A DNA stretch of 64,000 nucleotides. Source: Prosapia bicincta (Eukaryota > Arthropoda > Insecta > Hemiptera > Cercopidae). Both the position numbers and the translations under genes were made by a program. The notes below the pieces were generated by a model. It was not told where the DNA came from, did no database searches, and worked only from the letters and a program-made list of their open reading frames with translations. Below, piece after piece: positions 1 to 64,000 of the stretch; the stretch's first letter is position 1; each line of letters begins with the position of its first letter. Location: the NCBI GenBank assembly GCA_036971475.1, contig JBAIZL010000001.1, positions 75,238,271-75,302,270 of the forward strand, in the 5' to 3' direction.

Positions 1-830
1 AGGGTCTAAACATAACGTTGAACCCTTTAACAGGTTCATAGGGCGACGTATATGCGCTATAGCACCATGTCAGAGGAGAGAAAATGGAATAAAGGCGATA
101 TGCTACTAAGGGAATGTCATAACTATTCCCTAGTACTGTGAGTACGGCTCAAGAGCTGAAGGGAAGGGTCTAAACCTGACATTGAACCCTTTAACGGGTT
201 CATAAAGCGACGTATATGTGCTATAGCACCATGTCAGAGGAGAGAAAATGGAATAATGGCGGTGTGTTACTAAGGAAATGTCATAACTATTCCCTACTAC
301 TGTGAGTATGGCTCAAGAGCTGAAGGGAAGGGTCTAAACCTGACATTGAACCCTTTAACGGGTTCATAGGGCGACGTATATGTGCTATAGCACCATGTCA
401 GAGGAGAGAAAATGGAATAATGGCGGTGTGTTACTAAGGGAATGTCATAACTATTCCCTACTACTGTGAGTACGGCTCAAGAGCTGAAGGGAAGGGTCTA
501 AACCTGACATTGAACCCTTTAACGGGTTCATAGGGCGACGTATATGTGCTATAGCACTATGTCAGAGGAGAGAAAATGGAATAAAGGCGGTGTGTTACTA
601 AGGGAATGTCATAACTATTCCCTACTACTGTGAGTACGGCTCAAGAGCTGAAGACAGGGTCTAAACCTGACATTGAACCCTTTAACGGGCTCATAGGGCG
701 ACGTATATGTGCTATAGCACCATGTCAGAGGAGAGAAAATGGAATAAAGGCGGTTTGTTACTAAGGGAATGTCATAACTAATCCCTACTACTGTGAGTAC
801 AGGACCTGAAGGGAAGGGTCGCAAACTAAA
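1..830. repeat. 164-bp satellite-like tandem array
   Basis: The phrase AGGGTCTAAAC recurs at 1, 165, 329, 493 and 656, so the period is 164 (last step 163). The five copies differ by scattered substitutions, and the array fades after about 815. It starts at the window edge and probably continues upstream. Reading frames inside it are accidental. Confidence 0.93.
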
Positions 831-2594
831 GACAACTCTTTTACTGAAATTAACCATAATTAACAAAATTCATATTAAATTGCAGAAGCTACGGAAATCA
901 GTTCGACAATTACATCACACGGTGTTTCGTACCCAAAATATCCGTATTTCTCTTCAGTCTTCTGTTATATAGGCTACTTAAAATTTTTGGTTCAGTGTTA
1001 TTCTCGTAATCCTACATCTGATTATGCCTGGACTGTGGCGGGTATTGTAGGCCATAGCTCTACACTACCTGTTTTTGTCAATGAAAGGTCACATTTTTAC
1101 ATCAAGTTTTCATCAAACTATCTCCATTAAGATCAATTACTTTCCATAAAACAACCATTAATTTTGTTTAAAAACAAGCAATGTTCTATAAAACAAAGTG
1201 TTCAGTTCAGCAGGGGCGGCTTACCACATACGTCATCCGCTCCCCGGGGAGCAACACCGTGAAAACTTTAGCGGAGTTAATTTTCAAGCCATATACTTTA
1301 ATTTATTTTGTTCTTCTACGGCCCACAGCTATTAATTTAAAATGTGAAAAATATAGTCACTGAAAGCACGCAATGCGCCATACAATTTCTTTCGTTTATT
1401 CTACGTACTCTTTCAGCCAACATGGATCGATTTAAGAAATTTTAACTTCTCCATGTCACCATGTCGATTTAACTTCTCAGACATGGACATCAAGTTATCA
1501 GAAAACCAGAAACGTTTCTGGTTCGACCAAAAACAAATGTGAAAACATGACCAAACTAATACAAACAATTTCAAGAAAAGGTAAAAATTGTTAGATAGCT
1601 TGGAACAGTGAGTAAAATGTGTCTATATGTAAAACATGTCAGTCTTTATTAAAATAGAAAAATCATGCGCTTTTACAGTTAGATAATTATGTTTGGGAAC
1701 CGTTTATTCGCTCAGATCATGAAACAACATAGAAACTAGTGATGCCCAGTGACTAGATGTGTTGCCAATAACGAAAAAATATGTTTCAATAAAAATAAGG
1801 AATTTTTAATAAAACATTTAGAGACTACACCAAAATTTACAGTTTTAAACATTACTTTGAAGCATGAAATTACCAGATTAATTTTATCTTGATTTTGTCT
1901 AATTCGATTTTAGTATATTTGTATCAAGAATGCTGTCTTCAAAGCCCCTACCCTTCATCAGTTCTATCTCGGCCAAACTCTTTGGCAAGGCAGAAAGTTC
2001 ACTCTAACAACACATCCGGGTTTACAGTAACCCCCCCCCCCCCCGAATAGGACCCTCCTATTTATAGACTAAGGTCCAAAGTACTATTGGAGACTCCATA
2101 GCATCTGTAATCTACGACCTATCCTTTCTTTCCTGTATCTTTTATTCATAACCTAGGTAAAGTTGTAGCATTAATTCGTTAGGTTTAAGCCCATTCTTCA
2201 AACTGTTTAGGTTAAGTAATAACCTTGAGTCACTTGTACTCTAGTTTTCAGTCGCCTTGTTAGCTGGAAGCTTTGTTTTATTTAGATATCCAAATTGGTT
2301 AGCCTTGCCTCCATTAAATAAACCTCATCTGTCCCACTCAAATAAAAGTCCTTCCGCTTGTAAATGCCCTTCGTAAATCGTAGCCCAATACCAAAAGCCC
2401 TGTCCCTCATAATCCTATCCGAAGCTATTGTCTCGTGACAGACGCGCAAAACCTCGGGGTTTCCAAACCCCCTCTTTCTCTTGACTGACATACGTTGTGA
2501 TAAATTCTTGGGTACAATTCATTAGTCCTAGATAGAAGTATACAGTGTGGTGTTCAGCGAAAATATTTCTGTAGAAAGAAGCATAAGCTAACAG
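831..2594. other. No gene recognised
   Basis: This is AT-rich single-copy-looking sequence with a C run at about 2032-2044. The open frames are short and unlike any family I know. Confidence 0.5.
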
Positions 2595-2774
<180 letters not shown>

Positions 2775-2833
2775 TGAGTGTATTGTAGTCTCAGAAAATA
2801 TTATGAGTTACGCATTTGCAATTCTTTACGAGC

Positions 2834-3240
2834 AGGGATTTTTATGTTCACCAAAGCTCACGTCCCGTCAGGGATTTTTATGTTCACCAAAGCTCATGTC
2901 CCTTCAGGGATTTTCATGTTCACTAAAGCTAAAGTCCTTTCAGGGATGTTAATGTTCACCAAAGGTCACGTCCCGTCAGGGATTTTATGTTCATCAAAGT
3001 TCACGTCCCGTCAGGTATTTTTATGTTCACCAAAGCTCACGTCCCTTCATGGATTTTTATGTTCACCAAAACAAAAGTACCTTCAGGGATTTTTATGTTC
3101 ACCAAAGCTCTCGTCCCGTCAAGGATTTTTATGTTCACCAAAACTCACGTCCCGTCAAGGATTTTTATGTTCACCAAAACTCACGTCACATCAGGGATTT
3201 TTATGTCCACCAAAGCTCACGTCCCGTCAGGGATTTTATA
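2834..3240. repeat. 36-bp minisatellite
   Basis: About eleven copies of a 36-bp unit containing ATGTTCACCAAAGCTCACG and CCCGTCAGGGATTTT. Because 36 is a multiple of three, stop-free variants leave several overlapping frames open (for example GFLCSPKLTSRQ). A few copies have lost a T and shift register. No promoter or splice evidence supports coding. Confidence 0.93.
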
Positions 3241-4624
3241 ATGTTCGACCGTTTAACAACCAGGCATAATTTTGCCGACTTCCATTTTTTTAATTAAACA
3301 ATTAATAATTATGACCTGCGTATAGTCATTTACTTTAATTAAAAACAGCCATCCCCGAGTAAATATGTAGAACGCAGTTGCGTTGTAACACAGATTTATG
3401 GATGCAGCAATTTTAATATAACGAGTGCACTGTGTAACGGCAATCAGGTTAAAAATAACAATAAGCAACATCGCTTTAATACAGAACTGTCATCGCTGGA
3501 ATAATAGTCTGTTTTATTAAAAATATAAATGAAAATATCACCTTTACATGTGTAAATAATGAATATTCGTATCCTAAAAAAGTGCAACACCCTATAATAA
3601 GTGAGAATTTTGAAAAAGTTTTAAAAACTTTTTAGTGAAAAAAGAAGCATTAAAACGACTATTCTTTAAAATATAAAAGCTTTTGGCGTATAAGGTAGTA
3701 AATTAACTATAACTCAATTAAAACTAAAGAGGATTCGGGCACGCGCTGCCGAAGTAGCACCGACCTGCTAGACCAACCGGCTCTCCAATTAGACCTGAGC
3801 AATTTTGTTTAGAGTGAAGACAAATTTTCCCGAGTAGTTCGTGTGACACTATACAATTGTCAGTTGGATCTCATAGAGTTGACATGGTCTTAGATAAAAG
3901 GATATGTTGCAAGGACTGTGGTAGATATATTGTATAGGTGTCGAAAGAAGGATTGCAAAGTCTGATGTGAGGATAAATCATCGACATATAAGTCCAAACA
4001 TCATAACAACGACAAAAGCTCTAGTGAAGATGACTGAAACTTTAAGAAACTGTAAGAATACATATTATGGCGTATTTTCACTGAAAGAAGCCGTCAATTT
4101 TTTTTACTATCAATAAACTTTATGGCGCAACTTTGACTATATAAGACCATTATGATTTATGGCGTCTTTTTACTGTAAAACAATTATGTGAGCAAGCAAC
4201 ATAAAAAACAAAGAAGTAACTAGTTAGGATATAGTGGACTAGGAAAAATCAGAACATTGTATTTAGCGAGTGCGAACGCGCGATTGTATGTGTGTCACGC
4301 AAAATGGCTTCGTTCAATATGCATCATCCCTTATTAGTAATGTGGATGGGATGTAGTTAATTAAGGGATAGTAATGTTAATGTGTTACAGACCTAGGCAA
4401 TGTGTTCTCGTGCATAAACAAACAAACGAGCGAGCAAGCAAGTAGCCAAGAAATAATATTTGTTCAAAAAGAACAAGTGGCCAAGCAAACTATGAATGTA
4501 TTAAAGCTTACAGTAAATCTACCTTCATGTAAACGGATGATGCCAATCTCTAACGGACTCAACACAATATCTGGTTTTACAGACTTTTGTATACTATTTT
4601 CCCATAGATGATAATAAAAGGTCT
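3241..4624. other. No gene recognised; faint tRNA-like stretch
   Basis: AT-rich. On the minus strand, bases 3730-3790 resemble a decayed tRNA or tRNA-derived SINE head (GGTTGGTCTAGCAGGTCGGT and GCCCGAATCC). No other feature was recognised. Confidence 0.4.
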
Positions 4625-6945
4625 ATGGCTGCAAATAATGGAAATTATATGATAGGTAATGGTGGATAATAGTTATATGGTAGATAATGATGGATAATAA
4701 ACATGATAGGGTAGATAATGGTGGATAATAGATATGAGATGGTACATTATGGTGTTTCACAAATATGATATGGTAGATATTGGTGGATAACAGATATGAT
4801 ATGGTAGATAATGGTGGGTAATAGATATGATATGGTGGATAATGGCGGATAATAGATATATGTAGATAATGATGGATAATACATGTGATACGATGAATAG
4901 TGGTTGATAATAGATATATGTAGATAATGATGGATAATACATGTGATATGGTAGATAATAGACGATAATAGATACATGTAGATAATGATGGGTAATAAAT
5001 GTGCTATGATGGATAATAGTGGATAATAGATATATGTAGATAATGGTGGAGAATAGATGTGATATGGTAGATAATAGAGGATAATAGCTATATGTAGAAT
5101 ATGATGATGGATAATAAATGTGATATGATGGATAATAGATGTGATATGATAGATAATGGTGGATAATAGATATATGTAGATAATGATGTAGATCACATGA
5201 TAATACATGTGATATAGTAGATAATAGACGATAATAGATACATGTAGATAATGATGGGTATAAATGTGCTATGATGGATAATAGTGGATAATAGATATAT
5301 GTAGATAATGGTGGAGAATAGATGTGATATGGTAGATAATAGAGGATAATAGGTATATGTAGAATATGATGATGGATAATAAATGTGATATGATGGATAA
5401 TAGATGTGATATGATAGATAATGGTGGATAATAGATATATGCTGATAATGATGGATAATAGATGTGATATGATGGATAGTGGTGGATAATAGAATATGTA
5501 GATAATGGTGGATAATAGATGTGATATGGTAGATATTGGTGGATAACAGATATATGTAGATAATGATGGATAATAGATGTGATATGATGGATAATGGTGG
5601 GTAATAGATATATGTAAACAATTTTTGGATAATAGGTGAGATATGATGGATAATGGTGGATAATAGATATTTGTAGATAATGGTGGATAATAGATGTGAT
5701 ACGGTAGATAATAGAGGATAATAGATATATGTTAACAATTTTTTTATAACACGAGTAGATGAGATATGATGGATAACGATGGATAATAGATATATATAGA
5801 TAATGGTGGATAATAGATGTGATACAATGGATAATGGTGGATAAAAGATATATGTAAACAATTTTTGGATAATAGATGAGATATGATGGATAATGGTGGA
5901 TAATAGATATTTGTAAATAATGGTGGATAATAGATGTGATACGGTAGATAATAGAGGATAATAGATATATGTTAACAATTTTTTTATAACACGAGTAGAT
6001 GAGATATGATTGATAACGATGGATAATAGATATATGTAGATAATGGTGGATAATAGATGTGATACAATGGATAATGGTGGATAATAGATATATGTAAACA
6101 ATTTTTGGATAATAGATGAGATATGATGGATAATGGTGGATAATAGATATTTGTAAATTTTTGGATAATAGATGTGATATGATACATTATGTTTGATAAT
6201 AGATATATGCAGATAATGATGGATAATAGATGTGATATAATGGATAATGGTGGATAATAGATATATGTAGATAGTGATGGATAATAGATGTGATATGGTA
6301 GGTAGTAGTTGATAATAGTTATGATATGGTACATATTGATGGATAATAGATGTGAAGAGGTAGATAATGGTGGATAATAGATATGATATGGTAGATAATG
6401 ATGGATAATAGATGTGATGCGGTAGATAATGCTAGGTAATAGATATAATATGGTAGATAATGATGGATAATAGATATGATATGGTAGATAATGATGGATA
6501 ATATTTGTAATATGGTAGATAATGATGAATAATAGATGTGATATGATAGATAATGATGGAAAATATATGTGATATGTTAGATAATGATGGATAATAGTTG
6601 TGATATGGTAGATAATGATGGATAATAGATGTGATATTATAGGTAATGATTTATAATAGTTATGTTATGGTAGGTAATGATGGATAATAGATGTGATATT
6701 GTAGGTAATGATTTATAATAGTTATGTTATGGTAGGTAATGATGGATAATAGATGTGATCGGGTAAATATAGTGAATAAAATATATGATATGGTAGATAA
6801 TACTGGATAATAGATGTGATATAGTAGATAATGATGGATAATAGATGTGATTAGGTAGATAATAGTGGATAATAGATTTTATATGGTAGATAATGTTGGA
6901 TAATAGATATGGCATGGTAGATAAAGATGGATAATAGATATGGCG
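4625..6945. repeat. 2.3-kb C-poor AT-rich minisatellite
   Basis: Variants of GATAATGGTGGATAATAGAT, GTGATATGGTAGATAATGAT and ATATATGTAGATAATG repeat at about 30-60 bp spacing. The + strand is nearly devoid of C, an extreme strand asymmetry. There is higher-order structure: the segment with AACAATTTTTTTATAACACG occurs at about 5733 and again at about 5973, a 240-bp duplication. Long minus-strand frames rich in Tyr, Ile, His and Ser are repeat artefacts. Confidence 0.95.
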
Positions 6946-7497
6946 ATTAAATAAACCCCCATCCAATCGGACTTACTTTGCTTTCAGCCACCAAGTAATG
7001 ACTTCTAGAGACTAGTAAATGCTATACCTGTGTTAAATTAGTCTAAGTAAATGCTTCCTCGTAGTAAAGCCTGCAACATGGTACATATCGTATATTTCCT
7101 ATCTAAATAACTCTTAGAAATGAGGCGACACGTGATTAGCTATTCCAGTGAGTCGCTCTTACAGCACGTGAAATCCCCAGAATGGAAGTTAAGTATCTTC
7201 AGAACCAAATCCTCTTTAAGGATTTCACCACCTTTCTCGGCCCAATCCTTTCCGAAGCGCAAAGTGGAGATAGGTTTTATTAAAACAGATAATTTTTTTA
7301 AACTATCATATATAATCCTTTTCGATAAATGGTTATAGAAAGTAAATACGCCTACTCGAAAGGGCTTATATATTTTCTACGAAGTCAATAACATTTCTTT
7401 TTAAATTCATTTTTCTCTTACGTAACTTGGTTTATGAATTAAACTGAACAAAAAAAATAATAATAATAACTACAATAAAATTAATGTATATACCATA
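6946..7497. other. No gene recognised
   Basis: AT-rich sequence. The small open frame at 7120-7338 has no recognisable domain or splice partner. Confidence 0.5.
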
Positions 7498-7544
7498 ACA
7501 CTTGATGCACGTTTCGGTTACAAGTTAAAGATCTTCAAAAGTAC
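7498..7544 (-). ncRNA. Hammerhead-like motif, family I (decayed)
   Basis: On the minus strand: stem I GUACUU/AAGUGU (6 pairs, two wobble), core UUGAAGA (C3 replaced by U), GAAA, stem III segment ACGUGCAU, C at position 17. Stem II is poor in this copy. Position 3' of a PLE coding fragment supports the reading. Confidence 0.35.
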
Positions 7545-7868
7545 TAGTAAATCGAATATTAAAAAACTACACGAACGGAACCTATGAAGTGGCGGGGATC
7601 AAAAACACATTGGTTACAGGTATAACTTTAACGCTTGCAAATGAAATAATTTTCTCAAATTTAAACAAAACGTTAGAAAACCTTATACGCAGGGGCTTAC
7701 TTTATCATTAATAAATTAAAGAATCTAAAGGTGAATTAGAAATAGGGCCTTTATTATTATGCATTAAATTATTATTTCTATTTTCATGTTTGGGGATATT
7801 TTCAAAACCTTTTAACAAACTTCTACTATTTTAAACTCATTTAATATTATTTCAATCTAAATTATAGC

Positions 7869-8192
7869 TCATATCAATTTATGTGTTCCTAAACTCGATT
7901 TTTCTGGCTGGAGGTATTTTATATGCGAAATATGATCTTTAAATCTGTGACAATTTTCCCTCTGGTCTGGGCGATAAACTTTATACTTTATATCAATTCG
8001 TACAGCATATTTCATATATTCCCGACTTTTCGGAAGGACGTATATTGTCTTTCGGCTTAAGTTGTCGAAACTTTTATATTCAATTTTCAAATAGAACTTT
8101 TTGAGGATGCTATTCAAACGTTCAATAATATTTCGTTTACTATCCGCTTCTTGTCCGTCTCTAGGAAAAATGAGAAAAATGAGTTTTACCAA
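7869..8192 (-). pseudogene. Penelope-like element fragment, GIY-YIG region
   Basis: The minus-strand frame reads RNIIERLNSILKKFYLKIEY, then HRFKDHISHIKYLQPEKSSL. This resembles the stretch before and within the GIY-YIG endonuclease of Penelope-like retroelements, where a phrase like R-KEH-RH-L-QPEKSA-AEH is usual. The YIG core itself is not recognisable, so the copy is very old. A hammerhead-like motif lies 3' of it on the same strand at 7498-7544. Confidence 0.5.
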
Positions 8193-8869
8193 ACTAAAAA
8201 AATGGGTTTACCAAACTTGAATGCGCTTTTGTGAACCATTCAATCTTCGTTCTTTGAGGATGAAAGAATGAAAATTGCAGAATATCGGATCAGGCGAATC
8301 TAAAATTTCTTCCTACAGGTGGACATGCAGCAATTGTATAGCAAACCTACCTGGCCGTCTAGGGAATATGAAACACCCCAACATGAAATGAAAACATTTA
8401 ATTTAAAGGTCGTGAAATCTTAATTTACGCTATTCTAACCCTGAAAATGACAGGAAAGTTAAGTAATTGAATATTTATAAATGCATTTGATTGAGGCATT
8501 GAAAATACTGTGTTACTCAAACTCAATTTTGATTTATGTTAGAAAACAGATATAGAAATAACAAAAACGTGAAATTACGCACTAGGGACGTCCATAGACT
8601 AGAGTGGTTGACTTTGACGAAACTTTAATAGGATATTTACAAGCTATTGCAAAACGCAGAGTTTCAAACATTATGCTAAGTATTGAGATTTCATAAATCG
8701 ACTGGATTTATATAATTGGATTTCTATGGACTAATTAGAAGAAAATCCATTTGACCTAAGAATGACCTCAGGAATTTACTCAACTTAGCAGGACGCTCGA
8801 TACTAAATTCATTTTTTCTGCAATTAGAGGGGAGAATATCTCCAAAGATGTTAAATGGGTAAAACCCGC
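8193..8869. other. No gene recognised
   Basis: AT-rich sequence with nothing recognisable on either strand. Confidence 0.5.
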
Positions 8870-10185
8870 ATGCTGCACAAGAGGTGGTTGGTGTTCAAGG
8901 GACGGTTGCTCCATAAGAGGTGATTAATGTTCAAGGGATGGTTTCTGCACAAGAGTCGGTTAGTGTACAAAAGACAATGGTGTACAAGAGGCGGTGGCTG
9001 CACAAGTGGCGCTGGCTGAATAAGAAGCGGCTCGTCCTCAAGAGGCGTTGGCTGCATAAGTCGTAGTTGCTGCACAAGATTCGGTTGCTACACAAGAGAC
9101 GATTGCTACACAAGAGGTGGTTCGAGCTGAAGAGGCGGTGGCTGCACAAGATGCGGTGGCTGCACAAGAGGCGATGGCTGCACAAGAGGCAGTGGCTGCA
9201 CAAGAGGCGGTGGCTGCTCAAGAGGCAGTGGCTGCGCAAGAGACGGTGGCTGCACAAGAGGCGGTGGCTGCACAAGTGGCGGGGCTGCACAAGAGGCGGT
9301 GGCTGCCCAAGAGGCGATGGCTGCACAAGAAGCGGCTCGTCCTCCAGAGGAGTTGGCTGCATAAGTCGTGGATGATGCACAAGATTCGGTTGTTACACAA
9401 GAGGTGGTTCGAACTCAAGAGGCGGTGGCTGCACAAGAGGCGGTGGCTGCACAAGAGGCGGTGGCTGCACAAGAGGCGGTGGCTGCACAAGAGGCGATGG
9501 CTGCACAAGAGGCGGTGGCTGCACAAGAGGCGATGGCTGCACAAGAGGCAGTGGCTGCACAAGAGGCGGTGGCTGCTCAAGAGGCAGTGACTGCGTAAGA
9601 GACGGCGGCTGCACAAGAGGCGGTGGTTGCACAAGTGGCGGGGCTGCACAAGAGGCGGTGGCTGCCCAAGAGGCGATGGCTGCACAAGAAGCGGCTCGTC
9701 CTCCAGAGGAGTTGGCTGCATAAGTCGTGGATGATACACAAGATTCGGTTGCTGCACAAGATTCGGTTGCTACACAAGAGGTGGTTCGAACTCAAGAGGC
9801 GGTGGCTGCTCAAAAGGCGGTGGGTGCACAATTGGCGGGGGCTGCACAAGAGACGGTTGCTGAACAAGAAGCGGCTTGTCCTCAAGAGGCGTTGGCTGCA
9901 TAAGACGTGGTTGGTGCACAGTATTCGGTTGCTACACAAGAGACGACTGCTACACTGCAACTGAAGAGGCGGTGGCTGCACAATAGGCGGTTGTTGGACA
10001 AAAGGTGGTTGCTGCACAAGATGCGGTTCGTACTCAAGGTGGAGGGGGTTGCTGCACAAGAGACTATTCGTACTCAAGGTGGAGGGGTTGCTACACAAGA
10101 GACGGTTGCTGCAAAAAAGATGGTTGCTCATCAAGAGGTAGTTACTGCATTAGAGGCGGTTGTTGCACAAGAGGATGGCGGAACC
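8870..10185. repeat. 18-bp G-rich minisatellite with higher-order units
   Basis: The basic unit is GCTGCACAAGAGGCGGTG (18 bp), with six-residue period in all frames: AAQEAV in one + frame, KRRWLH in another, CSHRLL on the minus strand. A longer unit of about 350 bp, marked by AAGCGGCTCGTCCTCCAGAG at about 9329 and 9687, is superimposed. Several overlapping frames of 60-185 codons stay open on both strands because the unit is in register and lacks stops. No splice sites or conserved domain suggest translation. Confidence 0.93.
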
Positions 10186-10853
10186 TGAGCATCCTCAATT
10201 TATAACGTGTTTAAAATAACCTCGTATAAAGTCACTTTAAAGCGATACCGTATGTATACAACAGCCACGTTTGGACGTGCAATTATTTTCGCATATCTAA
10301 ACTTGTTACTATGCTTTGCGCTTGCTTTACAAATTTATATATTTTAAGGAGCTTTGATAAATGATCAGTGGAAATGACTTTTTGGGAAGCATAATTTGTA
10401 TTCATTGTCACGCGTGACAGTTGCGATAAAGGGCACAATGGGGAATTGCGCCAGACACACAACGCCCGCGAACGTTCTTATTGCTTTTTATATTATACCA
10501 GGAAAGGTAAACCGACAAAATATTTTAATATAGAAAGGCGATATCATCACTAAGCGTTTCGATGTTAAACATCGAAATAGTCATTCTTTTATTTAAAAAA
10601 AACAGGTGGTACACCAACGTACCTTTCCTCATTCAGCTAAATATTACCTTATCCAGCCCATTTCCATTGGCTATGTTAGATTATGCTTCACCTATATAAA
10701 AGGCACAAACGTTTTATTCTTCGATCTTGCACAAGACGAGGGATGTTTGTTTCCCTAATTTGCTACTAAAAGATGTACCTCTGCAATATCTTTTTATAAC
10801 TCTTTCATTCTTTGTGTGTAAATTAAACTAATATATGAATTACAATGTTTCAG
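10186..10853. other. Unique sequence before exon a
   Basis: AT-rich intronic sequence of the Sidestep gene. The only notable element is the TATA-like box at 10693-10700. Confidence 0.5.
10693..10700 (+). promoter_or_regulatory. TATA-box-like sequence upstream of exon a
   Basis: CACCTATATAAAAGGCAC is a close match to the metazoan TATA consensus, about 155 bp before the first visible exon. It could be an internal promoter or chance in AT-rich DNA. No start codon joined to the Sidestep frame was found after it. Confidence 0.25.
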
Positions 10854-10967
10854 TGCCTCCTAAGAAACTGTCCATCCTGGACAGCAGAGGAGACCCCGTG
10901 AAACACGTCACTCTGGGCCCATTCAACGAAGGAGTGTCTGTCAATATAACGTGCATTTCCAGTGGAG
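10854..10967 (+). CDS. Sidestep exon a: first half of Ig2
   Basis: The acceptor is TTTCAG at 10848-10853 and the donor GTAAGT follows 10967. It reads (V)[12 protein letters not shown] ... [11 protein letters not shown] and enters and leaves in phase 1. It holds the B-strand cysteine of Ig2 and an N-glycosylation sequon (NIT). The preceding exon is outside the window or unrecognised, so the first codon is completed by an unseen upstream G. Confidence 0.9.
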
Positions 10968-13900
10968 GTAAGTCAACAGCTATCCAACCGGTAAACATGG
11001 TAGCACCAACAGTACCCCAATCGGCTTCCAAATTGAATACCTTGTTTTGTATGTTTTCAGGACGGCCTTTACCAAAAGTGACGTGGTGGCAAGAGAACGC
11101 CCTGTTGGACGACACGTACGAAGCCATTTCTGACCACAGAGTCCGTAACATCCTACACTTCGGCCAGTTGGAGAGACACCACCTGCACACTGTGCTGACT
11201 TGCCAAGCGGTCAATAACAACCACATGGCCCCCATCTCTACTGCTGTCACGCTAGACATGAACCGTAAGTCAAGTTCTCTTACACTCACATACAAGTAAC
11301 GTTTAGAGATAAAATAATGGATGAGTTGCTACACGGTCGACAAAAGGGAAAGAAATTGTTAGGGATAGAGTTCAAATAAACTAAAGGCTGAAGGATATAG
11401 TGTAAGGATAGGTTTGGGGTGAAGGAATTGGCTATCTATGTAGGATGACAAATTACACAATTACTTAGGAGGACGACTAGGCTACGTTGACGGCGGATAT
11501 CGGAATATACGTGAGAGGAAACTGCACAACGCCCCAGAGAATCAACAATCTAGTGGAATACCTCACCCCACTAACCCACATTAGGCTACTGTGGCCTTAA
11601 GGTCAAAGGGGAAATAAAATAGTCATCAGCTGGAAATAGTCTACTACCAAAAAAAATAATTGTCATAAGACTTATATGTAGACCTATTTGAATCACATGA
11701 AGTTGGACTGAGGGTTATGGTCAACGTACTCAGAATGACTCTTATATACGACTACAATACTCATACTCATACACAATACACGACTACGATTCCCTTTCAC
11801 AGTATTCATACAGATATCTTTATTGTACTTTCAATGTCTAATCGAGCTTCATCGTGTTCCCCATATCTGATGAAGTTACTAGCGAAGGAAAATGTCTCGA
11901 TGCTGAATAACACAGGCAACGCGGAAAACTGACTGCTTTCCGATTTAGCGATTTTGCAGATGGGACTTTGGGGGTCGCTTATAACAGAGTAGTGTTTTCA
12001 ACCTACTTTTTTTTAACTTCCTTCAGGTGTAGATTAGGTTTAGGTGTAGATTAAACATGTAAAATGGACGTGAATGCCAAGTTGGCCTAGTGAGGTATGG
12101 CCGGAACGTAATTCACACTGAAACTTAAAATTTACTTGAAACAGCCAATTCCATTCCTAATTTCCACTATCGCTACACGGGAGCAGCACTCCGCAGCTCC
12201 GTCAAGTAATTATCTTATAACAGTATTTCGCTTATCTCTGAGTGAGCAGAACTTGACAAACCACTGTATCTATCTGTTTCTAATTAAAGTATTAAAATTT
12301 ATATATTTGCATCTGCAAACAATGTGAGACATGTCACCTATATAAGAAGAACTCGCGTAAATCAATTTAGAATAATTGTAAATTATTTCAATATTTAGTC
12401 GTCTTCATTAAATAGTCAACTTTGTAACTTAAGTGTTTTCAAAGAATCCTTAAGATTCATGCCATAAACGGCTTGTATAGATTCAATTTTAAAATTTTTT
12501 AGTGAACATTATTTTATTTAAAATGTTTTACAACTCACTAAGGTTGTTACTTTTGTAACGGTGTATCTGGTGCATGGTTGGGGGATATTCCAACTGTACG
12601 ACACCATAACAGTTTCATAAAGCCTTATTTAGTGTAATATTTCAACCTTTTAAATTATCCTAAGCAGATTTACTGAAGTAATTAAATTTTTTAGGGGCCT
12701 GATTAGACCCAAAACCACCAGTGAAAGGTTCTACAGACCTGCAAAGGTGACCTATTCCTTTTTCATTTAATTTAGCTATATTAAAACCATTGATTAACAG
12801 TAATTAATAATAAGACCCAAACATCTAACGAATAAAGCAATAAAAAAATATATTCAATATCTACAGTATATTCAAATAGCTACAGGAAACTGTCTAAAAG
12901 GTTTTATCATTTATTGAACCGAATAACTTAGCTAACTCCAGGTAGATGTTATATTAGTTATTCGTAAATTACAGTTCTTCATGTAGCTTACACCGTCCTC
13001 GGCCCAGGGAGGGTTACTATTTAAAATCCCGGAGAGGCGCTCTGAGATATGGCTCTTGTAAGTTGCTTTACTGAGAATTTAACCCATACGATTAGTCTCC
13101 TATGCTGCGTTTAGACATTTTGTTTTACTAAACCACCTTTCTCCAACTTTAAAGCTACTCCAAGTAGGGCCCTGGAGTAAATATCGGATTGAATAATGTT
13201 TTTCCTAAAGATCGAGGTTTTCTAAGCAAGTAATTCTTCTGGAAAAGGCATCATGAAACACGCCTAGAGGTAGACGATTGGACTCATGTTATTAGCAAAT
13301 GTAGAAGATTAGACTCACGGGGCGTAAAACTTAACTCACGGGGTATAAAAAAACGCTACGTATTTCAAGCAAAGTTTTACCGCTGATTTTAACTATGCAA
13401 AATAACCAGTAAGAATTTAATGTGAACGTTATTTAGAGACATTTCGAAGGGAGTAGACTGACGCAATCATTAAATAACTTTGATGCTACGAAAGCGTTTC
13501 GTCGTTTTGTTTAACGTAGAAGGATTTCCGGAAGTATTGATTCGTGTTGGCCATGTGTTGCGTTGCCAATATGTGGCATATTTTTAACACACATCCCGGC
13601 AGTGTTCCCAAAGAACTGTAAATAAACACCAATTGTAGTCGCCTTTGAGGACAGGGAATGATGACTCTGTTTATTGAGTCTTTGTTCTTTATTGCTTCAC
13701 TCGCCCTGAACAACTGCTCCAAATTTACAGCTAAAGAAAGGGGAGTAAATGAAGTGTTGAAAGAGTACAACTGGAACTGGGCTTCGGATGATTTATACGT
13801 GTTTAACGAAGAGTGGAAATTTATTGCTGCAGATAGGTCTCGTGATTCAGAGAATCGAGGGACTTGGTGATCAAAGGAAACGCTTTACGCTACAATTTTA

Positions 13901-16900
13901 TTGTAACGTAAAGGTGTCATATTTGAGCAGCTTAGAAACAAAATGCTGGTAGACTTACTCTCTTTTGGGGACCATATGGAGGTGTCTACCAGTTACAACT
14001 CCGTGTACGAGGAAAAATGGATAAAATAAAAAGAAGACATACTGATCTTCGTTACTGGCAGAAGGATAATATTATGACTTGTGAAAGGAAGACAACTATT
14101 TGAAGCAAACCTACTCTTTTTCGGGGTCGTGTAGAGATGCCCGACTTCTACCTACTTATAGGGATTTCTACACTAATTAAATAAATTACTTACAGTCCGA
14201 TTTTATGTGCTATTTACAACATTATTCTCGTGCAAATTACTTATTATTGCTTTCTTTTTTTTCTTAAAGTAAAAAACACGAAGTATACAATCGTAAAACT
14301 GATAAATTTCCCACGTTCTAGACGGGAATCCAAAAGGTTTGTAAATATTTGTAGATATAACGTCGGCAGAGCAAATTCGACCGTTCCCGTAAAACTTGTT
14401 CAGAACTCAGACAATGGTTTGGGCAGTAAGACCAGTTTCCTTCATATATAACGGCACTAAGTAAATATCAATGAATTTCTTAAAATATTTGAAGAATGAT
14501 ATGATGAAGAATATATCATGAAAACCATTTCGAAACTTTAAGATAATTACTAACTTACTTTTGTACTGCTGAAACGTTCCTTCACAAAGCAGTTATTGTA
14601 GTTTACGTTCCATTAATGCATTTTAAACTAAAAAAAACTTAATAACCCTGTTATAAATCCTGAAAAACTTGTTGCAATCTTATAGAAGACTAATCAGAAG
14701 CCTCAAGTCCAACACACTTTGTCATGTTGTTAAGACTAGGATTTGATTTACGACTGATCAATAAAAGCCACTTTCAGTAAAAATACGACCCGTAGCTAGT
14801 TTTTTAAGCTAGTGAAATAATCTACAATGTTCAAAATATTTATGTTAAAAACAATGATTACATACCAGTTTGAACACATCTGTTATCAGTGACCATGCCT
14901 TTACAAATATTAACAAGGGAGAATAGTCCCAAGTCCCAAGTAAATACAAATAATTACTTTACTCATATAGGTTTTTGTATCTTCTAAGTGCGCATTATTT
15001 AGTAGCTTGTAAATAAAAATGTAGTCAATGTAGTTAGTGGTCTGAGTAACCTGGACATTTTATTGGCGGGATTTTTTGTTGAAACAAAGTTCTTGAAACC
15101 AGAATCTATGTTCACTCCACAACACTTAACGCCTATATTTGTTCCGAGAAATCCGGCGATACCAGCGTCCATCTATAACAACAAAAGAGGCCTATATTGG
15201 CTGCGACAAAGTTTTTCCAACAAACATAAATCTTCCACAAAATTTAAAGGGCTATATTTGCAGCGATAAAGCTTTTCCAACCAATACCATCTCCCACAAC
15301 ATTTGAGGCCTATGTTGGCCGTGACTAAGATTTGCAACCGACATCCATCTCCCACAACATTTGAGGGCTTTATTTGCTGCGACAAAGCTTTTCCAACCAA
15401 CAGCATCTCCCACAACATTTGAGGCCTGTATTGACTGCGTCAAAGCTTTCGCATCCAACATCAATCTCCCACAATATTTGAGGGCTATATTTGCTACGAT
15501 AAATCTTTTGCAACCAACATCCATCTCCCACAACATTTGAGGGCTTTATTTGCTGCGACAAAGATTTTCCAACCAACACCATCTCCCACAACATTTAAGG
15601 CCTATGTTGGCTGCGTCAAAGCTTTTGCATCCATCAATCTCCCACAATATTTGAGGGCTATATTTGCTACGACAAATCTTTTGCAACCAACATCCATCTC
15701 CCACAACATTTGAGGGCTATATTTGCTGAGACAAAGCGTTTCCAACCAACATTCATCTCCCACATCATTTAAGAGCTGTATTTCTTACGACAAAGTTTGT
15801 GTAACCAACATCCATCTTCCAACACATTTGAGAGCTATATTTGATACGACAAAGCTTTTCCAACCAACATTCATCTCCCACATCATTTATGAGCTGTATT
15901 TGCTCCGACATAGCTTTTCCAACCAACATCTATCTCCCACAACATTTAAGGGTTGTATTTCTTATGACTAAGTTTTCCAAAACATTTAAGAGATATATTT
16001 TTTGCTTTCAAGCTGGATCAGTTTTTATTCTATCCTATTTCCCCAAACATTTAAAGGCTATACTGTATTTGTTGCGACATACCGGAGGCAATTCACTTCC
16101 ATCTTCAACAACATTTGACGCCTATATTGTAGCGCACACAACATTAAACGAGAAAATCTTCCATATTTGTTACGAGAAAATCGCTGCAACCTACTACCAT
16201 CTCCCACAACATTTATCGACAAAATCGGCAAAGTCGACATTTGCAACAAAGTCGACGGGCTATTTCCAACATCAAAGGGCAATACAACATTTCATTGTTG
16301 GATACAGTCGCCGATACATTTCAGTATACAATTATCAAAGACTTAAAGTCTGTATTAAAATACGATAGAAACCTGTTTTGCTAAGCGAAAATCTTTACGT
16401 ACCTTATAGCTTTAGTTGCATACGTGCAAAGCTGGCGGGGTTGAAGTGGAAACCTTTCCCAAGAAATCCAAAGTTAATCGTAAATTGACCAACGATTTAA
16501 ATATATCGCTTATTTAAATCACTACTTATGACAGTGTACTTTATAGATTTCAAACACCTATTTTCATCGTTGGTTTAAGGAATGTAAAGATTTTGAGGTA
16601 TTTATCATAAGAAATATTTGTTTTGTATAGAATTATATTTAAAATAAAATTTGAAATGAATAAAATGGATATGAGTAAAATTTGTATTAAATTATAGTTG
16701 TGACTAACACGTTCTCATGCCCACCCTGAGTTGCTACAAAATTTAAATACAATAGAAACTAGCTATTTAGAGAGGGGTGAATAAAAGAATAGCAAATAAC
16801 TGGCGTACATAAAAAGTAAATATAAATTCTTTAAAAAAATACAAAATTAATGCTATTATAAATAAGGTTTATTGTCGACATTACATAATAGCGATATAAG

Positions 16901-19900
16901 CGCTCATGCGCATTTATCTTCCCATCACAGATACGCACAAAGTGCAGTTTACATTCAGGAAAATATTGTCACAGTACGAGTATAGTCAACTGTCGACTTG
17001 ATAACCGGAAGTTTCTGACCAATTATCCATTATCCATCTGTTAGTACTTCTATGGAGCTTCTGGTCAGCTGTTTCACATGGTGACAAAATATTAAAGCAC
17101 TGTAGTTTAATTTCTTCTACTAAATTTAGTTTATTATTTTAAACAGTACTAAGTAGTATTATGTGTTTGAGTTTATTGGTAATTGTTTCCTTTCTACACG
17201 TAATCGATACTAGCAAAACATTATATCTGGTTTCCAAACGGTCTTCAGGACGTGTTTGGACCAGTCCGCGAATTGGTCCGCGAAAGGACCAATTTTTTTT
17301 AGAAAGAGTTTATTTTGTCATTGGCGGATGTTGTATTTGCTTCCTGAGACTCATGTTCACCGTGTTGAGTCTATCAAAAATGTCTGCTAGACATGCTAAT
17401 CTTGACAACCATTCTTCATCACAGAACAAGTTATTCATGTCACTATTTTTTTTTTTCAGTTAAAACTATTAAACTTTTGACTTTAGTCCGAAAAGACGTG
17501 TGAAGTTCTTCTCATGAGATAACCAAATTTAAACTTGCCACCTATACCTTCACACATCAAGGAGAATAATCCTGAATTAGCCAATATGAAGTTAATATCT
17601 TTCACAGAATCTGATAAAACAGAGGTAAGATCTTCCAGCATGATTTTACTAGCTAATGCTTCCTGGTAGATTACTCAATGTGTACTTCAGCACTCAGGAG
17701 CAACTTTCTTCATTTTTGCTGCAAGTCTTGTCAATTTTCCTGGCATAGCTTCGGCCCCATCTGTGCATAAACCCATATACTTTGACCAAGGAATGGCTTT
17801 TTTGGCACATACTCAATCATGTTAAAAATAAGTTCCCCCGTGTTTACTTCAAGTGGTCTGCAGAACAGAAACTTCTATAACTTCTTCATTATAATCAAAT
17901 CGTACAAATACAAGTATCTGTGCCATGTTTCTTATGTCAGTGCTTTTGTCTATCTGAAGTCCAAAGTATGTGGATTCTTGAAGCTTTACACACACTTGTT
18001 CTTCAGTATTAGAAGACATACCGGCAATTCGTCTTTTAAGTTTTTTGACAGTAATATTTTTTTAATTTCTCTAGCTGCATTTTCTCCTAACACAGCATGG
18101 ACCACATCCACAGCGGTCGGTACTAAAAGGGTCTCACCTATTGTTTAAGGCTTTTCATCTTTTGTAAACATATAACTAGCGAGGTTTGAGGTTAGCAAGG
18201 TTATAACTAGCCTTTATTAAGTTAGTATTAGTATTTACAAAGCTTGTCATACATTGTTTTTCTTTCTTGAAAGAGTTAGATTTTCCTTTAAAAATTCCAA
18301 TCGGCTTACCAACCAAATCAGAGTGCTTTGTGTTTTGGTGGTGCCTCAGCAAAGGCTTCAGGCTTTGCTTCGAAAGCGTTTCGAAACAACGAACTTATTG
18401 AGGACCATTCATTGAGTGAGAATGTCTCTGTTTTCTGGGCCAAACTTTACAAAAGTAAGTAGCTCTCGTACTATATACGATCTATCTATACTATCTATAT
18501 ACGTTTAGCATACGGTTTAGGGCTTTTAACACTTTTCTTTGAAGTCCCAGGGTTTACCAGAAACCGTTTCATAGTATATTATGGAAGCACAACAAAATTA
18601 CACACAACAGTAGTGATGCTTAACACAACTTGGAGACTTTATATCTATCTGCCTAATCGCCATTGTTCTCTACGTTCTCCTTTATGTAAACGCTCACACT
18701 GCTGGATTCAAAGTGGCTATAGCGGCTCCAGTGGAGTGGAACAACAGGTGAGAGGAGATAGTCAGTGACCGGATAGGCGGAAGAGGTCACGTGAGGCTTA
18801 CCACCGCGTACCACTGGACTGGGAACTCCTGAACTAGAGCATCCTCCCTACAGTCTTCTTGCCGAGACGTCACGTCGGCTACATGACCTTGGTGGTAAAG
18901 CCAGTGGCGGTTTGTCCAAAAGGGCTCTGGGGCGCAGCCCTCCCAATTACAAAAATTAATTTTTAATTAATATTCATTTGTCTTAAATTAGGTTAAGAAG
19001 AGCTTAGAAATATTTAAGCAATGTTAAAACCATAAAATATTTAGCAGTTGACGCACGAAATTAGCCGCAAGCTCCGCGCGGGGCTCACAGCAGAGCGCCC
19101 CAGACTAGTGCATTGAGTGTGCGTGGAATAAGCTGAAACAGCCAAAACCGTGCGGTGACGTCATTCAACGCGCGTGTTACGGGTGGCCTGGGATGGAGTC
19201 TCGTAGTCATGCGCATGCGCTGAGAAATGACTAATCAGTGCTGCTACTACAATTCTATATGATTTAGGAAGCAGCATTGTAGGCTTATTTGTAATGTTCT
19301 CACAATGTTTCCATTTATAGATCAATTGATGCGCATACACAGTGGTCTAATATACTTTTAAAAGTAAAACTTGATTCACACTACTCGTTGAGTACTCTAG
19401 CATAGGCAATCACTTAACTACCCAACCTAGCAACATTTCGTAAATCACACCGTAATACGTCTATTAGTTATAGCAATGTTAATATATTAATCAATAAGTA
19501 TAACTTAATAAAAGTTGTAGGTGCTTAGAATGTAAAAGGAGTTAAATGGCTATCAAATTTCAAAATTGTCTCCACACCTCGTAAATCTAGGGAAACCCCT
19601 TGTCATGAGCCCCACCAATGTAATTGGGCAGGAGCCGCCACTGGGTAAAGCTGTACTACTTTCTAGGGTAGCGCATCGATAATCGAAGTTTTTGTATAGG
19701 CCTATCAATGATTTTTAATTATCGATGGGTTTTCTTGTATTTTCTACATAAAATTTCACTTGTACCATGAGAACTGTTGGAATGCCAGTGCATTTAGTAT
19801 TTGTTGAATGTCTCCTTTTATATTCGAAATATTTCCTTATACGATATTTTCTCATTAGTTTTAGTTTAGTCTATTATAGTAGTATTTAACTATTTTCTAG

Positions 19901-20435
19901 TCACATTAAACACCGGGAATTCGAATCTGTCCTGCGTATTAAAATTTCTACCACATCGACGTTTTCTTCAGTAAATTATAGGTTCTAAGCAACGTTAAAG
20001 TAATTACTAAAGTAATAAATTTATAAAGTACTAAGATTTTTTGACCGAAACATCAGTTTTTTTGAGTTATCGATATCGTTGTTATTATTTGTAAAATCGA
20101 CATTTTCCTTACGATGCACATCCCTTGGCATGTTCGAATTTCTCCCGCCTTTTTTTCAACCCGGATCCAGACCCTCAGAACCTGCTCGGCCTTCATGATA
20201 GCCATTCTCTACCGAACGCCCTGTGTCTCACATGTGCATGCCATTAGTATCCCTACCGCGAGTGATGGAAACGGGATTGATTGCCCATGTACCAAGATGA
20301 TAAGCTCTACCCATGGAGAATCAGGAGATAGGGAAATGAAACAATACGGTAAGTGTCGCACTAAGAGCGGATTAAAAAACCTGACAAGAAAGAAATCCAA
20401 CTATAAAAAACCCGGCAACCTACCGGGAAAACCAG

Positions 20436-20469
<34 letters not shown>

Positions 20470-23400
20470 GTTTTATATATATTACATGTTATGGTTAGAG
20501 TTAAACGGTCAGGAGGGCCGTGGCCGTTTGTGTTTGTCGTGGGTGGGGCCGTATCTACCTAGTATGTTAATGAGCGTGGATGTCGTACGTGCGTGGGCCT
20601 ATTTGTAGAACGATGCAAGTGTCGGAAGTGTTGTTTAATGAAAGGCATTTTCAAGTCAGTGTATTTAGGTGCCTTCGTGATTATTCGCAAAACCTTGTTT
20701 TGGAATAACTGGAATCTGCGTGTCAGTGAATTACTTACATGGCTCCAGGCGGGTGTGTAGCTTATTTGAGAACACATTGATACATATATCGTTGTAGCCG
20801 CCCGTAGTGAAAGCGGGCTCGTTCTGTTAAGCATAGGACATAGTTGTGATAGTCTAATTGTTCCTTTCTTGAATGTGTTGGTAGGGTCCACATCAGATGA
20901 GCTGGATTTTATATGCCATCGTGGTGCCGAGGTTAGTCTTTACCTCATTGGTCTGGTAGGACAGGGTACAGAAGAAAACAAGTAGTAGGGTGCTGGACCG
21001 CGTGCATGGGCTCTTCCTTAGAGATATACAGCCATGAGGAGGAGCACCCCATGGGCGGTCAAGAGGGTTATGCTGGGGGTTCCATCCTTGAGTCTTCGAG
21101 TCAGGATGAAGGCAATGAAAACTGCATACCAGATAGGTTGTACTGGGCTTTGGAAGTCAAGTATCAAACGACATAAACAGCTTTGGATAATGCACTGAAT
21201 GCATGTAATGCACTGAATGAGCTTTGGATAGAACCTCTGTATAATACACTGTCTCTTTTAAAAGGAAAAAGGAATTATCCATATTCCTGAAAGTGAGGCA
21301 TGGGCAGCATATAGACCAAACATGGTGAAATCTGGTTCACGAATGGGTCCAAGATGAAGGACGAGGTGGGAGTTGGCTTTAGTAGACCAAGACACCAAGA
21401 CAGATTCGGTCTTTCCCTGGAAGATTTCAACCCTGTTTTCCAGGCAGAGGTGTTCGCGATCAAACTACATGCTGAGGAAATAATAGGGTCTGGCAAGAAG
21501 GGCAATGGCATCTGGATTTAGTCGGACAGTCCGGCAGCTCTGAAGGCTTTAGGTAAGGCTAGTGCCAGCTCTAAACTGTTGGCTGAGACTATAGTTTCAC
21601 TAGCAATCTGGGTAAGTATAAATCGCTCAACCTAACCTGGATTCCAGGACATTTTGGGTGGATAGGAAATGAGAGAGCGAAAGCCTTAGCAAAGCAAGGG
21701 TGTATAACTGAAGGACCGTTGCTGAGAGCAATGAGCATGCCACCTCAGGAGGGACGCAAGAGGGTCACTTCACATATAAATAGGTTTTTATTTTTATATT
21801 TGTTTTTGTTTTTAATTTTTTTGTTTGCCAATGAAAATTTGTTACGGTCTGGGCATTCAATTTTATATATTCCGCTATTAAGTGCGGGACACATTTTTCT
21901 GGTTGGTTTATTTTATTGGTTATGCTTACTTTATTTTGTATGTTATGTTAATATAACTATTTTTTAGTGTTTAGTTATTCCGTTTTAGTCGTATGCTGTA
22001 AATGTGAATGTGACCAATTTTTTTATTGTTTGTGGTTCATGTTTAGGTTGTTTTATTTAGTTAATATTTTTAGTTCTAATTTATCTATTGTTGTTTTATT
22101 GTATCCATTTTTCAAGCTTATGACATGTTATTGGTTTTTCTTTATCTTTTTCTTTCTTTTTATTGGTTTTCTTAACATTCTGTATAAGAGTGAGTTGTAA
22201 GCAGTTATTTTATGTTGTGGGCAGTGGTTAGAGTAGATGGGTAGATGTGTTTACTGTTTGTGTAAGTTTCCGGAAAATTGAGTATACAATGTTATTTATA
22301 CTTCTTGTTATTGTTAGGTCTAGATAGTTTATATGTAACATATGAATTAAACTAACCATCAACATATACTCTCAGCCAAGAAATGCTCACTTATCACGTA
22401 CTTTATGTTGCAGTGAAACCATTGTGGGTGAAACTAGAGGGAGAAAACCACCCTCTGTCAGCAGAGAGAAGTTATGAACTAATATGTACTGCTGTTGGAG
22501 CTCGACCTCTCCCAATTATATCCTGGTGGAAAGGCAGTATCCCCATGAGAAATGCTAAGGAAATAGTAAGTCAATATATTTTTATAGTTAAAAAAAACTA
22601 GAAAACAAATACTTAAACAGTTACACCATTTAAACATTCTTCATACTAAATGTGAATTTATAAAACAAAGGAAAACATCTAGAAATATATTGTGAGATTT
22701 GAATTATTATGCATGTTTCTGGTCAAGTTATTTTCACAAAGTGTTGATCAAAAGTGTTGATCATGTAAGTAGTTTGTTTTCCATTTTGGGCTAAAAAAGG
22801 ATTTTCTGAGCTTCAAAGAGGAATACATTACTTTGTATTATGTATTTCTTTGTGAAGTCATACATTTACAAATTCTTTGTATTATAGAATAGATAATTCC
22901 AATAAAACTTAATATTAACAAATTCTGATTTCAGACATCAAATGATGGAAACAAAACAACGAGCATTCTAAGGTTTGTGCCTACAATTGAAGACTCTGGT
23001 AAGTTCTTGAGCTGTCGTGCTGTCACCCCACTAATAACCGAGAGTGCACTTGAAGATGGTTGGAAGTTGAATATATACCGTGAGTTTAATTTCATACCAC
23101 CTATTACATCTTAAAATCATTCACAATTACCATATTTTTATATTACCATGTCTGCTGACAATAGCATTATATTTATATTACCAAGTCTGCTGACAATAGC
23201 ATTATATTTATATTACCATGTCTGCTGACAATAGCATTACATTCATATTACCATGTCTGCTGACCATAGTATTACATTCATATTACCATGTCTGCTGACA
23301 ATAGCATTACATTCATATTACCATGTCTGCTGACAATAGCATTACATTCATATTACTATGTCTGCTGACAATAGCATTACATTCATATTACCATGTCTGC

Positions 23401-26400
23401 TGACAATAGCATTACATTCATATTACCATGTCTGCTGACAATAGCATTACATTCATATTACCATGTCTGCTGACAATAGCATTACATTCATATTACCACG
23501 TCTGCTGACAATAGCATTACATTCATATTACTGGTAGTTTTGTCCATAATGATGATTGTAGAAGAATAATTACAAAACTGAATTATGAACTTTCCTTCGT
23601 AAAGTAGGCATTTATTATAAGAGTACTGTTTTTATAAATAATTACACTACAAATTAGAAACTTATCTGAAATTCGGCTCTTTTGAAATTTCATTTAGATA
23701 AAACGCCACAAAGATATAATAAAATTATATTATCCAAATCAGCAAATGTCAAATCCTTGAACTAGGACAACTGTAACTAAAACATTTGAGACTAGAGAAA
23801 AAATCCATATGAAGCTTTTAGGATATAGAACACTTCCTTATTATTAATGTAAATGAATAAAACCTCTATACCACAAAAAACTTTTTTATTTATTTAATAC
23901 CTTATGTATATTTCAATTTCACAGCAATCATCCTCAGAGGTTAACTACAAAACAACTACTGTAGTTGTTGTACTGTACTGTACTTGTAGTTGTTTTGTAA
24001 ATGACCTCTGAGGATGATTGCTATACAACTGAAATGTATATAAGGTACAAATAGATGAAAAATTTATTCGTGGTATAAAGGTTTTATTCATTTAAACTAA
24101 ACCACAGGCTACAGTTGATTTATACAGCTACATCCTTATTATGACATGAAACACATTTCTAGAAAAAATAATGCCTTTTAATGTGTATCAACAGGTTCAT
24201 TTGGATGGGATATAAGTTTCTCACCCTCATAAAATTTTTTTTCTTGATTATTCATTTTAGTTCAACAATATAACAAACAGATTTTGAACAGAAAACCCCT
24301 GTTTTATCATGTTTATAAGTCTTGAGGTAACTCTACCTCCTCCACTTCTAATATCCAACAATGCAGGCATTCTGGCAATACTTATTTTGCACATTTAGCT
24401 TCTTTGACTATTTTCATAGCACCTCCAAGTCTCACATAACAAAAAAGAAGATTTTATGCATATCATTAACATTCCATTAGTTATCTTTATAATCTGATTA
24501 TTATTTCTGGAAGGTACAGTGAATCTCTATTTTGATTTTTAAGTCATTCTTAAAATATTTTTTTACAAAAGTAAATCATAACATTTTGTTAACTCTTTGT
24601 TACTTCATGACGTCATGTTTGACTTTTAATAAAACGCCTCTTACTAAATAGTCAGACATTCTATAATTTCTGATAAGCTATATCTCGATATTCATAACAT
24701 ATCTTCAAGCAAGTTATTTCAAAATGCTTTCTTCTCTTATTAAAATGTATAATTGCTACAATTCCCCATGCAAATCCAATTATCTTTGAAAATTTCTAGC
24801 AAAATCGAAAAAACATAGGAATTGAAAAACAAAACACTGGAGAAATGACAATAAACATGACAAGTATAGTCTATTCTAAACTGTTAAAAACCTTTTCATT
24901 AAAATAATTTAAACCATTTCTGTCCCTAGACTCTTATAAGGGGAATAATTACAATTTCCAATTGAAAATGAATCAATAGACGAAAAAATATAAGTTATTT
25001 ACTCACTTGGAATATAACTTCCCACCAACAGAGCCGAACGTGACTAAATAATTTGTCAATAATAAGCACACAAAACATTTACCTGTCCATCCACTGATGT
25101 ACATGAAAATCCATTTAACAGTTTATATGATTTTTTATTTGAATATGAACTGAGTATTAATTGTGAAAGTAAACAACCCTTATTTTCTGGACATGTAAGA
25201 TATATTTGCCAATTACTTTCTAAATTATTCAAACCTATTTTAAAGCAAATAAAAGTTTCTGATTTCTAAACAAAATAACAATTGCTGAAAAACAGTAAAC
25301 AAAAATTAAAATTTCTATTTCAATAAAAATTAAGGACATTTAAAACCATAAAACTATATATTTTTAAAACTTCCAATATGTAGACTGAATTTCTGAAATT
25401 GAAGAAACAAATCAGAAGTAACTCAACAATTTCTGTTGGAGTAACCAAGTTTCCATGTCTCCAACTCTCTAGATGCTACTTCGTCTTCATCAAGTCCTGT
25501 TTTTGCTTTGAATGTTGGTAATCAAGCTTATTTGTAACTTTGTGACCACTTTTCTGAATAGGTTGTACCAATTTTACATAGATACTTTAACCATGAATGC
25601 CTTTTTCTTCTAATTTATTACTTTTCAACAAAAAAGTTACTACCTTATATTATATTTTTTAACAGTAAAGTTAGTATTTTCCTCTCTCATTTTGTGCTTT
25701 ACATATTACAGCTGTTGCATTGTAATGTTAAAGATCACCCCTTGACCTTTTTCATTCACCCCAGCATCTGAACAACTATTTCCTACTCAGTCCAAGAGAT
25801 TCTCATGATTTTGTAATATGTTAACTGTTTCCAACCTAATCTACCTGATACCCGTCCTTAAAATACATATGACTGAAATAGTGTGTTCACTGTGTTCTGT
25901 ATAATATGTCTGTATTTGTACCATGTATTGTTTAACTAGAATGGTACAATGGATGCCAAAACCTCTCTGTTTAAGATGTAGATAGTGTACAACCCCAGCA
26001 AATTTGCTCAGTCTAATATAATAGAAACTTCTTTTTTAATACGCAAACTAAGCTTAAACCACTAATATAATCACCATACTTGTTTTGCCTGAGTTATGTT
26101 CATTGTTCAGTATTGAATGCAGAGTAATTCACAGCATTGAAAAAGCGCTGACCTAGTGCAAAACGTGTCTGCTGAATAAATCAATAAGTAGTGGTATTTT
26201 GCCAAGATAATACAAACAAGTGTAATTTCTATAAAAACCTCAAGATGTACAACACAAAAACTGAAAGGATTTAGGTTACTTTTATGCAAGTAAGAAAATG
26301 TGTTAAAGGAGAAGTTTCTTTACAGATACATAATAATAACATAATAGCCTAAAGTATTTAAGAAAATAACTTATTAGATGTACTTAAGTAAAACTGATTA

Positions 26401-29400
26401 TAACGAACCTGTGTTACAGATGTGCCTATAGTTACATTGGAACTTGGAAGTAACATCAACTCCAATTACATACATGAAGGCATGAATGTTTACTTTGAAT
26501 GCAACATTAAGTCTAATCCTTGGATTTACAGAGTTATCTGGAAACACAATGTAGGGAGTATAATAGTGTCTGAATCTAATGGTTTTATATAATCTAAATA
26601 ACTGTATTGCCTCCATAAATTTAACTTCAGATATAATAGAAATCTATTGTTTAACCTTTCTTTCGTCCTATCTGTAGGTGTAGAACTTTTTCTCTTCATT
26701 ACTTACAAAATGTAAAAAAAAATTCTTTACAGCAAAGATAGTAGGGATAGTAGTATGCTTCCAATTATTTGGTACATGGTGCATTACTCGTGTTAATATT
26801 TAACATGGATCACATACTCAGTCACAAACCAAGCAGATTAAATAATACAAGTAACACTCAAATATTCAGAACTAACATTCAACTTCTCAATCCATACTAA
26901 TTATAGGAATTATTTGTAACTGTGTGTGTTAATAAATGAGCAATGTGATCATTAGTTTTACAGAAGTGTGAGGTTGATAACTCAGATAGTAGGCTAAACC
27001 AGGGCTGACTCTAGTAGAAGCCTGTAGTGCTGAAAACTGGCAACAGAGCATTGAAGACCGACATTTCAAACAACAGTTTTCAGTAGTCTGTGTTGCCTCT
27101 AACAAGGTTATGTTTTTGTTATATAGACGTCGGTGTGATCATTGTATGAGTGTTTAAAAGTATTTTTATTTACTCGTTCATGTACATTTGTCAGTTCACT
27201 TTGATTTAATTTCATAAAATAAAGTGAAAGTACTATAATGTGAGGGCTAACCAAACAGTGGTTTATTTAATGTAGAAACACTGTCTTTTTTGAAATGTCA
27301 TTGAAATGTTGTAATCCTGGTTTCAAAAGCAACTATAAGACTGAGGGTGAAACAAATGTTACAGTTTTCAAGTTTCCTACAAATGAAGAACTACATAAAA
27401 AGTGGCTAAAAATATTTTACCACTGGGTGCCTACCAAAGTTTGCATAAAACACTTTCCTGAAGTTCTCTTTCATGAACTGAAAAGTTCTGATATTTAAAA
27501 GGTGAGTGGTAGGAGTTTACAGGCAAGATCTCAGAGAACTATTAGTTCCGTTTTCTAAGCATGGAGTTGCTAGTGAATCTTATGTCATCTTTCTCATGAC
27601 TGTCATACAGATAGAGAAACACTTGTTCACAAACTGTTTTCATTTTCAGTAACATTTTATTGAAAAACTATGCCAGGCTAAAAAAATTATACTATTTAAA
27701 CAAATCTGGCCAAGAAGAGAAAACTGCAAACTTTCCACTATATAGTAATAAAAGACTAAAATAGTAATAATTAATACTACTAAATAATAGTAATTCATAC
27801 AATAGTTGCATGTGTCTGGTGTGATGATATGGAAGGCCACTAACCGAATGTTCAATGAAAAATGCAATCTTTTATACAAAAATATAAATAGGTACAAATA
27901 ATAATAATGAATTTTTTTCTGTTATTTGTATTTTCTTCTATTATTATTATTTACAGTATTCAGAATGGCAATGAACTAGAATAGAATTATTTGCTGAAAG
28001 TATTGTTTTTGGTACAATAATTGTTATAAAAATAATATTAATCATGTTTGTGTATACTAACTTAATATAGGTTGGTAGAATAGTTATTCAGTGCCTATTC
28101 AAATAACAGGTTAATTATATTATAATTATATAGTTACAAATTACATAAGTAGGTATATTTTAAAAAATACATTAAAAAGAATGTTTATATACACTAATAG
28201 ATATAATAAAATACAACAATTACAATAAAAATATAAAATAAACACAAAGACTGAAGAATTCACTTAAATTCAAAACGATCATGGTATTGGCCTTCGGGCC
28301 ACAGCTGACACGGCGTTGCCACATTGTATATTACTGCCTTGAACTAGACCCTAAACCCATGGTGGCCATAATCGGTGACAATAATTTTTCGCCTAAAATA
28401 GTCAAAAGAAGTCCATTATCAAATTCATGTATGTATTTGTAAAAATATATATTTATGTAAACAGTTAAATAAGTCTTGTAAACTTCATAAAGTGCAAAAC
28501 ATTTTTACACTACTACACAAAACAAAGTTATTAAATATTCTTCAATATGCTTTGCTTACAGTACTTTGAAACAAATGATGACCTAATAATAAACTCTGTT
28601 CTATTTAACAACAGCAAGTTCTTGCAATGTAACAAGGAAGGAATGGTTTAAAAGTGGTGATCTACGATTTGATATGCTGTAAGTTTCAGCGGTGCACCTA
28701 AAATTTTGTTAAGGGGAGCCAAGGACATCAACAACAGGGAGGGGTGACATCAAGTCGGTTGTAATATTCCTACAAATCAGTCAAGTTACTTCAATGCATC
28801 TTACTTTGTTTTACTTTAAGGCACAAACTCAACAACTGTGTATTATTAACGGATATTCCTGAAGCTTATTATAAATGTTGCATTTAAATATTATTAACAT
28901 TTTAATTTACTAATTAACTAATGCTTCTAATACATCAGACACAAATAAAACTAAAAGATCTATATATAACACTGATTTATTGGTAAATCTTGATGGTTAA
29001 ATTTATATACCGCTCACGTACACTTTACATTTTCCAATGAAGAACGACGGGCGTAATATCTTTTTCCTTATAGGGATGGCCAAGATGAGGACCCAGGCCC
29101 AACTTTCCTTTCGGTGTGTCACTGGTACGTTTTTTTGAACAAAATAAATAAACTCAACTTCTGTTTTCACTCAGTTGAAAAGAAATATAATTTTTAAACA
29201 GTGATATCATTCAAAAAATGTTTGAATTTAAATTATTATTCATAGTTAAATTTCTTTAAAATTTTAAACTATAAGAACAGAAAAAAACAATCAATTAAGA
29301 TTTTTATGGATTTCAAACTAAAAAGAACATTTAGTCTGTCATTGCCTAAAAAACAGATAAAAACAGGTAAATAACAGATATTCCCTTTAGTTCTCTTGAC

Positions 29401-32400
29401 AGTAAATAGTCCTTAATAATAATTAAAAAAGAACTAGAAAAGAGAAACCAAGTAAAAAGGAAGGTATCTCTGCCCAATCTAAGTAAAGAATTATATGGAC
29501 TCTACAAAACCTTAACTAACTGCAATTAAGATACTTACTAAATGGAAATGAATTGATTTCAAAAAGTATAATGTTACAATAAATACTTGATAACCAGTAA
29601 TTTTAAGCAATTTCAATGGAAATGGATAACATAATCTTAGCAGTTATCAAAGTTTGCAGGTTTTATAATAAATTTAATGTTTATTAATCAATTATATATT
29701 TTAACAGAAACAAAATTTATTGCAACATTAAGAAGATAAAAAACATTTTTACATTTTAATGTAGTATCATTCTATATAAATACTAGATACTCCAGTATGG
29801 CATCAGGAAAAATATTAACACATTATAACATTTACTTAATATTCTTTAGTATTATTTTTGGATTCACACACAGATGTGTTAAATAGTTAAACCTAATTTT
29901 AATGAATTAAAAAGGTATAGTTTTTTAATCCCTGAATAAAAATATTGACTATAGAGAAAAAAATATTTTTTAATCACAAATGTCAAACATGTGCAAAGTG
30001 TACAATCCTGTAAATAAATCTAGGTATATAACTAGTTTTAAAAGTAAAAATTGATGCCTGTCTTATATAAAAGATAATGTTTTACATGAAAATTAAAATT
30101 TGACCAGTAAGCTGTATAAAAAACTTAATGTAATAAATAATATCACAAAAATTATTATAGTTAAATGTCCATGTGTTTTACATTTAGAAAATAATATTTC
30201 GGTCTCTTTTTTTAAAAACTAATGCATTTTATACATGAGGAACCTTATAACTTCAGGTAATATACCTGTTTATAATTAGTATACAAAATTATAGACAGGC
30301 GGATTCAAAAATAATCCAAGCAAATAATTATATTTTATTAAAGCAGTGAAAAACCACTTCACTAAAGAGAACCGCCGACTATCACATCTAAAGTGCCAAT
30401 TCTAATGTAAAAAGCAGTTTTTAATAAAAATAAAATGGTTAATACCATTATGCCAATTACAGTATTTCCACAAGATTAGGGTTATAAAATTATGTATCTC
30501 ATTTAAGTTTTTGTAAATTCAGACACTAAGGAAAGGCCATTAAAAATACAGAAAGAGTATTTACCTAAGGTCAGGTGTAATTACACCCAATGTCAGAAGG
30601 TTGATTTGTATTGTCTTGAAATAATACAATGAAACAATATCAATAACACACTAAGGATTAAAGGCTAAACAAAAAAGCCAATTAACCTTAAATAACCACT
30701 TCAAATAATAAAAGTGAAAAGATGACAACAAATTGTTAGTAGTCAGAGATGTCTAATTGCCTGCAAAAAGTGTTTGCAAGCTGACAAAAAGGCTCCATTG
30801 TTCCCAGATTTATGATAAATTAAGTGTTTCTAGGATGCTAAGTCAAATCACAGATTTTTGTACTTTTCTTTTCTACTTAAAAACAAATACCTTTCCATAA
30901 GTTGCCCACATATAAATAAAACTGACAAAATCACAATGTAATAGAGTATAGCATAGATAATTTTAGCACAAATATTAAACACAGTAGACAACCTTAGGAC
31001 TTAATATATTTAAAAAATTACAACTTATTTAAATAAGCAGATATTCTGTCTGTGAAAAACTGAATTAGTCTTTTACATTTACATATGTCGATTTATTTAA
31101 ATGTAGGCTATAAAATTTAACATTTATTAGGGTTACATGAGTTGGAAGTACTAGAGTGTCATATGTAACAGAATTATGTCACTGGGATATGATAAGGGTA
31201 CACAACCCCTCTATCCCTAATCTACCCTGGAAGGTTCTACTCTAAATTTAAATTTGCTATAGTAAAAGTATACTTTTATTCATCTTTATTTAGACATGTT
31301 TGAATAAAAACTTTGATTAATTTTTACATAAAATAAATTTATTTTGTTTAGGGTCAAGAATTGTCAAACAGCATGAGTGGAGCAACAATAGTAAGCAACC
31401 AAAGCCTTGTGCTTCAGGACGTAAAGCGAGAACGAGCAGGATTATACACATGTGTAGCGAGTAACAAAGAAGGAGATGGAGAGAGCAATACTGTTTACTT
31501 GGATGTTAAATGTAAGCAATAATTGTTTTTGGAATAACCAAAATTTAACAGGAAAAACCAAAATTGCAAATTTGCATGTTTATGGATCTGTCTGTCAATA
31601 CATACCTTTACAATAATTAAACAGATTAAAATGAAACTTAGCAGATTTATTCTTTGAGCTTTAAAAAAATATACCGAACATTGAAAAATTATAATATTTT
31701 GATTTGCGCATCACATTTAGGATATCAAATGAACCCAAGAATTATGTTCATAGCAGAAATATAGTTTAAAAAAAATTAACTTGTTATTAATAAAACAAAT
31801 CAAACATTAAATTGTTTTCTTATTTGTAAGTAAATTTTAAAAATTTATAGACATATTGTACTTTTAAATATTGACAGCTTTTTATGTTTAAAAAACTCAG
31901 GTTCCATATACCTTTAAAATTGCTGTATTTTTAGGTTCCACAATAAATTTTATTAGTACGTTTTTAGGTTATTTAAATATATACTGATAAAATTTCTGAT
32001 TATCAAAACTCAATCTATCCAAAAAGCATTATTATTTTTATCTTCTTCATATTAACAGATGAAGAATGATCTGTTAAATGATCAATTGATCATATTCTAA
32101 TGATCAATGCTGGGAGTTTCAAGACAGTAGTTTGATTTAAATATAAACATTAAATTTGATACAAGTAGTCATTTAGTATACAGTTATATGCGTTGAGTAG
32201 TTTACTAATCTTTGAAAATGTGTGATAGAAATAAAACATAAACAACTGAATTTATCTACAGATAAATATAAATTAATTGGTAAAGTAAATTGGTCAGTTC
32301 AAATTCCTTCAGCAAAAATTTTGATTAAAATTTTAACTTTTTTATAACTTTGGCATGATTAAATTAACGTTTGCAGTGAGTACCAAAACCAAATTATTTT

Positions 32401-35400
32401 GTTTAGTAAATAAATTAAGTCCCTCTTTTCCCCATTTCAAGAATTCATGTCATCCAAAAACGTGGTCTAATTTTGCACAGTGTAACTTCCCAATTTGCCA
32501 AGTATTGTTTACAAGAAGTATTAGTTGCAATAAAAGTATTTTTAAATTGAAAAATTTTGCTTTTGTTAGTCAATATTTGACCTCACTTGTTTAAATTTGA
32601 TTTTGCTTCAAGAATGAGAATGATTTCGTGCCATGCTTTATCAATAGAAAACAATGGGGTAATAAATAAACACTTGCCTCTAGTAAATCTTACTTTTTGT
32701 CTGAATGAGAATGGTCATTTGGGAGTTATGTTTCTTTCCTTTCCTCGGCTTAAAACCGCTTTCTTTCTCTTTTTCTCTTAAACCTTTTCTGTAAGCACTC
32801 TCTATTTTTGAGTTTCTGAAATAGTTCATTGTCTTCAATACTTGATACCCACACTTGCTGTTAATTCACTCTTTGCTACTGAAAGAATTATTATAGAATT
32901 GTTTAATTTTTGCCACATAATTATATAACCAGGATCTACATTTTGTCCAGAATTGTTTTCCTGTAATCTTTAATTATTAGATCGTAAAATTCGTGCCTAC
33001 TATATAATTCTACAACATATAGAGCTTATACCATGAATGTTTAATGTCTTATTATTACAACTGATTTGGAAAATGGTCAGATGATGAGTAGTTTACATTT
33101 GCTTGGTTGTATTATTTTTGTTTGTGTTATGTGATAGTAATATTTTTTTACCTCACCATGCCATAGATGTTATGCATTTTTTAAATTTTTTAAAAAGAAT
33201 TTTCATATAGTTTTTTCTGTTATATTTACAATTTAAAACAACTAAAGAACTACTTAAAACAACAAATTCTAACTAAATTAAGCTCAGTTAATTATTGCAA
33301 ATTTTTTTAAAACCATTTAATTTTTAAAGTACTCATAATAGCTATAGGTTTTTGTTTGACTATTGCTATGTGACAGATGCACCAGTATGTAAACCCAATC
33401 AGCAAATGACACGAGGCATTGCGAGACATGAGGCAGCCAAAATCAACTGTGACGTGGATTCTAATCCAACTGAAGTTCAGTTCTTTTGGAAATTTAATTC
33501 ATCAGTGTTGGAGATGGCAGATATTCCACCTTCACAGTTTACAACAGATCGTACAAGAAGTCAGCTTACCTTCACCCCTCACTCAGAGCATGATTTCGGA
33601 AGCTTGTGGTGCTGGGCAAAGAATGACGTGGGAGAACAACGAGAACCATGTGTTGTACATATTTTCCCTGCTGGTAAGTAAAACACTTTAACATGCTAGA
33701 TATACATTTACCTAATAAACGTATACTTTAGCTTTAATGGAGTTGTTGAAAGAAGTGAACAATAAGGTAAATGTGGAGGATTTTAAGTATAAAATTTCTA
33801 CATAATTACTTTTAATAGTTATATTTTTCAACCTAAGACATTTTCAGATTGTTGAAATCATCTGTGGTTGGGAATGAGTTGACCTTTGAGGTTGTTATTT
33901 TTCTGTTTTTTAATTGCATTTGTTTGAGTTTTGAAATAGCAACAAAATAAAAAAATTTGCAAAAATAGAACTTGACACGTTGGACCAAATTGATAAGGGT
34001 GAGTCAGTAAAATAATATTACAAGGTGTTTATGGTGTCAAACAGAAAAATCATTTGAAGATTTTTTCAAGGATATTTCACAAGATAGTTTTGATGACTGA
34101 TGCAAAGCAAAGAAAGCTAAAAAGATGTGCTGCAAGTGTACTGCGCTAGAAGCTGTTTCATCAGAAACTTAATATTCTCTTCAAAAAAGTACACATTATT
34201 ATACTGCACATGCATTCCTTTTAAAGTTGTACACAATTTATTATAATGTGTAATTATTTTTTAAAGATTTTTTTTCATAATGAAAGTAATTAATATAACT
34301 ATTTGTCGTTTTTACTTGTTTTCCCTGACATTCTCTGGTTAACCCAGATATTTGTTAAGTCGGATCAGCTGCAGTACCCTTAATGAAGCTAATGAAGTTT
34401 TACTTGTATAAATCGAAAAATTTCCAATATATGGTAGTGTATTTCAATGTTGAAATTTAAAGCTCATATCAATTATGCTCATACTGCTATAAATTTAAAA
34501 TAGAAAAACCTCAGTAATGTAGTTACTGGCAGTGCCTCATACTCTAGTAATGTAATTGTTGTTAACACTATTCAGAAGGTTTTACATACAACAGAACCTC
34601 TCACATCAACCGGTCCTAAGATTACATAACTTATTTCAGAGAGATCCACACAAAAATGACCCTGCTAAAACCTATGGTCCATAAAAGTGAGATGCTTCAA
34701 TAAGTTTTAATAATTTTTCTATTTCTGATGTAATATGTAGGGTGTTTTTACTTGGTTTTATTTTTCACAGAAATCTCAGATCAACTAGCCAAATGCCTAA
34801 TAAACCCGACACTGCACCCGATCAAACCGATTAAGAGGGGTTCTACTCATTATATAAAAGTTTATATTAACATATATTAATACATAAACTATTGCCTATA
34901 GTAGCATTAATTTTTTTGTAAATGATATTGACCATTCCACAGTCTAAGTTTACAATGATACACAGTTCTTTAAAATGGTCCATTTTTTTAGTAAAAAGAA
35001 TTTTTTAGACTAAGACGTAAATATTTATTCAGGGAAAAACTAAGCTCAACTACAATCAAATTTGTATATGTAGTAACATTTGCCATATGTAAACTGTGTA
35101 AGTATGCACAAGAAGCTCTAGTTGAAGATAGAAACAAATAATATTATATTTGTTGATTCTATCTTTACGTGATCTACTAGTTTTGGCTAAAACACTTATT
35201 AATATTTTACAAACTTGCCTATAGTAGCACTTACTTTGTATGTTGAGGACGACCATTTCAGGAGATGTGTCCCATTGCCAACTCAGACCGTAACTCAGTT
35301 ACAACTCAGAACAACTGAGTTACGGCCTGAGTTGGCAATGGGACAAATCTCCAGAAACGGCTGTCCTCAACATACAAAGTAATTGCTACTATAGTCAAGT

Positions 35401-38400
35401 TTGTAAAATACTTACAAGTGATTTAATGCAATAATTATTAATGAAATCTATAGAATCTATCATTGTTCTTTTTCAAGTTTTTATAAATTATTTAAATGTT
35501 ATCAAATGTTAATACTTTTAGAATATTATTTTACAGGGGTAAATGTTGAATAAATAATTAATTGAGAACTACTTAGAAATACCTATTTGCTCTTTGAAAT
35601 GAATCTACTCTCAACAATGGACTCTTAGTTAAGTTAAACTTTCTAACAGTGCAAAACATTTTTCATGAAAAATTAACAAAAATGCTGTTAAATAGTCTAT
35701 TACTATGTCCCTCACAAGGAATAAATAGCTAACACACAATTAATTGATTGCTTTATAATTATTTGAATTTTTTACTCCAGGTAAACCTGATGGCCTTAAT
35801 AACTGTTCGCTTCTCAATGTAACTACTGATTCTGTTGAAGTTGACTGTTCACAAGGATATGATGGAGGCCTACCTCAAGAGTTTGTTATTAAAATTTTTG
35901 ATTCAATTAATAACGTGCTAATAACAAACATAACCTCCCAAATGCCATGGTTCCAAGTTGTAGGCCTTAAATCTGCAAGTAGTTACAGACTTGAACTTTT
36001 CGCATCCAACAGCAAAGGACAAAGTGAATCTGTCATTCTAAATGCACACACTTTAAAGCTTGACAGACAGACAAACAGTTTTCATCTACAGCTTGGTAAG
36101 TGTATTAATATTTTTTGTTTTAATAAATTTGTGTTGTGTATGATTTTGACAGTTTAGTTTTCTTGTTCAATTTTTTTCATAGATGCTGTAGTTTCTGACT
36201 GTTTTCCTTCATCCTTTCTTATTAAATGTATCTTCACACTTCACCCCATTCTCTCAAGTCTTGATACACACATTACTTGCATACCCTCTTTTATATACCT
36301 GCTTGACCCTAAACCTAGTGGTTTACCTAAATATCCTTTTAGTTTTTTTTTAATGAACTTACTTGATAATTTTGCATTATTTTATTACTCATCTTCTAAT
36401 CCTATCTCTTCTTCTCGATTTACTCAGAGTATGCCTCTTTTAAATTCCTCATATCCATTACACAGTTTTGTTTCATGACTTTTTCATATGCTGTAAATTG
36501 ATTGTTTTACTTCTGTAAAATACTTCCAATTTTTCTTATTCCAAACTTTGATCTCATTTATTTGTAGAGTTCCTTCTTTTAGTCTTTATGTAAGTGATAT
36601 TGTCCAAATCTTAATTCTTAGTTACAAAATAGTCCGTCTCATATATTTATTTAGTTTTGTATTCTTTTTTATCTACAACAACACATAAGTTCATATATTT
36701 AAAACAACATAAAACACAGTTTACAAATCACTTACTTTATATCAAACATAAGAACCAAAAACCACAAAATTCAGTGTAAAATATCATGTTAGAATTATGT
36801 TAAGGAAAATGTAGACCAATCTTTTTAGATGTTTTAAATTTTTTCTGTCCATAATTGGTTAGATCAACCATTCATTTCATTACTCGGTATTGTACCATTT
36901 GTATTTAAAAATGCTGACTACAATATTGATAAATTATATACTTTTTATTTTCCAGCAGCATCACCTGTGATACTTCAACTAACACCACTACTTGGAGTTG
37001 TCATGGGCATGATAGCATCACTTGTGCTGGTAGCATTAGCTATTCTTTTAGCATTACGTTTCCGTGGGAGCAAGAAAAGACATGCAAGGGTACCAAGTGA
37101 AGAGATTAAAATGTCAAGTGCAAGTATCGACAGCATTGAAAAAAACCCAGATATTATTCCACTAAACAACGGTAATATAACTGTAGATAGACAAATCCAT
37201 AAATATCTGATTTCACAAAACATTTATTCTGCTTGAAACTAACATACTCTTTAATTTATTAAATTACTGCATCCCAAGATAAATGTATTATGTTAGTAGT
37301 AGATAAAAAACTAAATAGTGGATTTTTAAAAAAATACTATTAACTCACATAAATAACAGAGACATAGTCAATGAAAGTTGTGTTGTTCTATACCATCACC
37401 TTTAAACTTCCTCGAAGTACACATTAGCTATGGTAGTCATTCAACTCATGACAAACAAACATTATATGCTTTATTATAATGGTTCACTCCATACAACTGA
37501 TGTGGTTTTCAGGTCAGTTCAAATATTAATTACTTTAAAAGTATCTGAAACCAAAGTGTCCAACCCCCAATTCTCTACAAATCAAATGAAATGAAGAGCT
37601 TTATAGTCCTTTACATCCCTCAGTTTGTTGCCACTCAAACTTTTTCACTCATTATTCCACTTACATTATTCCGGATTTATTTTACATGGAAAATCCAACA
37701 CCATAACGCGTAGTGTAATTGTCATTATATTTGTAGCTATTTTAGCTGCTTTATCTGTCACTTCGTCAGTATTTCCAGTTATTCAACAGTTAATAGGCAC
37801 CAAGGGAAATGTATCCAAAAATCCCGATACTGAGGCCAGATGTAAGGAACATAAAATATCTTTAAATAGATGTTTCACAGAAAACAGACTGAATAACATG
37901 AAGAAAACATGTTGAGCCATAACACATACGTAAATATAGAGATGTAAGCTCAAACTGTTAGTTAAATTATAAAAAACACTATAACTAAGGACATTTAGTG
38001 TGTGTGTGTGTATGTGTGTGTGTGTGTGTGTGTAGATGTATCCTGATATACAAAATTCACATCCAACACCAATGTCATCAATTGAAAACTATTTCATTGT
38101 GGTGGAAGATTCAATAATTTTTTTAATACTTAGTGACTAATGTATTCCACACGCTAAGGCACTATTATTATAAAAATTTTAAAATGCAAATTAATTTTAC
38201 CTCAATTTAATGAAAACTAAGACACAGAAACTTCTTATAAAGCTTTGAATTGTCTTTAGAGCCAGTAACAACTGTGTTTCATGGGTAAAAATGGATGAAA
38301 AATTTTAATGGATATACAAAAATGACAATATTTGATCAGTTCTAACAATATAGAATTAGAGGCACAACTATTGATTTTTAAAAAATTTCTATAATTTAAT

Positions 38401-41400
38401 CCTTGAAAAATGTCAATATAAGAATCTTAAAAGAAAATGAGAAAGTAATTTTAAAAACAAAGAATTTAAGATCCATTAATTTCAAACTCCTTCTTTTTAA
38501 CCACAACGAAAACAAATAAAGTATGTATGTTATAAATTAACTAAACTGAAGTTTTAACAAATTTACAAAATTTAAAGTTTGGATAATCATAAACTATTGT
38601 TTAAGTGATTAATTAAGTTTCACCGAACATAATGGACTACAAAATTCAAGAATGTTCTATAGAAGTTTTTAAGGCCCAAAACAGATTGCACTAGGTTTCA
38701 CATTTGAAAATAATTGCAAATAAAATAATTTGGTAGGAATGGGTGTAGTGGATTTCTTAGCAGAGTCAGCTTTAAAATTACAGGGGTGGCTGGATTGTAG
38801 TTTGACTGCATTGGTTCTTTGTTTTTCAGAAGCAGACAAAATTGAGTGCTAAAATATTATTTCATTGACGGACCATTAATACAGGAGTCTTGTGTGTATA
38901 ATACCTTATATCACATCTGTCAAGTCTCTAGCTTGGTAGTTTCTATTCTGTTCTTATACCAGAACTTCACAAATCCCTTTTGGATTAAAAGGTTTTATTA
39001 ACTTCTGAGTCAATACCAAGTATTAAACCAGGATCTGTTTATGCTAAAGAATTTGCTACAACTGATATTAATGGACAAAACACCTATACTTCCTCAGTAT
39101 AAAATTAATATAACAAGGATCAATTACAGCATAAAACTCATAACCCTAATCTATCTTTATAGAAAAGGATTGGTATTTGGCAATGATTTTTCTTTATGTC
39201 TAACAGTTCAACCAGGATCAAATAGAAGTGAATTAGTAGAGTTATAAATAAAAATACAATCTTTGGGACCATTTAAAGTTTTATTCACTAGCAGAAAACA
39301 TTCCGGTGTACTCAGAATAAACAGATTTTGCAGAATTTTGTTAAATCTTGGCAATAGCGAGTTACCGGTAAATTCAATGGGTGAAATTAAATTACCAGAA
39401 GATATTTTTTTTTTTTAATGGGGATCTAAAAAACCTGACAAGGTATTTGGTGATTTCTTAGCTCAGTTTCACTGAGTGGAACTTAGTAACCTGTTACTTA
39501 TGTATATTGCTGAAATCTAATCAATAGTAATATACAGTATCAAGATTATACGGTGGTACATTATATTACAATAAAAATATTGGAAAGAACCCCAATAACA
39601 CAAAAAAAAACAATTAAAACAAGTTACTAAAGATTAAGTAACTAAAGTCACTCTAGTTTGTAATTTTTTGTTTGCTAGATTGTAATTTTGTAATAAGACT
39701 CTCTTGATGATGATGACATGGTTATTGAAATTTACATAAGGGTTAATTCTTAAGTAACTTGTTTTATTTCTTATTTTTTTGGGATTGGGGTTCTTTCCAA
39801 TATTTTCAATAGTAATTCGATTGTAATTAAAAAATTTCAATATGAATCCAATTATTCGGAAATATTAAGAGTATAACGAAGGTTTATTTGAAGTAGTATG
39901 AATATGTTTTGTAGCCTTAATTTATCCTATCCTATGTTATGACCACAATCTCTCACAGGACTTTGGCACACACAAAAATGTACTAAACACAAAAACTAAA
40001 ATTCCTGAAGAAGAGAATAAACACTAGCTAAAAAAAACAAAGAGAGAAATGCAAAAAGTAGAAATCATTTTAAGTTGGATCTTTTAATTAACATATGCAA
40101 AATTTCAATTGAAGCAATATTTAAATATGAGACAATTGAGAGATTTGTCTTAGAACGAATGCTTTTAGAAGGGAAATTTGAAGTCAAGAAGACAAAAGAA
40201 TCATTACTGGCTTTGATAGAAGTGTTTTATGTGTATAAGGAGTATCTTGTAGAAAAAACATTGCTTCTAAATTTAATCAGTTAATAATAAATTATTCATT
40301 CACTAAAAATATTTGTTTCATTTATTTTTGTGTTTTCTATAATGCTAACACACAGAATCGACATTTACCAATCAATTTGTCCTTATTTCATGAAATAGTG
40401 TTGCCATAGATTGTATTAATGTTATCAGGGTGCTCTTTTAAAATGCAGTTTTAATGCTTTGTTATAAAATTAATTTTAATATTTTTTTGTTTATTGTTAT
40501 TTTTTAAATCTGATGAAATTAAAATTTTTAATTCTGTATTTTATTTTGTTGACAGAAAATAAATTAGAAGATGCAAAGACAGGCCAGAAGACAAATTCTC
40601 ATCAGCAGAATCTCAGGCCTTGTATAAGGAATGAGGTAATAACTATATTCAAACTGACATTACATTTAAGGGGGGACATCAAAAAAATCAAGTAGGCTAT
40701 TAAAATAAATATTGACAACTACATCTGTAAAAATAGTTGATCACACTATTAATATAGACACTTGCCTGTAGTACTACTTACTTTTTGTCTACATGTGGAT
40801 GATTATTTTTTTGAAAATATGTTTCATTGTCAACTCAGATTGTGACCTCTTATTCTTTTTAAATATGTGGGAGGGTAGGGAAATTATATTAAGTTGTTTA
40901 AATCATGCATAAAAAGCGTGTGTGAGTAGTAATGTAATTGTGTGTTTAGTAATTAATTATAATGTTTTATATTTTATACTGTCTGTTATTTTTATTTAGT
41001 TTGTGAGAATTTATAATGTTTGGGTTGTTGTGGTTTGTGGATACAAGATGTTTAGCAAAGTTTAAACACTAATCAATTTCAGCTTGTTTGTTGTGAAGAA
41101 TTGGTAACACAAAATTAACTCTCTATCAAAAACATTAACAATTAATAACCATGATTAAATTGACTTAATTTTAATGAAATATATGTAGGATTAAGTTAGA
41201 GGCTAAGAACTTCACAAGTCAGAGATAAAAGATAATTATGGCTAATGTGTGCAAGTTGTTGGTATGAAATCTATTCCTGGTCTTAAAGAGGTGTCTATCC
41301 ATGGACATCAATTTCTTATGGTTCTGCAGAGGAAGTTTGTTTTAAATAAACCTGTTTTCTCCCAGGTTCATGTACAAGAAGGTGGAGACTACCTCTATTT

Positions 41401-44400
41401 GATTATGGTTGAGACCAGGTCTCCTAGTGCAGTGAGGTCCACCGTGCCAAAATTTACCCCTATTCCTATTCCTATCAGTAAATTGTGTTATTCTTTCGCC
41501 TATATTTCAACTTATCCTTCTTCTTTATAAATATAAAAGTCATGCCCACTTGTGACTTCGATGCTTGGTAGGTATTCAGGTACACAACCTGGACCACATC
41601 AAACCATAATATCTCTATTTAAAATTAGTTTTATCTCCGAATCTTAATCCTATCTGTTTTCTTTGATATTTTATATATCCTTGGTGCAATGACAGTAGTA
41701 ACTCCTTTATAAGCAACGGGTCATATCCATCATTCTACTTGGCTTGATTGTTGATTAAAAAAAAAAAAACAGAAAGAATGGTATTGAAAAGAAATAGAAA
41801 TGCCATGGCCACTGACATCTAGATAGTACTAGATGGTGGTCTCGATATATTGTGGGAAATAAGATTTAGGAAACAATGAATCTAGATTGTATCATGTCAA
41901 TAATTAAGTAAAGATATTTGTCCAGGTAGCTAAAAAGACTTTAGGTGATAGGTAGGATATCTAAACCAGAAAAATAATTAAACATCATGGCTATTACTCT
42001 ACTTAAAGGAGTTTGGCAATTACTTTTGTTGTTCAAATTAAAAATTGATTCTAGAGTGAAACATAAACATAATTACTGTTATCATTCATTAGTCAAAGTA
42101 ATCTCTACAGACATTTATATATATTTAGCATGCTGAATATATCATTGCTATCTATGCTAGCAAAAGATAGGTAATAAGGAAACAATAATAAATTTGTTTA
42201 GAACTATAAGAAGGGAACTACAGGACATATAGTAAAGATAGGGACAGTAATATTTAGAAGGTAATTGTTCTGTTTAGCCACGTAAGCAAATTCAGCTGAA
42301 AAGTTTTACCGGGCAATGCAGAAACTCAAAACGAATCAAACAAAAATATTATAACTTCTGTTCACAATAATATACCTATAAAGTATTAAGTTAGGATAGA
42401 CTTTGTTGTAATTTTATACAAATTTACTATATACCTATATTAAAATATACCTATGAAGTATCCACTCAGGATAGATTTGGTTGTAATTTTATACAATACT
42501 AGATACCTACATTAAAACATATAAATCAAATCTACACATGTAAGGTGAGATCACCCAAAAATTTTTACTAGTTAATGTAGAGACAAATATTTTAATATAG
42601 GTATATAGTAATATTGTATAAAATTACAACCAAATTTATTCTGACTGGATACTTCGTAGGTATATTTTGATATAGGTAAATTACAGTAATGTTGTATAAA
42701 ATTACAATCAAATCCATTCTGACTGGATGCTTTATAACGTATTTATGTCTAGAAATAGTGCAGGGCACTGCTGCTACTGCGTCTCCAATACGTAGTCCCT
42801 ACTAAAATGTGACAGAAAATTAATCTTTTGTGACAATAGAAAAATGTAAATAATGACGTAAATACTTATTGAGGTATTTTGCTAGTTTCAAGGTAAAGCA
42901 TTGATTTTGCAAGGTTTTAGGTTACCGTTGAAGGGGAGGGGTGGAATAATTTTTTTTCAAATTTTAATTATTTGGGATGTAAGCGAAAGTTTTTTAATTT
43001 TTGGTTGTATTTGTTATGAGTTTCTGCATCAGCCGGTAAATTTTTTGGTCAAAATCCTTACGTGGTTAGACGAAACAATTACCATTTAGAATGTAAGTAA
43101 TATAGTTTTAACAGGATAGTTGAAGTAAGGATAAAAGTCAGTAACCATTTCAATATATAGTTCTATTGTTCACAGGATATAAAAGTAGACTTTGCATGTT
43201 TTTTCAGAAAGATGACATAACGTATGCTGAACTGTCTTTACCAAGTTCCGTGTACTCGTCACTACTAAAATCGAACCCTCAGCAGACAGTTTATGCGCAG
43301 ATAGATCCCTGCAACACTCCGCTCATCAAGCCTACAAAAGAAAGCATGGTATAGCATCTAGTGTCTTCAGATAGTGTTGCATGGTTAGTAAATGTAGGTT
43401 AGATTAGCACATCCACTGTATCGAGCTTAAGTCATTTTATGTATCACGATTTACCTTCCTTGCATATTTTGACCTTACTTCTGGCTCAAAAGTAATTATT
43501 TAACTGCAAACTGGATTTCATCATCTTTCAACACAAAAATAGGTTTTACTTAGTTATTTTAGATTCTAATAATTTATTTTCTAATAACTGTTTTGTTAAA
43601 ACTGATAACCAATCCAGCAGACACTAGTGAATAAATATCATTTATATCCCAAATCATCACACTGTAAATCACAGTTTTGATATTTCTTTTAAAAATATAA
43701 AACATATAAATTTCAATGATGATATTGAAAGATATCCCTGTATTTAAAATAAATGCAACAAAAATTTTAATGAAAACAATGTGAATTACACATAAAGGAA
43801 TTAATAAATATTCACTAAATATGTCAGAAGTATATACAAGGCATCCCAGGAAAAAAAGGGAATCTTTAGGGCTTATTCCTCAAGTGAAACTAGTGCAACA
43901 AATTTATATAAACATGGGGCTGAAAACGTTTTATGAACTAGTTACTGCCAACAAATGATTTAACCAAGATTTCAATTCCCGCAGTTACAATGAAGCCATA
44001 CTGGAATTCATTGGGAGCTGATTGAGATGTAATTTTAGTGGATTTTTATGTAAAATGAACAGTCAAAGTTTAAAAAGTAGGTCTCTAATCTGTAACTACA
44101 ATAGTTTTAAAGTCTTCTTATTGTTATATTCATTAGAAAATTGATATGGTCTTTTATAAATTCTAAAACAAATTTATACTTCTTTTAACTGTATGACAGT
44201 TCAGTATAAAATATTCTAAGAAGTAGTCTATATACCTCTAACTACTGATCAGCTGTTAGTATTTCCAACCTACCATAAATAAAAGTTCTAAAATAATGAA
44301 AATTAATTGACATTTATTGTTAAATTTAGATATTACAATACTATATTGTTTTACTGGTGTAAATTGACTAGACACAGCTACATTATTTTTCCACTAATTT

Positions 44401-47400
44401 AGAAACATAATTAATTTGTTTGTTATGTTGAAAAATATTTATTGGTAAGGAAAAAAGTTTAACTCATTCTATCTATGTTTCATATGTATTTATTTAATTG
44501 AAAACATTTTTTTAATTGTGTGGATCTATTCATGTACTATTACAAATGAATCTCTTCAGAATTAAATTGTCTACATGTTTTGTTAAAAAGTTATACTTAA
44601 TTACTTATCATTTAAAAACAGTTAATGTACTTCAAACCTAAATATAACATATTTTCTAAGTTGCTTGTTGTAATCATCTTGAATTCACTGATTAAACTAT
44701 AATTAAAAATTACGTAACTAAGTGAATACATAGGGCTTCTTGTTGCATTTCGAGTAGGGGCTTTGCTTCGTAAAAGGAATGATTGTTTTGAAACACGTCA
44801 GCAAGTCAGCCCTTTGTATTCACTTAGTTAAGTAATTTTAAGATGTTTTTTGAGACCGAAGATCCCAAAATTTGTGGGACATCTTAAAAAACACTATAAT
44901 TAGAGGTCAGGGATCAGTTTTATTCAACCTGTCAGTTAATTTTACATAAAATACTCTAAATCTTTTTCCTCAATTAACTCCCTGGAATTTTCAGTATATT
45001 TTCAATGAATATTGAAATCTTGTTGCTGTTCATGACGAGCTGGTTGTAAATTACAAATTACACTTTTGTTATTACTTGCGACCAGACATTTGTTAACTAA
45101 AAGTTGTTAATTGTTAACTTACACTTGGAGCAAACGTTTTTGTCTTACGACTTCTTCAGCCTTATTTTCAATGTAATGAGGGACAAAATCTTTTGCTAGC
45201 AGTAACTTATTAGGGAAATATTCGAGACCTATTTTTAAAATGAATTTTCTGTATTAGTTTCACCTGAGAAGTAACCCTAAAATTTGTCTTGTTTTGTTTT
45301 TGAACTCCCTATTTATAGCTGAATTTTTCTACCATGCATATATTGAAAATCTCTTAGACAAAATAAATTATTAAATTGTTATTCAAATTTCAGTTTATGT
45401 GTTTTACACAAAATGATATTTGTGTAAAATACCTAGACCTTTAAATGAAATCTAAACTGTACTCATCTGTAATTATTAAATTGTATATATTAAACACTAT
45501 AGATTAATTTTAAGGTAACTTGAATACAGTATAATTTTTGTATATTTGTATTTAAAAACTTCAGTTTTTTTCTATTTTGCACTGGTATTTCTACAGCATT
45601 AATCCAAATTTATTCCTCCATGTAAAATATTTATTCTTATAAAACAATATTTTATGTCTGTAGTACCAAATTAGTTCCTTTTTAAATACAATAAGCTACA
45701 ACTATAGGTATTTACATTCTCACTGCTTATGTATAAAATACCTTAACCTTTTTACTAAACCATTCTGTTTATTTGTAAAAACCATAAATTATATAAACAC
45801 CTAGTTTTATAAATCAGTTACTACAATATAACATTGCTACTTTTTCCCTCAACATCTTTTTATTAAACACTTTTAAATGTTTTAAACTTGCCTATAGTAA
45901 AACTTACTTTGTTTGTTGAGGACGGCCGTTTCAAGAGACGTGTCCCATTGTCAACTCAGGCCATAACTCTATAATATTGCAAGCCGAGCATCTTTTTATT
46001 ATAATTGTTTACTGTAGTTTCTAGCTTAAGATTTTGACTTGAAAATGTCTATATACTTTTAATGTACCAAATACATCCTACATTTGTTAGTTTTTTCATT
46101 GTAGATTATTCACACTATAAAGGAAAGTAAATAGTGTAAACAGCAAGCATGCAAATGTAGACTGTAGCAGCATGTAACACTATCGAAATCTGATATGGCT
46201 GAAGGTCCAAATAAAGAGAAGTAATGATATAAATCAAAGCTAATACTCTAACTAGTCCTGAAAAAGTACTTTCTGAATGTACTATATAGTTACACTGATG
46301 ATATAACATATACCAATGAATGTGTTAATAGAACATTTAGGATAAAAAATTCATTTCTACATGAAATATGAGACTCTGTTAACATGTTTTTTTATATATT
46401 GTGTACATATGTTTTCATTATCAAAGTATTTTGAATAAACCTTAAACACTTGTAAATATTTTACAATCTTGCTTATAGTAGCACTTACTTATATTTGTTG
46501 AGGATGGTAGTTTCGGGGGATGTATCTCATTATCACTTTTTTACTAGTAAATCTGTACTACTACTATCTGTATATCCATTTAAACTACAATGTTTAAAGC
46601 TAATTTGAAATTTGGACTTCATGTTACTATTTTTACTATAATTAAAACGTACTTAACTAAATGAATACGGAATGGCTTACTTGCTGACGCATTTCAAAAC
46701 ATCCATTCCTTTTACGAAGCTAACCCTCTACTGACAGCATTGTGTTAGGTACAAAGACTGTAACGGGATAGATTTATGACTGTGGAAGGGGTGGGGTATT
46801 TTGGTTGTGTGTCATGTAATGGAAAAGGCCATTGGCTTCAATATATGTGTGATCATTTAATATGTTTTTTTTATCTGTTGTATATCTCATGTTTTTCTTA
46901 AGTTGTTTATACTTTGTTTTAATTTGTGGAGAACGTTTAAATTAGTGTGTATGTCCGTGTGTGTGTGTTGTATGTTTATTAGGTGTTTTGTGTAGCTGGA
47001 TTTTGGGATTGTTTGGATTCTTTTGGTAGTGTGTTCTTCGAAGCGTGAAAGAATGACCTACCAGTATGGCCGATGTAATAGCTGGGACAATCGTTACATG
47101 TTAACTGGATCGATTGTATTTGTCTGTTTGTTTTTTAAAAGGTTGTATGTGCTGCCTTAAAGTGCTTGTTGTTTTGTAAGATATTTGGTAATGAAGTTTT
47201 TTGAATGAGGAGGCTATTTTGTGTGTGTTTTTGCTGTGGTAGGTGAGAGATATGTGACCAAAATACCCCACCCCTTCCACAGTCATAAATCTATCCCGTT
47301 ACAGTCTTTGTACCTAACACAATGCTGTCAGTAGAGGGTAGCTTCGTAAAAAGAACGAATGTTTTGAAATGCGTCAGCAAGTAAGCAATTACGTATTTAT

Positions 47401-49278
47401 TTAGTTAAGTATCTTTTAATTATAGTTTAATCAGTGAATTCAAGATGATTAGATCAAGCAACTTACTATTTTTAGTTGACATATTGGTTCGTAGTTGTAA
47501 AAAAACCAGTTTCACTTTGGACTTTTAACTAAATTGAAAATGAATATAAACGCTGTTAAAATTTAAGGAATTTTTACAAGAAACGCTATAAAAATGATAA
47601 GATGAAAAACAGATTTTTTTGTGATCACTTAACAACAATAACCCTTGCTAACCTTATGATGATGCTGTGTTAGTGAAATGTATATCAAGATTATTTAAAT
47701 ATTTGTAGCAAGGGTTATTGTTGTTTAATGATTATAATTACACTACTGTGCTCTGAATAGATGTTTGTCCTTTTTTGTAGTTTAACTTAGTTTGATATAT
47801 AATATGTGTGTAGAAATCATTTTGTATTTTATGTATATAAAGTTTTGACATTTCATTTATTGCATCTTACCAGCATGTCATTATCTTTATATCATATTTT
47901 ATGAAAGTTTTTTTTTTTTTTGTGAAACTACCAAAGGAAATGCCTATTTTTTGATCAATAGCTAATACAAAGCTATGAATAAGTTAATGGTTCATAAAAA
48001 AATGGTTTAAACAGAAAGAAATAATTTTTTTTTAATAATTCTGTTTGTTTTATTTTAGTTTTATAAAAAACGTATGATCCTTTAAAAAATTACACACTGA
48101 CTAGGATAATTAAACGACTAATAAAAACTCGCAATAGATACATTTATTAATTTAAATGTATTTTAATGTCTAAATTCAACATCACCATCAGTGAAACAAT
48201 TAAACTTTACAAGTACAATCTAATAAGTAGTTTTATTTTTATTTTAAATTGTAGTTGTAATTGTTCATGGTAAGGATTTAATCTCTGAAAGGAATTTACT
48301 TCAAAATGTATTTGAAAGTTGTGTTAGTTTAATAATTAAATTATTAATAAATACAACTGTTCACAATTCAACCTCAGATCTTATTAAATAAGATGTTTCT
48401 ATTTTTACTATCCTTAAGAAGAAGGTGATATTAATTTTTTTTCTGGAATGGTGTAAACTTTGGGAAATATTACCTTAACTTGTTTACAACAGTACAAGTG
48501 AATGTATACATCTGCAGTAACACACATATCCAGTTATGACAACCATAACAAATACTGCAAAAATAATTATAAATCTAGTCCTCTAATTGTCAAATTCATA
48601 TATTTTATAAAAACATATTTTCAATATTATGGGTAATATAGGTCCTGAACATTTTACAAACTAAGAACGATTTAAGAACTTATATTTCATTTACTACCTA
48701 AATCATATTTTATGGTAAGTATTATTATAATTTTTAATTATAAATTATAAATGTGCCATACTGCTCACACTGTAAGCACAATTTTCTTTGAGGAAATATG
48801 TTTTAAAAAATTTATAGTATGTTTTATTTCTGGTTGTCTTAGTAATCCTACACTATTTTGTGCAATTGATAAGTTTTGCAATACTGTAACTCTATCAGGA
48901 CTATTACAATGAACCTATGGAATGATAATATATCCTCAACCAACCATCAGTCACGTTTTAAGATAAAACTTTTTTCTCACAGTTTTTTAAAAATATATAT
49001 TTTTATTTTTTCTACAAAAATTGTAATATCTCATTTAATTCTTTCTGGTTATATCTGTGATAAGATATGCATGCTAACTGATTTCTGCATTGACTTTAGT
49101 TAGAGTAGGAGAGAGTGAAAATGACCTCTCTATTGGTGTTAAAACTAGTTCTAACCATGCGACTCTTTGTGTCACTGGTAAAGTCACAGTTATTATCACC
49201 CCACTACTAACTATGTTAGGGTTTTTATCCTATTTATACTATGAATTAGTTTCTTTTGTTGAGTTGTGTATTAATCAT

Positions 49279-49325
<47 letters not shown>

Positions 49326-49347
49326 CAATATGTATTTTGACTTATTT

Positions 49348-49394
<47 letters not shown>

Positions 49395-49624
49395 TTTTTG
49401 GACTAGGAGACTGACAGACTTACCTTGGTAAGAGTCCACACTGTAGTCTTGAAATAGAAACACATAAAAGCACTTAAACAATGATATATTTCAACCACAC
49501 AGTGGTTTTTGTCAATCGAAGAGAAAACACAAAAAGAAATATGAGAGAATGAAATAAAATAAATACAAGTTGTAATCACAGATTGTGTAGAGTAGAAATC
49601 AGATGTCACAGATGCACAGATTAA

Positions 49625-49664
<40 letters not shown>

Positions 49665-49735
49665 TCCATGAGCATATGAGTGATTATAGTTTATATAAGT
49701 CTGTCAGGGGAAAAGAGATAAGGCTATTAGAAAAG

Positions 49736-49773
<38 letters not shown>

Positions 49774-52196
49774 TCTTGCAAACATAGACGTATGTCTTGC
49801 AAAATTCAAACCACCCTCCAACTGGGATCCACCACCACTACCACCTGATCACCCCATTGAACTTTACATCAACTTTATCATGCAAAGCATCACCGATATA
49901 AATTTCACTAAAAATCTGAAGACTAAACCTAACCTTACCAAATTATGAAAAAGCGACAATATTTTCGTTGAAAAACAATAAAGATATTATGATTCTTCCA
50001 GCAGATAAAGGTTCAACCACTGTCATTATGAACAAAGAAGACTACATCAAAGAAGCAAATAAGCAACTGTCAGACATCACAACATACAAAATACTTACAG
50101 ATAACCCCACTACAGAATTCAACAATTTACTCTCGGACCTACTCAAATATACAGCTCCTGAACAAAATATTTCGGAAACATCTCTAAAATTATTATATAA
50201 TGAAAACCCCTCTACTCCTCAATTCTATATATTACCAAAGATCCTCAAAAACATAATCCCTCCACCTGGTAGACCAATAATTGCTGGCTGCAATTCAGTA
50301 ACGGAAAGAATTTCAGCTTTTCTCGACTCACACCTTCAACCCTTAGTAAAGAACCTTCCATCACATACCCAGGACACCAATCATTTCATAGATCGACTCT
50401 CACAAATATCTGTACCTCTACGCCCGGTAACTATTTTGGTCACCATAGATGTCACCTCTCTCTATACCAACATCCCTCATGCACACGGCCTATCTGCAAT
50501 AGAGAATTTTCTAAACAAACGCCCAGGCAAGCCTTCTCCCACTACACCTTTTCTTGTGAACCTGACCAGGTTCATCCTCGAGAAGAACAATTTTCAGTTT
50601 GAGGGAAGGAACTACCTTCAAATAAAGGGAACAGCAATGGGCACCAGAATGGCACCATCGTACGCAAATCTGTACATGGGATTGTTGGAAGAAAGTTTTC
50701 TAAAGACACAAACACACCAGCCATTATGTTGGTATAGATATATAGATGACATCTTCCTAATTTGGACACAGGGTGCTTCAACACTTGAGGCATTTTTAGA
50801 CAGCCTGACACAATTCTCCACACTTCAATTTACCTGGGAGAAATCTACAACAGCCATCACCTTTTTGGATGTAGAAGTAACACTCCAGAATGGAAATATC
50901 AACACAGGAATTCACATCAAACCGGCAAACCACCTACAATATCTCCATTTCAACAACAACCACCCAATAAACATAAAACGATCCATTCCATACAGTCAAG
51001 CAATCAGGGGTAAGAGAATCTGTTCGAATGATAGGGAATTGGAAGATTTTAATAGAAAGATATCAACAGCCTTCCAGAGAAGAGGATACCCAAAAAAACT
51101 CATTGAAAACCAAATTCATTCAGCACAATCCTCGGTTCACCATAAACCACAAACAGAACAAAATAAACTGTCTTTAATAACAGACTACCATCCTGGTCTA
51201 CATAAACTCAACAAGATATTGAAAGATGGCTTCAAAATTCTTCAAGCTTCCGTCCACACCAAAAATCTTTTCACCGATCCACCGCAAATTTGGTACAAGC
51301 AACCTCCCAACTTGAAAAACATCTTAGTACATCCTAAACTACCAGACCCTGATGCAAAGAAACCACACAAACTTCCTCATGGCTCCTTCCCATGCAATAG
51401 ACCTAGATGCAAGACGTATCCAATACACCCCTCAGCAAATAGTTTCAACAGCCAAACAACAAAAATGGTCTTCAAAATACAGGGTCATCATAATTGTACA
51501 TCGAAAAATGTCATATACCAGCTGCAATGTAAACTTTGCTCAGCACAGTACATAGGCCTGACTACGGATGGTTTGAATATCAGAATGAATGGCCACAGAC
51601 ATGATGTTAAAATTATGAATATGGATAGACCAACAGCTCAACATGCTGCGAGTCACAACATCACAACTTTTGATGACTGCTATACCACAAAAATAATTAA
51701 ATCACTCCCCCCTGATTGCAATCCCTCAGAACTGAGAAGGTGGGAACTATCATACCAGTGGTATACCAAATCCAGAGAATCCCCTAACCTCAATATCAGA
51801 TAAACCCATTCATTTTTTATTTATTTATTTAATTTTTTTTTTTTCCCCTAATAGCCTTATCTCTTTTCCCCTGACAGACTTATATAAACTATAATCACTC
51901 ATATGCTCATGGAAACAATATATATATCTATCTTTAATCTGTGCATCTGTGACATCTGATTTCTACTCTACACAATCTGTGATTACAACTTGTATTTATT
52001 TTATTTCATTCTCTCATATTTCTTTTTGTGTTTTCTCTTCGATTGACAAAAACCACTGTGTGGTTGAAATATATCATTGTTTAAGTGCTTTTATGTGTTT
52101 CTATTTCAAGACTACAGTGTGGACTCTTACCAAGGTAAGTCTGTCAGTCTCCTAGTCCAAAAATCTAAATAATCTTTACCAACCAAAACTAACCTA

Positions 52197-52240
<44 letters not shown>

Positions 52241-52557
52241 GTTAATATATTACTATTGTAAGTAATTTTATCCACCATTAAGTGCAATAATTTTACCTTG
52301 AGTGATGAGGCACCTTTCGGTCACTTGACCATTGTCGAATACTGATATTTTTCTGGTGTAGATGTTCGGTCCGTGATATTGGTATTTGTTGACGTTACAC
52401 GCATTTTCTCTTGATCTGCGTGTATGATGTTTTTATATAGTATGTCTTCTGTATATGTTGTTTGTAGATAATGGTGGATAAAATTACTTACAATAGTAAT
52501 ATATTAACTTCATAAAGTCAGTGCAACGGAAAAACAATGGATACCGTAAAATATCAA

Positions 52558-52610
<53 letters not shown>

Positions 52611-53006
52611 TAGGTTAGTTTTGGTTGGTAAAGATTATTTAGATTTTTTGGACTAGGAGACTGACAGACTTACCTTGGTAAGAGTCCACTCTGTGGTCTT
52701 GAAATAGAAACACATAAAAGCACTTAAACAATGATATATTTCAACCACACAGTGGTCTTTGTCAATCGAAGAGAAAACACAAAAAGAAATATGAGAGAAT
52801 GAAATAAAATAATATAATTATAATCACAGATCCGTGATTACAATTATTTTATTTCATTCTCTCATATTTCTTTTTGTGTTTTCTCTTCGATTGACAAAGA
52901 CCACTGTGTGGTTGAAACATATCATTGTTCAAGTGCTTTTATGTGTTTCTATTTCAAGACTACAGAGTGGACTCTTACCAAGGTAAGTCTGTCAGTCTCC
53001 TAGTCC

Positions 53007-53051
<45 letters not shown>

Positions 53052-54306
53052 CAACATAGGTTATTCAAATACAAGAATATTTATTAATTTATATTCAAAG
53101 CTTTTCATTGGTAAACAGTACCAACATCATCAGGAATGAAAAATACAATAATGCAAGATATAGGCCTAAAACATATGTTAAATTAGAAATAGAATTGTTG
53201 CTAAGTTTATACAAATTGCCAAGTTTATTTTGTTGCTGTTATATTATAGACATTGAATATAGTATCAAATTTAGAATGTAATTGTATTTGTTCTTTTATT
53301 AATTTGTTATGTATATTCATTCTTAATCCTTTATTAATTTTTTTTATAAGTTTCATATTTTCAAAATTTGGAAATTGGTGCTTATTATTAATACAATGAT
53401 TTCCAAAATTTGATTTATATATTTCTGGATTTTATATAAATTCGAATTATGAAGGTTGAAGGATAACCTTTTAGTCAAAGCAGTCCAGTTTTTTTATTGC
53501 GTCTATGGCAACCGTTTCAGCTGTTTATAGATATCACATCACTGATCTATGCTGACACTATAATCTAAACAAGCAATAAAGTTAGGCACAGTGGATTTAT
53601 TAAAGTTACAATTATTAGCAGTTAACCCAGTGCAGATCTAATTACATTCTATGCACAATGCCTTTTGATGATGCTATAAAAGCAAAAACTGATTATAAAC
53701 TGCTATAAAAGCATATCAGGTAATTATAATTATCTACTACATTACAAAAAATGGAATTGATGTTGACAACCAAATAAAAAGTTAATATTCTGTTAACTGT
53801 TATTAATAACAGGTTGTTATTTACAGTTTTTGTGGTCTAAGAAACTTGGTCACTGTCAATGGAGAAATAAAGTATAATTTCAACACATCTAGGAAATTGA
53901 CAAAAAAACCTTCATGAAAAGAAATCATTATCACTAATCAAAGTTTCATTGAAAATTGTTCCTGAATTCCTATTTTCTCTCTCCAGCTGATTAAAACAAA
54001 AATTAAATAAAAGAACTTACAGACATAAATTCCCCAAAGCAAAATGTGACATTTACCACATAAACAGATATACACGAAATAGATGAATGTATTCCATGAA
54101 ATATCTGTCTAAAGGTGCACATGTATAAACGTTTATTGAACATGATAGTTACAGGAAAAGAATGTAACAGAAGAGGGCCGCAAATAAATTTCAAAAGAGA
54201 AGATATTTTAATTTTTAAATTTTAAAAATACATTAATATTATTATTATTGTATTCGTAGATGACAAATTATCAATAACATCATGTAAGCAGCATATTTTA
54301 GTTTAG

Positions 54307-54372
<66 letters not shown>

Positions 54373-54451
54373 TATGGTGATATCTTTTCTTGTAATATAG
54401 TTAATAAAATTTCAAAAACAAGAATATATTCATTAAAAGTATTCTTGTATT

Positions 54452-54530
<79 letters not shown>

Positions 54531-56804
54531 GTGTTTAAAATTCTATTTTCTTCATTTTTAAATAGGGAGAAAAAATCTCACCACATCATGTAATTTTCCA
54601 TAACAAGACTGATAAATGGTTAAAGTCTGAGTTTCCACTGTGTAGATTAGCATGATTTCTATCTTTACTGTTGACTAACTTTTACTTTTATGCTGGTGTA
54701 ATGCTGCAAGATATGATTGTTTAGAATAATTTTAAAATTTCCAACAATATTTTCACCTCTAAAGGATGCAGAAGGAATTGTACTACAAATATAAAACACC
54801 TGTGCTGTATACATAATTGTAAGGACAGAAAAGTAGAATAAGGTTTAACTATACAAAGGACAAAATAAAATGAAATGCAGCATTAATTACTGTTGAAGGT
54901 AGGGTTGCTTTCTCAACTGGAAAAAGAAAGGTGTTTAACAGTTACTTAGAAAGCTCAATAATCAAATGTATATGAATATTATAAGTGATTGTATGTATTC
55001 AATATATGTAGGTGTACTATGTGTTTAATCAGTGATTTAATATTTGACTAGGATACTATGAATGGTGCAAAATACTTCTTATTTGTTGCACAGTTAGTTC
55101 ACACTTTCAAATCCAAACATTATTAAAGAAAAATTCATGTAGCCCTAATAATTAACAGCACACTGAAACTGAATAAGACATAGAAATTAATCAAATATGC
55201 TTAGTAGTGGTGATTTGAGATTAGAATTCTATAGGCAACAACCATAACGCATAAATTATTTTATATGATGGACAAAATCTCTGAAGTATTTTAACTGCAA
55301 AAACAGTGCTACAATGCTAGGAAAGTCAGAGGTAAATGAATCCTTGTAAAAACTTTATATAAAACAGAATTCCTGCAAATAAACAATTGAAATACATTCT
55401 TGTATGAATGATAAAATTATTTGACAGACTTACCTTGGTAAGAGTCTACTCTGTAGTCTTGAAATAGAAACACATAAAAGCACTTAACCAATGATATATT
55501 TCAACCACACAGTGGTCTTTGTCAACAAAGAGAAAACACAAAAAGAAATATGAGAGAATGAAATAAAATAAATATAAGTTCTAATCACAGATTGTGTAGA
55601 AATCGGATGTCACAAATGCATAGATTGTGCATCCAAATCCAAATATAATCATTACCAACCAAAACTAACCTGATAAAATTATTTTTATTTTTCCTGGAAA
55701 AAAACATAATGTGTTTTTAAAAAAATATTAATACAAAAGTAAATAATAATAACTACGGAAATTACAAAAATAAAAAACAGAAAATGACAATAGATAAAAA
55801 TAATATTTCTATATAATTCGTAACTAGAATATCAGGTAGATACTACAAAGAAAACATATGGCTAGGGGAATTTATTTCTTTTTTATGAACATTGTAACAT
55901 ACATTTTCCCAGCTGAAGTATTTCAGAATACTTCATAAAGTAGTTATACTTAAAAAACCCTTGAAAAATATCTGTTTGTAAACTGCATAGATAAAATGGG
56001 TAATTGATAAATTCCAAAATGTGCAAAAAAAAGAATTTGTTGGAGACTTCTGAGTTACTATTCTGAAAGAAACTTGCTTTTTAATGAAAAATATAAGATC
56101 TCCTGCACTTATAGTAATGGACTTGGGATTAAAGAAGTGAGACATTTTTGCCATGACCTTTTTTTCGAACAAACTATTAACGGCAGCCTCACGATTTAGT
56201 AACTTTAATTGTCACAAGTTGTTGTTCTATAAGTAAACTCTACTCACTTTGTCTAACACAGCCTAAAACATGTCAGCACGACAGAAAATCATTAGGTTAT
56301 GACTATGTCGTTAACATTGAATCTAATCTAGGCCATGGAATATTGATTAGGATCACTGCAAGATATGTACTTCAGATTTGCTAGACTTGAAAGTTCATAT
56401 CCTAAACGGTTTATTAAAAGTATAGTAACATTTCCTACATTTGGAGTTTTGCAAAGAGTCAGTCCCTCGTAGTAAATATAATCTACTTTTCTGCTAGGAT
56501 TTATATTCACATTTAGAGTATCATTTGCAGGTAATTATGATACTCTAAATAAGTATAGTCTTAATTAAATTTACCTAATTAGGTTTAATAAATATCAATA
56601 AAATCACTTTAGGTTTATAAAATTGTGTTGTCAATTTCAATTTATCTATCAAAGTATATTTTAATTACTTCCATTCATAACTACTTTTTACACTAAAATT
56701 TTTTTCAACTCATCAGACATGTTTGTTTTCAGCCAGCCACATTAGCGCCAATAATCGAAGAAGACTCCAGTAAGAGCCAAACACAAATAGTTACTCGTTT
56801 CTGA
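10854..56804 (+). CDS. Sidestep-family cell-surface receptor, 5'-partial, 12 exons
   Basis: Joined exons: 10854-10967, 11061-11264, 22414-22565, 22935-23079, 26420-26550, 31352-31511, 33377-33673, 35781-36095, 36956-37171, 40556-40635, 43208-43348, 56733-56804. Every junction is GT..AG, phases agree throughout, and the sum is two leading bases plus 675 codons including the stop. The product is the C-terminal 674 residues: Ig2 (about 1-105), Ig3 (106-204), Ig4 (205-301), Ig5 (302-400), an FN3-like domain (401-505), a membrane span (about 517-539) and a cytoplasmic tail (540-674). Family signatures are [34 protein letters not shown] and YDGGLPQEF. Sidestep proteins are surface ligands for Beaten-path receptors in motor axon guidance and neuronal partner recognition. 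The signal peptide and Ig1 exons were not found in the 10.8 kb upstream. Which Side paralogue this is cannot be decided. Confidence 0.93.
10968..11060 (+). other. 93-bp stop-free intron (exitron-like)
   Basis: It is bounded by GTAAGT and TTTTCAG, yet is a multiple of three and has no in-frame stop, so the reading frame runs through from exon a to exon b. Retention would insert 31 residues in the B-C region of Ig2, immediately before [10 protein letters not shown]. Confidence 0.8.
11061..11264 (+). CDS. Sidestep exon b: second half of Ig2
   Basis: The acceptor TTTTCAG ends at 11060 and the donor GTAAGT begins at 11265. It reads [18 protein letters not shown] and then [19 protein letters not shown], giving the core tryptophans and the F-strand cysteine. 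The GRPLP-WW stretch is typical of Side family Ig2. The 93-bp intron before it is unusually short for this gene, whose other introns run from 0.37 to 13.4 kb. Both ends are phase 1. Confidence 0.92.
11265..15074. other. Start of Sidestep intron b-c, no gene recognised
   Basis: AT-rich intron sequence. Small open frames (11717-11932, 13658-13870, 14230-14451) show no family resemblance. Confidence 0.5.
15075..16070. repeat. 59-bp minisatellite
   Basis: About sixteen imperfect copies of a roughly 59-bp unit built from GCGACAAAGCTTTTCCAACC, AACATCCATCTCCCACAACA and TTTGAGGGCTATATTTGCT. A doublet of about 240 bp is visible: the group at about 15300-15540 is repeated in shortened form at about 15540-15720. 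Open frames on both strands are repeat artefacts. Confidence 0.92.
16071..17341. other. No gene recognised
   Basis: AT-rich intronic DNA. The segment at about 17250-17300 (GGACCAGTCCGCGAATTGGT) may belong to the end of the adjacent hAT remnant. Confidence 0.4.
17342..18371 (-). pseudogene. hAT-type (ZBED5-like) transposase remnant
   Basis: Three collinear minus-strand blocks are recognisable: [20 protein letters not shown] (after the BED zinc finger), then [20 protein letters not shown] with [20 protein letters not shown], then [20 protein letters not shown] with [18 protein letters not shown]. These match the order in ZBED5-like hAT transposases, including the CTDGAxAM motif. Stops and frameshifts separate the blocks, so it is dead. 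It lies in a Sidestep intron in antisense orientation. Confidence 0.82.
18372..18893. other. No gene recognised
   Basis: Intronic sequence, with a more GC-rich patch at about 18700-18890 of unknown origin. Confidence 0.4.
18894..19651. mobile_element. Non-autonomous hAT element with 8-bp target duplication
   Basis: The element spans 18902-19643 (742 bp). It begins CAGTGGCGGTTTGTCC and ends with the inverse GGAGCCGCCACTG. It is flanked by identical 8-bp copies GGTAAAGC at 18894-18901 and 19644-19651. An exact 8-bp duplication is the mark of hAT transposition. No transposase frame lies inside. Confidence 0.88.
19652..20558. other. Intronic sequence with (TA)n tract
   Basis: It contains a (TA)n run at about 20438-20467 next to a small CCCGG/CCGGG hairpin. 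The open frame 20114-20608 runs through this tract and is not recognised. Part may be leftover LINE sequence. Confidence 0.4.
20559..20891 (-). pseudogene. Jockey-type LINE reverse transcriptase C-terminal fragment
   Basis: The minus-strand frame reads [20 protein letters not shown], then [20 protein letters not shown]. This is the end of the RT region in Jockey-clade non-LTR retrotransposons (LYPLLNR-S-LSL-NK, then LQ-FQNK-LR-I--AP-Y). The fragment is truncated at both ends. Confidence 0.8.
20945..21730 (+). pseudogene. R1/Jockey-group LINE fragment: RT tail and RNase H
   Basis: On the + strand [20 protein letters not shown] resembles the post-RT segment (TGA-RTTPTAAL-VLL-LPPL), followed by an RNase H domain: [49 protein letters not shown], and [20 protein letters not shown]. 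The catalytic pattern D-E-D-D/E appears as N-E-D-E, so the first Asp is lost. Internal stops and a frameshift show it is dead. It lies in opposite orientation to the Jockey fragment just upstream. Confidence 0.82.
21731..22413. other. No gene recognised, T-rich
   Basis: The + strand is strongly T-rich, giving two hydrophobic open frames (21719-21967 and 21967-22200) that I regard as compositional. The region ends at the exon c acceptor. Confidence 0.5.
22414..22565 (+). CDS. Sidestep exon c: first half of Ig3
   Basis: The acceptor is GTTGCAG ending at 22413 and the donor GTAAGT begins at 22566. It reads [19 protein letters not shown] and then [21 protein letters not shown]. The LxGENxPLSAxRxYE block followed by a WWKG motif is highly characteristic of Sidestep-family Ig3. 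It enters in phase 1 and leaves in phase 0, so the 368-bp intron splits the Ig fold between strands C and D. Confidence 0.93.
22935..23079 (+). CDS. Sidestep exon d: second half of Ig3
   Basis: The acceptor is TTTCAG and the donor GTGAGT follows 23079. It reads [20 protein letters not shown], then [12 protein letters not shown], ending at DGWKLNIY. It carries the F-strand cysteine and an NKT sequon. It enters in phase 0 and leaves in phase 1. A 35-bp minisatellite begins about 45 bp beyond its donor. Confidence 0.92.
23125..23531. repeat. 35-bp intronic minisatellite
   Basis: About eleven copies of a 35-bp unit ACATTCATATTACCATGTCT plus GCTGACAATAGCATT sit just after exon d. Copies are very similar, suggesting recent expansion. 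There are no spacers, so it is not a CRISPR array. Confidence 0.95.
23899..23941 (-). ncRNA. Hammerhead-like motif, family F, left arm
   Basis: On the minus strand: stem I ACCU/AGGU, core CUGAGGA (all conserved positions intact), weak stem II, GAAA, stem III segment AUAUACAU, A at position 17. The stem III segment differs from the palindrome AUGUACAU by one transition. Confidence 0.5.
24004..24046 (+). ncRNA. Hammerhead-like motif, family F, right arm
   Basis: Stem I ACCU/AGGU, core CUGAGGA intact, stem II only UUG/CAA, GAAA at 24031-24034, stem III AUGUAUAU, A at position 17. Again one transition away from the palindrome AUGUACAU. Confidence 0.5.
24096..26131. other. Sidestep intron d-e, no gene recognised
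   Basis: AT-rich intronic DNA without a recognisable gene or array. Small open frames look random. Confidence 0.5.
26132..26174 (+). ncRNA. Hammerhead-like motif, family H
   Basis: Stem I CAGCA/UGCUG (5 pairs, 26132-26136 with 26170-26174), core UUGAAAA (U at 3 and A at 8), stem II GCGCU/AGUGC (5 pairs, one wobble) with loop GACCU, then AAAA in place of GAAA, stem III ACGUGU, C at position 17. G12 to A and the stem III change both fit CpG decay of GCGAAAC and ACGCGU. No PLE coding sequence was recognised nearby. Confidence 0.55.
26420..26550 (+). CDS. Sidestep exon e: first half of Ig4
   Basis: The acceptor is TTACAG and the donor is GTAGGG, which is weaker than the others. It reads [20 protein letters not shown], then [20 protein letters not shown] and WKHN. 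The ExxxVYFEC-xIxSNPW-xxVxWKHN pattern is the usual I-set Ig4 of Side proteins. It was identified from phase continuity with its neighbours (phase 1 in, phase 0 out). A hammerhead-like motif lies about 245 bp upstream in the intron. Confidence 0.9.
26551..27294. other. Sidestep intron e-f, first part
   Basis: AT-rich intron. The stretch after about 27000 probably belongs to the same inserted element as the THAP fragment, but this is not proven. Confidence 0.4.
27295..27498 (+). pseudogene. THAP-domain fragment (transposon-derived)
   Basis: It reads [20 protein letters not shown], then [20 protein letters not shown] and [12 protein letters not shown]. The layout C-x4-(C)-x-n-C-x2-H with FKFP and W matches a THAP zinc-coordinating DNA-binding domain. 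The second zinc cysteine is replaced by Phe (NPGF where C-x4-C needs Cys), so the fold is probably lost. THAP domains occur in P-element-like transposases. A stop follows after 67 codons. Confidence 0.65.
27499..31351. other. Sidestep intron e-f, remainder
   Basis: 3.8 kb of AT-rich intronic DNA. The short GC-richer patch at about 28270-28390 stands out from its surroundings but was not identified. No gene or array seen. Confidence 0.5.
31352..31511 (+). CDS. Sidestep exon f: second half of Ig4
   Basis: The acceptor is TTGTTTAG and the donor is GTAAGC. It reads [20 protein letters not shown], then [20 protein letters not shown] and [13 protein letters not shown]. The GxYTCxAxNxEG motif is a standard I-set Ig C terminus. 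NQS is a potential N-glycosylation site. Phase 0 in, phase 1 out. Confidence 0.94.
31512..33376. other. Sidestep intron f-g, nothing recognised
   Basis: AT-rich intron. Two small open frames at 32355-32781 show no domain. Confidence 0.5.
33377..33673 (+). CDS. Sidestep exon g: complete Ig5
   Basis: The acceptor is TGACAG and the donor GTAAGT begins at 33674. One exon encodes the whole fifth Ig domain: [40 protein letters not shown], then [19 protein letters not shown]. Disulphide cysteines lie at INC and LWC, and a second pair (PVC and EPC) is available. This single-exon layout contrasts with the two-exon Ig2, Ig3 and Ig4. Confidence 0.95.
34590..34848. mobile_element. Pogo/Tigger-like terminal-inverted-repeat remnant
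   Basis: The left end CAGAACCTCTCACATCAACC and the inverse of the right end, AGTAGAACCCCTCTTAATCG, resemble each other and the CAGTAGAACCCC ends common in pogo/Tigger elements. About 259 bp, no coding sequence, diverged ends. Confidence 0.5.
35244..35285 (-). ncRNA. Hammerhead-like motif, family B, left arm
   Basis: On the minus strand: stem I UGAG/CUCA, core UUGGCAA, stem II GGGA/UCCU, GAAA, stem III AUGGUCGU, C at 17. The stem III segment is ACGGCCGU with two C-to-T changes, one of them at a CpG. Confidence 0.5.
35328..35369 (+). ncRNA. Hammerhead-like motif, family B, right arm
   Basis: Stem I UGAG/CUCA, core UUGGCAA (35332-35338), stem II decayed, GAAA at 35354-35357, stem III ACGGCUGU, C at 17. 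One transition away from ACGGCCGU. Confidence 0.5.
35781..36095 (+). CDS. Sidestep exon h: fibronectin III-like domain
   Basis: The acceptor is CTCCAG and the donor GTAAGT begins at 36096. It reads [20 protein letters not shown], then [20 protein letters not shown] and [20 protein letters not shown]. The NC-x-V-x-C-xxGxDGGLPQ block marks the single membrane-proximal FN3 domain of the Side family, with two cysteines in place of the usual FN3 tryptophan core. Three N-linked sequons (NCS, NVT, NIT) are present. Confidence 0.94.
36096..36955. other. Sidestep intron h-i, nothing recognised
   Basis: T-rich intronic sequence without recognisable features, ending at the tandem CAGCAG acceptor. Confidence 0.5.
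36956..37171 (+). CDS. Sidestep exon i: transmembrane segment and start of tail
   Basis: It reads [11 protein letters not shown] and then a 23-residue hydrophobic span [23 protein letters not shown], followed by the basic stop-transfer [11 protein letters not shown]. The acceptor is a tandem CAGCAG: splicing at either AG keeps the frame and changes the protein by one alanine. The donor is GTAATA at 37172. If the donor is ignored the frame reads 21 further codons to a TGA at 37234-37236. Confidence 0.92.
37172..39569. other. Sidestep intron i-j, first part
   Basis: AT-rich intron with a short (GT)n run at about 37998-38033. The open frame 37625-37915 is not recognised. Confidence 0.5.
39570..39812. 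mobile_element. Foldback element, family F-related
   Basis: ATTGGAAAGAACCCCAAT near the left end is inverted as ATTGGGGTTCTTTCCAAT near the right, with AACAAGTTACT against AAGTAACTTGTT further in. A hammerhead-like motif lies between the arms. Confidence 0.65.
39704..39738 (+). ncRNA. Hammerhead-like motif, family F
   Basis: Core UUGAUGA (C3 to U only), stem II AUGAC/GUUAU with loop AUG (5 pairs, one wobble), GAAA at 39727-39730, stem III AUUUACAU, A at 17. The continuation CATAAGG matches the left arm of the family F foldback near 23.9 kb. Stem I is weak. Confidence 0.45.
40556..40635 (+). CDS. Sidestep exon j: short cytoplasmic exon
   Basis: It was found by phase matching: exon i ends in phase 1 and exon k must be entered in phase 0. 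This 80-bp block has acceptor TTGACAG and donor GTAATA and supplies exactly that shift. It reads (E)[20 protein letters not shown] and PCIRNE. Direct joining of exon i to exon k would hit a stop after two codons, so this exon or an equivalent is required for the long tail. Confidence 0.78.
40636..42364. other. Sidestep intron j-k, first part
   Basis: Contains a decayed family B PLE end at about 40755-40850 (CTTGCCTGTAGTACTACTTA ... CATTGTCAACTCAGA). The small open frame 41249-41530 is not recognised. Confidence 0.45.
42365..42735. mobile_element. Foldback element with duplicated arms
   Basis: The phrase TTGTAATTTTATACAA with TACCTAT occurs twice on the left (about 42409 and 42480). Its inverse TTGTATAAAATTACAA occurs twice on the right (about 42612 and 42690). 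Each arm is thus a tandem pair of a 70-80 bp unit. The centre is about 90 bp. No coding sequence. Confidence 0.75.
43208..43348 (+). CDS. Sidestep exon k: tyrosine-motif tail exon
   Basis: The acceptor is TTTTCAG and the putative donor is GTATAG at 43349. It reads [20 protein letters not shown], then [20 protein letters not shown] and KPTKESM. The TYAELSLP block recurs in Side family tails from memory. Three tyrosine motifs are visible: ITYAEL, SVYSSL and TVYAQI. If the donor is not used, the frame adds one valine and stops at TAG 43352-43354, giving an alternative shorter C terminus. Confidence 0.88.
43355..44654. other. Start of Sidestep intron k-l
   Basis: AT-rich intronic sequence. No feature recognised. 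Confidence 0.5.
44655..44860. mobile_element. PLE terminal repeat, family C, foldback form
   Basis: TTGCTTGTTGTAATCATCTT starts it. AACTAAGTGAATACATAGGG on the left is inverted as CCCTTTGTATTCACTTAGTT on the right. The same left end recurs at 57181 and inverted at 47400-47465. Confidence 0.7.
44759..44805 (+). ncRNA. Hammerhead-like motif, family C
   Basis: Stem I UUUGCU/AGCAAG (6 pairs, one wobble), core UCGUAAA (U3 and A8; A6 replaced by U), stem II GGAAU/GUUUU (wobble-rich), GAAA at 44790-44793, stem III ACACGU, C at 17. The core departs from consensus at two or more positions. Confidence 0.4.
45025..45175. mobile_element. PLE terminal repeat fragment, family D
   Basis: ATTACTTGCGACCAGACATT and TACACTTGGAGCAAACG recur, with small changes, at about 63538-63610. 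A decayed hammerhead-like motif is at 45131-45159 on the minus strand (CUGAAGA core intact, GAAA changed to CAAA). Confidence 0.65.
45880..45970 (-). mobile_element. PLE terminal repeat fragment, family B
   Basis: It matches one arm of the 35.2-kb foldback and the end of the 62.4-kb PLE. A second, more diverged copy is at about 46455-46540. Both are truncated. Confidence 0.75.
45917..45958 (-). ncRNA. Hammerhead-like motif, family B
   Basis: On the minus strand: stem I UGAG/CUCA, core UUGACAA, stem II GGGA/UCUU (wobble), GAAA, stem III ACGGCCGU (perfect palindrome), C at 17. This copy keeps G5 and A6 of the core, and only positions 3 and 8 differ from CUGANGA. Confidence 0.6.
46682..46724 (-). 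ncRNA. Hammerhead-like motif, family C
   Basis: On the minus strand: stem I GCU/AGC, core UCGUAAA, weak stem II, GAAA, stem III AUGCGU, C at 17. It lies 3' of the GIY-YIG fragment on the same strand. An inverted partner is at 47340-47379 on the + strand, with a better stem II (AGAAC/GUUUU). Confidence 0.4.
46985..47286 (-). pseudogene. PLE GIY-YIG endonuclease fragment
   Basis: It reads [20 protein letters not shown], then [20 protein letters not shown], and after a frameshift [28 protein letters not shown] is the GIY-YIG core as found in Penelope-like elements. Truncated and frameshifted. Confidence 0.78.
47628..47732. mobile_element. Small foldback, family F-related
   Basis: AACAACAATAACCCTTGCTA is inverted as AGCAAGGGTTATTGTTGTTT. 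Between the arms is a decayed hammerhead-like motif (47656-47686, + strand): core AUGAUGA, short stem II, GAAA at 47675-47678, AUGUAUAU, C at 17. Confidence 0.6.
47733..49280. other. Sidestep intron k-l, middle
   Basis: AT-rich intronic DNA. No gene recognised. Confidence 0.5.
49281..49392. repeat. (TA)n microsatellites
   Basis: Two TA tracts (about 49281-49323 and 49351-49391) abut the left end of the PLE. Similar tracts lie at about 49627-49660, 52201-52237, 52561-52608, 53033-53050, 54323-54368 and 54454-54527, most of them at PLE repeat boundaries. Confidence 0.9.
49483..49515 (-). ncRNA. Hammerhead-like motif, family A, left repeat
   Basis: On the minus strand: core UUGACAA, stem II AACCAC/GUGGUU with loop UGU (6 pairs after one unpaired A), GAAA, stem III AUAUAU, C at 17. 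Stem I is not evident. Further copies: 52733-52765 (minus), 52891-52923 (plus) and 55493-55525 (minus). Confidence 0.42.
49968..51803 (+). CDS. Penelope-like element polyprotein: reverse transcriptase + GIY-YIG endonuclease
   Basis: 611 codons without a stop. RT motifs: [16 protein letters not shown] (residues 11-26), [16 protein letters not shown] (101-116), motif [15 protein letters not shown] (157-170), motif [16 protein letters not shown] (221-235), motif C YRYIDDIF (256-263, the catalytic YxDD), then FLDVEVTL (299-306). A C-terminal GIY-YIG endonuclease has [19 protein letters not shown] (515-533) and R-x-NGHRHD. This order defines PLE proteins. The Met start is arbitrary: the frame opens earlier with [11 protein letters not shown], and the true N-terminal part ([17 protein letters not shown], 49772-49948) is in another frame ended by TGA. 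One small indel near 49940 therefore seems to have broken an otherwise intact gene. Confidence 0.93.
   Translation: MKNNKDIMILPADKGSTTVIMNKEDYIKEANKQLSDITTYKILTDNPTTEFNNLLSDLLKYTAPEQNISETSLKLLYNENPSTPQFYILPKILKNIIPPPGRPIIAGCNSVTERISAFLDSHLQPLVKNLPSHTQDTNHFIDRLSQISVPLRPVTILVTIDVTSLYTNIPHAHGLSAIENFLNKRPGKPSPTTPFLVNLTRFILEKNNFQFEGRNYLQIKGTAMGTRMAPSYANLYMGLLEESFLKTQTHQPLCWYRYIDDIFLIWTQGASTLEAFLDSLTQFSTLQFTWEKSTTAITFLDVEVTLQNGNINTGIHIKPANHLQYLHFNNNHPINIKRSIPYSQAIRGKRICSNDRELEDFNRKISTAFQRRGYPKKLIENQIHSAQSSVHHKPQTEQNKLSLITDYHPGLHKLNKILKDGFKILQASVHTKNLFTDPPQIWYKQPPNLKNILVHPKLPDPDAKKPHKLPHGSFPCNRPRCKTYPIHPSANSFNSQTTKMVFKIQGHHNCTSKNVIYQLQCKLCSAQYIGLTTDGLNIRMNGHRHDVKIMNMDRPTAQHAASHNITTFDDCYTTKIIKSLPPDCNPSELRRWELSYQWYTKSRESPNLNIR
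52043..52075 (+). ncRNA. Hammerhead-like motif, family A, right repeat
   Basis: Core UUGACAA (52043-52049), stem II AACCAC/GUGGUU, GAAA (52066-52069), self-complementary AUAUAU, C at 52075. It lies 240 bp 3' of the PLE stop codon on the same strand. Stem I is not evident, so cleavage is doubtful. Confidence 0.45.
52238..52515. mobile_element. Nested foldback element, family G
   Basis: GAAGTTAATATATTACTATT on the left is inverted as AATAGTAATATATTAACTTC on the right, arms about 43 bp. It lies between two (TA)n tracts and two facing family A repeats. Its right arm contains TGTAGATAATGGTGGATAA, identical to the unit of the 4.6-6.9 kb minisatellite. Confidence 0.75.
52307..52338 (-). ncRNA. Hammerhead-like motif, family G
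   Basis: On the minus strand: core UCGACAA (U3, A8, and U4 replaced by C), one unpaired U, stem II GGUC/GACC with loop AAGU, GAAA, stem III AGGUGCCU, C at 17. Stem I only about two pairs. Confidence 0.42.
52625..53010. mobile_element. Inverted pair of family A PLE terminal repeats, no gene
   Basis: GGACTAGGAGACTGACAGAC near the left end is inverted as GTCTGTCAGTCTCCTAGTCC at the right end. The two repeats meet at an AT-rich palindrome near 52820-52850. A poly(A) and (TA)n tract follow. Confidence 0.88.
53040..53480 (-). mobile_element. PLE 3' fragment, family E
   Basis: On the minus strand [20 protein letters not shown] and [20 protein letters not shown] resemble the C-terminal tail after the GIY-YIG domain in PLEs, followed 3' by a terminal repeat with a complete hammerhead-like motif. 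A small related piece (CAAGAATAT..ATT) occurs at about 54420. Confidence 0.6.
53093..53137 (-). ncRNA. Complete hammerhead ribozyme-like motif, family E
   Basis: On the minus strand: stem I AUUC/GAAU (4 pairs), core CUGAUGA intact (plus-strand 53127-53133), stem II UUGGUA/UACCAA (6 perfect pairs, loop CUGUU), GAAA intact, stem III as palindrome AAGCUU, U16.1 present and U at position 17. All conserved core bases of the hammerhead are present. With so short a stem III, cleavage may need a dimer, as proposed for PLE and retrozyme hammerheads. Confidence 0.65.
53481..55422. other. Intronic DNA with poly(A)/(TA)n tracts
   Basis: Long TA tracts at 54323-54368 and 54454-54527. No coding feature recognised. 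Confidence 0.5.
55423..55672 (-). mobile_element. Solo PLE terminal repeat, family A
   Basis: CAGACTTACCTTGGTAAGAG ... AGAAATATGAGAGAATGAAA ... ACCAACCAAAACTAACCT matches the left repeat of the family A element. It has lost about 30 bp around the CATAGATTGTG region. Confidence 0.85.
55673..56732. other. End of Sidestep intron k-l
   Basis: AT-rich, nothing recognised before the pyrimidine tract of the exon l acceptor. Confidence 0.5.
56733..56804 (+). CDS. Sidestep exon l: last coding exon
   Basis: The acceptor TTGTTTTCAG ends at 56732. In phase 0 it reads [20 protein letters not shown] and TRF, then TGA at 56802-56804. The intron before it is 13.4 kb. Support comes from the strong pyrimidine tract, exact phase match, absence of earlier stops and poly(A) signals 130-275 bp downstream. 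The C-terminal VTRF fits the class I PDZ ligand pattern (S/T-x-hydrophobic). Confidence 0.75.
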   Translation, partial: PATLAPIIEEDSSKSQTQIVTRF

Positions 56805-57100
56805 CAGGACTACAAATCAGGAGTCTAACAGATTATTCTAGTCTTTCACTAAGCCAATTATGCAGTCTTTGTGAAGCCAAACTCAACTTGAAAATTCAAG
56901 CTAAATAACTGTGATTGTACATAAATGTATTTGTAAATAAATGTATTTCATTTTGTTCATAAAAAAAAGACTGAATAAAGTTTTCGAAATTGCTAGTTAA
57001 CTTTTAGACATACAATAAATTGTATTCAGTGTATTTTATTATTTGATGTGTTTGTTGATGTGATGTTTTTGTAAATAAAGGAAATGATAAATGTATGTTA
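56805..57100 (+). terminator. Sidestep 3' UTR with several poly(A) signals
   Basis: AATAAA hexamers occur at 56936-56941, 56974-56979 and 57074-57079 after the stop codon, in AT-rich sequence with T/GT-rich stretches between them. This is the expected layout of an mRNA 3' end. Which site is used cannot be told. Confidence 0.7.
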
Positions 57101-57179
57101 CACGTGTAGTTACTATTATGTGTAGAAACTGTGGAAACCTTTTGTATATGACAAATTTCATAATACCAACATATAAGAA

Positions 57180-57252
57180 AAGTTGCTTGTTGTAATCATC
57201 TTGAATTCACTGATTAAACTATAATTAAAAGATACTTAACTAAGTGAATAAA
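57180..57252. mobile_element. PLE terminal repeat fragment, family C
   Basis: TTGCTTGTTGTAATCATCTT through AACTAAGTGAATA is nearly identical to 44655-44730. It abuts the mariner fragment. Confidence 0.75.
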
Positions 57253-57545
57253 CGTCTGGATTTTTGGAAGAACAAAAATTGGCTTTTGCACCATCACAAT
57301 GCCCCTCCTCAAACATTGTTACTTGTAGGTGAAATGTTGGCTAAAAACAACATACTAATGATTCAGCAGCCACCGTATTTCCCAGATCTGGCCCCTTGTG
57401 ATTTTTCTTGGTCTGTAAACTGAAGAGGCCCATGAAAGGATGTCGCTACGCTACGATTGACGAGAACAAGACCGCATCGAAGGAGGAGCTGAACAAGATC
57501 ACAAAAAACACAACTGCCAGCTGCAGAAATTGAACCTAGCGACAG
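57253..57545 (+). pseudogene. Mariner transposase C-terminal fragment
   Basis: It reads NWLLHHHNAPPQTLLLVGEM, then LAKNNILMIQQPPYFPDLAP, CDFSWSVN and a stop, and continues RPMKGCRYATIDENKTASKE. This is the mariner signature (HHDNA-x-H, then PPYSPDLAPCDF). The second catalytic Asp is His here (HHH where HHD is expected), while the third (PCDF) remains. Truncated and dead. Confidence 0.85.
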
Positions 57546-58963
57546 AAACATGAGGCTGAAAAAGTCGTTAGACTAAAATTTGTTCTGCAATTGTGAGTTG
57601 GTAATTGTAAGAACTTATATTAATAGAATGTCTTGTCGCACGTAATTTAATATTGTCATAAGTGTCTAATCATTACCTTTCCTTGAAATAAAATGATATC
57701 AAAGGGTTGATTGAATTAAGAAAGGCTAAAAAAAAGACTTTCCCTGATACTACCAAAGGGAGAAAATTGATTCTTGTGGATATAGTCACTAACCTGAAGT
57801 CAGCCTACCCTCTAAACTGAAGAAGTTGAAAAAAAAAGGATGTGAAACAATACCATATAGAATTTGAAAACATTGAAAAACAAACAAGAAAAATTTATAA
57901 TGAAAATATATTAGAATTAGCAGACTGCCTTTTAAGCTAGAGTGTGACAACTTCACAAGAATGTCACTGTTCAATAACAATATTTTTAAAATTCCAGAGA
58001 TGGTACATTTTTTATTAAAGGAATTTAAAGCATTTAAAATACAATTTTAAAAACTTATTTTGGTATCTATACAGTTTTCAGATGAAAATAATGTTCTAAA
58101 ACAAATTACACCTAAGATCTATAAAGTCCTAAGGAACATGAATTAAAATTAAACTTTAATTATGTAACACTATTTATTATGATGATAGATGTTGAATATT
58201 GCAGTTATATGTTATATAATTAATTGTTAACCTGCAAAGTTATGTGCATTCTAATTGGATTAATAAGTGGTATGTTTCAAGGAGGTGATCGTTTCTGTTT
58301 GTTATTTCCACCATGTTCCTGTTTAGATTGGCCTGGACCTAGCATCTTGAGATGTAATTAAATAGATAATTTAAAGCAAAAATAAAAACAATATCTTTAC
58401 AACTCATTTTAAACACTTTACATTAAAAAAATTCTAACTAAACATTGCTTCTGTTTCAAATGAAACTTTTATGTATCATATTTTCCCCTCTTCCTTGAAT
58501 TCAATGCATTTTTAAAACTAATCTTCTTGCTCAGACAGATCATGGTGAAGTGGGGCGATAATTATAGTTACACGGCAACTATTACCCTTTCGCTCATCTA
58601 ATAGCTTGCAGAGATCTGATATCTTTACCATTTCTTACACATATTATTAATGAACAAATTCACAATTTTTTAAATAACTGTTCCAATTTGTTTTTGAATG
58701 CTGGTAAGTAATATTAATATTATTTTATTGACTAAAATAATGTTACAATTTAAATCCTCAAAATATATATTTTTTTAATAATGTATATATAAATATAATC
58801 TTACTACATAACACACTTAAATTTATAAATTAAAGGTTTCCTTATAATACTAAGCATAAACTTATACTTTGAATGTTGATTCAAAGTATCTGCTTGGGAT
58901 AAATTTGTATTAAAAAAAAATGAAAAATGTTTGAAACAGTCTATCTGATTGACAAATGAAGTA
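57546..58963. other. No gene recognised
   Basis: AT-rich intergenic DNA downstream of the Sidestep gene. Confidence 0.5.
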
Positions 58964-59383
58964 CAGTAGAGTCTCGATATTTCGAGTCCCAATAACTCAA
59001 GGTTCTGTTAAATTCGAGCCTATTTTATGTACTTGAAAGAAAATGATGAATAGGACTCCCAAGAAATGTTCATATCAGTACGGTATGCAAGGGAAATGAG
59101 TTTGGCTTCCAAGAAATTTTCATATCAGTACGATATGCAAAGGAAATGAGTTGGACTACCAAGATATTTTTCTATTAATACGGTTTGCAAAGGAAATCAG
59201 TTGAGCTTCTAATAAATGTTGATATAAAGTTCTATAAATTGATTTTGTACATTCTTAATTAAAGTACTGTATTGGGGTTCATTAAAACATCTATTTTTAC
59301 TAACTCACAGGAACATATTTCCGTGTAATTCGAGTTTTCGGTAATCTCTGTCCCGTATACCTCGAAATATTGAGGCTCTTGTG
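58964..59383. mobile_element. Tigger/pogo-like MITE with internal 50-bp tandem repeats
   Basis: Left end CAGTAGAGTCTCGATATTTC; right end CTCGAAATATTGAGGCTCTT, an imperfect inverted repeat. Both ends abut TA, the target of this superfamily. Inside, a 50-bp unit starting AAGAAAT is repeated at 59061, 59111, 59161 and 59211. No transposase. Confidence 0.75.
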
Positions 59384-61439
59384 TATCTCCATTTTGGCTG
59401 TTGCATTTCACATATGATCAGGTTACCTTGCTTGCTAATAAACATTTTTTTTATAGTTATTACAGTTAGATACTTGAAGCTATATTATAATGTATCCTGT
59501 ATTATAAGAAAACATTGGATTTTATAAAGTTTTGTGTGTACTGGGAGGTTAAATATGTATTTGTTGAGTTTCATTTTTTCTGTGACATTTCTCATAATTT
59601 AATTATTTTTTTCTGTACTTCAAGACTTTTTACATCTCCTAATATAATTTTTTTAATAATTATTTATATCTAAATACTATCCAAATATCCTTGTTATAAA
59701 CATAACATTCATGTCAATAGATGTTGGATTTTTTCTATGTAATTTACTCCCTTATTGTTTATTTTATTATGCATAATTTAGAATATAAGTAAAAACATAC
59801 AGGTGTAGATGCATTTCAATCTTTCATCTGTGCTACTCAAAATAAGTAGTCTTTATTTTATATATTGTTCTACATTAATTACGAAAATTTATATTGACAT
59901 TCAATTTACACTGTTGTAATTTCTTTGTGTTATTCCTTTACTCAAAAGCTAATTTTACATTTATAACTTTGTAGTGCTATAAGATTATGTGTTTTTTTAT
60001 ATAATTGTTGTTTGACCTATGTACATGCACTGACTTTCAGCACTAAAAGATGAAATTTCTTCCAATGGTAAATATTGAATTTGTAAAATTTCATGGTGTC
60101 AATGCAAATAAGTATACTGAAAATTTAAAGAAACAAGAAAAAATAGGAAACAAAGAAGTACAGCCCCATAAATGGCTATTCCAAACAACAAATCAGGTTA
60201 TTTTTCAATACACATGTAGCCCTGCAAGGGTAAACAGCTAGCCAGCAGGGAGGAGTGACAATGGTTAATATGTATGGTTATTAAGTAACCTATCATCATT
60301 GTGTTCGAAGATTAAAAAAGATCCAGTTTTGATCAGCATGTTGTTAACAAAATAATAAAAAATGTTTACAGAGAAGCTGTACATGATTATATAGACAAAC
60401 TATAAGTAGGTTTTATTCTCGAAATTTACTAGATACTTACTGTTTATGTGTTTAACAAATTAATCTATGGTAAGAATACTATATTGTTGTCCAAACCTCT
60501 GATTTTAATATCATCTCTAGATCGCATCTCATTATTGCCTTCGATAATGGAGTTTCAAATGTTATAGGGTTACTATTAAAATATTACTATAAATTTAGTA
60601 AAAAAAGATTTAGTTTAAAACTAATTTGTAGATCTAAAATCTACATAAATCCATTGTTTCTATAATGAAATAAAATAATCCAAACTTAATTGCTTGAGTT
60701 CTTAATGAAGAAATAGGATTCTAATAATCAACTGAAAAACATGCTGAAACAAAAATAGCACAAACAACATATGCAATAACCACTATTGCAATACATGTAG
60801 TCTCTATGTATTGTACAAAAAACTGATGATTATATGAAGTTGTTTTTCCATTTTATGCTCCAATTGATTACGGAATAATGTTATTTGCTTAGAGCTTCTT
60901 ACAATTAATTTTATTTTAATTTCTTGGTTGCCATTTATTTTTAACAGAATTCAAAACACCTAGATCCTTACATAATTTGGATTGCAAATAGGTTTTGCAA
61001 TGACCAAAATTATACCACCTATCAATAATAAATAAAATAGGTCAAAATACAATAATATGTTATATGATAAAGATACTATAAAAAATTAATTACATATCTA
61101 CTTTAAGAGGCCTTTTAGGTAGCATATATTTTACAAGTGATTAAAATTAGAATTTTTTAGTAATAATGTAAAAGTGATTAATAATATCTACTGCCTAACT
61201 AAATAAAGGTGTTGCTATCTAATTTCTTGTACAAAGAAATGTTTTAGATTATTTTTCTTAATGTAAAATAGTTAGAAATGTAATAAATGTCTTGTTTGAT
61301 AAATGTCTTTTACATTTTGATGAAAAGTTTTTAACTAAAAATTAATAACACAAGTACTGTGATCAACTTTTTTTATATCACAGAACATTGAATGATGAAC
61401 TGAAGTAATACAAGCAGGGCCATAGCCAGGACAATGGTT
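59384..61439. other. No gene recognised
   Basis: AT-rich intergenic DNA. The open frame at 60050-60241 is not recognised. Confidence 0.5.
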
Positions 61440-61469
61440 TGGAGGGGGAACAACCGGCTGGTAAGATTA

Positions 61470-62356
61470 AAACATCTTAATTCCATACACCCAAAACTAA
61501 CATACACTATCGAAACAGAACAACAAAACTCACTCAACTTCCTACACCTTACAATTAAACGAACAAACAAACACATAAATTCAACATATACCGAAAATCC
61601 ACTAGTACCAATACGACCATTCACAGCTCCTCAAACCACCCACACCACATAAACTAGCTGCTTAAAACACCATTAGACAAAGAAGAACACTACCAGGAGT
61701 TAAACACCATAAAATATATAGCACAAACTAACGGATACAACCCAACAATGATTGACAAATTATACAACTGCCTAAAAAACAAACCTAATAACTCAAATAA
61801 AAACATACAACAAGACAACCCCATAAAATACTTATCAATACCATACAGATCATCCAAAACCCACAATCTAACCAACACACTACAAAAATATAACTACAAA
61901 ATAGCTTACTTCACACACAACACTCTCAATAAACAATTTAAACCCGACAACAAAATCAACAACATTTACAACTCCACTGTAGTTTACAAACTAACTTGCA
62001 GTTCGTGCCGCAGATTTTACATAGGCCAGACAGGGAGGTCCTTCTACACACATTACCAAGAACATATAAAAGCACTAACAAACAATAATTACCAATCAAA
62101 CTTCGCCGATCATCACAACTCCATAAAACATAACTATATAAACATAACATCTAACCTACAAATTCTTCATAAACAACACAGAAATAACCAACACTACACA
62201 ACCGAACAATATGAAATATACAGAAACTTCAAACTACACCCTACACACATACTCAATACACAATTACATTACAACTCACACGCACTTTTTGACATCATAA
62301 GTCCTAATACACACAAAATACACCCACACCACCATAATATCCCAACCCCACCCTAA
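61470..62356 (+). pseudogene. PLE reverse transcriptase tail and GIY-YIG endonuclease (frameshifted)
   Basis: The first block reads HPKLTYTIETEQQNSLNFLH and LTIKRTNKHINS (RT motif D/E region, FLDLTI in relatives). A frameshift near 61650 leads to a second block, ELNTIKYIAQTNGYNPTMID, then VVYKLTCSSCRRFYIGQTGR and SFYTHYQEHIKAL, a good GIY-YIG domain. The stop is at 62354-62356. The upstream RT motifs A-C are absent, so this is a truncated copy. Confidence 0.85.
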
Positions 62357-62394
62357 CACCCAAACCTACATAAACCTTGAGATCAGTTACGGTC

Positions 62395-62436
62395 TGAGTT
62401 AACAATGGGACACATCTCCCGAAACGGCCGTCCTCA
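62395..62436 (+). ncRNA. Hammerhead-like motif, family B, best-preserved stems
   Basis: Stem I UGAG/CUCA (62395-62398 with 62433-62436), core UUAACAA (62399-62405), one unpaired U, stem II GGGA/UCCC (62407-62410 with 62417-62420), GAAA (62421-62424), stem III palindrome ACGGCCGU, C at 62432. It starts 39 bp after the PLE stop codon. G5 is A in this copy, but G in the 35-kb and 46-kb copies. Confidence 0.58.
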
Positions 62437-62475
62437 ACAAATATAAGTAAGTGCTACTATAGGCAAGTTATAACC

Positions 62476-63517
62476 ATTTCTAAGTGTTAGGGAAAAAATA
62501 TAGGTTGCCGTAAGGTTACGATACATGAAAACATATCCATACTTTGGGTGTTTATATTGTGTGAAATGTTACATTTGAAATTATTGCGATATAAAATGTT
62601 AGATTCTAACATTGGAAACAATTGACAGTTTACCCCCGATTGTCATGGTACTTTTGGTTTGATACACATAAAACTTACATTTACCTGGTATAAGAAGCCT
62701 ATTTATAGCCTACAATTTCTATTTTTCCTATAGAAGGAAACGACTACCCCTCATCTATTTTTTAGCAATTACTTTTGGCTATTAGAACCTATAATTTTTT
62801 TAAAAATTATATAACTCATCCAAGTCCAAGCTCCTATGCTTAGTAAGACATGTTTTCAAAAATAGGCATTTAAGGCAATCATCCCTCATCTAGTATATGT
62901 GACTACTAGAAGACATTGTAAAGATGTTTGTTTATTAAAAGAAACGTTATTAGCTTTGTTTATTCTAAAACGTTATTTAATTTAATTTACACACAGGAGA
63001 TAAACTTTCAAAACGTTTTAAAAAAATCAAACTTTAGTATCATATAGGCCTATTCAAAACGAGATTGTTAAATTTTCTGTTGAATAATATACATATCAAC
63101 CTAGATGTTAAACATTGCCATTTAAATCTTCGTGCGCGCGAGCACGTGTATGTTATAACGTTTGTTGAAGCTTCACTCCACAAAATCTGAACAGCCCATG
63201 CTATGTGGAATCTAGCAGGATCCAGGAGACGGCACGAATTAACAGAGATATTAGCTTTCTTCTCTTCAAATCTATACAATCTTACTTATTTTTCACTTCA
63301 AATTCACTTATTTTTGGGGAAAATGAAAAGTCAAGTAATTCTTTTTAATTTAGAAAAAAATGAAAAAACTATGTTACAAAAGCAATTACTTTATTGATAT
63401 TAGAAGTTAAGTAGGCTATCATTTGAGAAATGGGCATCATTTTTGCCTGACGTGATCAAAGCCAAAATGGCGGCCAAAAGAGTATAGATATAAAGAAATG
63501 ATTTTTTGAAAAATAAA
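62476..63517. other. No gene recognised
   Basis: AT-rich sequence. Small open frames look random. Confidence 0.5.
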
Positions 63518-63640
63518 TTATGTTATTACACTTTTGCTATTACTTGCGACCAGACTTTTTGTTAATTAAAGTTGTTAAATTGTTAACTTACACTTGGACG
63601 AAACGTTTTCGTCTTACGACTTCTTCAGCCTCTTATTTTT
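63518..63640 (-). mobile_element. PLE terminal repeat fragment, family D
   Basis: It shares TTACTTGCGACCAGAC, GTTAACTTACACTTGGA and TTACGACTTCTTCAGCC with 45025-45175. Confidence 0.7.
63601..63628 (-). ncRNA. Hammerhead-like motif, family D
   Basis: On the minus strand: core CUGAAGA intact, one unpaired A, stem II GUC/GAC with loop GUAA, GAAA intact, palindrome AACGUU, U at 17. Stem I is not convincing. Alternatively stem III is ACG-UUU-CGU with C at 17. Confidence 0.45.
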
Positions 63641-63724
63641 GCCGCTAGGAATGCTGCAGCTGTGCTTCCTCGGACAATTTTTTTTAAGTGGTGTGATCTG
63701 TGCCGTGTTTGAACATAAGTTGAT

Positions 63725-64000
63725 GAAATTTGGAGGGATTGTTTAACATATTCCCAGGATGGTTCGTGTTAAGTTTGTGTAGATCCATCCAAAGAGCTCC
63801 ACCCCCAGTAGCTTAGGATGGTTCAAAAACCGATGTATATATGTAAGTGTGCATGTATGTGTTTTATGGACGTCTAACCCGCTAAACAGAAGTTAATATA
63901 ACTTTGAGGGATTGTTTAACTTATTCCCAAGATGGTTTGCATGAGTTTCGTGCAGATCCATTCAAAGGGCTCCACCCCAAAGGCTTAGGGTGGTTTGAAA
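63725..64000. repeat. Tandem duplication of about 170 bp, cut by the window end
   Basis: GAGGGATTGTTTAAC followed by TTCCCA-GATGGTT and GCTCCACCCC occurs at about 63736 and again at about 63906. The second copy runs off the window. Element type not identified. Confidence 0.75.

Follow-up and report, generated by a model that had tools for sequence, protein, structure and literature searches.

The window, by which we mean the whole 64,000-nucleotide stretch of Prosapia bicincta DNA, contains 22 motifs that resemble hammerheads, distributed over nine families of dissimilar repeats (L, D, A, F, H, B, E, P, and C). A sequence-only reading had proposed about twenty motifs in nine families, and the census agrees in number, although the core of family H is not kept, family P is off register, and family L is a single decayed copy. 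The independence of the nine families was overstated, as D, E, and F have a 51-nt geometry and a palindromic loop in common. A further foldback, at 42377-42736, was weighed as a candidate family but shows no visible motif and was not retained. The R1 scores given below come from a model trained on families D, E, and F, since A and B were wrongly placed by MAFFT when all families were aligned together; A, B, and H are not represented in it.

Motifs and coding sequences along the window

The single family L motif lies at 7496..7546 on the minus strand (R1, 21 bits, E 0.005). Family D forms a head-to-head pair, with a left arm at 23895..23945 on the minus strand (descriptor score of 17.5) and a right arm at 24000..24050 on the plus strand, both of them in the R1 training set. 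Two plus-strand copies of TCCTTATTAT, at 23835..23844 and 24133..24142, are the presumed target-site duplication of this pair, the right arm of which extends ~37 nt further in the 3' direction than the left arm. A family A foldback has its left arm at 35242..35289 (minus strand, U3-A8 type core, arm 3' end at +99) and its right arm at 35324..35371 (plus strand, arm 3' end at +61). Right foldback arms of families F and H follow on the plus strand: the first, at 39695..39746, is decayed, with one extra T in the core (R1 E 1.2e-10), and the second, at 44757..44805, does not keep the core and faces a partner at 44658-44745 on the minus strand.

A run of minus-strand motifs comprises a family B motif at 45124..45167 with its GAAA decayed to AAAA, a family A motif at 45915..45962, a family A remnant at 46497..46536 with its core lost, and a family H motif at 46680..46726, which is 3' of a Penelope-like element (PLE) coding piece at 46814-47194 on the same strand. 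On the plus strand are a family H motif at 47336..47381 and a decayed family E motif at 47648..47694, with a 4-nt gap in stem II and C3 changed to A (R1 E 9.4e-7).

A PLE open frame of 627 codons occupies 49920..51803 on the plus strand (RVT_1 E 3.1e-10; a weak C-terminal GIY-YIG match, E 0.093, is below the cutoff). Family P arms lie on either side of it, one at 49474..49516 on the minus strand with the proximal 3' end (unit position 172), the other at 52042..52084 on the plus strand with the distal 3' end (unit position 196) and a tail at 52167..52194 on the plus strand; R1 gives E 0.11 for each. A second P pair joins a left arm with the distal end at 52724..52766 (minus strand, R1 E 0.033), the tail of which is at 52613..52640 on the minus strand, to an untailed right arm at 52890..52932 (plus strand, R1 E 2.2 on 52880-52938). 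A fifth P copy is at 55484..55526 on the minus strand (R1 E 0.084 on 55491-55526). The family C motif at 53089..53141 on the minus strand has an intact core (descriptor score of 23.4), as do both arms of locus L016. Toward the right end of the window are a decayed family B motif at 57548..57591 on the plus strand, a family A motif at 62391..62440 on the plus strand, and a family B motif with an intact core at 63593..63636 on the minus strand (descriptor score of 13.6). That last A motif sits 3' of a C-terminal PLE frame with a GIY-YIG endonuclease (61658..62356, plus strand), which ends shortly before it; the frame itself has no Pfam match at E<=10, and the domain is named from the homologue P0002, 44% identical to it, which Pfam matches to GIY-YIG at 26.1 bits.

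Within the window, coding pieces lie upstream on the same strand for P, A, and H and, weakly, for C (tblastn E 0.19). Across the genome, 26 of 48 family A copies and 12 of 30 family B copies have a same-strand coding piece less than 600 nt upstream. The spacing between frame and motif is constant in these two families: the cleavage site typically follows at 84 nt in A, measured from residue 228, and at 90 nt in B, measured from residue 217. Upstream coding pieces accompany only 1/10 C copies, 1/39 F copies, and 0/32 E copies, and family D, like E and F, is almost always without one. PLE identity rests on coding sequence for A and B in the genome and for P and H in the window; for the remaining families, we infer a location at PLE 3' termini.

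The scarcity of coding pieces in E and F copies would also fit nonautonomous retrozymes. Such elements are short, carry a hammerhead, and propagate as small RNA circles, with a PLE reverse transcriptase supplied in trans. One array repeats a 163-bp family A unit at least eight times in tandem; its units read UUGCCAA, a further core change, and it may be comparable to the metazoan retrozymes, for which tandem repeats of 150 to 450 bp and type I hammerheads are described (PMC7229834). It is, however, the only such array seen. Most copies are foldbacks, truncated variably at the 5' end, rather than unit-length repeats, and loop-loop contacts are described for retrozyme hammerheads but not for those of PLEs; we regard this origin as distinctly improbable. 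A 164-bp tandem repeat at 1-792, tried as another run of the family A unit, was rejected, as it is not that unit.

Detection against chance and against Rfam

A strict descriptor finds three matches scoring at least 14 in the window, and none of 200 local dinucleotide shuffles contains as many (mean of 0.255, most 2), with a best single shuffled score of 29.4. With two core mismatches allowed, the relaxed descriptor finds six matches scoring at least 14, where 20 shuffles average 1.7 and never exceed 5. The strict matches thus stand above the shuffled controls and the relaxed matches are close to chance, so that most window copies are weak when taken alone and the case is made by the genome copies.

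A search against Rfam 15 detects no hammerhead in the 64-kb window (E<=10) and none in eight loci, intact copies among them; Hammerhead_1 (RF00163) has 0 matches in the P. bicincta genome and likewise 0 in the control genomes. Intact members of the minimal PLE hammerhead class are therefore missed by standard RNA-family models. A canonical hammerhead descriptor that lacks an extra nucleotide gives 0 matches, and in 25 of the 26 distinct strict matches a single unpaired nucleotide separates A9 from stem II, a feature that the earlier reading missed. Standard RNA-family models label the foldbacks of these motifs as microRNA precursors, at scores below threshold. Over family A and B loci totaling 137,234 bases, R1 finds one D/E/F-type motif, which counts against a generally high density of such motifs in the genome.

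Conservation of the core and stems

Alignments of genome copies separate families that keep the hammerhead from families that do not. The canonical CUGANGA core and the stems are kept across aligned copies of family B (25 rows), the consensus of which repairs stem I of the window copy at 63593..63636, and of families E (32 rows) and F (35 rows), the window copies of which are broken. Family A keeps core and stems with U3-A8 in 45 rows; among these are four copies from the window, one of which appears a second time as L001, and eight array units that are nearly identical. Intact copies of the C and D motifs are present elsewhere in the genome. Family H has the core UCGUAAA throughout (9 rows) and is abundant although its consensus breaks the core; stem II and GAAA are kept despite that loss. 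In family P, neither the core nor stem I is in register, and its 40 scored copies are 98 to 100% identical, which marks it as young. The claim of PLE minimal hammerheads in terminal repeats accordingly stands in kind for A through F, fails for H, and is doubtful for P, with L represented by its one decayed copy.

Across 30 aligned D, E, and F motifs, the covariation score is 0.355, compared with 0.054 to 0.095 when partners are slid, and doubly changed cells number 51 against a shuffle mean of 19.1. The same 30 motifs show no excess of pairs changed on both sides (6 versus 5.9 in shuffles) or of further pair types (18 versus 19.7).

The stretch from A15.1 to U16.1 is a palindrome: ACGGCCGT in family A, AACGTT in B, AAGCTT in C, ATGTACAT in the D/E/F consensus, and ACGCGT in family K. 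The corresponding loop position of family H reads CGCG in three of nine rows and TGCG in six. On these alignments, six of the nine families likely keep a predicted minimal hammerhead that would be able to cleave as a pair.

A skeptical reading is that the hammerhead likeness is coincidental in several families, with the hairpin and GAAA serving, for example, the binding of an element protein, and catalysis lost or never present. Stem II and GAAA persisting in H without the core, a young P that is nonetheless off register, and relaxed matches near chance would all suit this reading, as would lizard PLE hammerhead mutants reported to be without effect on insertion in vitro (PMC11167929). Yet every core letter is kept in the consensus or in intact copies of five families (B, C, D, E, and F), and family A changes C3 and G8 jointly to U3-A8, a pairing-preserving change that is found in other natural hammerheads and is active in vitro (PMC3088659). 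We consider coincidence unlikely.

Head-to-head arms with two 3' ends

The motifs often sit in head-to-head foldbacks, the arms of which end at two different points. Arm 3' ends form two clusters in each of families F, E, A, and B, and two discrete ends are found in each of six measured families. Among 43 foldback pairs, 35 could be classified and 8 could not; 34 of the 35 are discordant, with one arm at each end, and 1 is concordant, with the caveat that loci L037 and L038 may represent a single duplicated locus. A follow-up prediction test on family H (8 pairs) and family P (7 pairs) found all 15 pairs among the matches listed to be discordant, which brings the near/far split to 49 of 50 classifiable pairs. 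Repeats of at least 7 bp flank 10 of the 43 pairs and none of 568 mismatched-flank controls. Target-site duplication (at some pairs), inverted terminal repeats, and a tail on one arm, by which PLEs are recognized, are all found.

The two arms of a pair are often 5' truncated at different points, with a short gap between them. In 28 of 39 comparisons, arms are more alike within a pair than between loci, so that two different templates are unnecessary for most pairs. In family P, on the other hand, the arms of 4 of 9 pairs differ at family-wide variable sites, the boundary site excluded: at four sites in L116, at two in L117, and at one each in L112 and L114. Most arms reach past the cleavage site, which indicates that the usual template is not cleaved RNA. 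In 7 of the 43 pairs, the shorter arm starts 0 to 8 nt after the cleavage site, which is suggestive at most of a cleaved template.

Discussion

The insertion anatomy, in which the two arms of a pair end at two points, is a stronger result than the motif catalogue. What the sequence-only reading observed largely holds, and its interpretation is partly supported. Reviews have called the role of the hammerhead in PLEs unknown (PMC7761336). The near/far arm rule offers a genomic footprint of PLE insertion that discriminates between two proposed mechanisms, self-priming and two-strand priming. Any genome that harbors PLE foldbacks can serve to check it, and it raises the question of whether each insertion draws on two RNAs.

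Self-priming, or snapback, would have the first cDNA fold back and prime its own copy to give head-to-head arms. It is the reading offered for rotifer Penelope arms with small junction palindromes (PMC3846280), and the different 5' truncations and short gap seen here could also come from a hairpin loop. Snapback predicts equal 3' ends, however, and the ends are unequal in all but one of the 35 classifiable pairs and in every one of the 15 further pairs; the L116 arms, moreover, differ at four variable sites within a family that is 98 to 100% identical. One arm at each end argues against self-priming, which is already disfavored and which we hold to be very doubtful, and favors priming from both target strands.

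We think it probable that these are 3'-terminal PLE motifs, minimal hammerheads in six of nine families, and that the head-to-head copies arise from reverse transcription primed on both cut strands with a near and a far start. Both cut target strands would prime reverse transcription, one strand starting at the near point of the element RNA and the other at the far point. The two arms would likely be copied from two RNA molecules, and the palindromic loop III may pair two motifs. Two-strand priming has a counterpart in vitro in a lizard PLE, for which both strands are reported to be cut and extended, with reverse transcription beginning inside the RNA and the "tail" being the sequence between two start sites (PMC11167929).

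The abundance of H with a broken core and the youth of P off register suggest that an intact ribozyme may be unnecessary. A bolder proposal, and quite an unlikely one in our estimation, makes the hammerhead primarily a pairing hook: loop III would join two Penelope RNAs, and each cut strand would prime on its own RNA, one near and one far. The retroviral dimer-initiation loop, which joins two RNAs, is an analogy for such a palindromic loop III. If true, a pairing hook would account for the palindrome in every measured family, the strict near/far rule, arms copied from RNAs of different origin, and the spread of families in which the catalytic core is damaged.

Comparison with known systems

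Minimal type I PLE hammerheads were reportedly described by Cervera and de la Pena in 2014 and by Lunse, Weinberg and Breaker in 2017. Minimal, dimer-forming PLE hammerheads are thus already published, and the present motifs belong to a known kind. The published accounts describe a short or missing stem III, a palindromic loop III, many copies, a position in terminal repeats, and a proposed action as dimers (PMC7761336, PMC6466107). As judged from sequence, the P. bicincta motifs have the same diminished stem III, palindromic loop, copy abundance, and terminal-repeat position. They differ in the single unpaired nucleotide that constantly separates A9 from stem II, hammerhead junctions with one or two inserted nucleotides being known (PMC10085705); in a family that is U3-A8 throughout; and in the spread of H and P with an off-consensus core. 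The metazoan retrozymes have type I hammerheads in short tandem repeats, to which the one 163-bp array here may be comparable, whereas most copies here are truncated foldbacks.

Two PLEs come closer in their insertion anatomy. The Adineta vaga Penelope has head-to-head inverted terminal repeats, an optional 31-bp tail on one inverted repeat, and target duplications of 8 to 10 bp, and its foldback has been attributed to self-priming (PMC3846280); the tail is described as optional there, whereas one tailed and one untailed arm are near to a rule here. Poseidon of Anolis carolinensis (PAc) has a hammerhead near its ORF-pLTR region, a reverse transcription start ~85 to 92 nt after the hammerhead cut site, comparable to ~+86 in family F, and a second start 30 to 40 nt away (the tail), with both strands cut and extended (PMC11167929). 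The in vitro account of PAc describes no strand difference in where reverse transcription starts, in contrast to the foldbacks of P. bicincta, the two arms of which almost always end differently.

Hammerhead-Like Motifs and Their Genomic Copies

We counted 22 hammerhead-like motifs in nine repeat families (L, D, A, F, H, B, E, P, and C) in the window, in line with the sequence-only reading, which had claimed about twenty motifs in nine families of Penelope-like elements (PLEs); our family letters do not correspond one-to-one to the letters of that reading. With a strict descriptor, three window motifs score ≥14, a yield of at least three that occurred in 0/200 shuffles of the window, the highest single shuffled match being 29.4. 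The strict descriptor thus beats shuffled controls, but the signal is almost gone with a relaxed descriptor that tolerates two core mismatches. Because that signal is weak and the Rfam models match no hammerhead in the window, the case must rest on the genome's other copies.

All six families searched in the species' own 2.2-Gb assembly, in which the window belongs to contig C79, are dispersed. Candidate numbers at first look were as follows: A, 1513; B, 941; E, 1075; F, 1638; P, 177; H, 3218. Each family search scored 40 of them, whatever the total. The expectation that family consensus sequences would keep the core and stems was borne out for B, E, and F, whose consensus motifs have a perfect core, a palindromic loop, and better stems than the window copies. 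The E window copy, for example, has an ATGATGA core and a 4-nt gap, against a consensus of AACCTT CTGATGA T GCTAAC TGT GTTAGC GAAA TGTACA TC AAGGTT; the case of F is similar. The A consensus (CTGAG TTGACAA T GGGA CACATC TCCC GAAA CGGCCG TC CTCA) carries a joint change of C3 to U3 and G8 to A8, positions that pair in the folded core, and U3-A8 covariation is reported from natural hammerheads active in vitro (Perreault et al., PMC3088659). Intact C and D copies are present in loci fetched for other families, and locus L054 holds an intact copy of a further family, K, from outside the window. The expectation failed for H, with a consensus core of UCGUAAA, and for P, with stem I off register; given these defects we class both, judged by sequence, as hammerhead-like only.

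A single unpaired nucleotide separates A9 from stem II in 25/26 distinct strict matches across 281,772 bases of loci, two shuffles of which gave no strict match of ≥14. Among 55 D/E/F motifs, themselves picked by similarity to their own consensus, it is T in 54. The tested D/E/F pairs covary, with two of five measures not above shuffles. One- or two-nucleotide insertions at these hammerhead junctions are already known (PMC10085705).

Coding Context

Family P contributes a PLE reverse transcriptase to the translated open frames of the window, and family A a GIY-YIG frame, described as 3' truncated at the N-terminal side. The A frame itself matches no Pfam model; its homologue P0002 lies above the Pfam cut-off for GIY-YIG. 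The claim that the motif lies 3' of the coding fragment on the same strand held for many genome loci of A (26/48) and B (12/30), at a near-constant distance; copies of E, F, and D almost never have a coding piece upstream. Opposite-strand coding matches within 600 nt (A, 9; B, 5; C, 2) are as expected from a foldback structure. Two weak PLE coding pieces on the minus strand (40911-41062 and 21906-22178; tblastn E values, 2.6e-5 and 4e-4) have no same-strand motif downstream. Exon-like open frames at 10832-11299 and 35759-37236 comprise an Ig domain and frames that resemble an extracellular domain and a membrane segment; judged by eye, they are possibly one cell-adhesion gene with these repeats in its introns.

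Most Foldback Pairs Join a Near and a Far End

Copies often come as pairs arranged head to head. The 3' ends of the two halves, or arms, form two clusters per family in distance from the cleavage site, at 82-95 and 113-119 in F, 41-53 and 73-80 in E, 47-65 and 98-104 in A, and 78-86 and 121-126 in B. In 34 of the 43 pairs the arms fall one to each cluster. A single pair has two proximal arms and none has two distal ones; in the other 8, an arm lies outside both clusters. Single arms use the ends about equally (A, 16 distal and 17 proximal; B, 11 distal and 12 proximal). For the previously unmeasured families H and P, all copies listed with an inverted neighbor (8 and 7, respectively) were fetched, and in 15/15 a near end is joined to a far one (H, 121-133 versus 163-166; P, 172, or 179 in locus L114, versus 192-196). 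The D pair, two P pairs, and one H pair in the window obey the same rule; the H2/H3 pair, with ends at 146 and 166, is not clearly classifiable. The two ends lie 17 to 51 nt apart.

Flanking repeats of ≥7 bp accompany 10/43 pairs versus 0/568 mismatched flanks. The fetched P pairs (L111-L117) are flanked left and right by (TA)n, pointing to a possible target preference. PLE foldbacks at 52745-52911 and 44709-44836 gave low-E-value Rfam microRNA precursor matches below gathering scores; such foldbacks may cause false microRNA annotation.

Tandem repeats also occur. Family A locus L019 (C146:291514002-291515246) is an array of at least eight near-identical 163-bp units adjoining an intact family C foldback. 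Near its 3' end, L018 carries, next to the family A array, a motif-like TTGATGA G GGCAAC..GTTGCC GAAA CG with an uncertain stem I. L075:847-1398, located distally on one arm, holds ~17 tandem copies of a 32-bp repeat built from the family F tail (the stretch between the two ends), which seems prone to repeated copying. The window has tandem repeats of 164 bp (1-792), 31 bp (4587-7040), and 18 bp (8850-10149).

Insertion and the Role of the Ribozyme

Rotifer Penelope foldbacks have been attributed to self-priming (PMC3846280), which predicts equal 3' ends; the unequal ends seen here disfavor that origin. For a lizard PLE, both target strands are reported to be cut and extended, with reverse transcription from two sites and the tail as the stretch between them (PMC11167929). 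Our arms fit such a scheme, in which both target strands would prime reverse transcription, with one start site for each. The two arms of one insertion may also be copied from two template RNAs. Arms differing at family variable sites besides the boundary site in 4/9 P pairs, at four sites in L116, point to this; recurrent mutation could also produce the single-site differences, and the greater likeness of arms within pairs than between loci (28/39) counts against two templates.

Since most arms extend beyond the cleavage site, the usual template is uncut. The shorter arm starts 0-8 nt after that site in 7/43 pairs, a suggestive figure picked post hoc and biased in that loci were fetched via the motif. 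Although their cores depart from the consensus, H is abundant and P a young family. Taken with the report that hammerhead mutants of the lizard PLE leave insertion unaffected (PMC11167929), this suggests that insertion can do without cutting. It leaves room for a putative pairing role, in which the palindromic loop would pair two RNAs.

Within its coverage, which did not extend to the two principal primary studies of PLE hammerheads, our literature search found neither the near/far arm rule nor a template-pairing role, which does not prove them absent. The motifs add members to the known minimal PLE hammerheads, which are described as acting as dimers, numbering thousands per metazoan genome, in tandem and with palindromic loops (PMC7761336, PMC6466107); one coral has >6000 motifs in 16 families (PMC7229834). 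The U-bearing families here read AUG across A9, the U, and stem II's first base; the lizard PLE has its start codon where stem II begins. The lizard element in vitro exhibits no strand difference in where reverse transcription starts; the arms described here differ in where they end.
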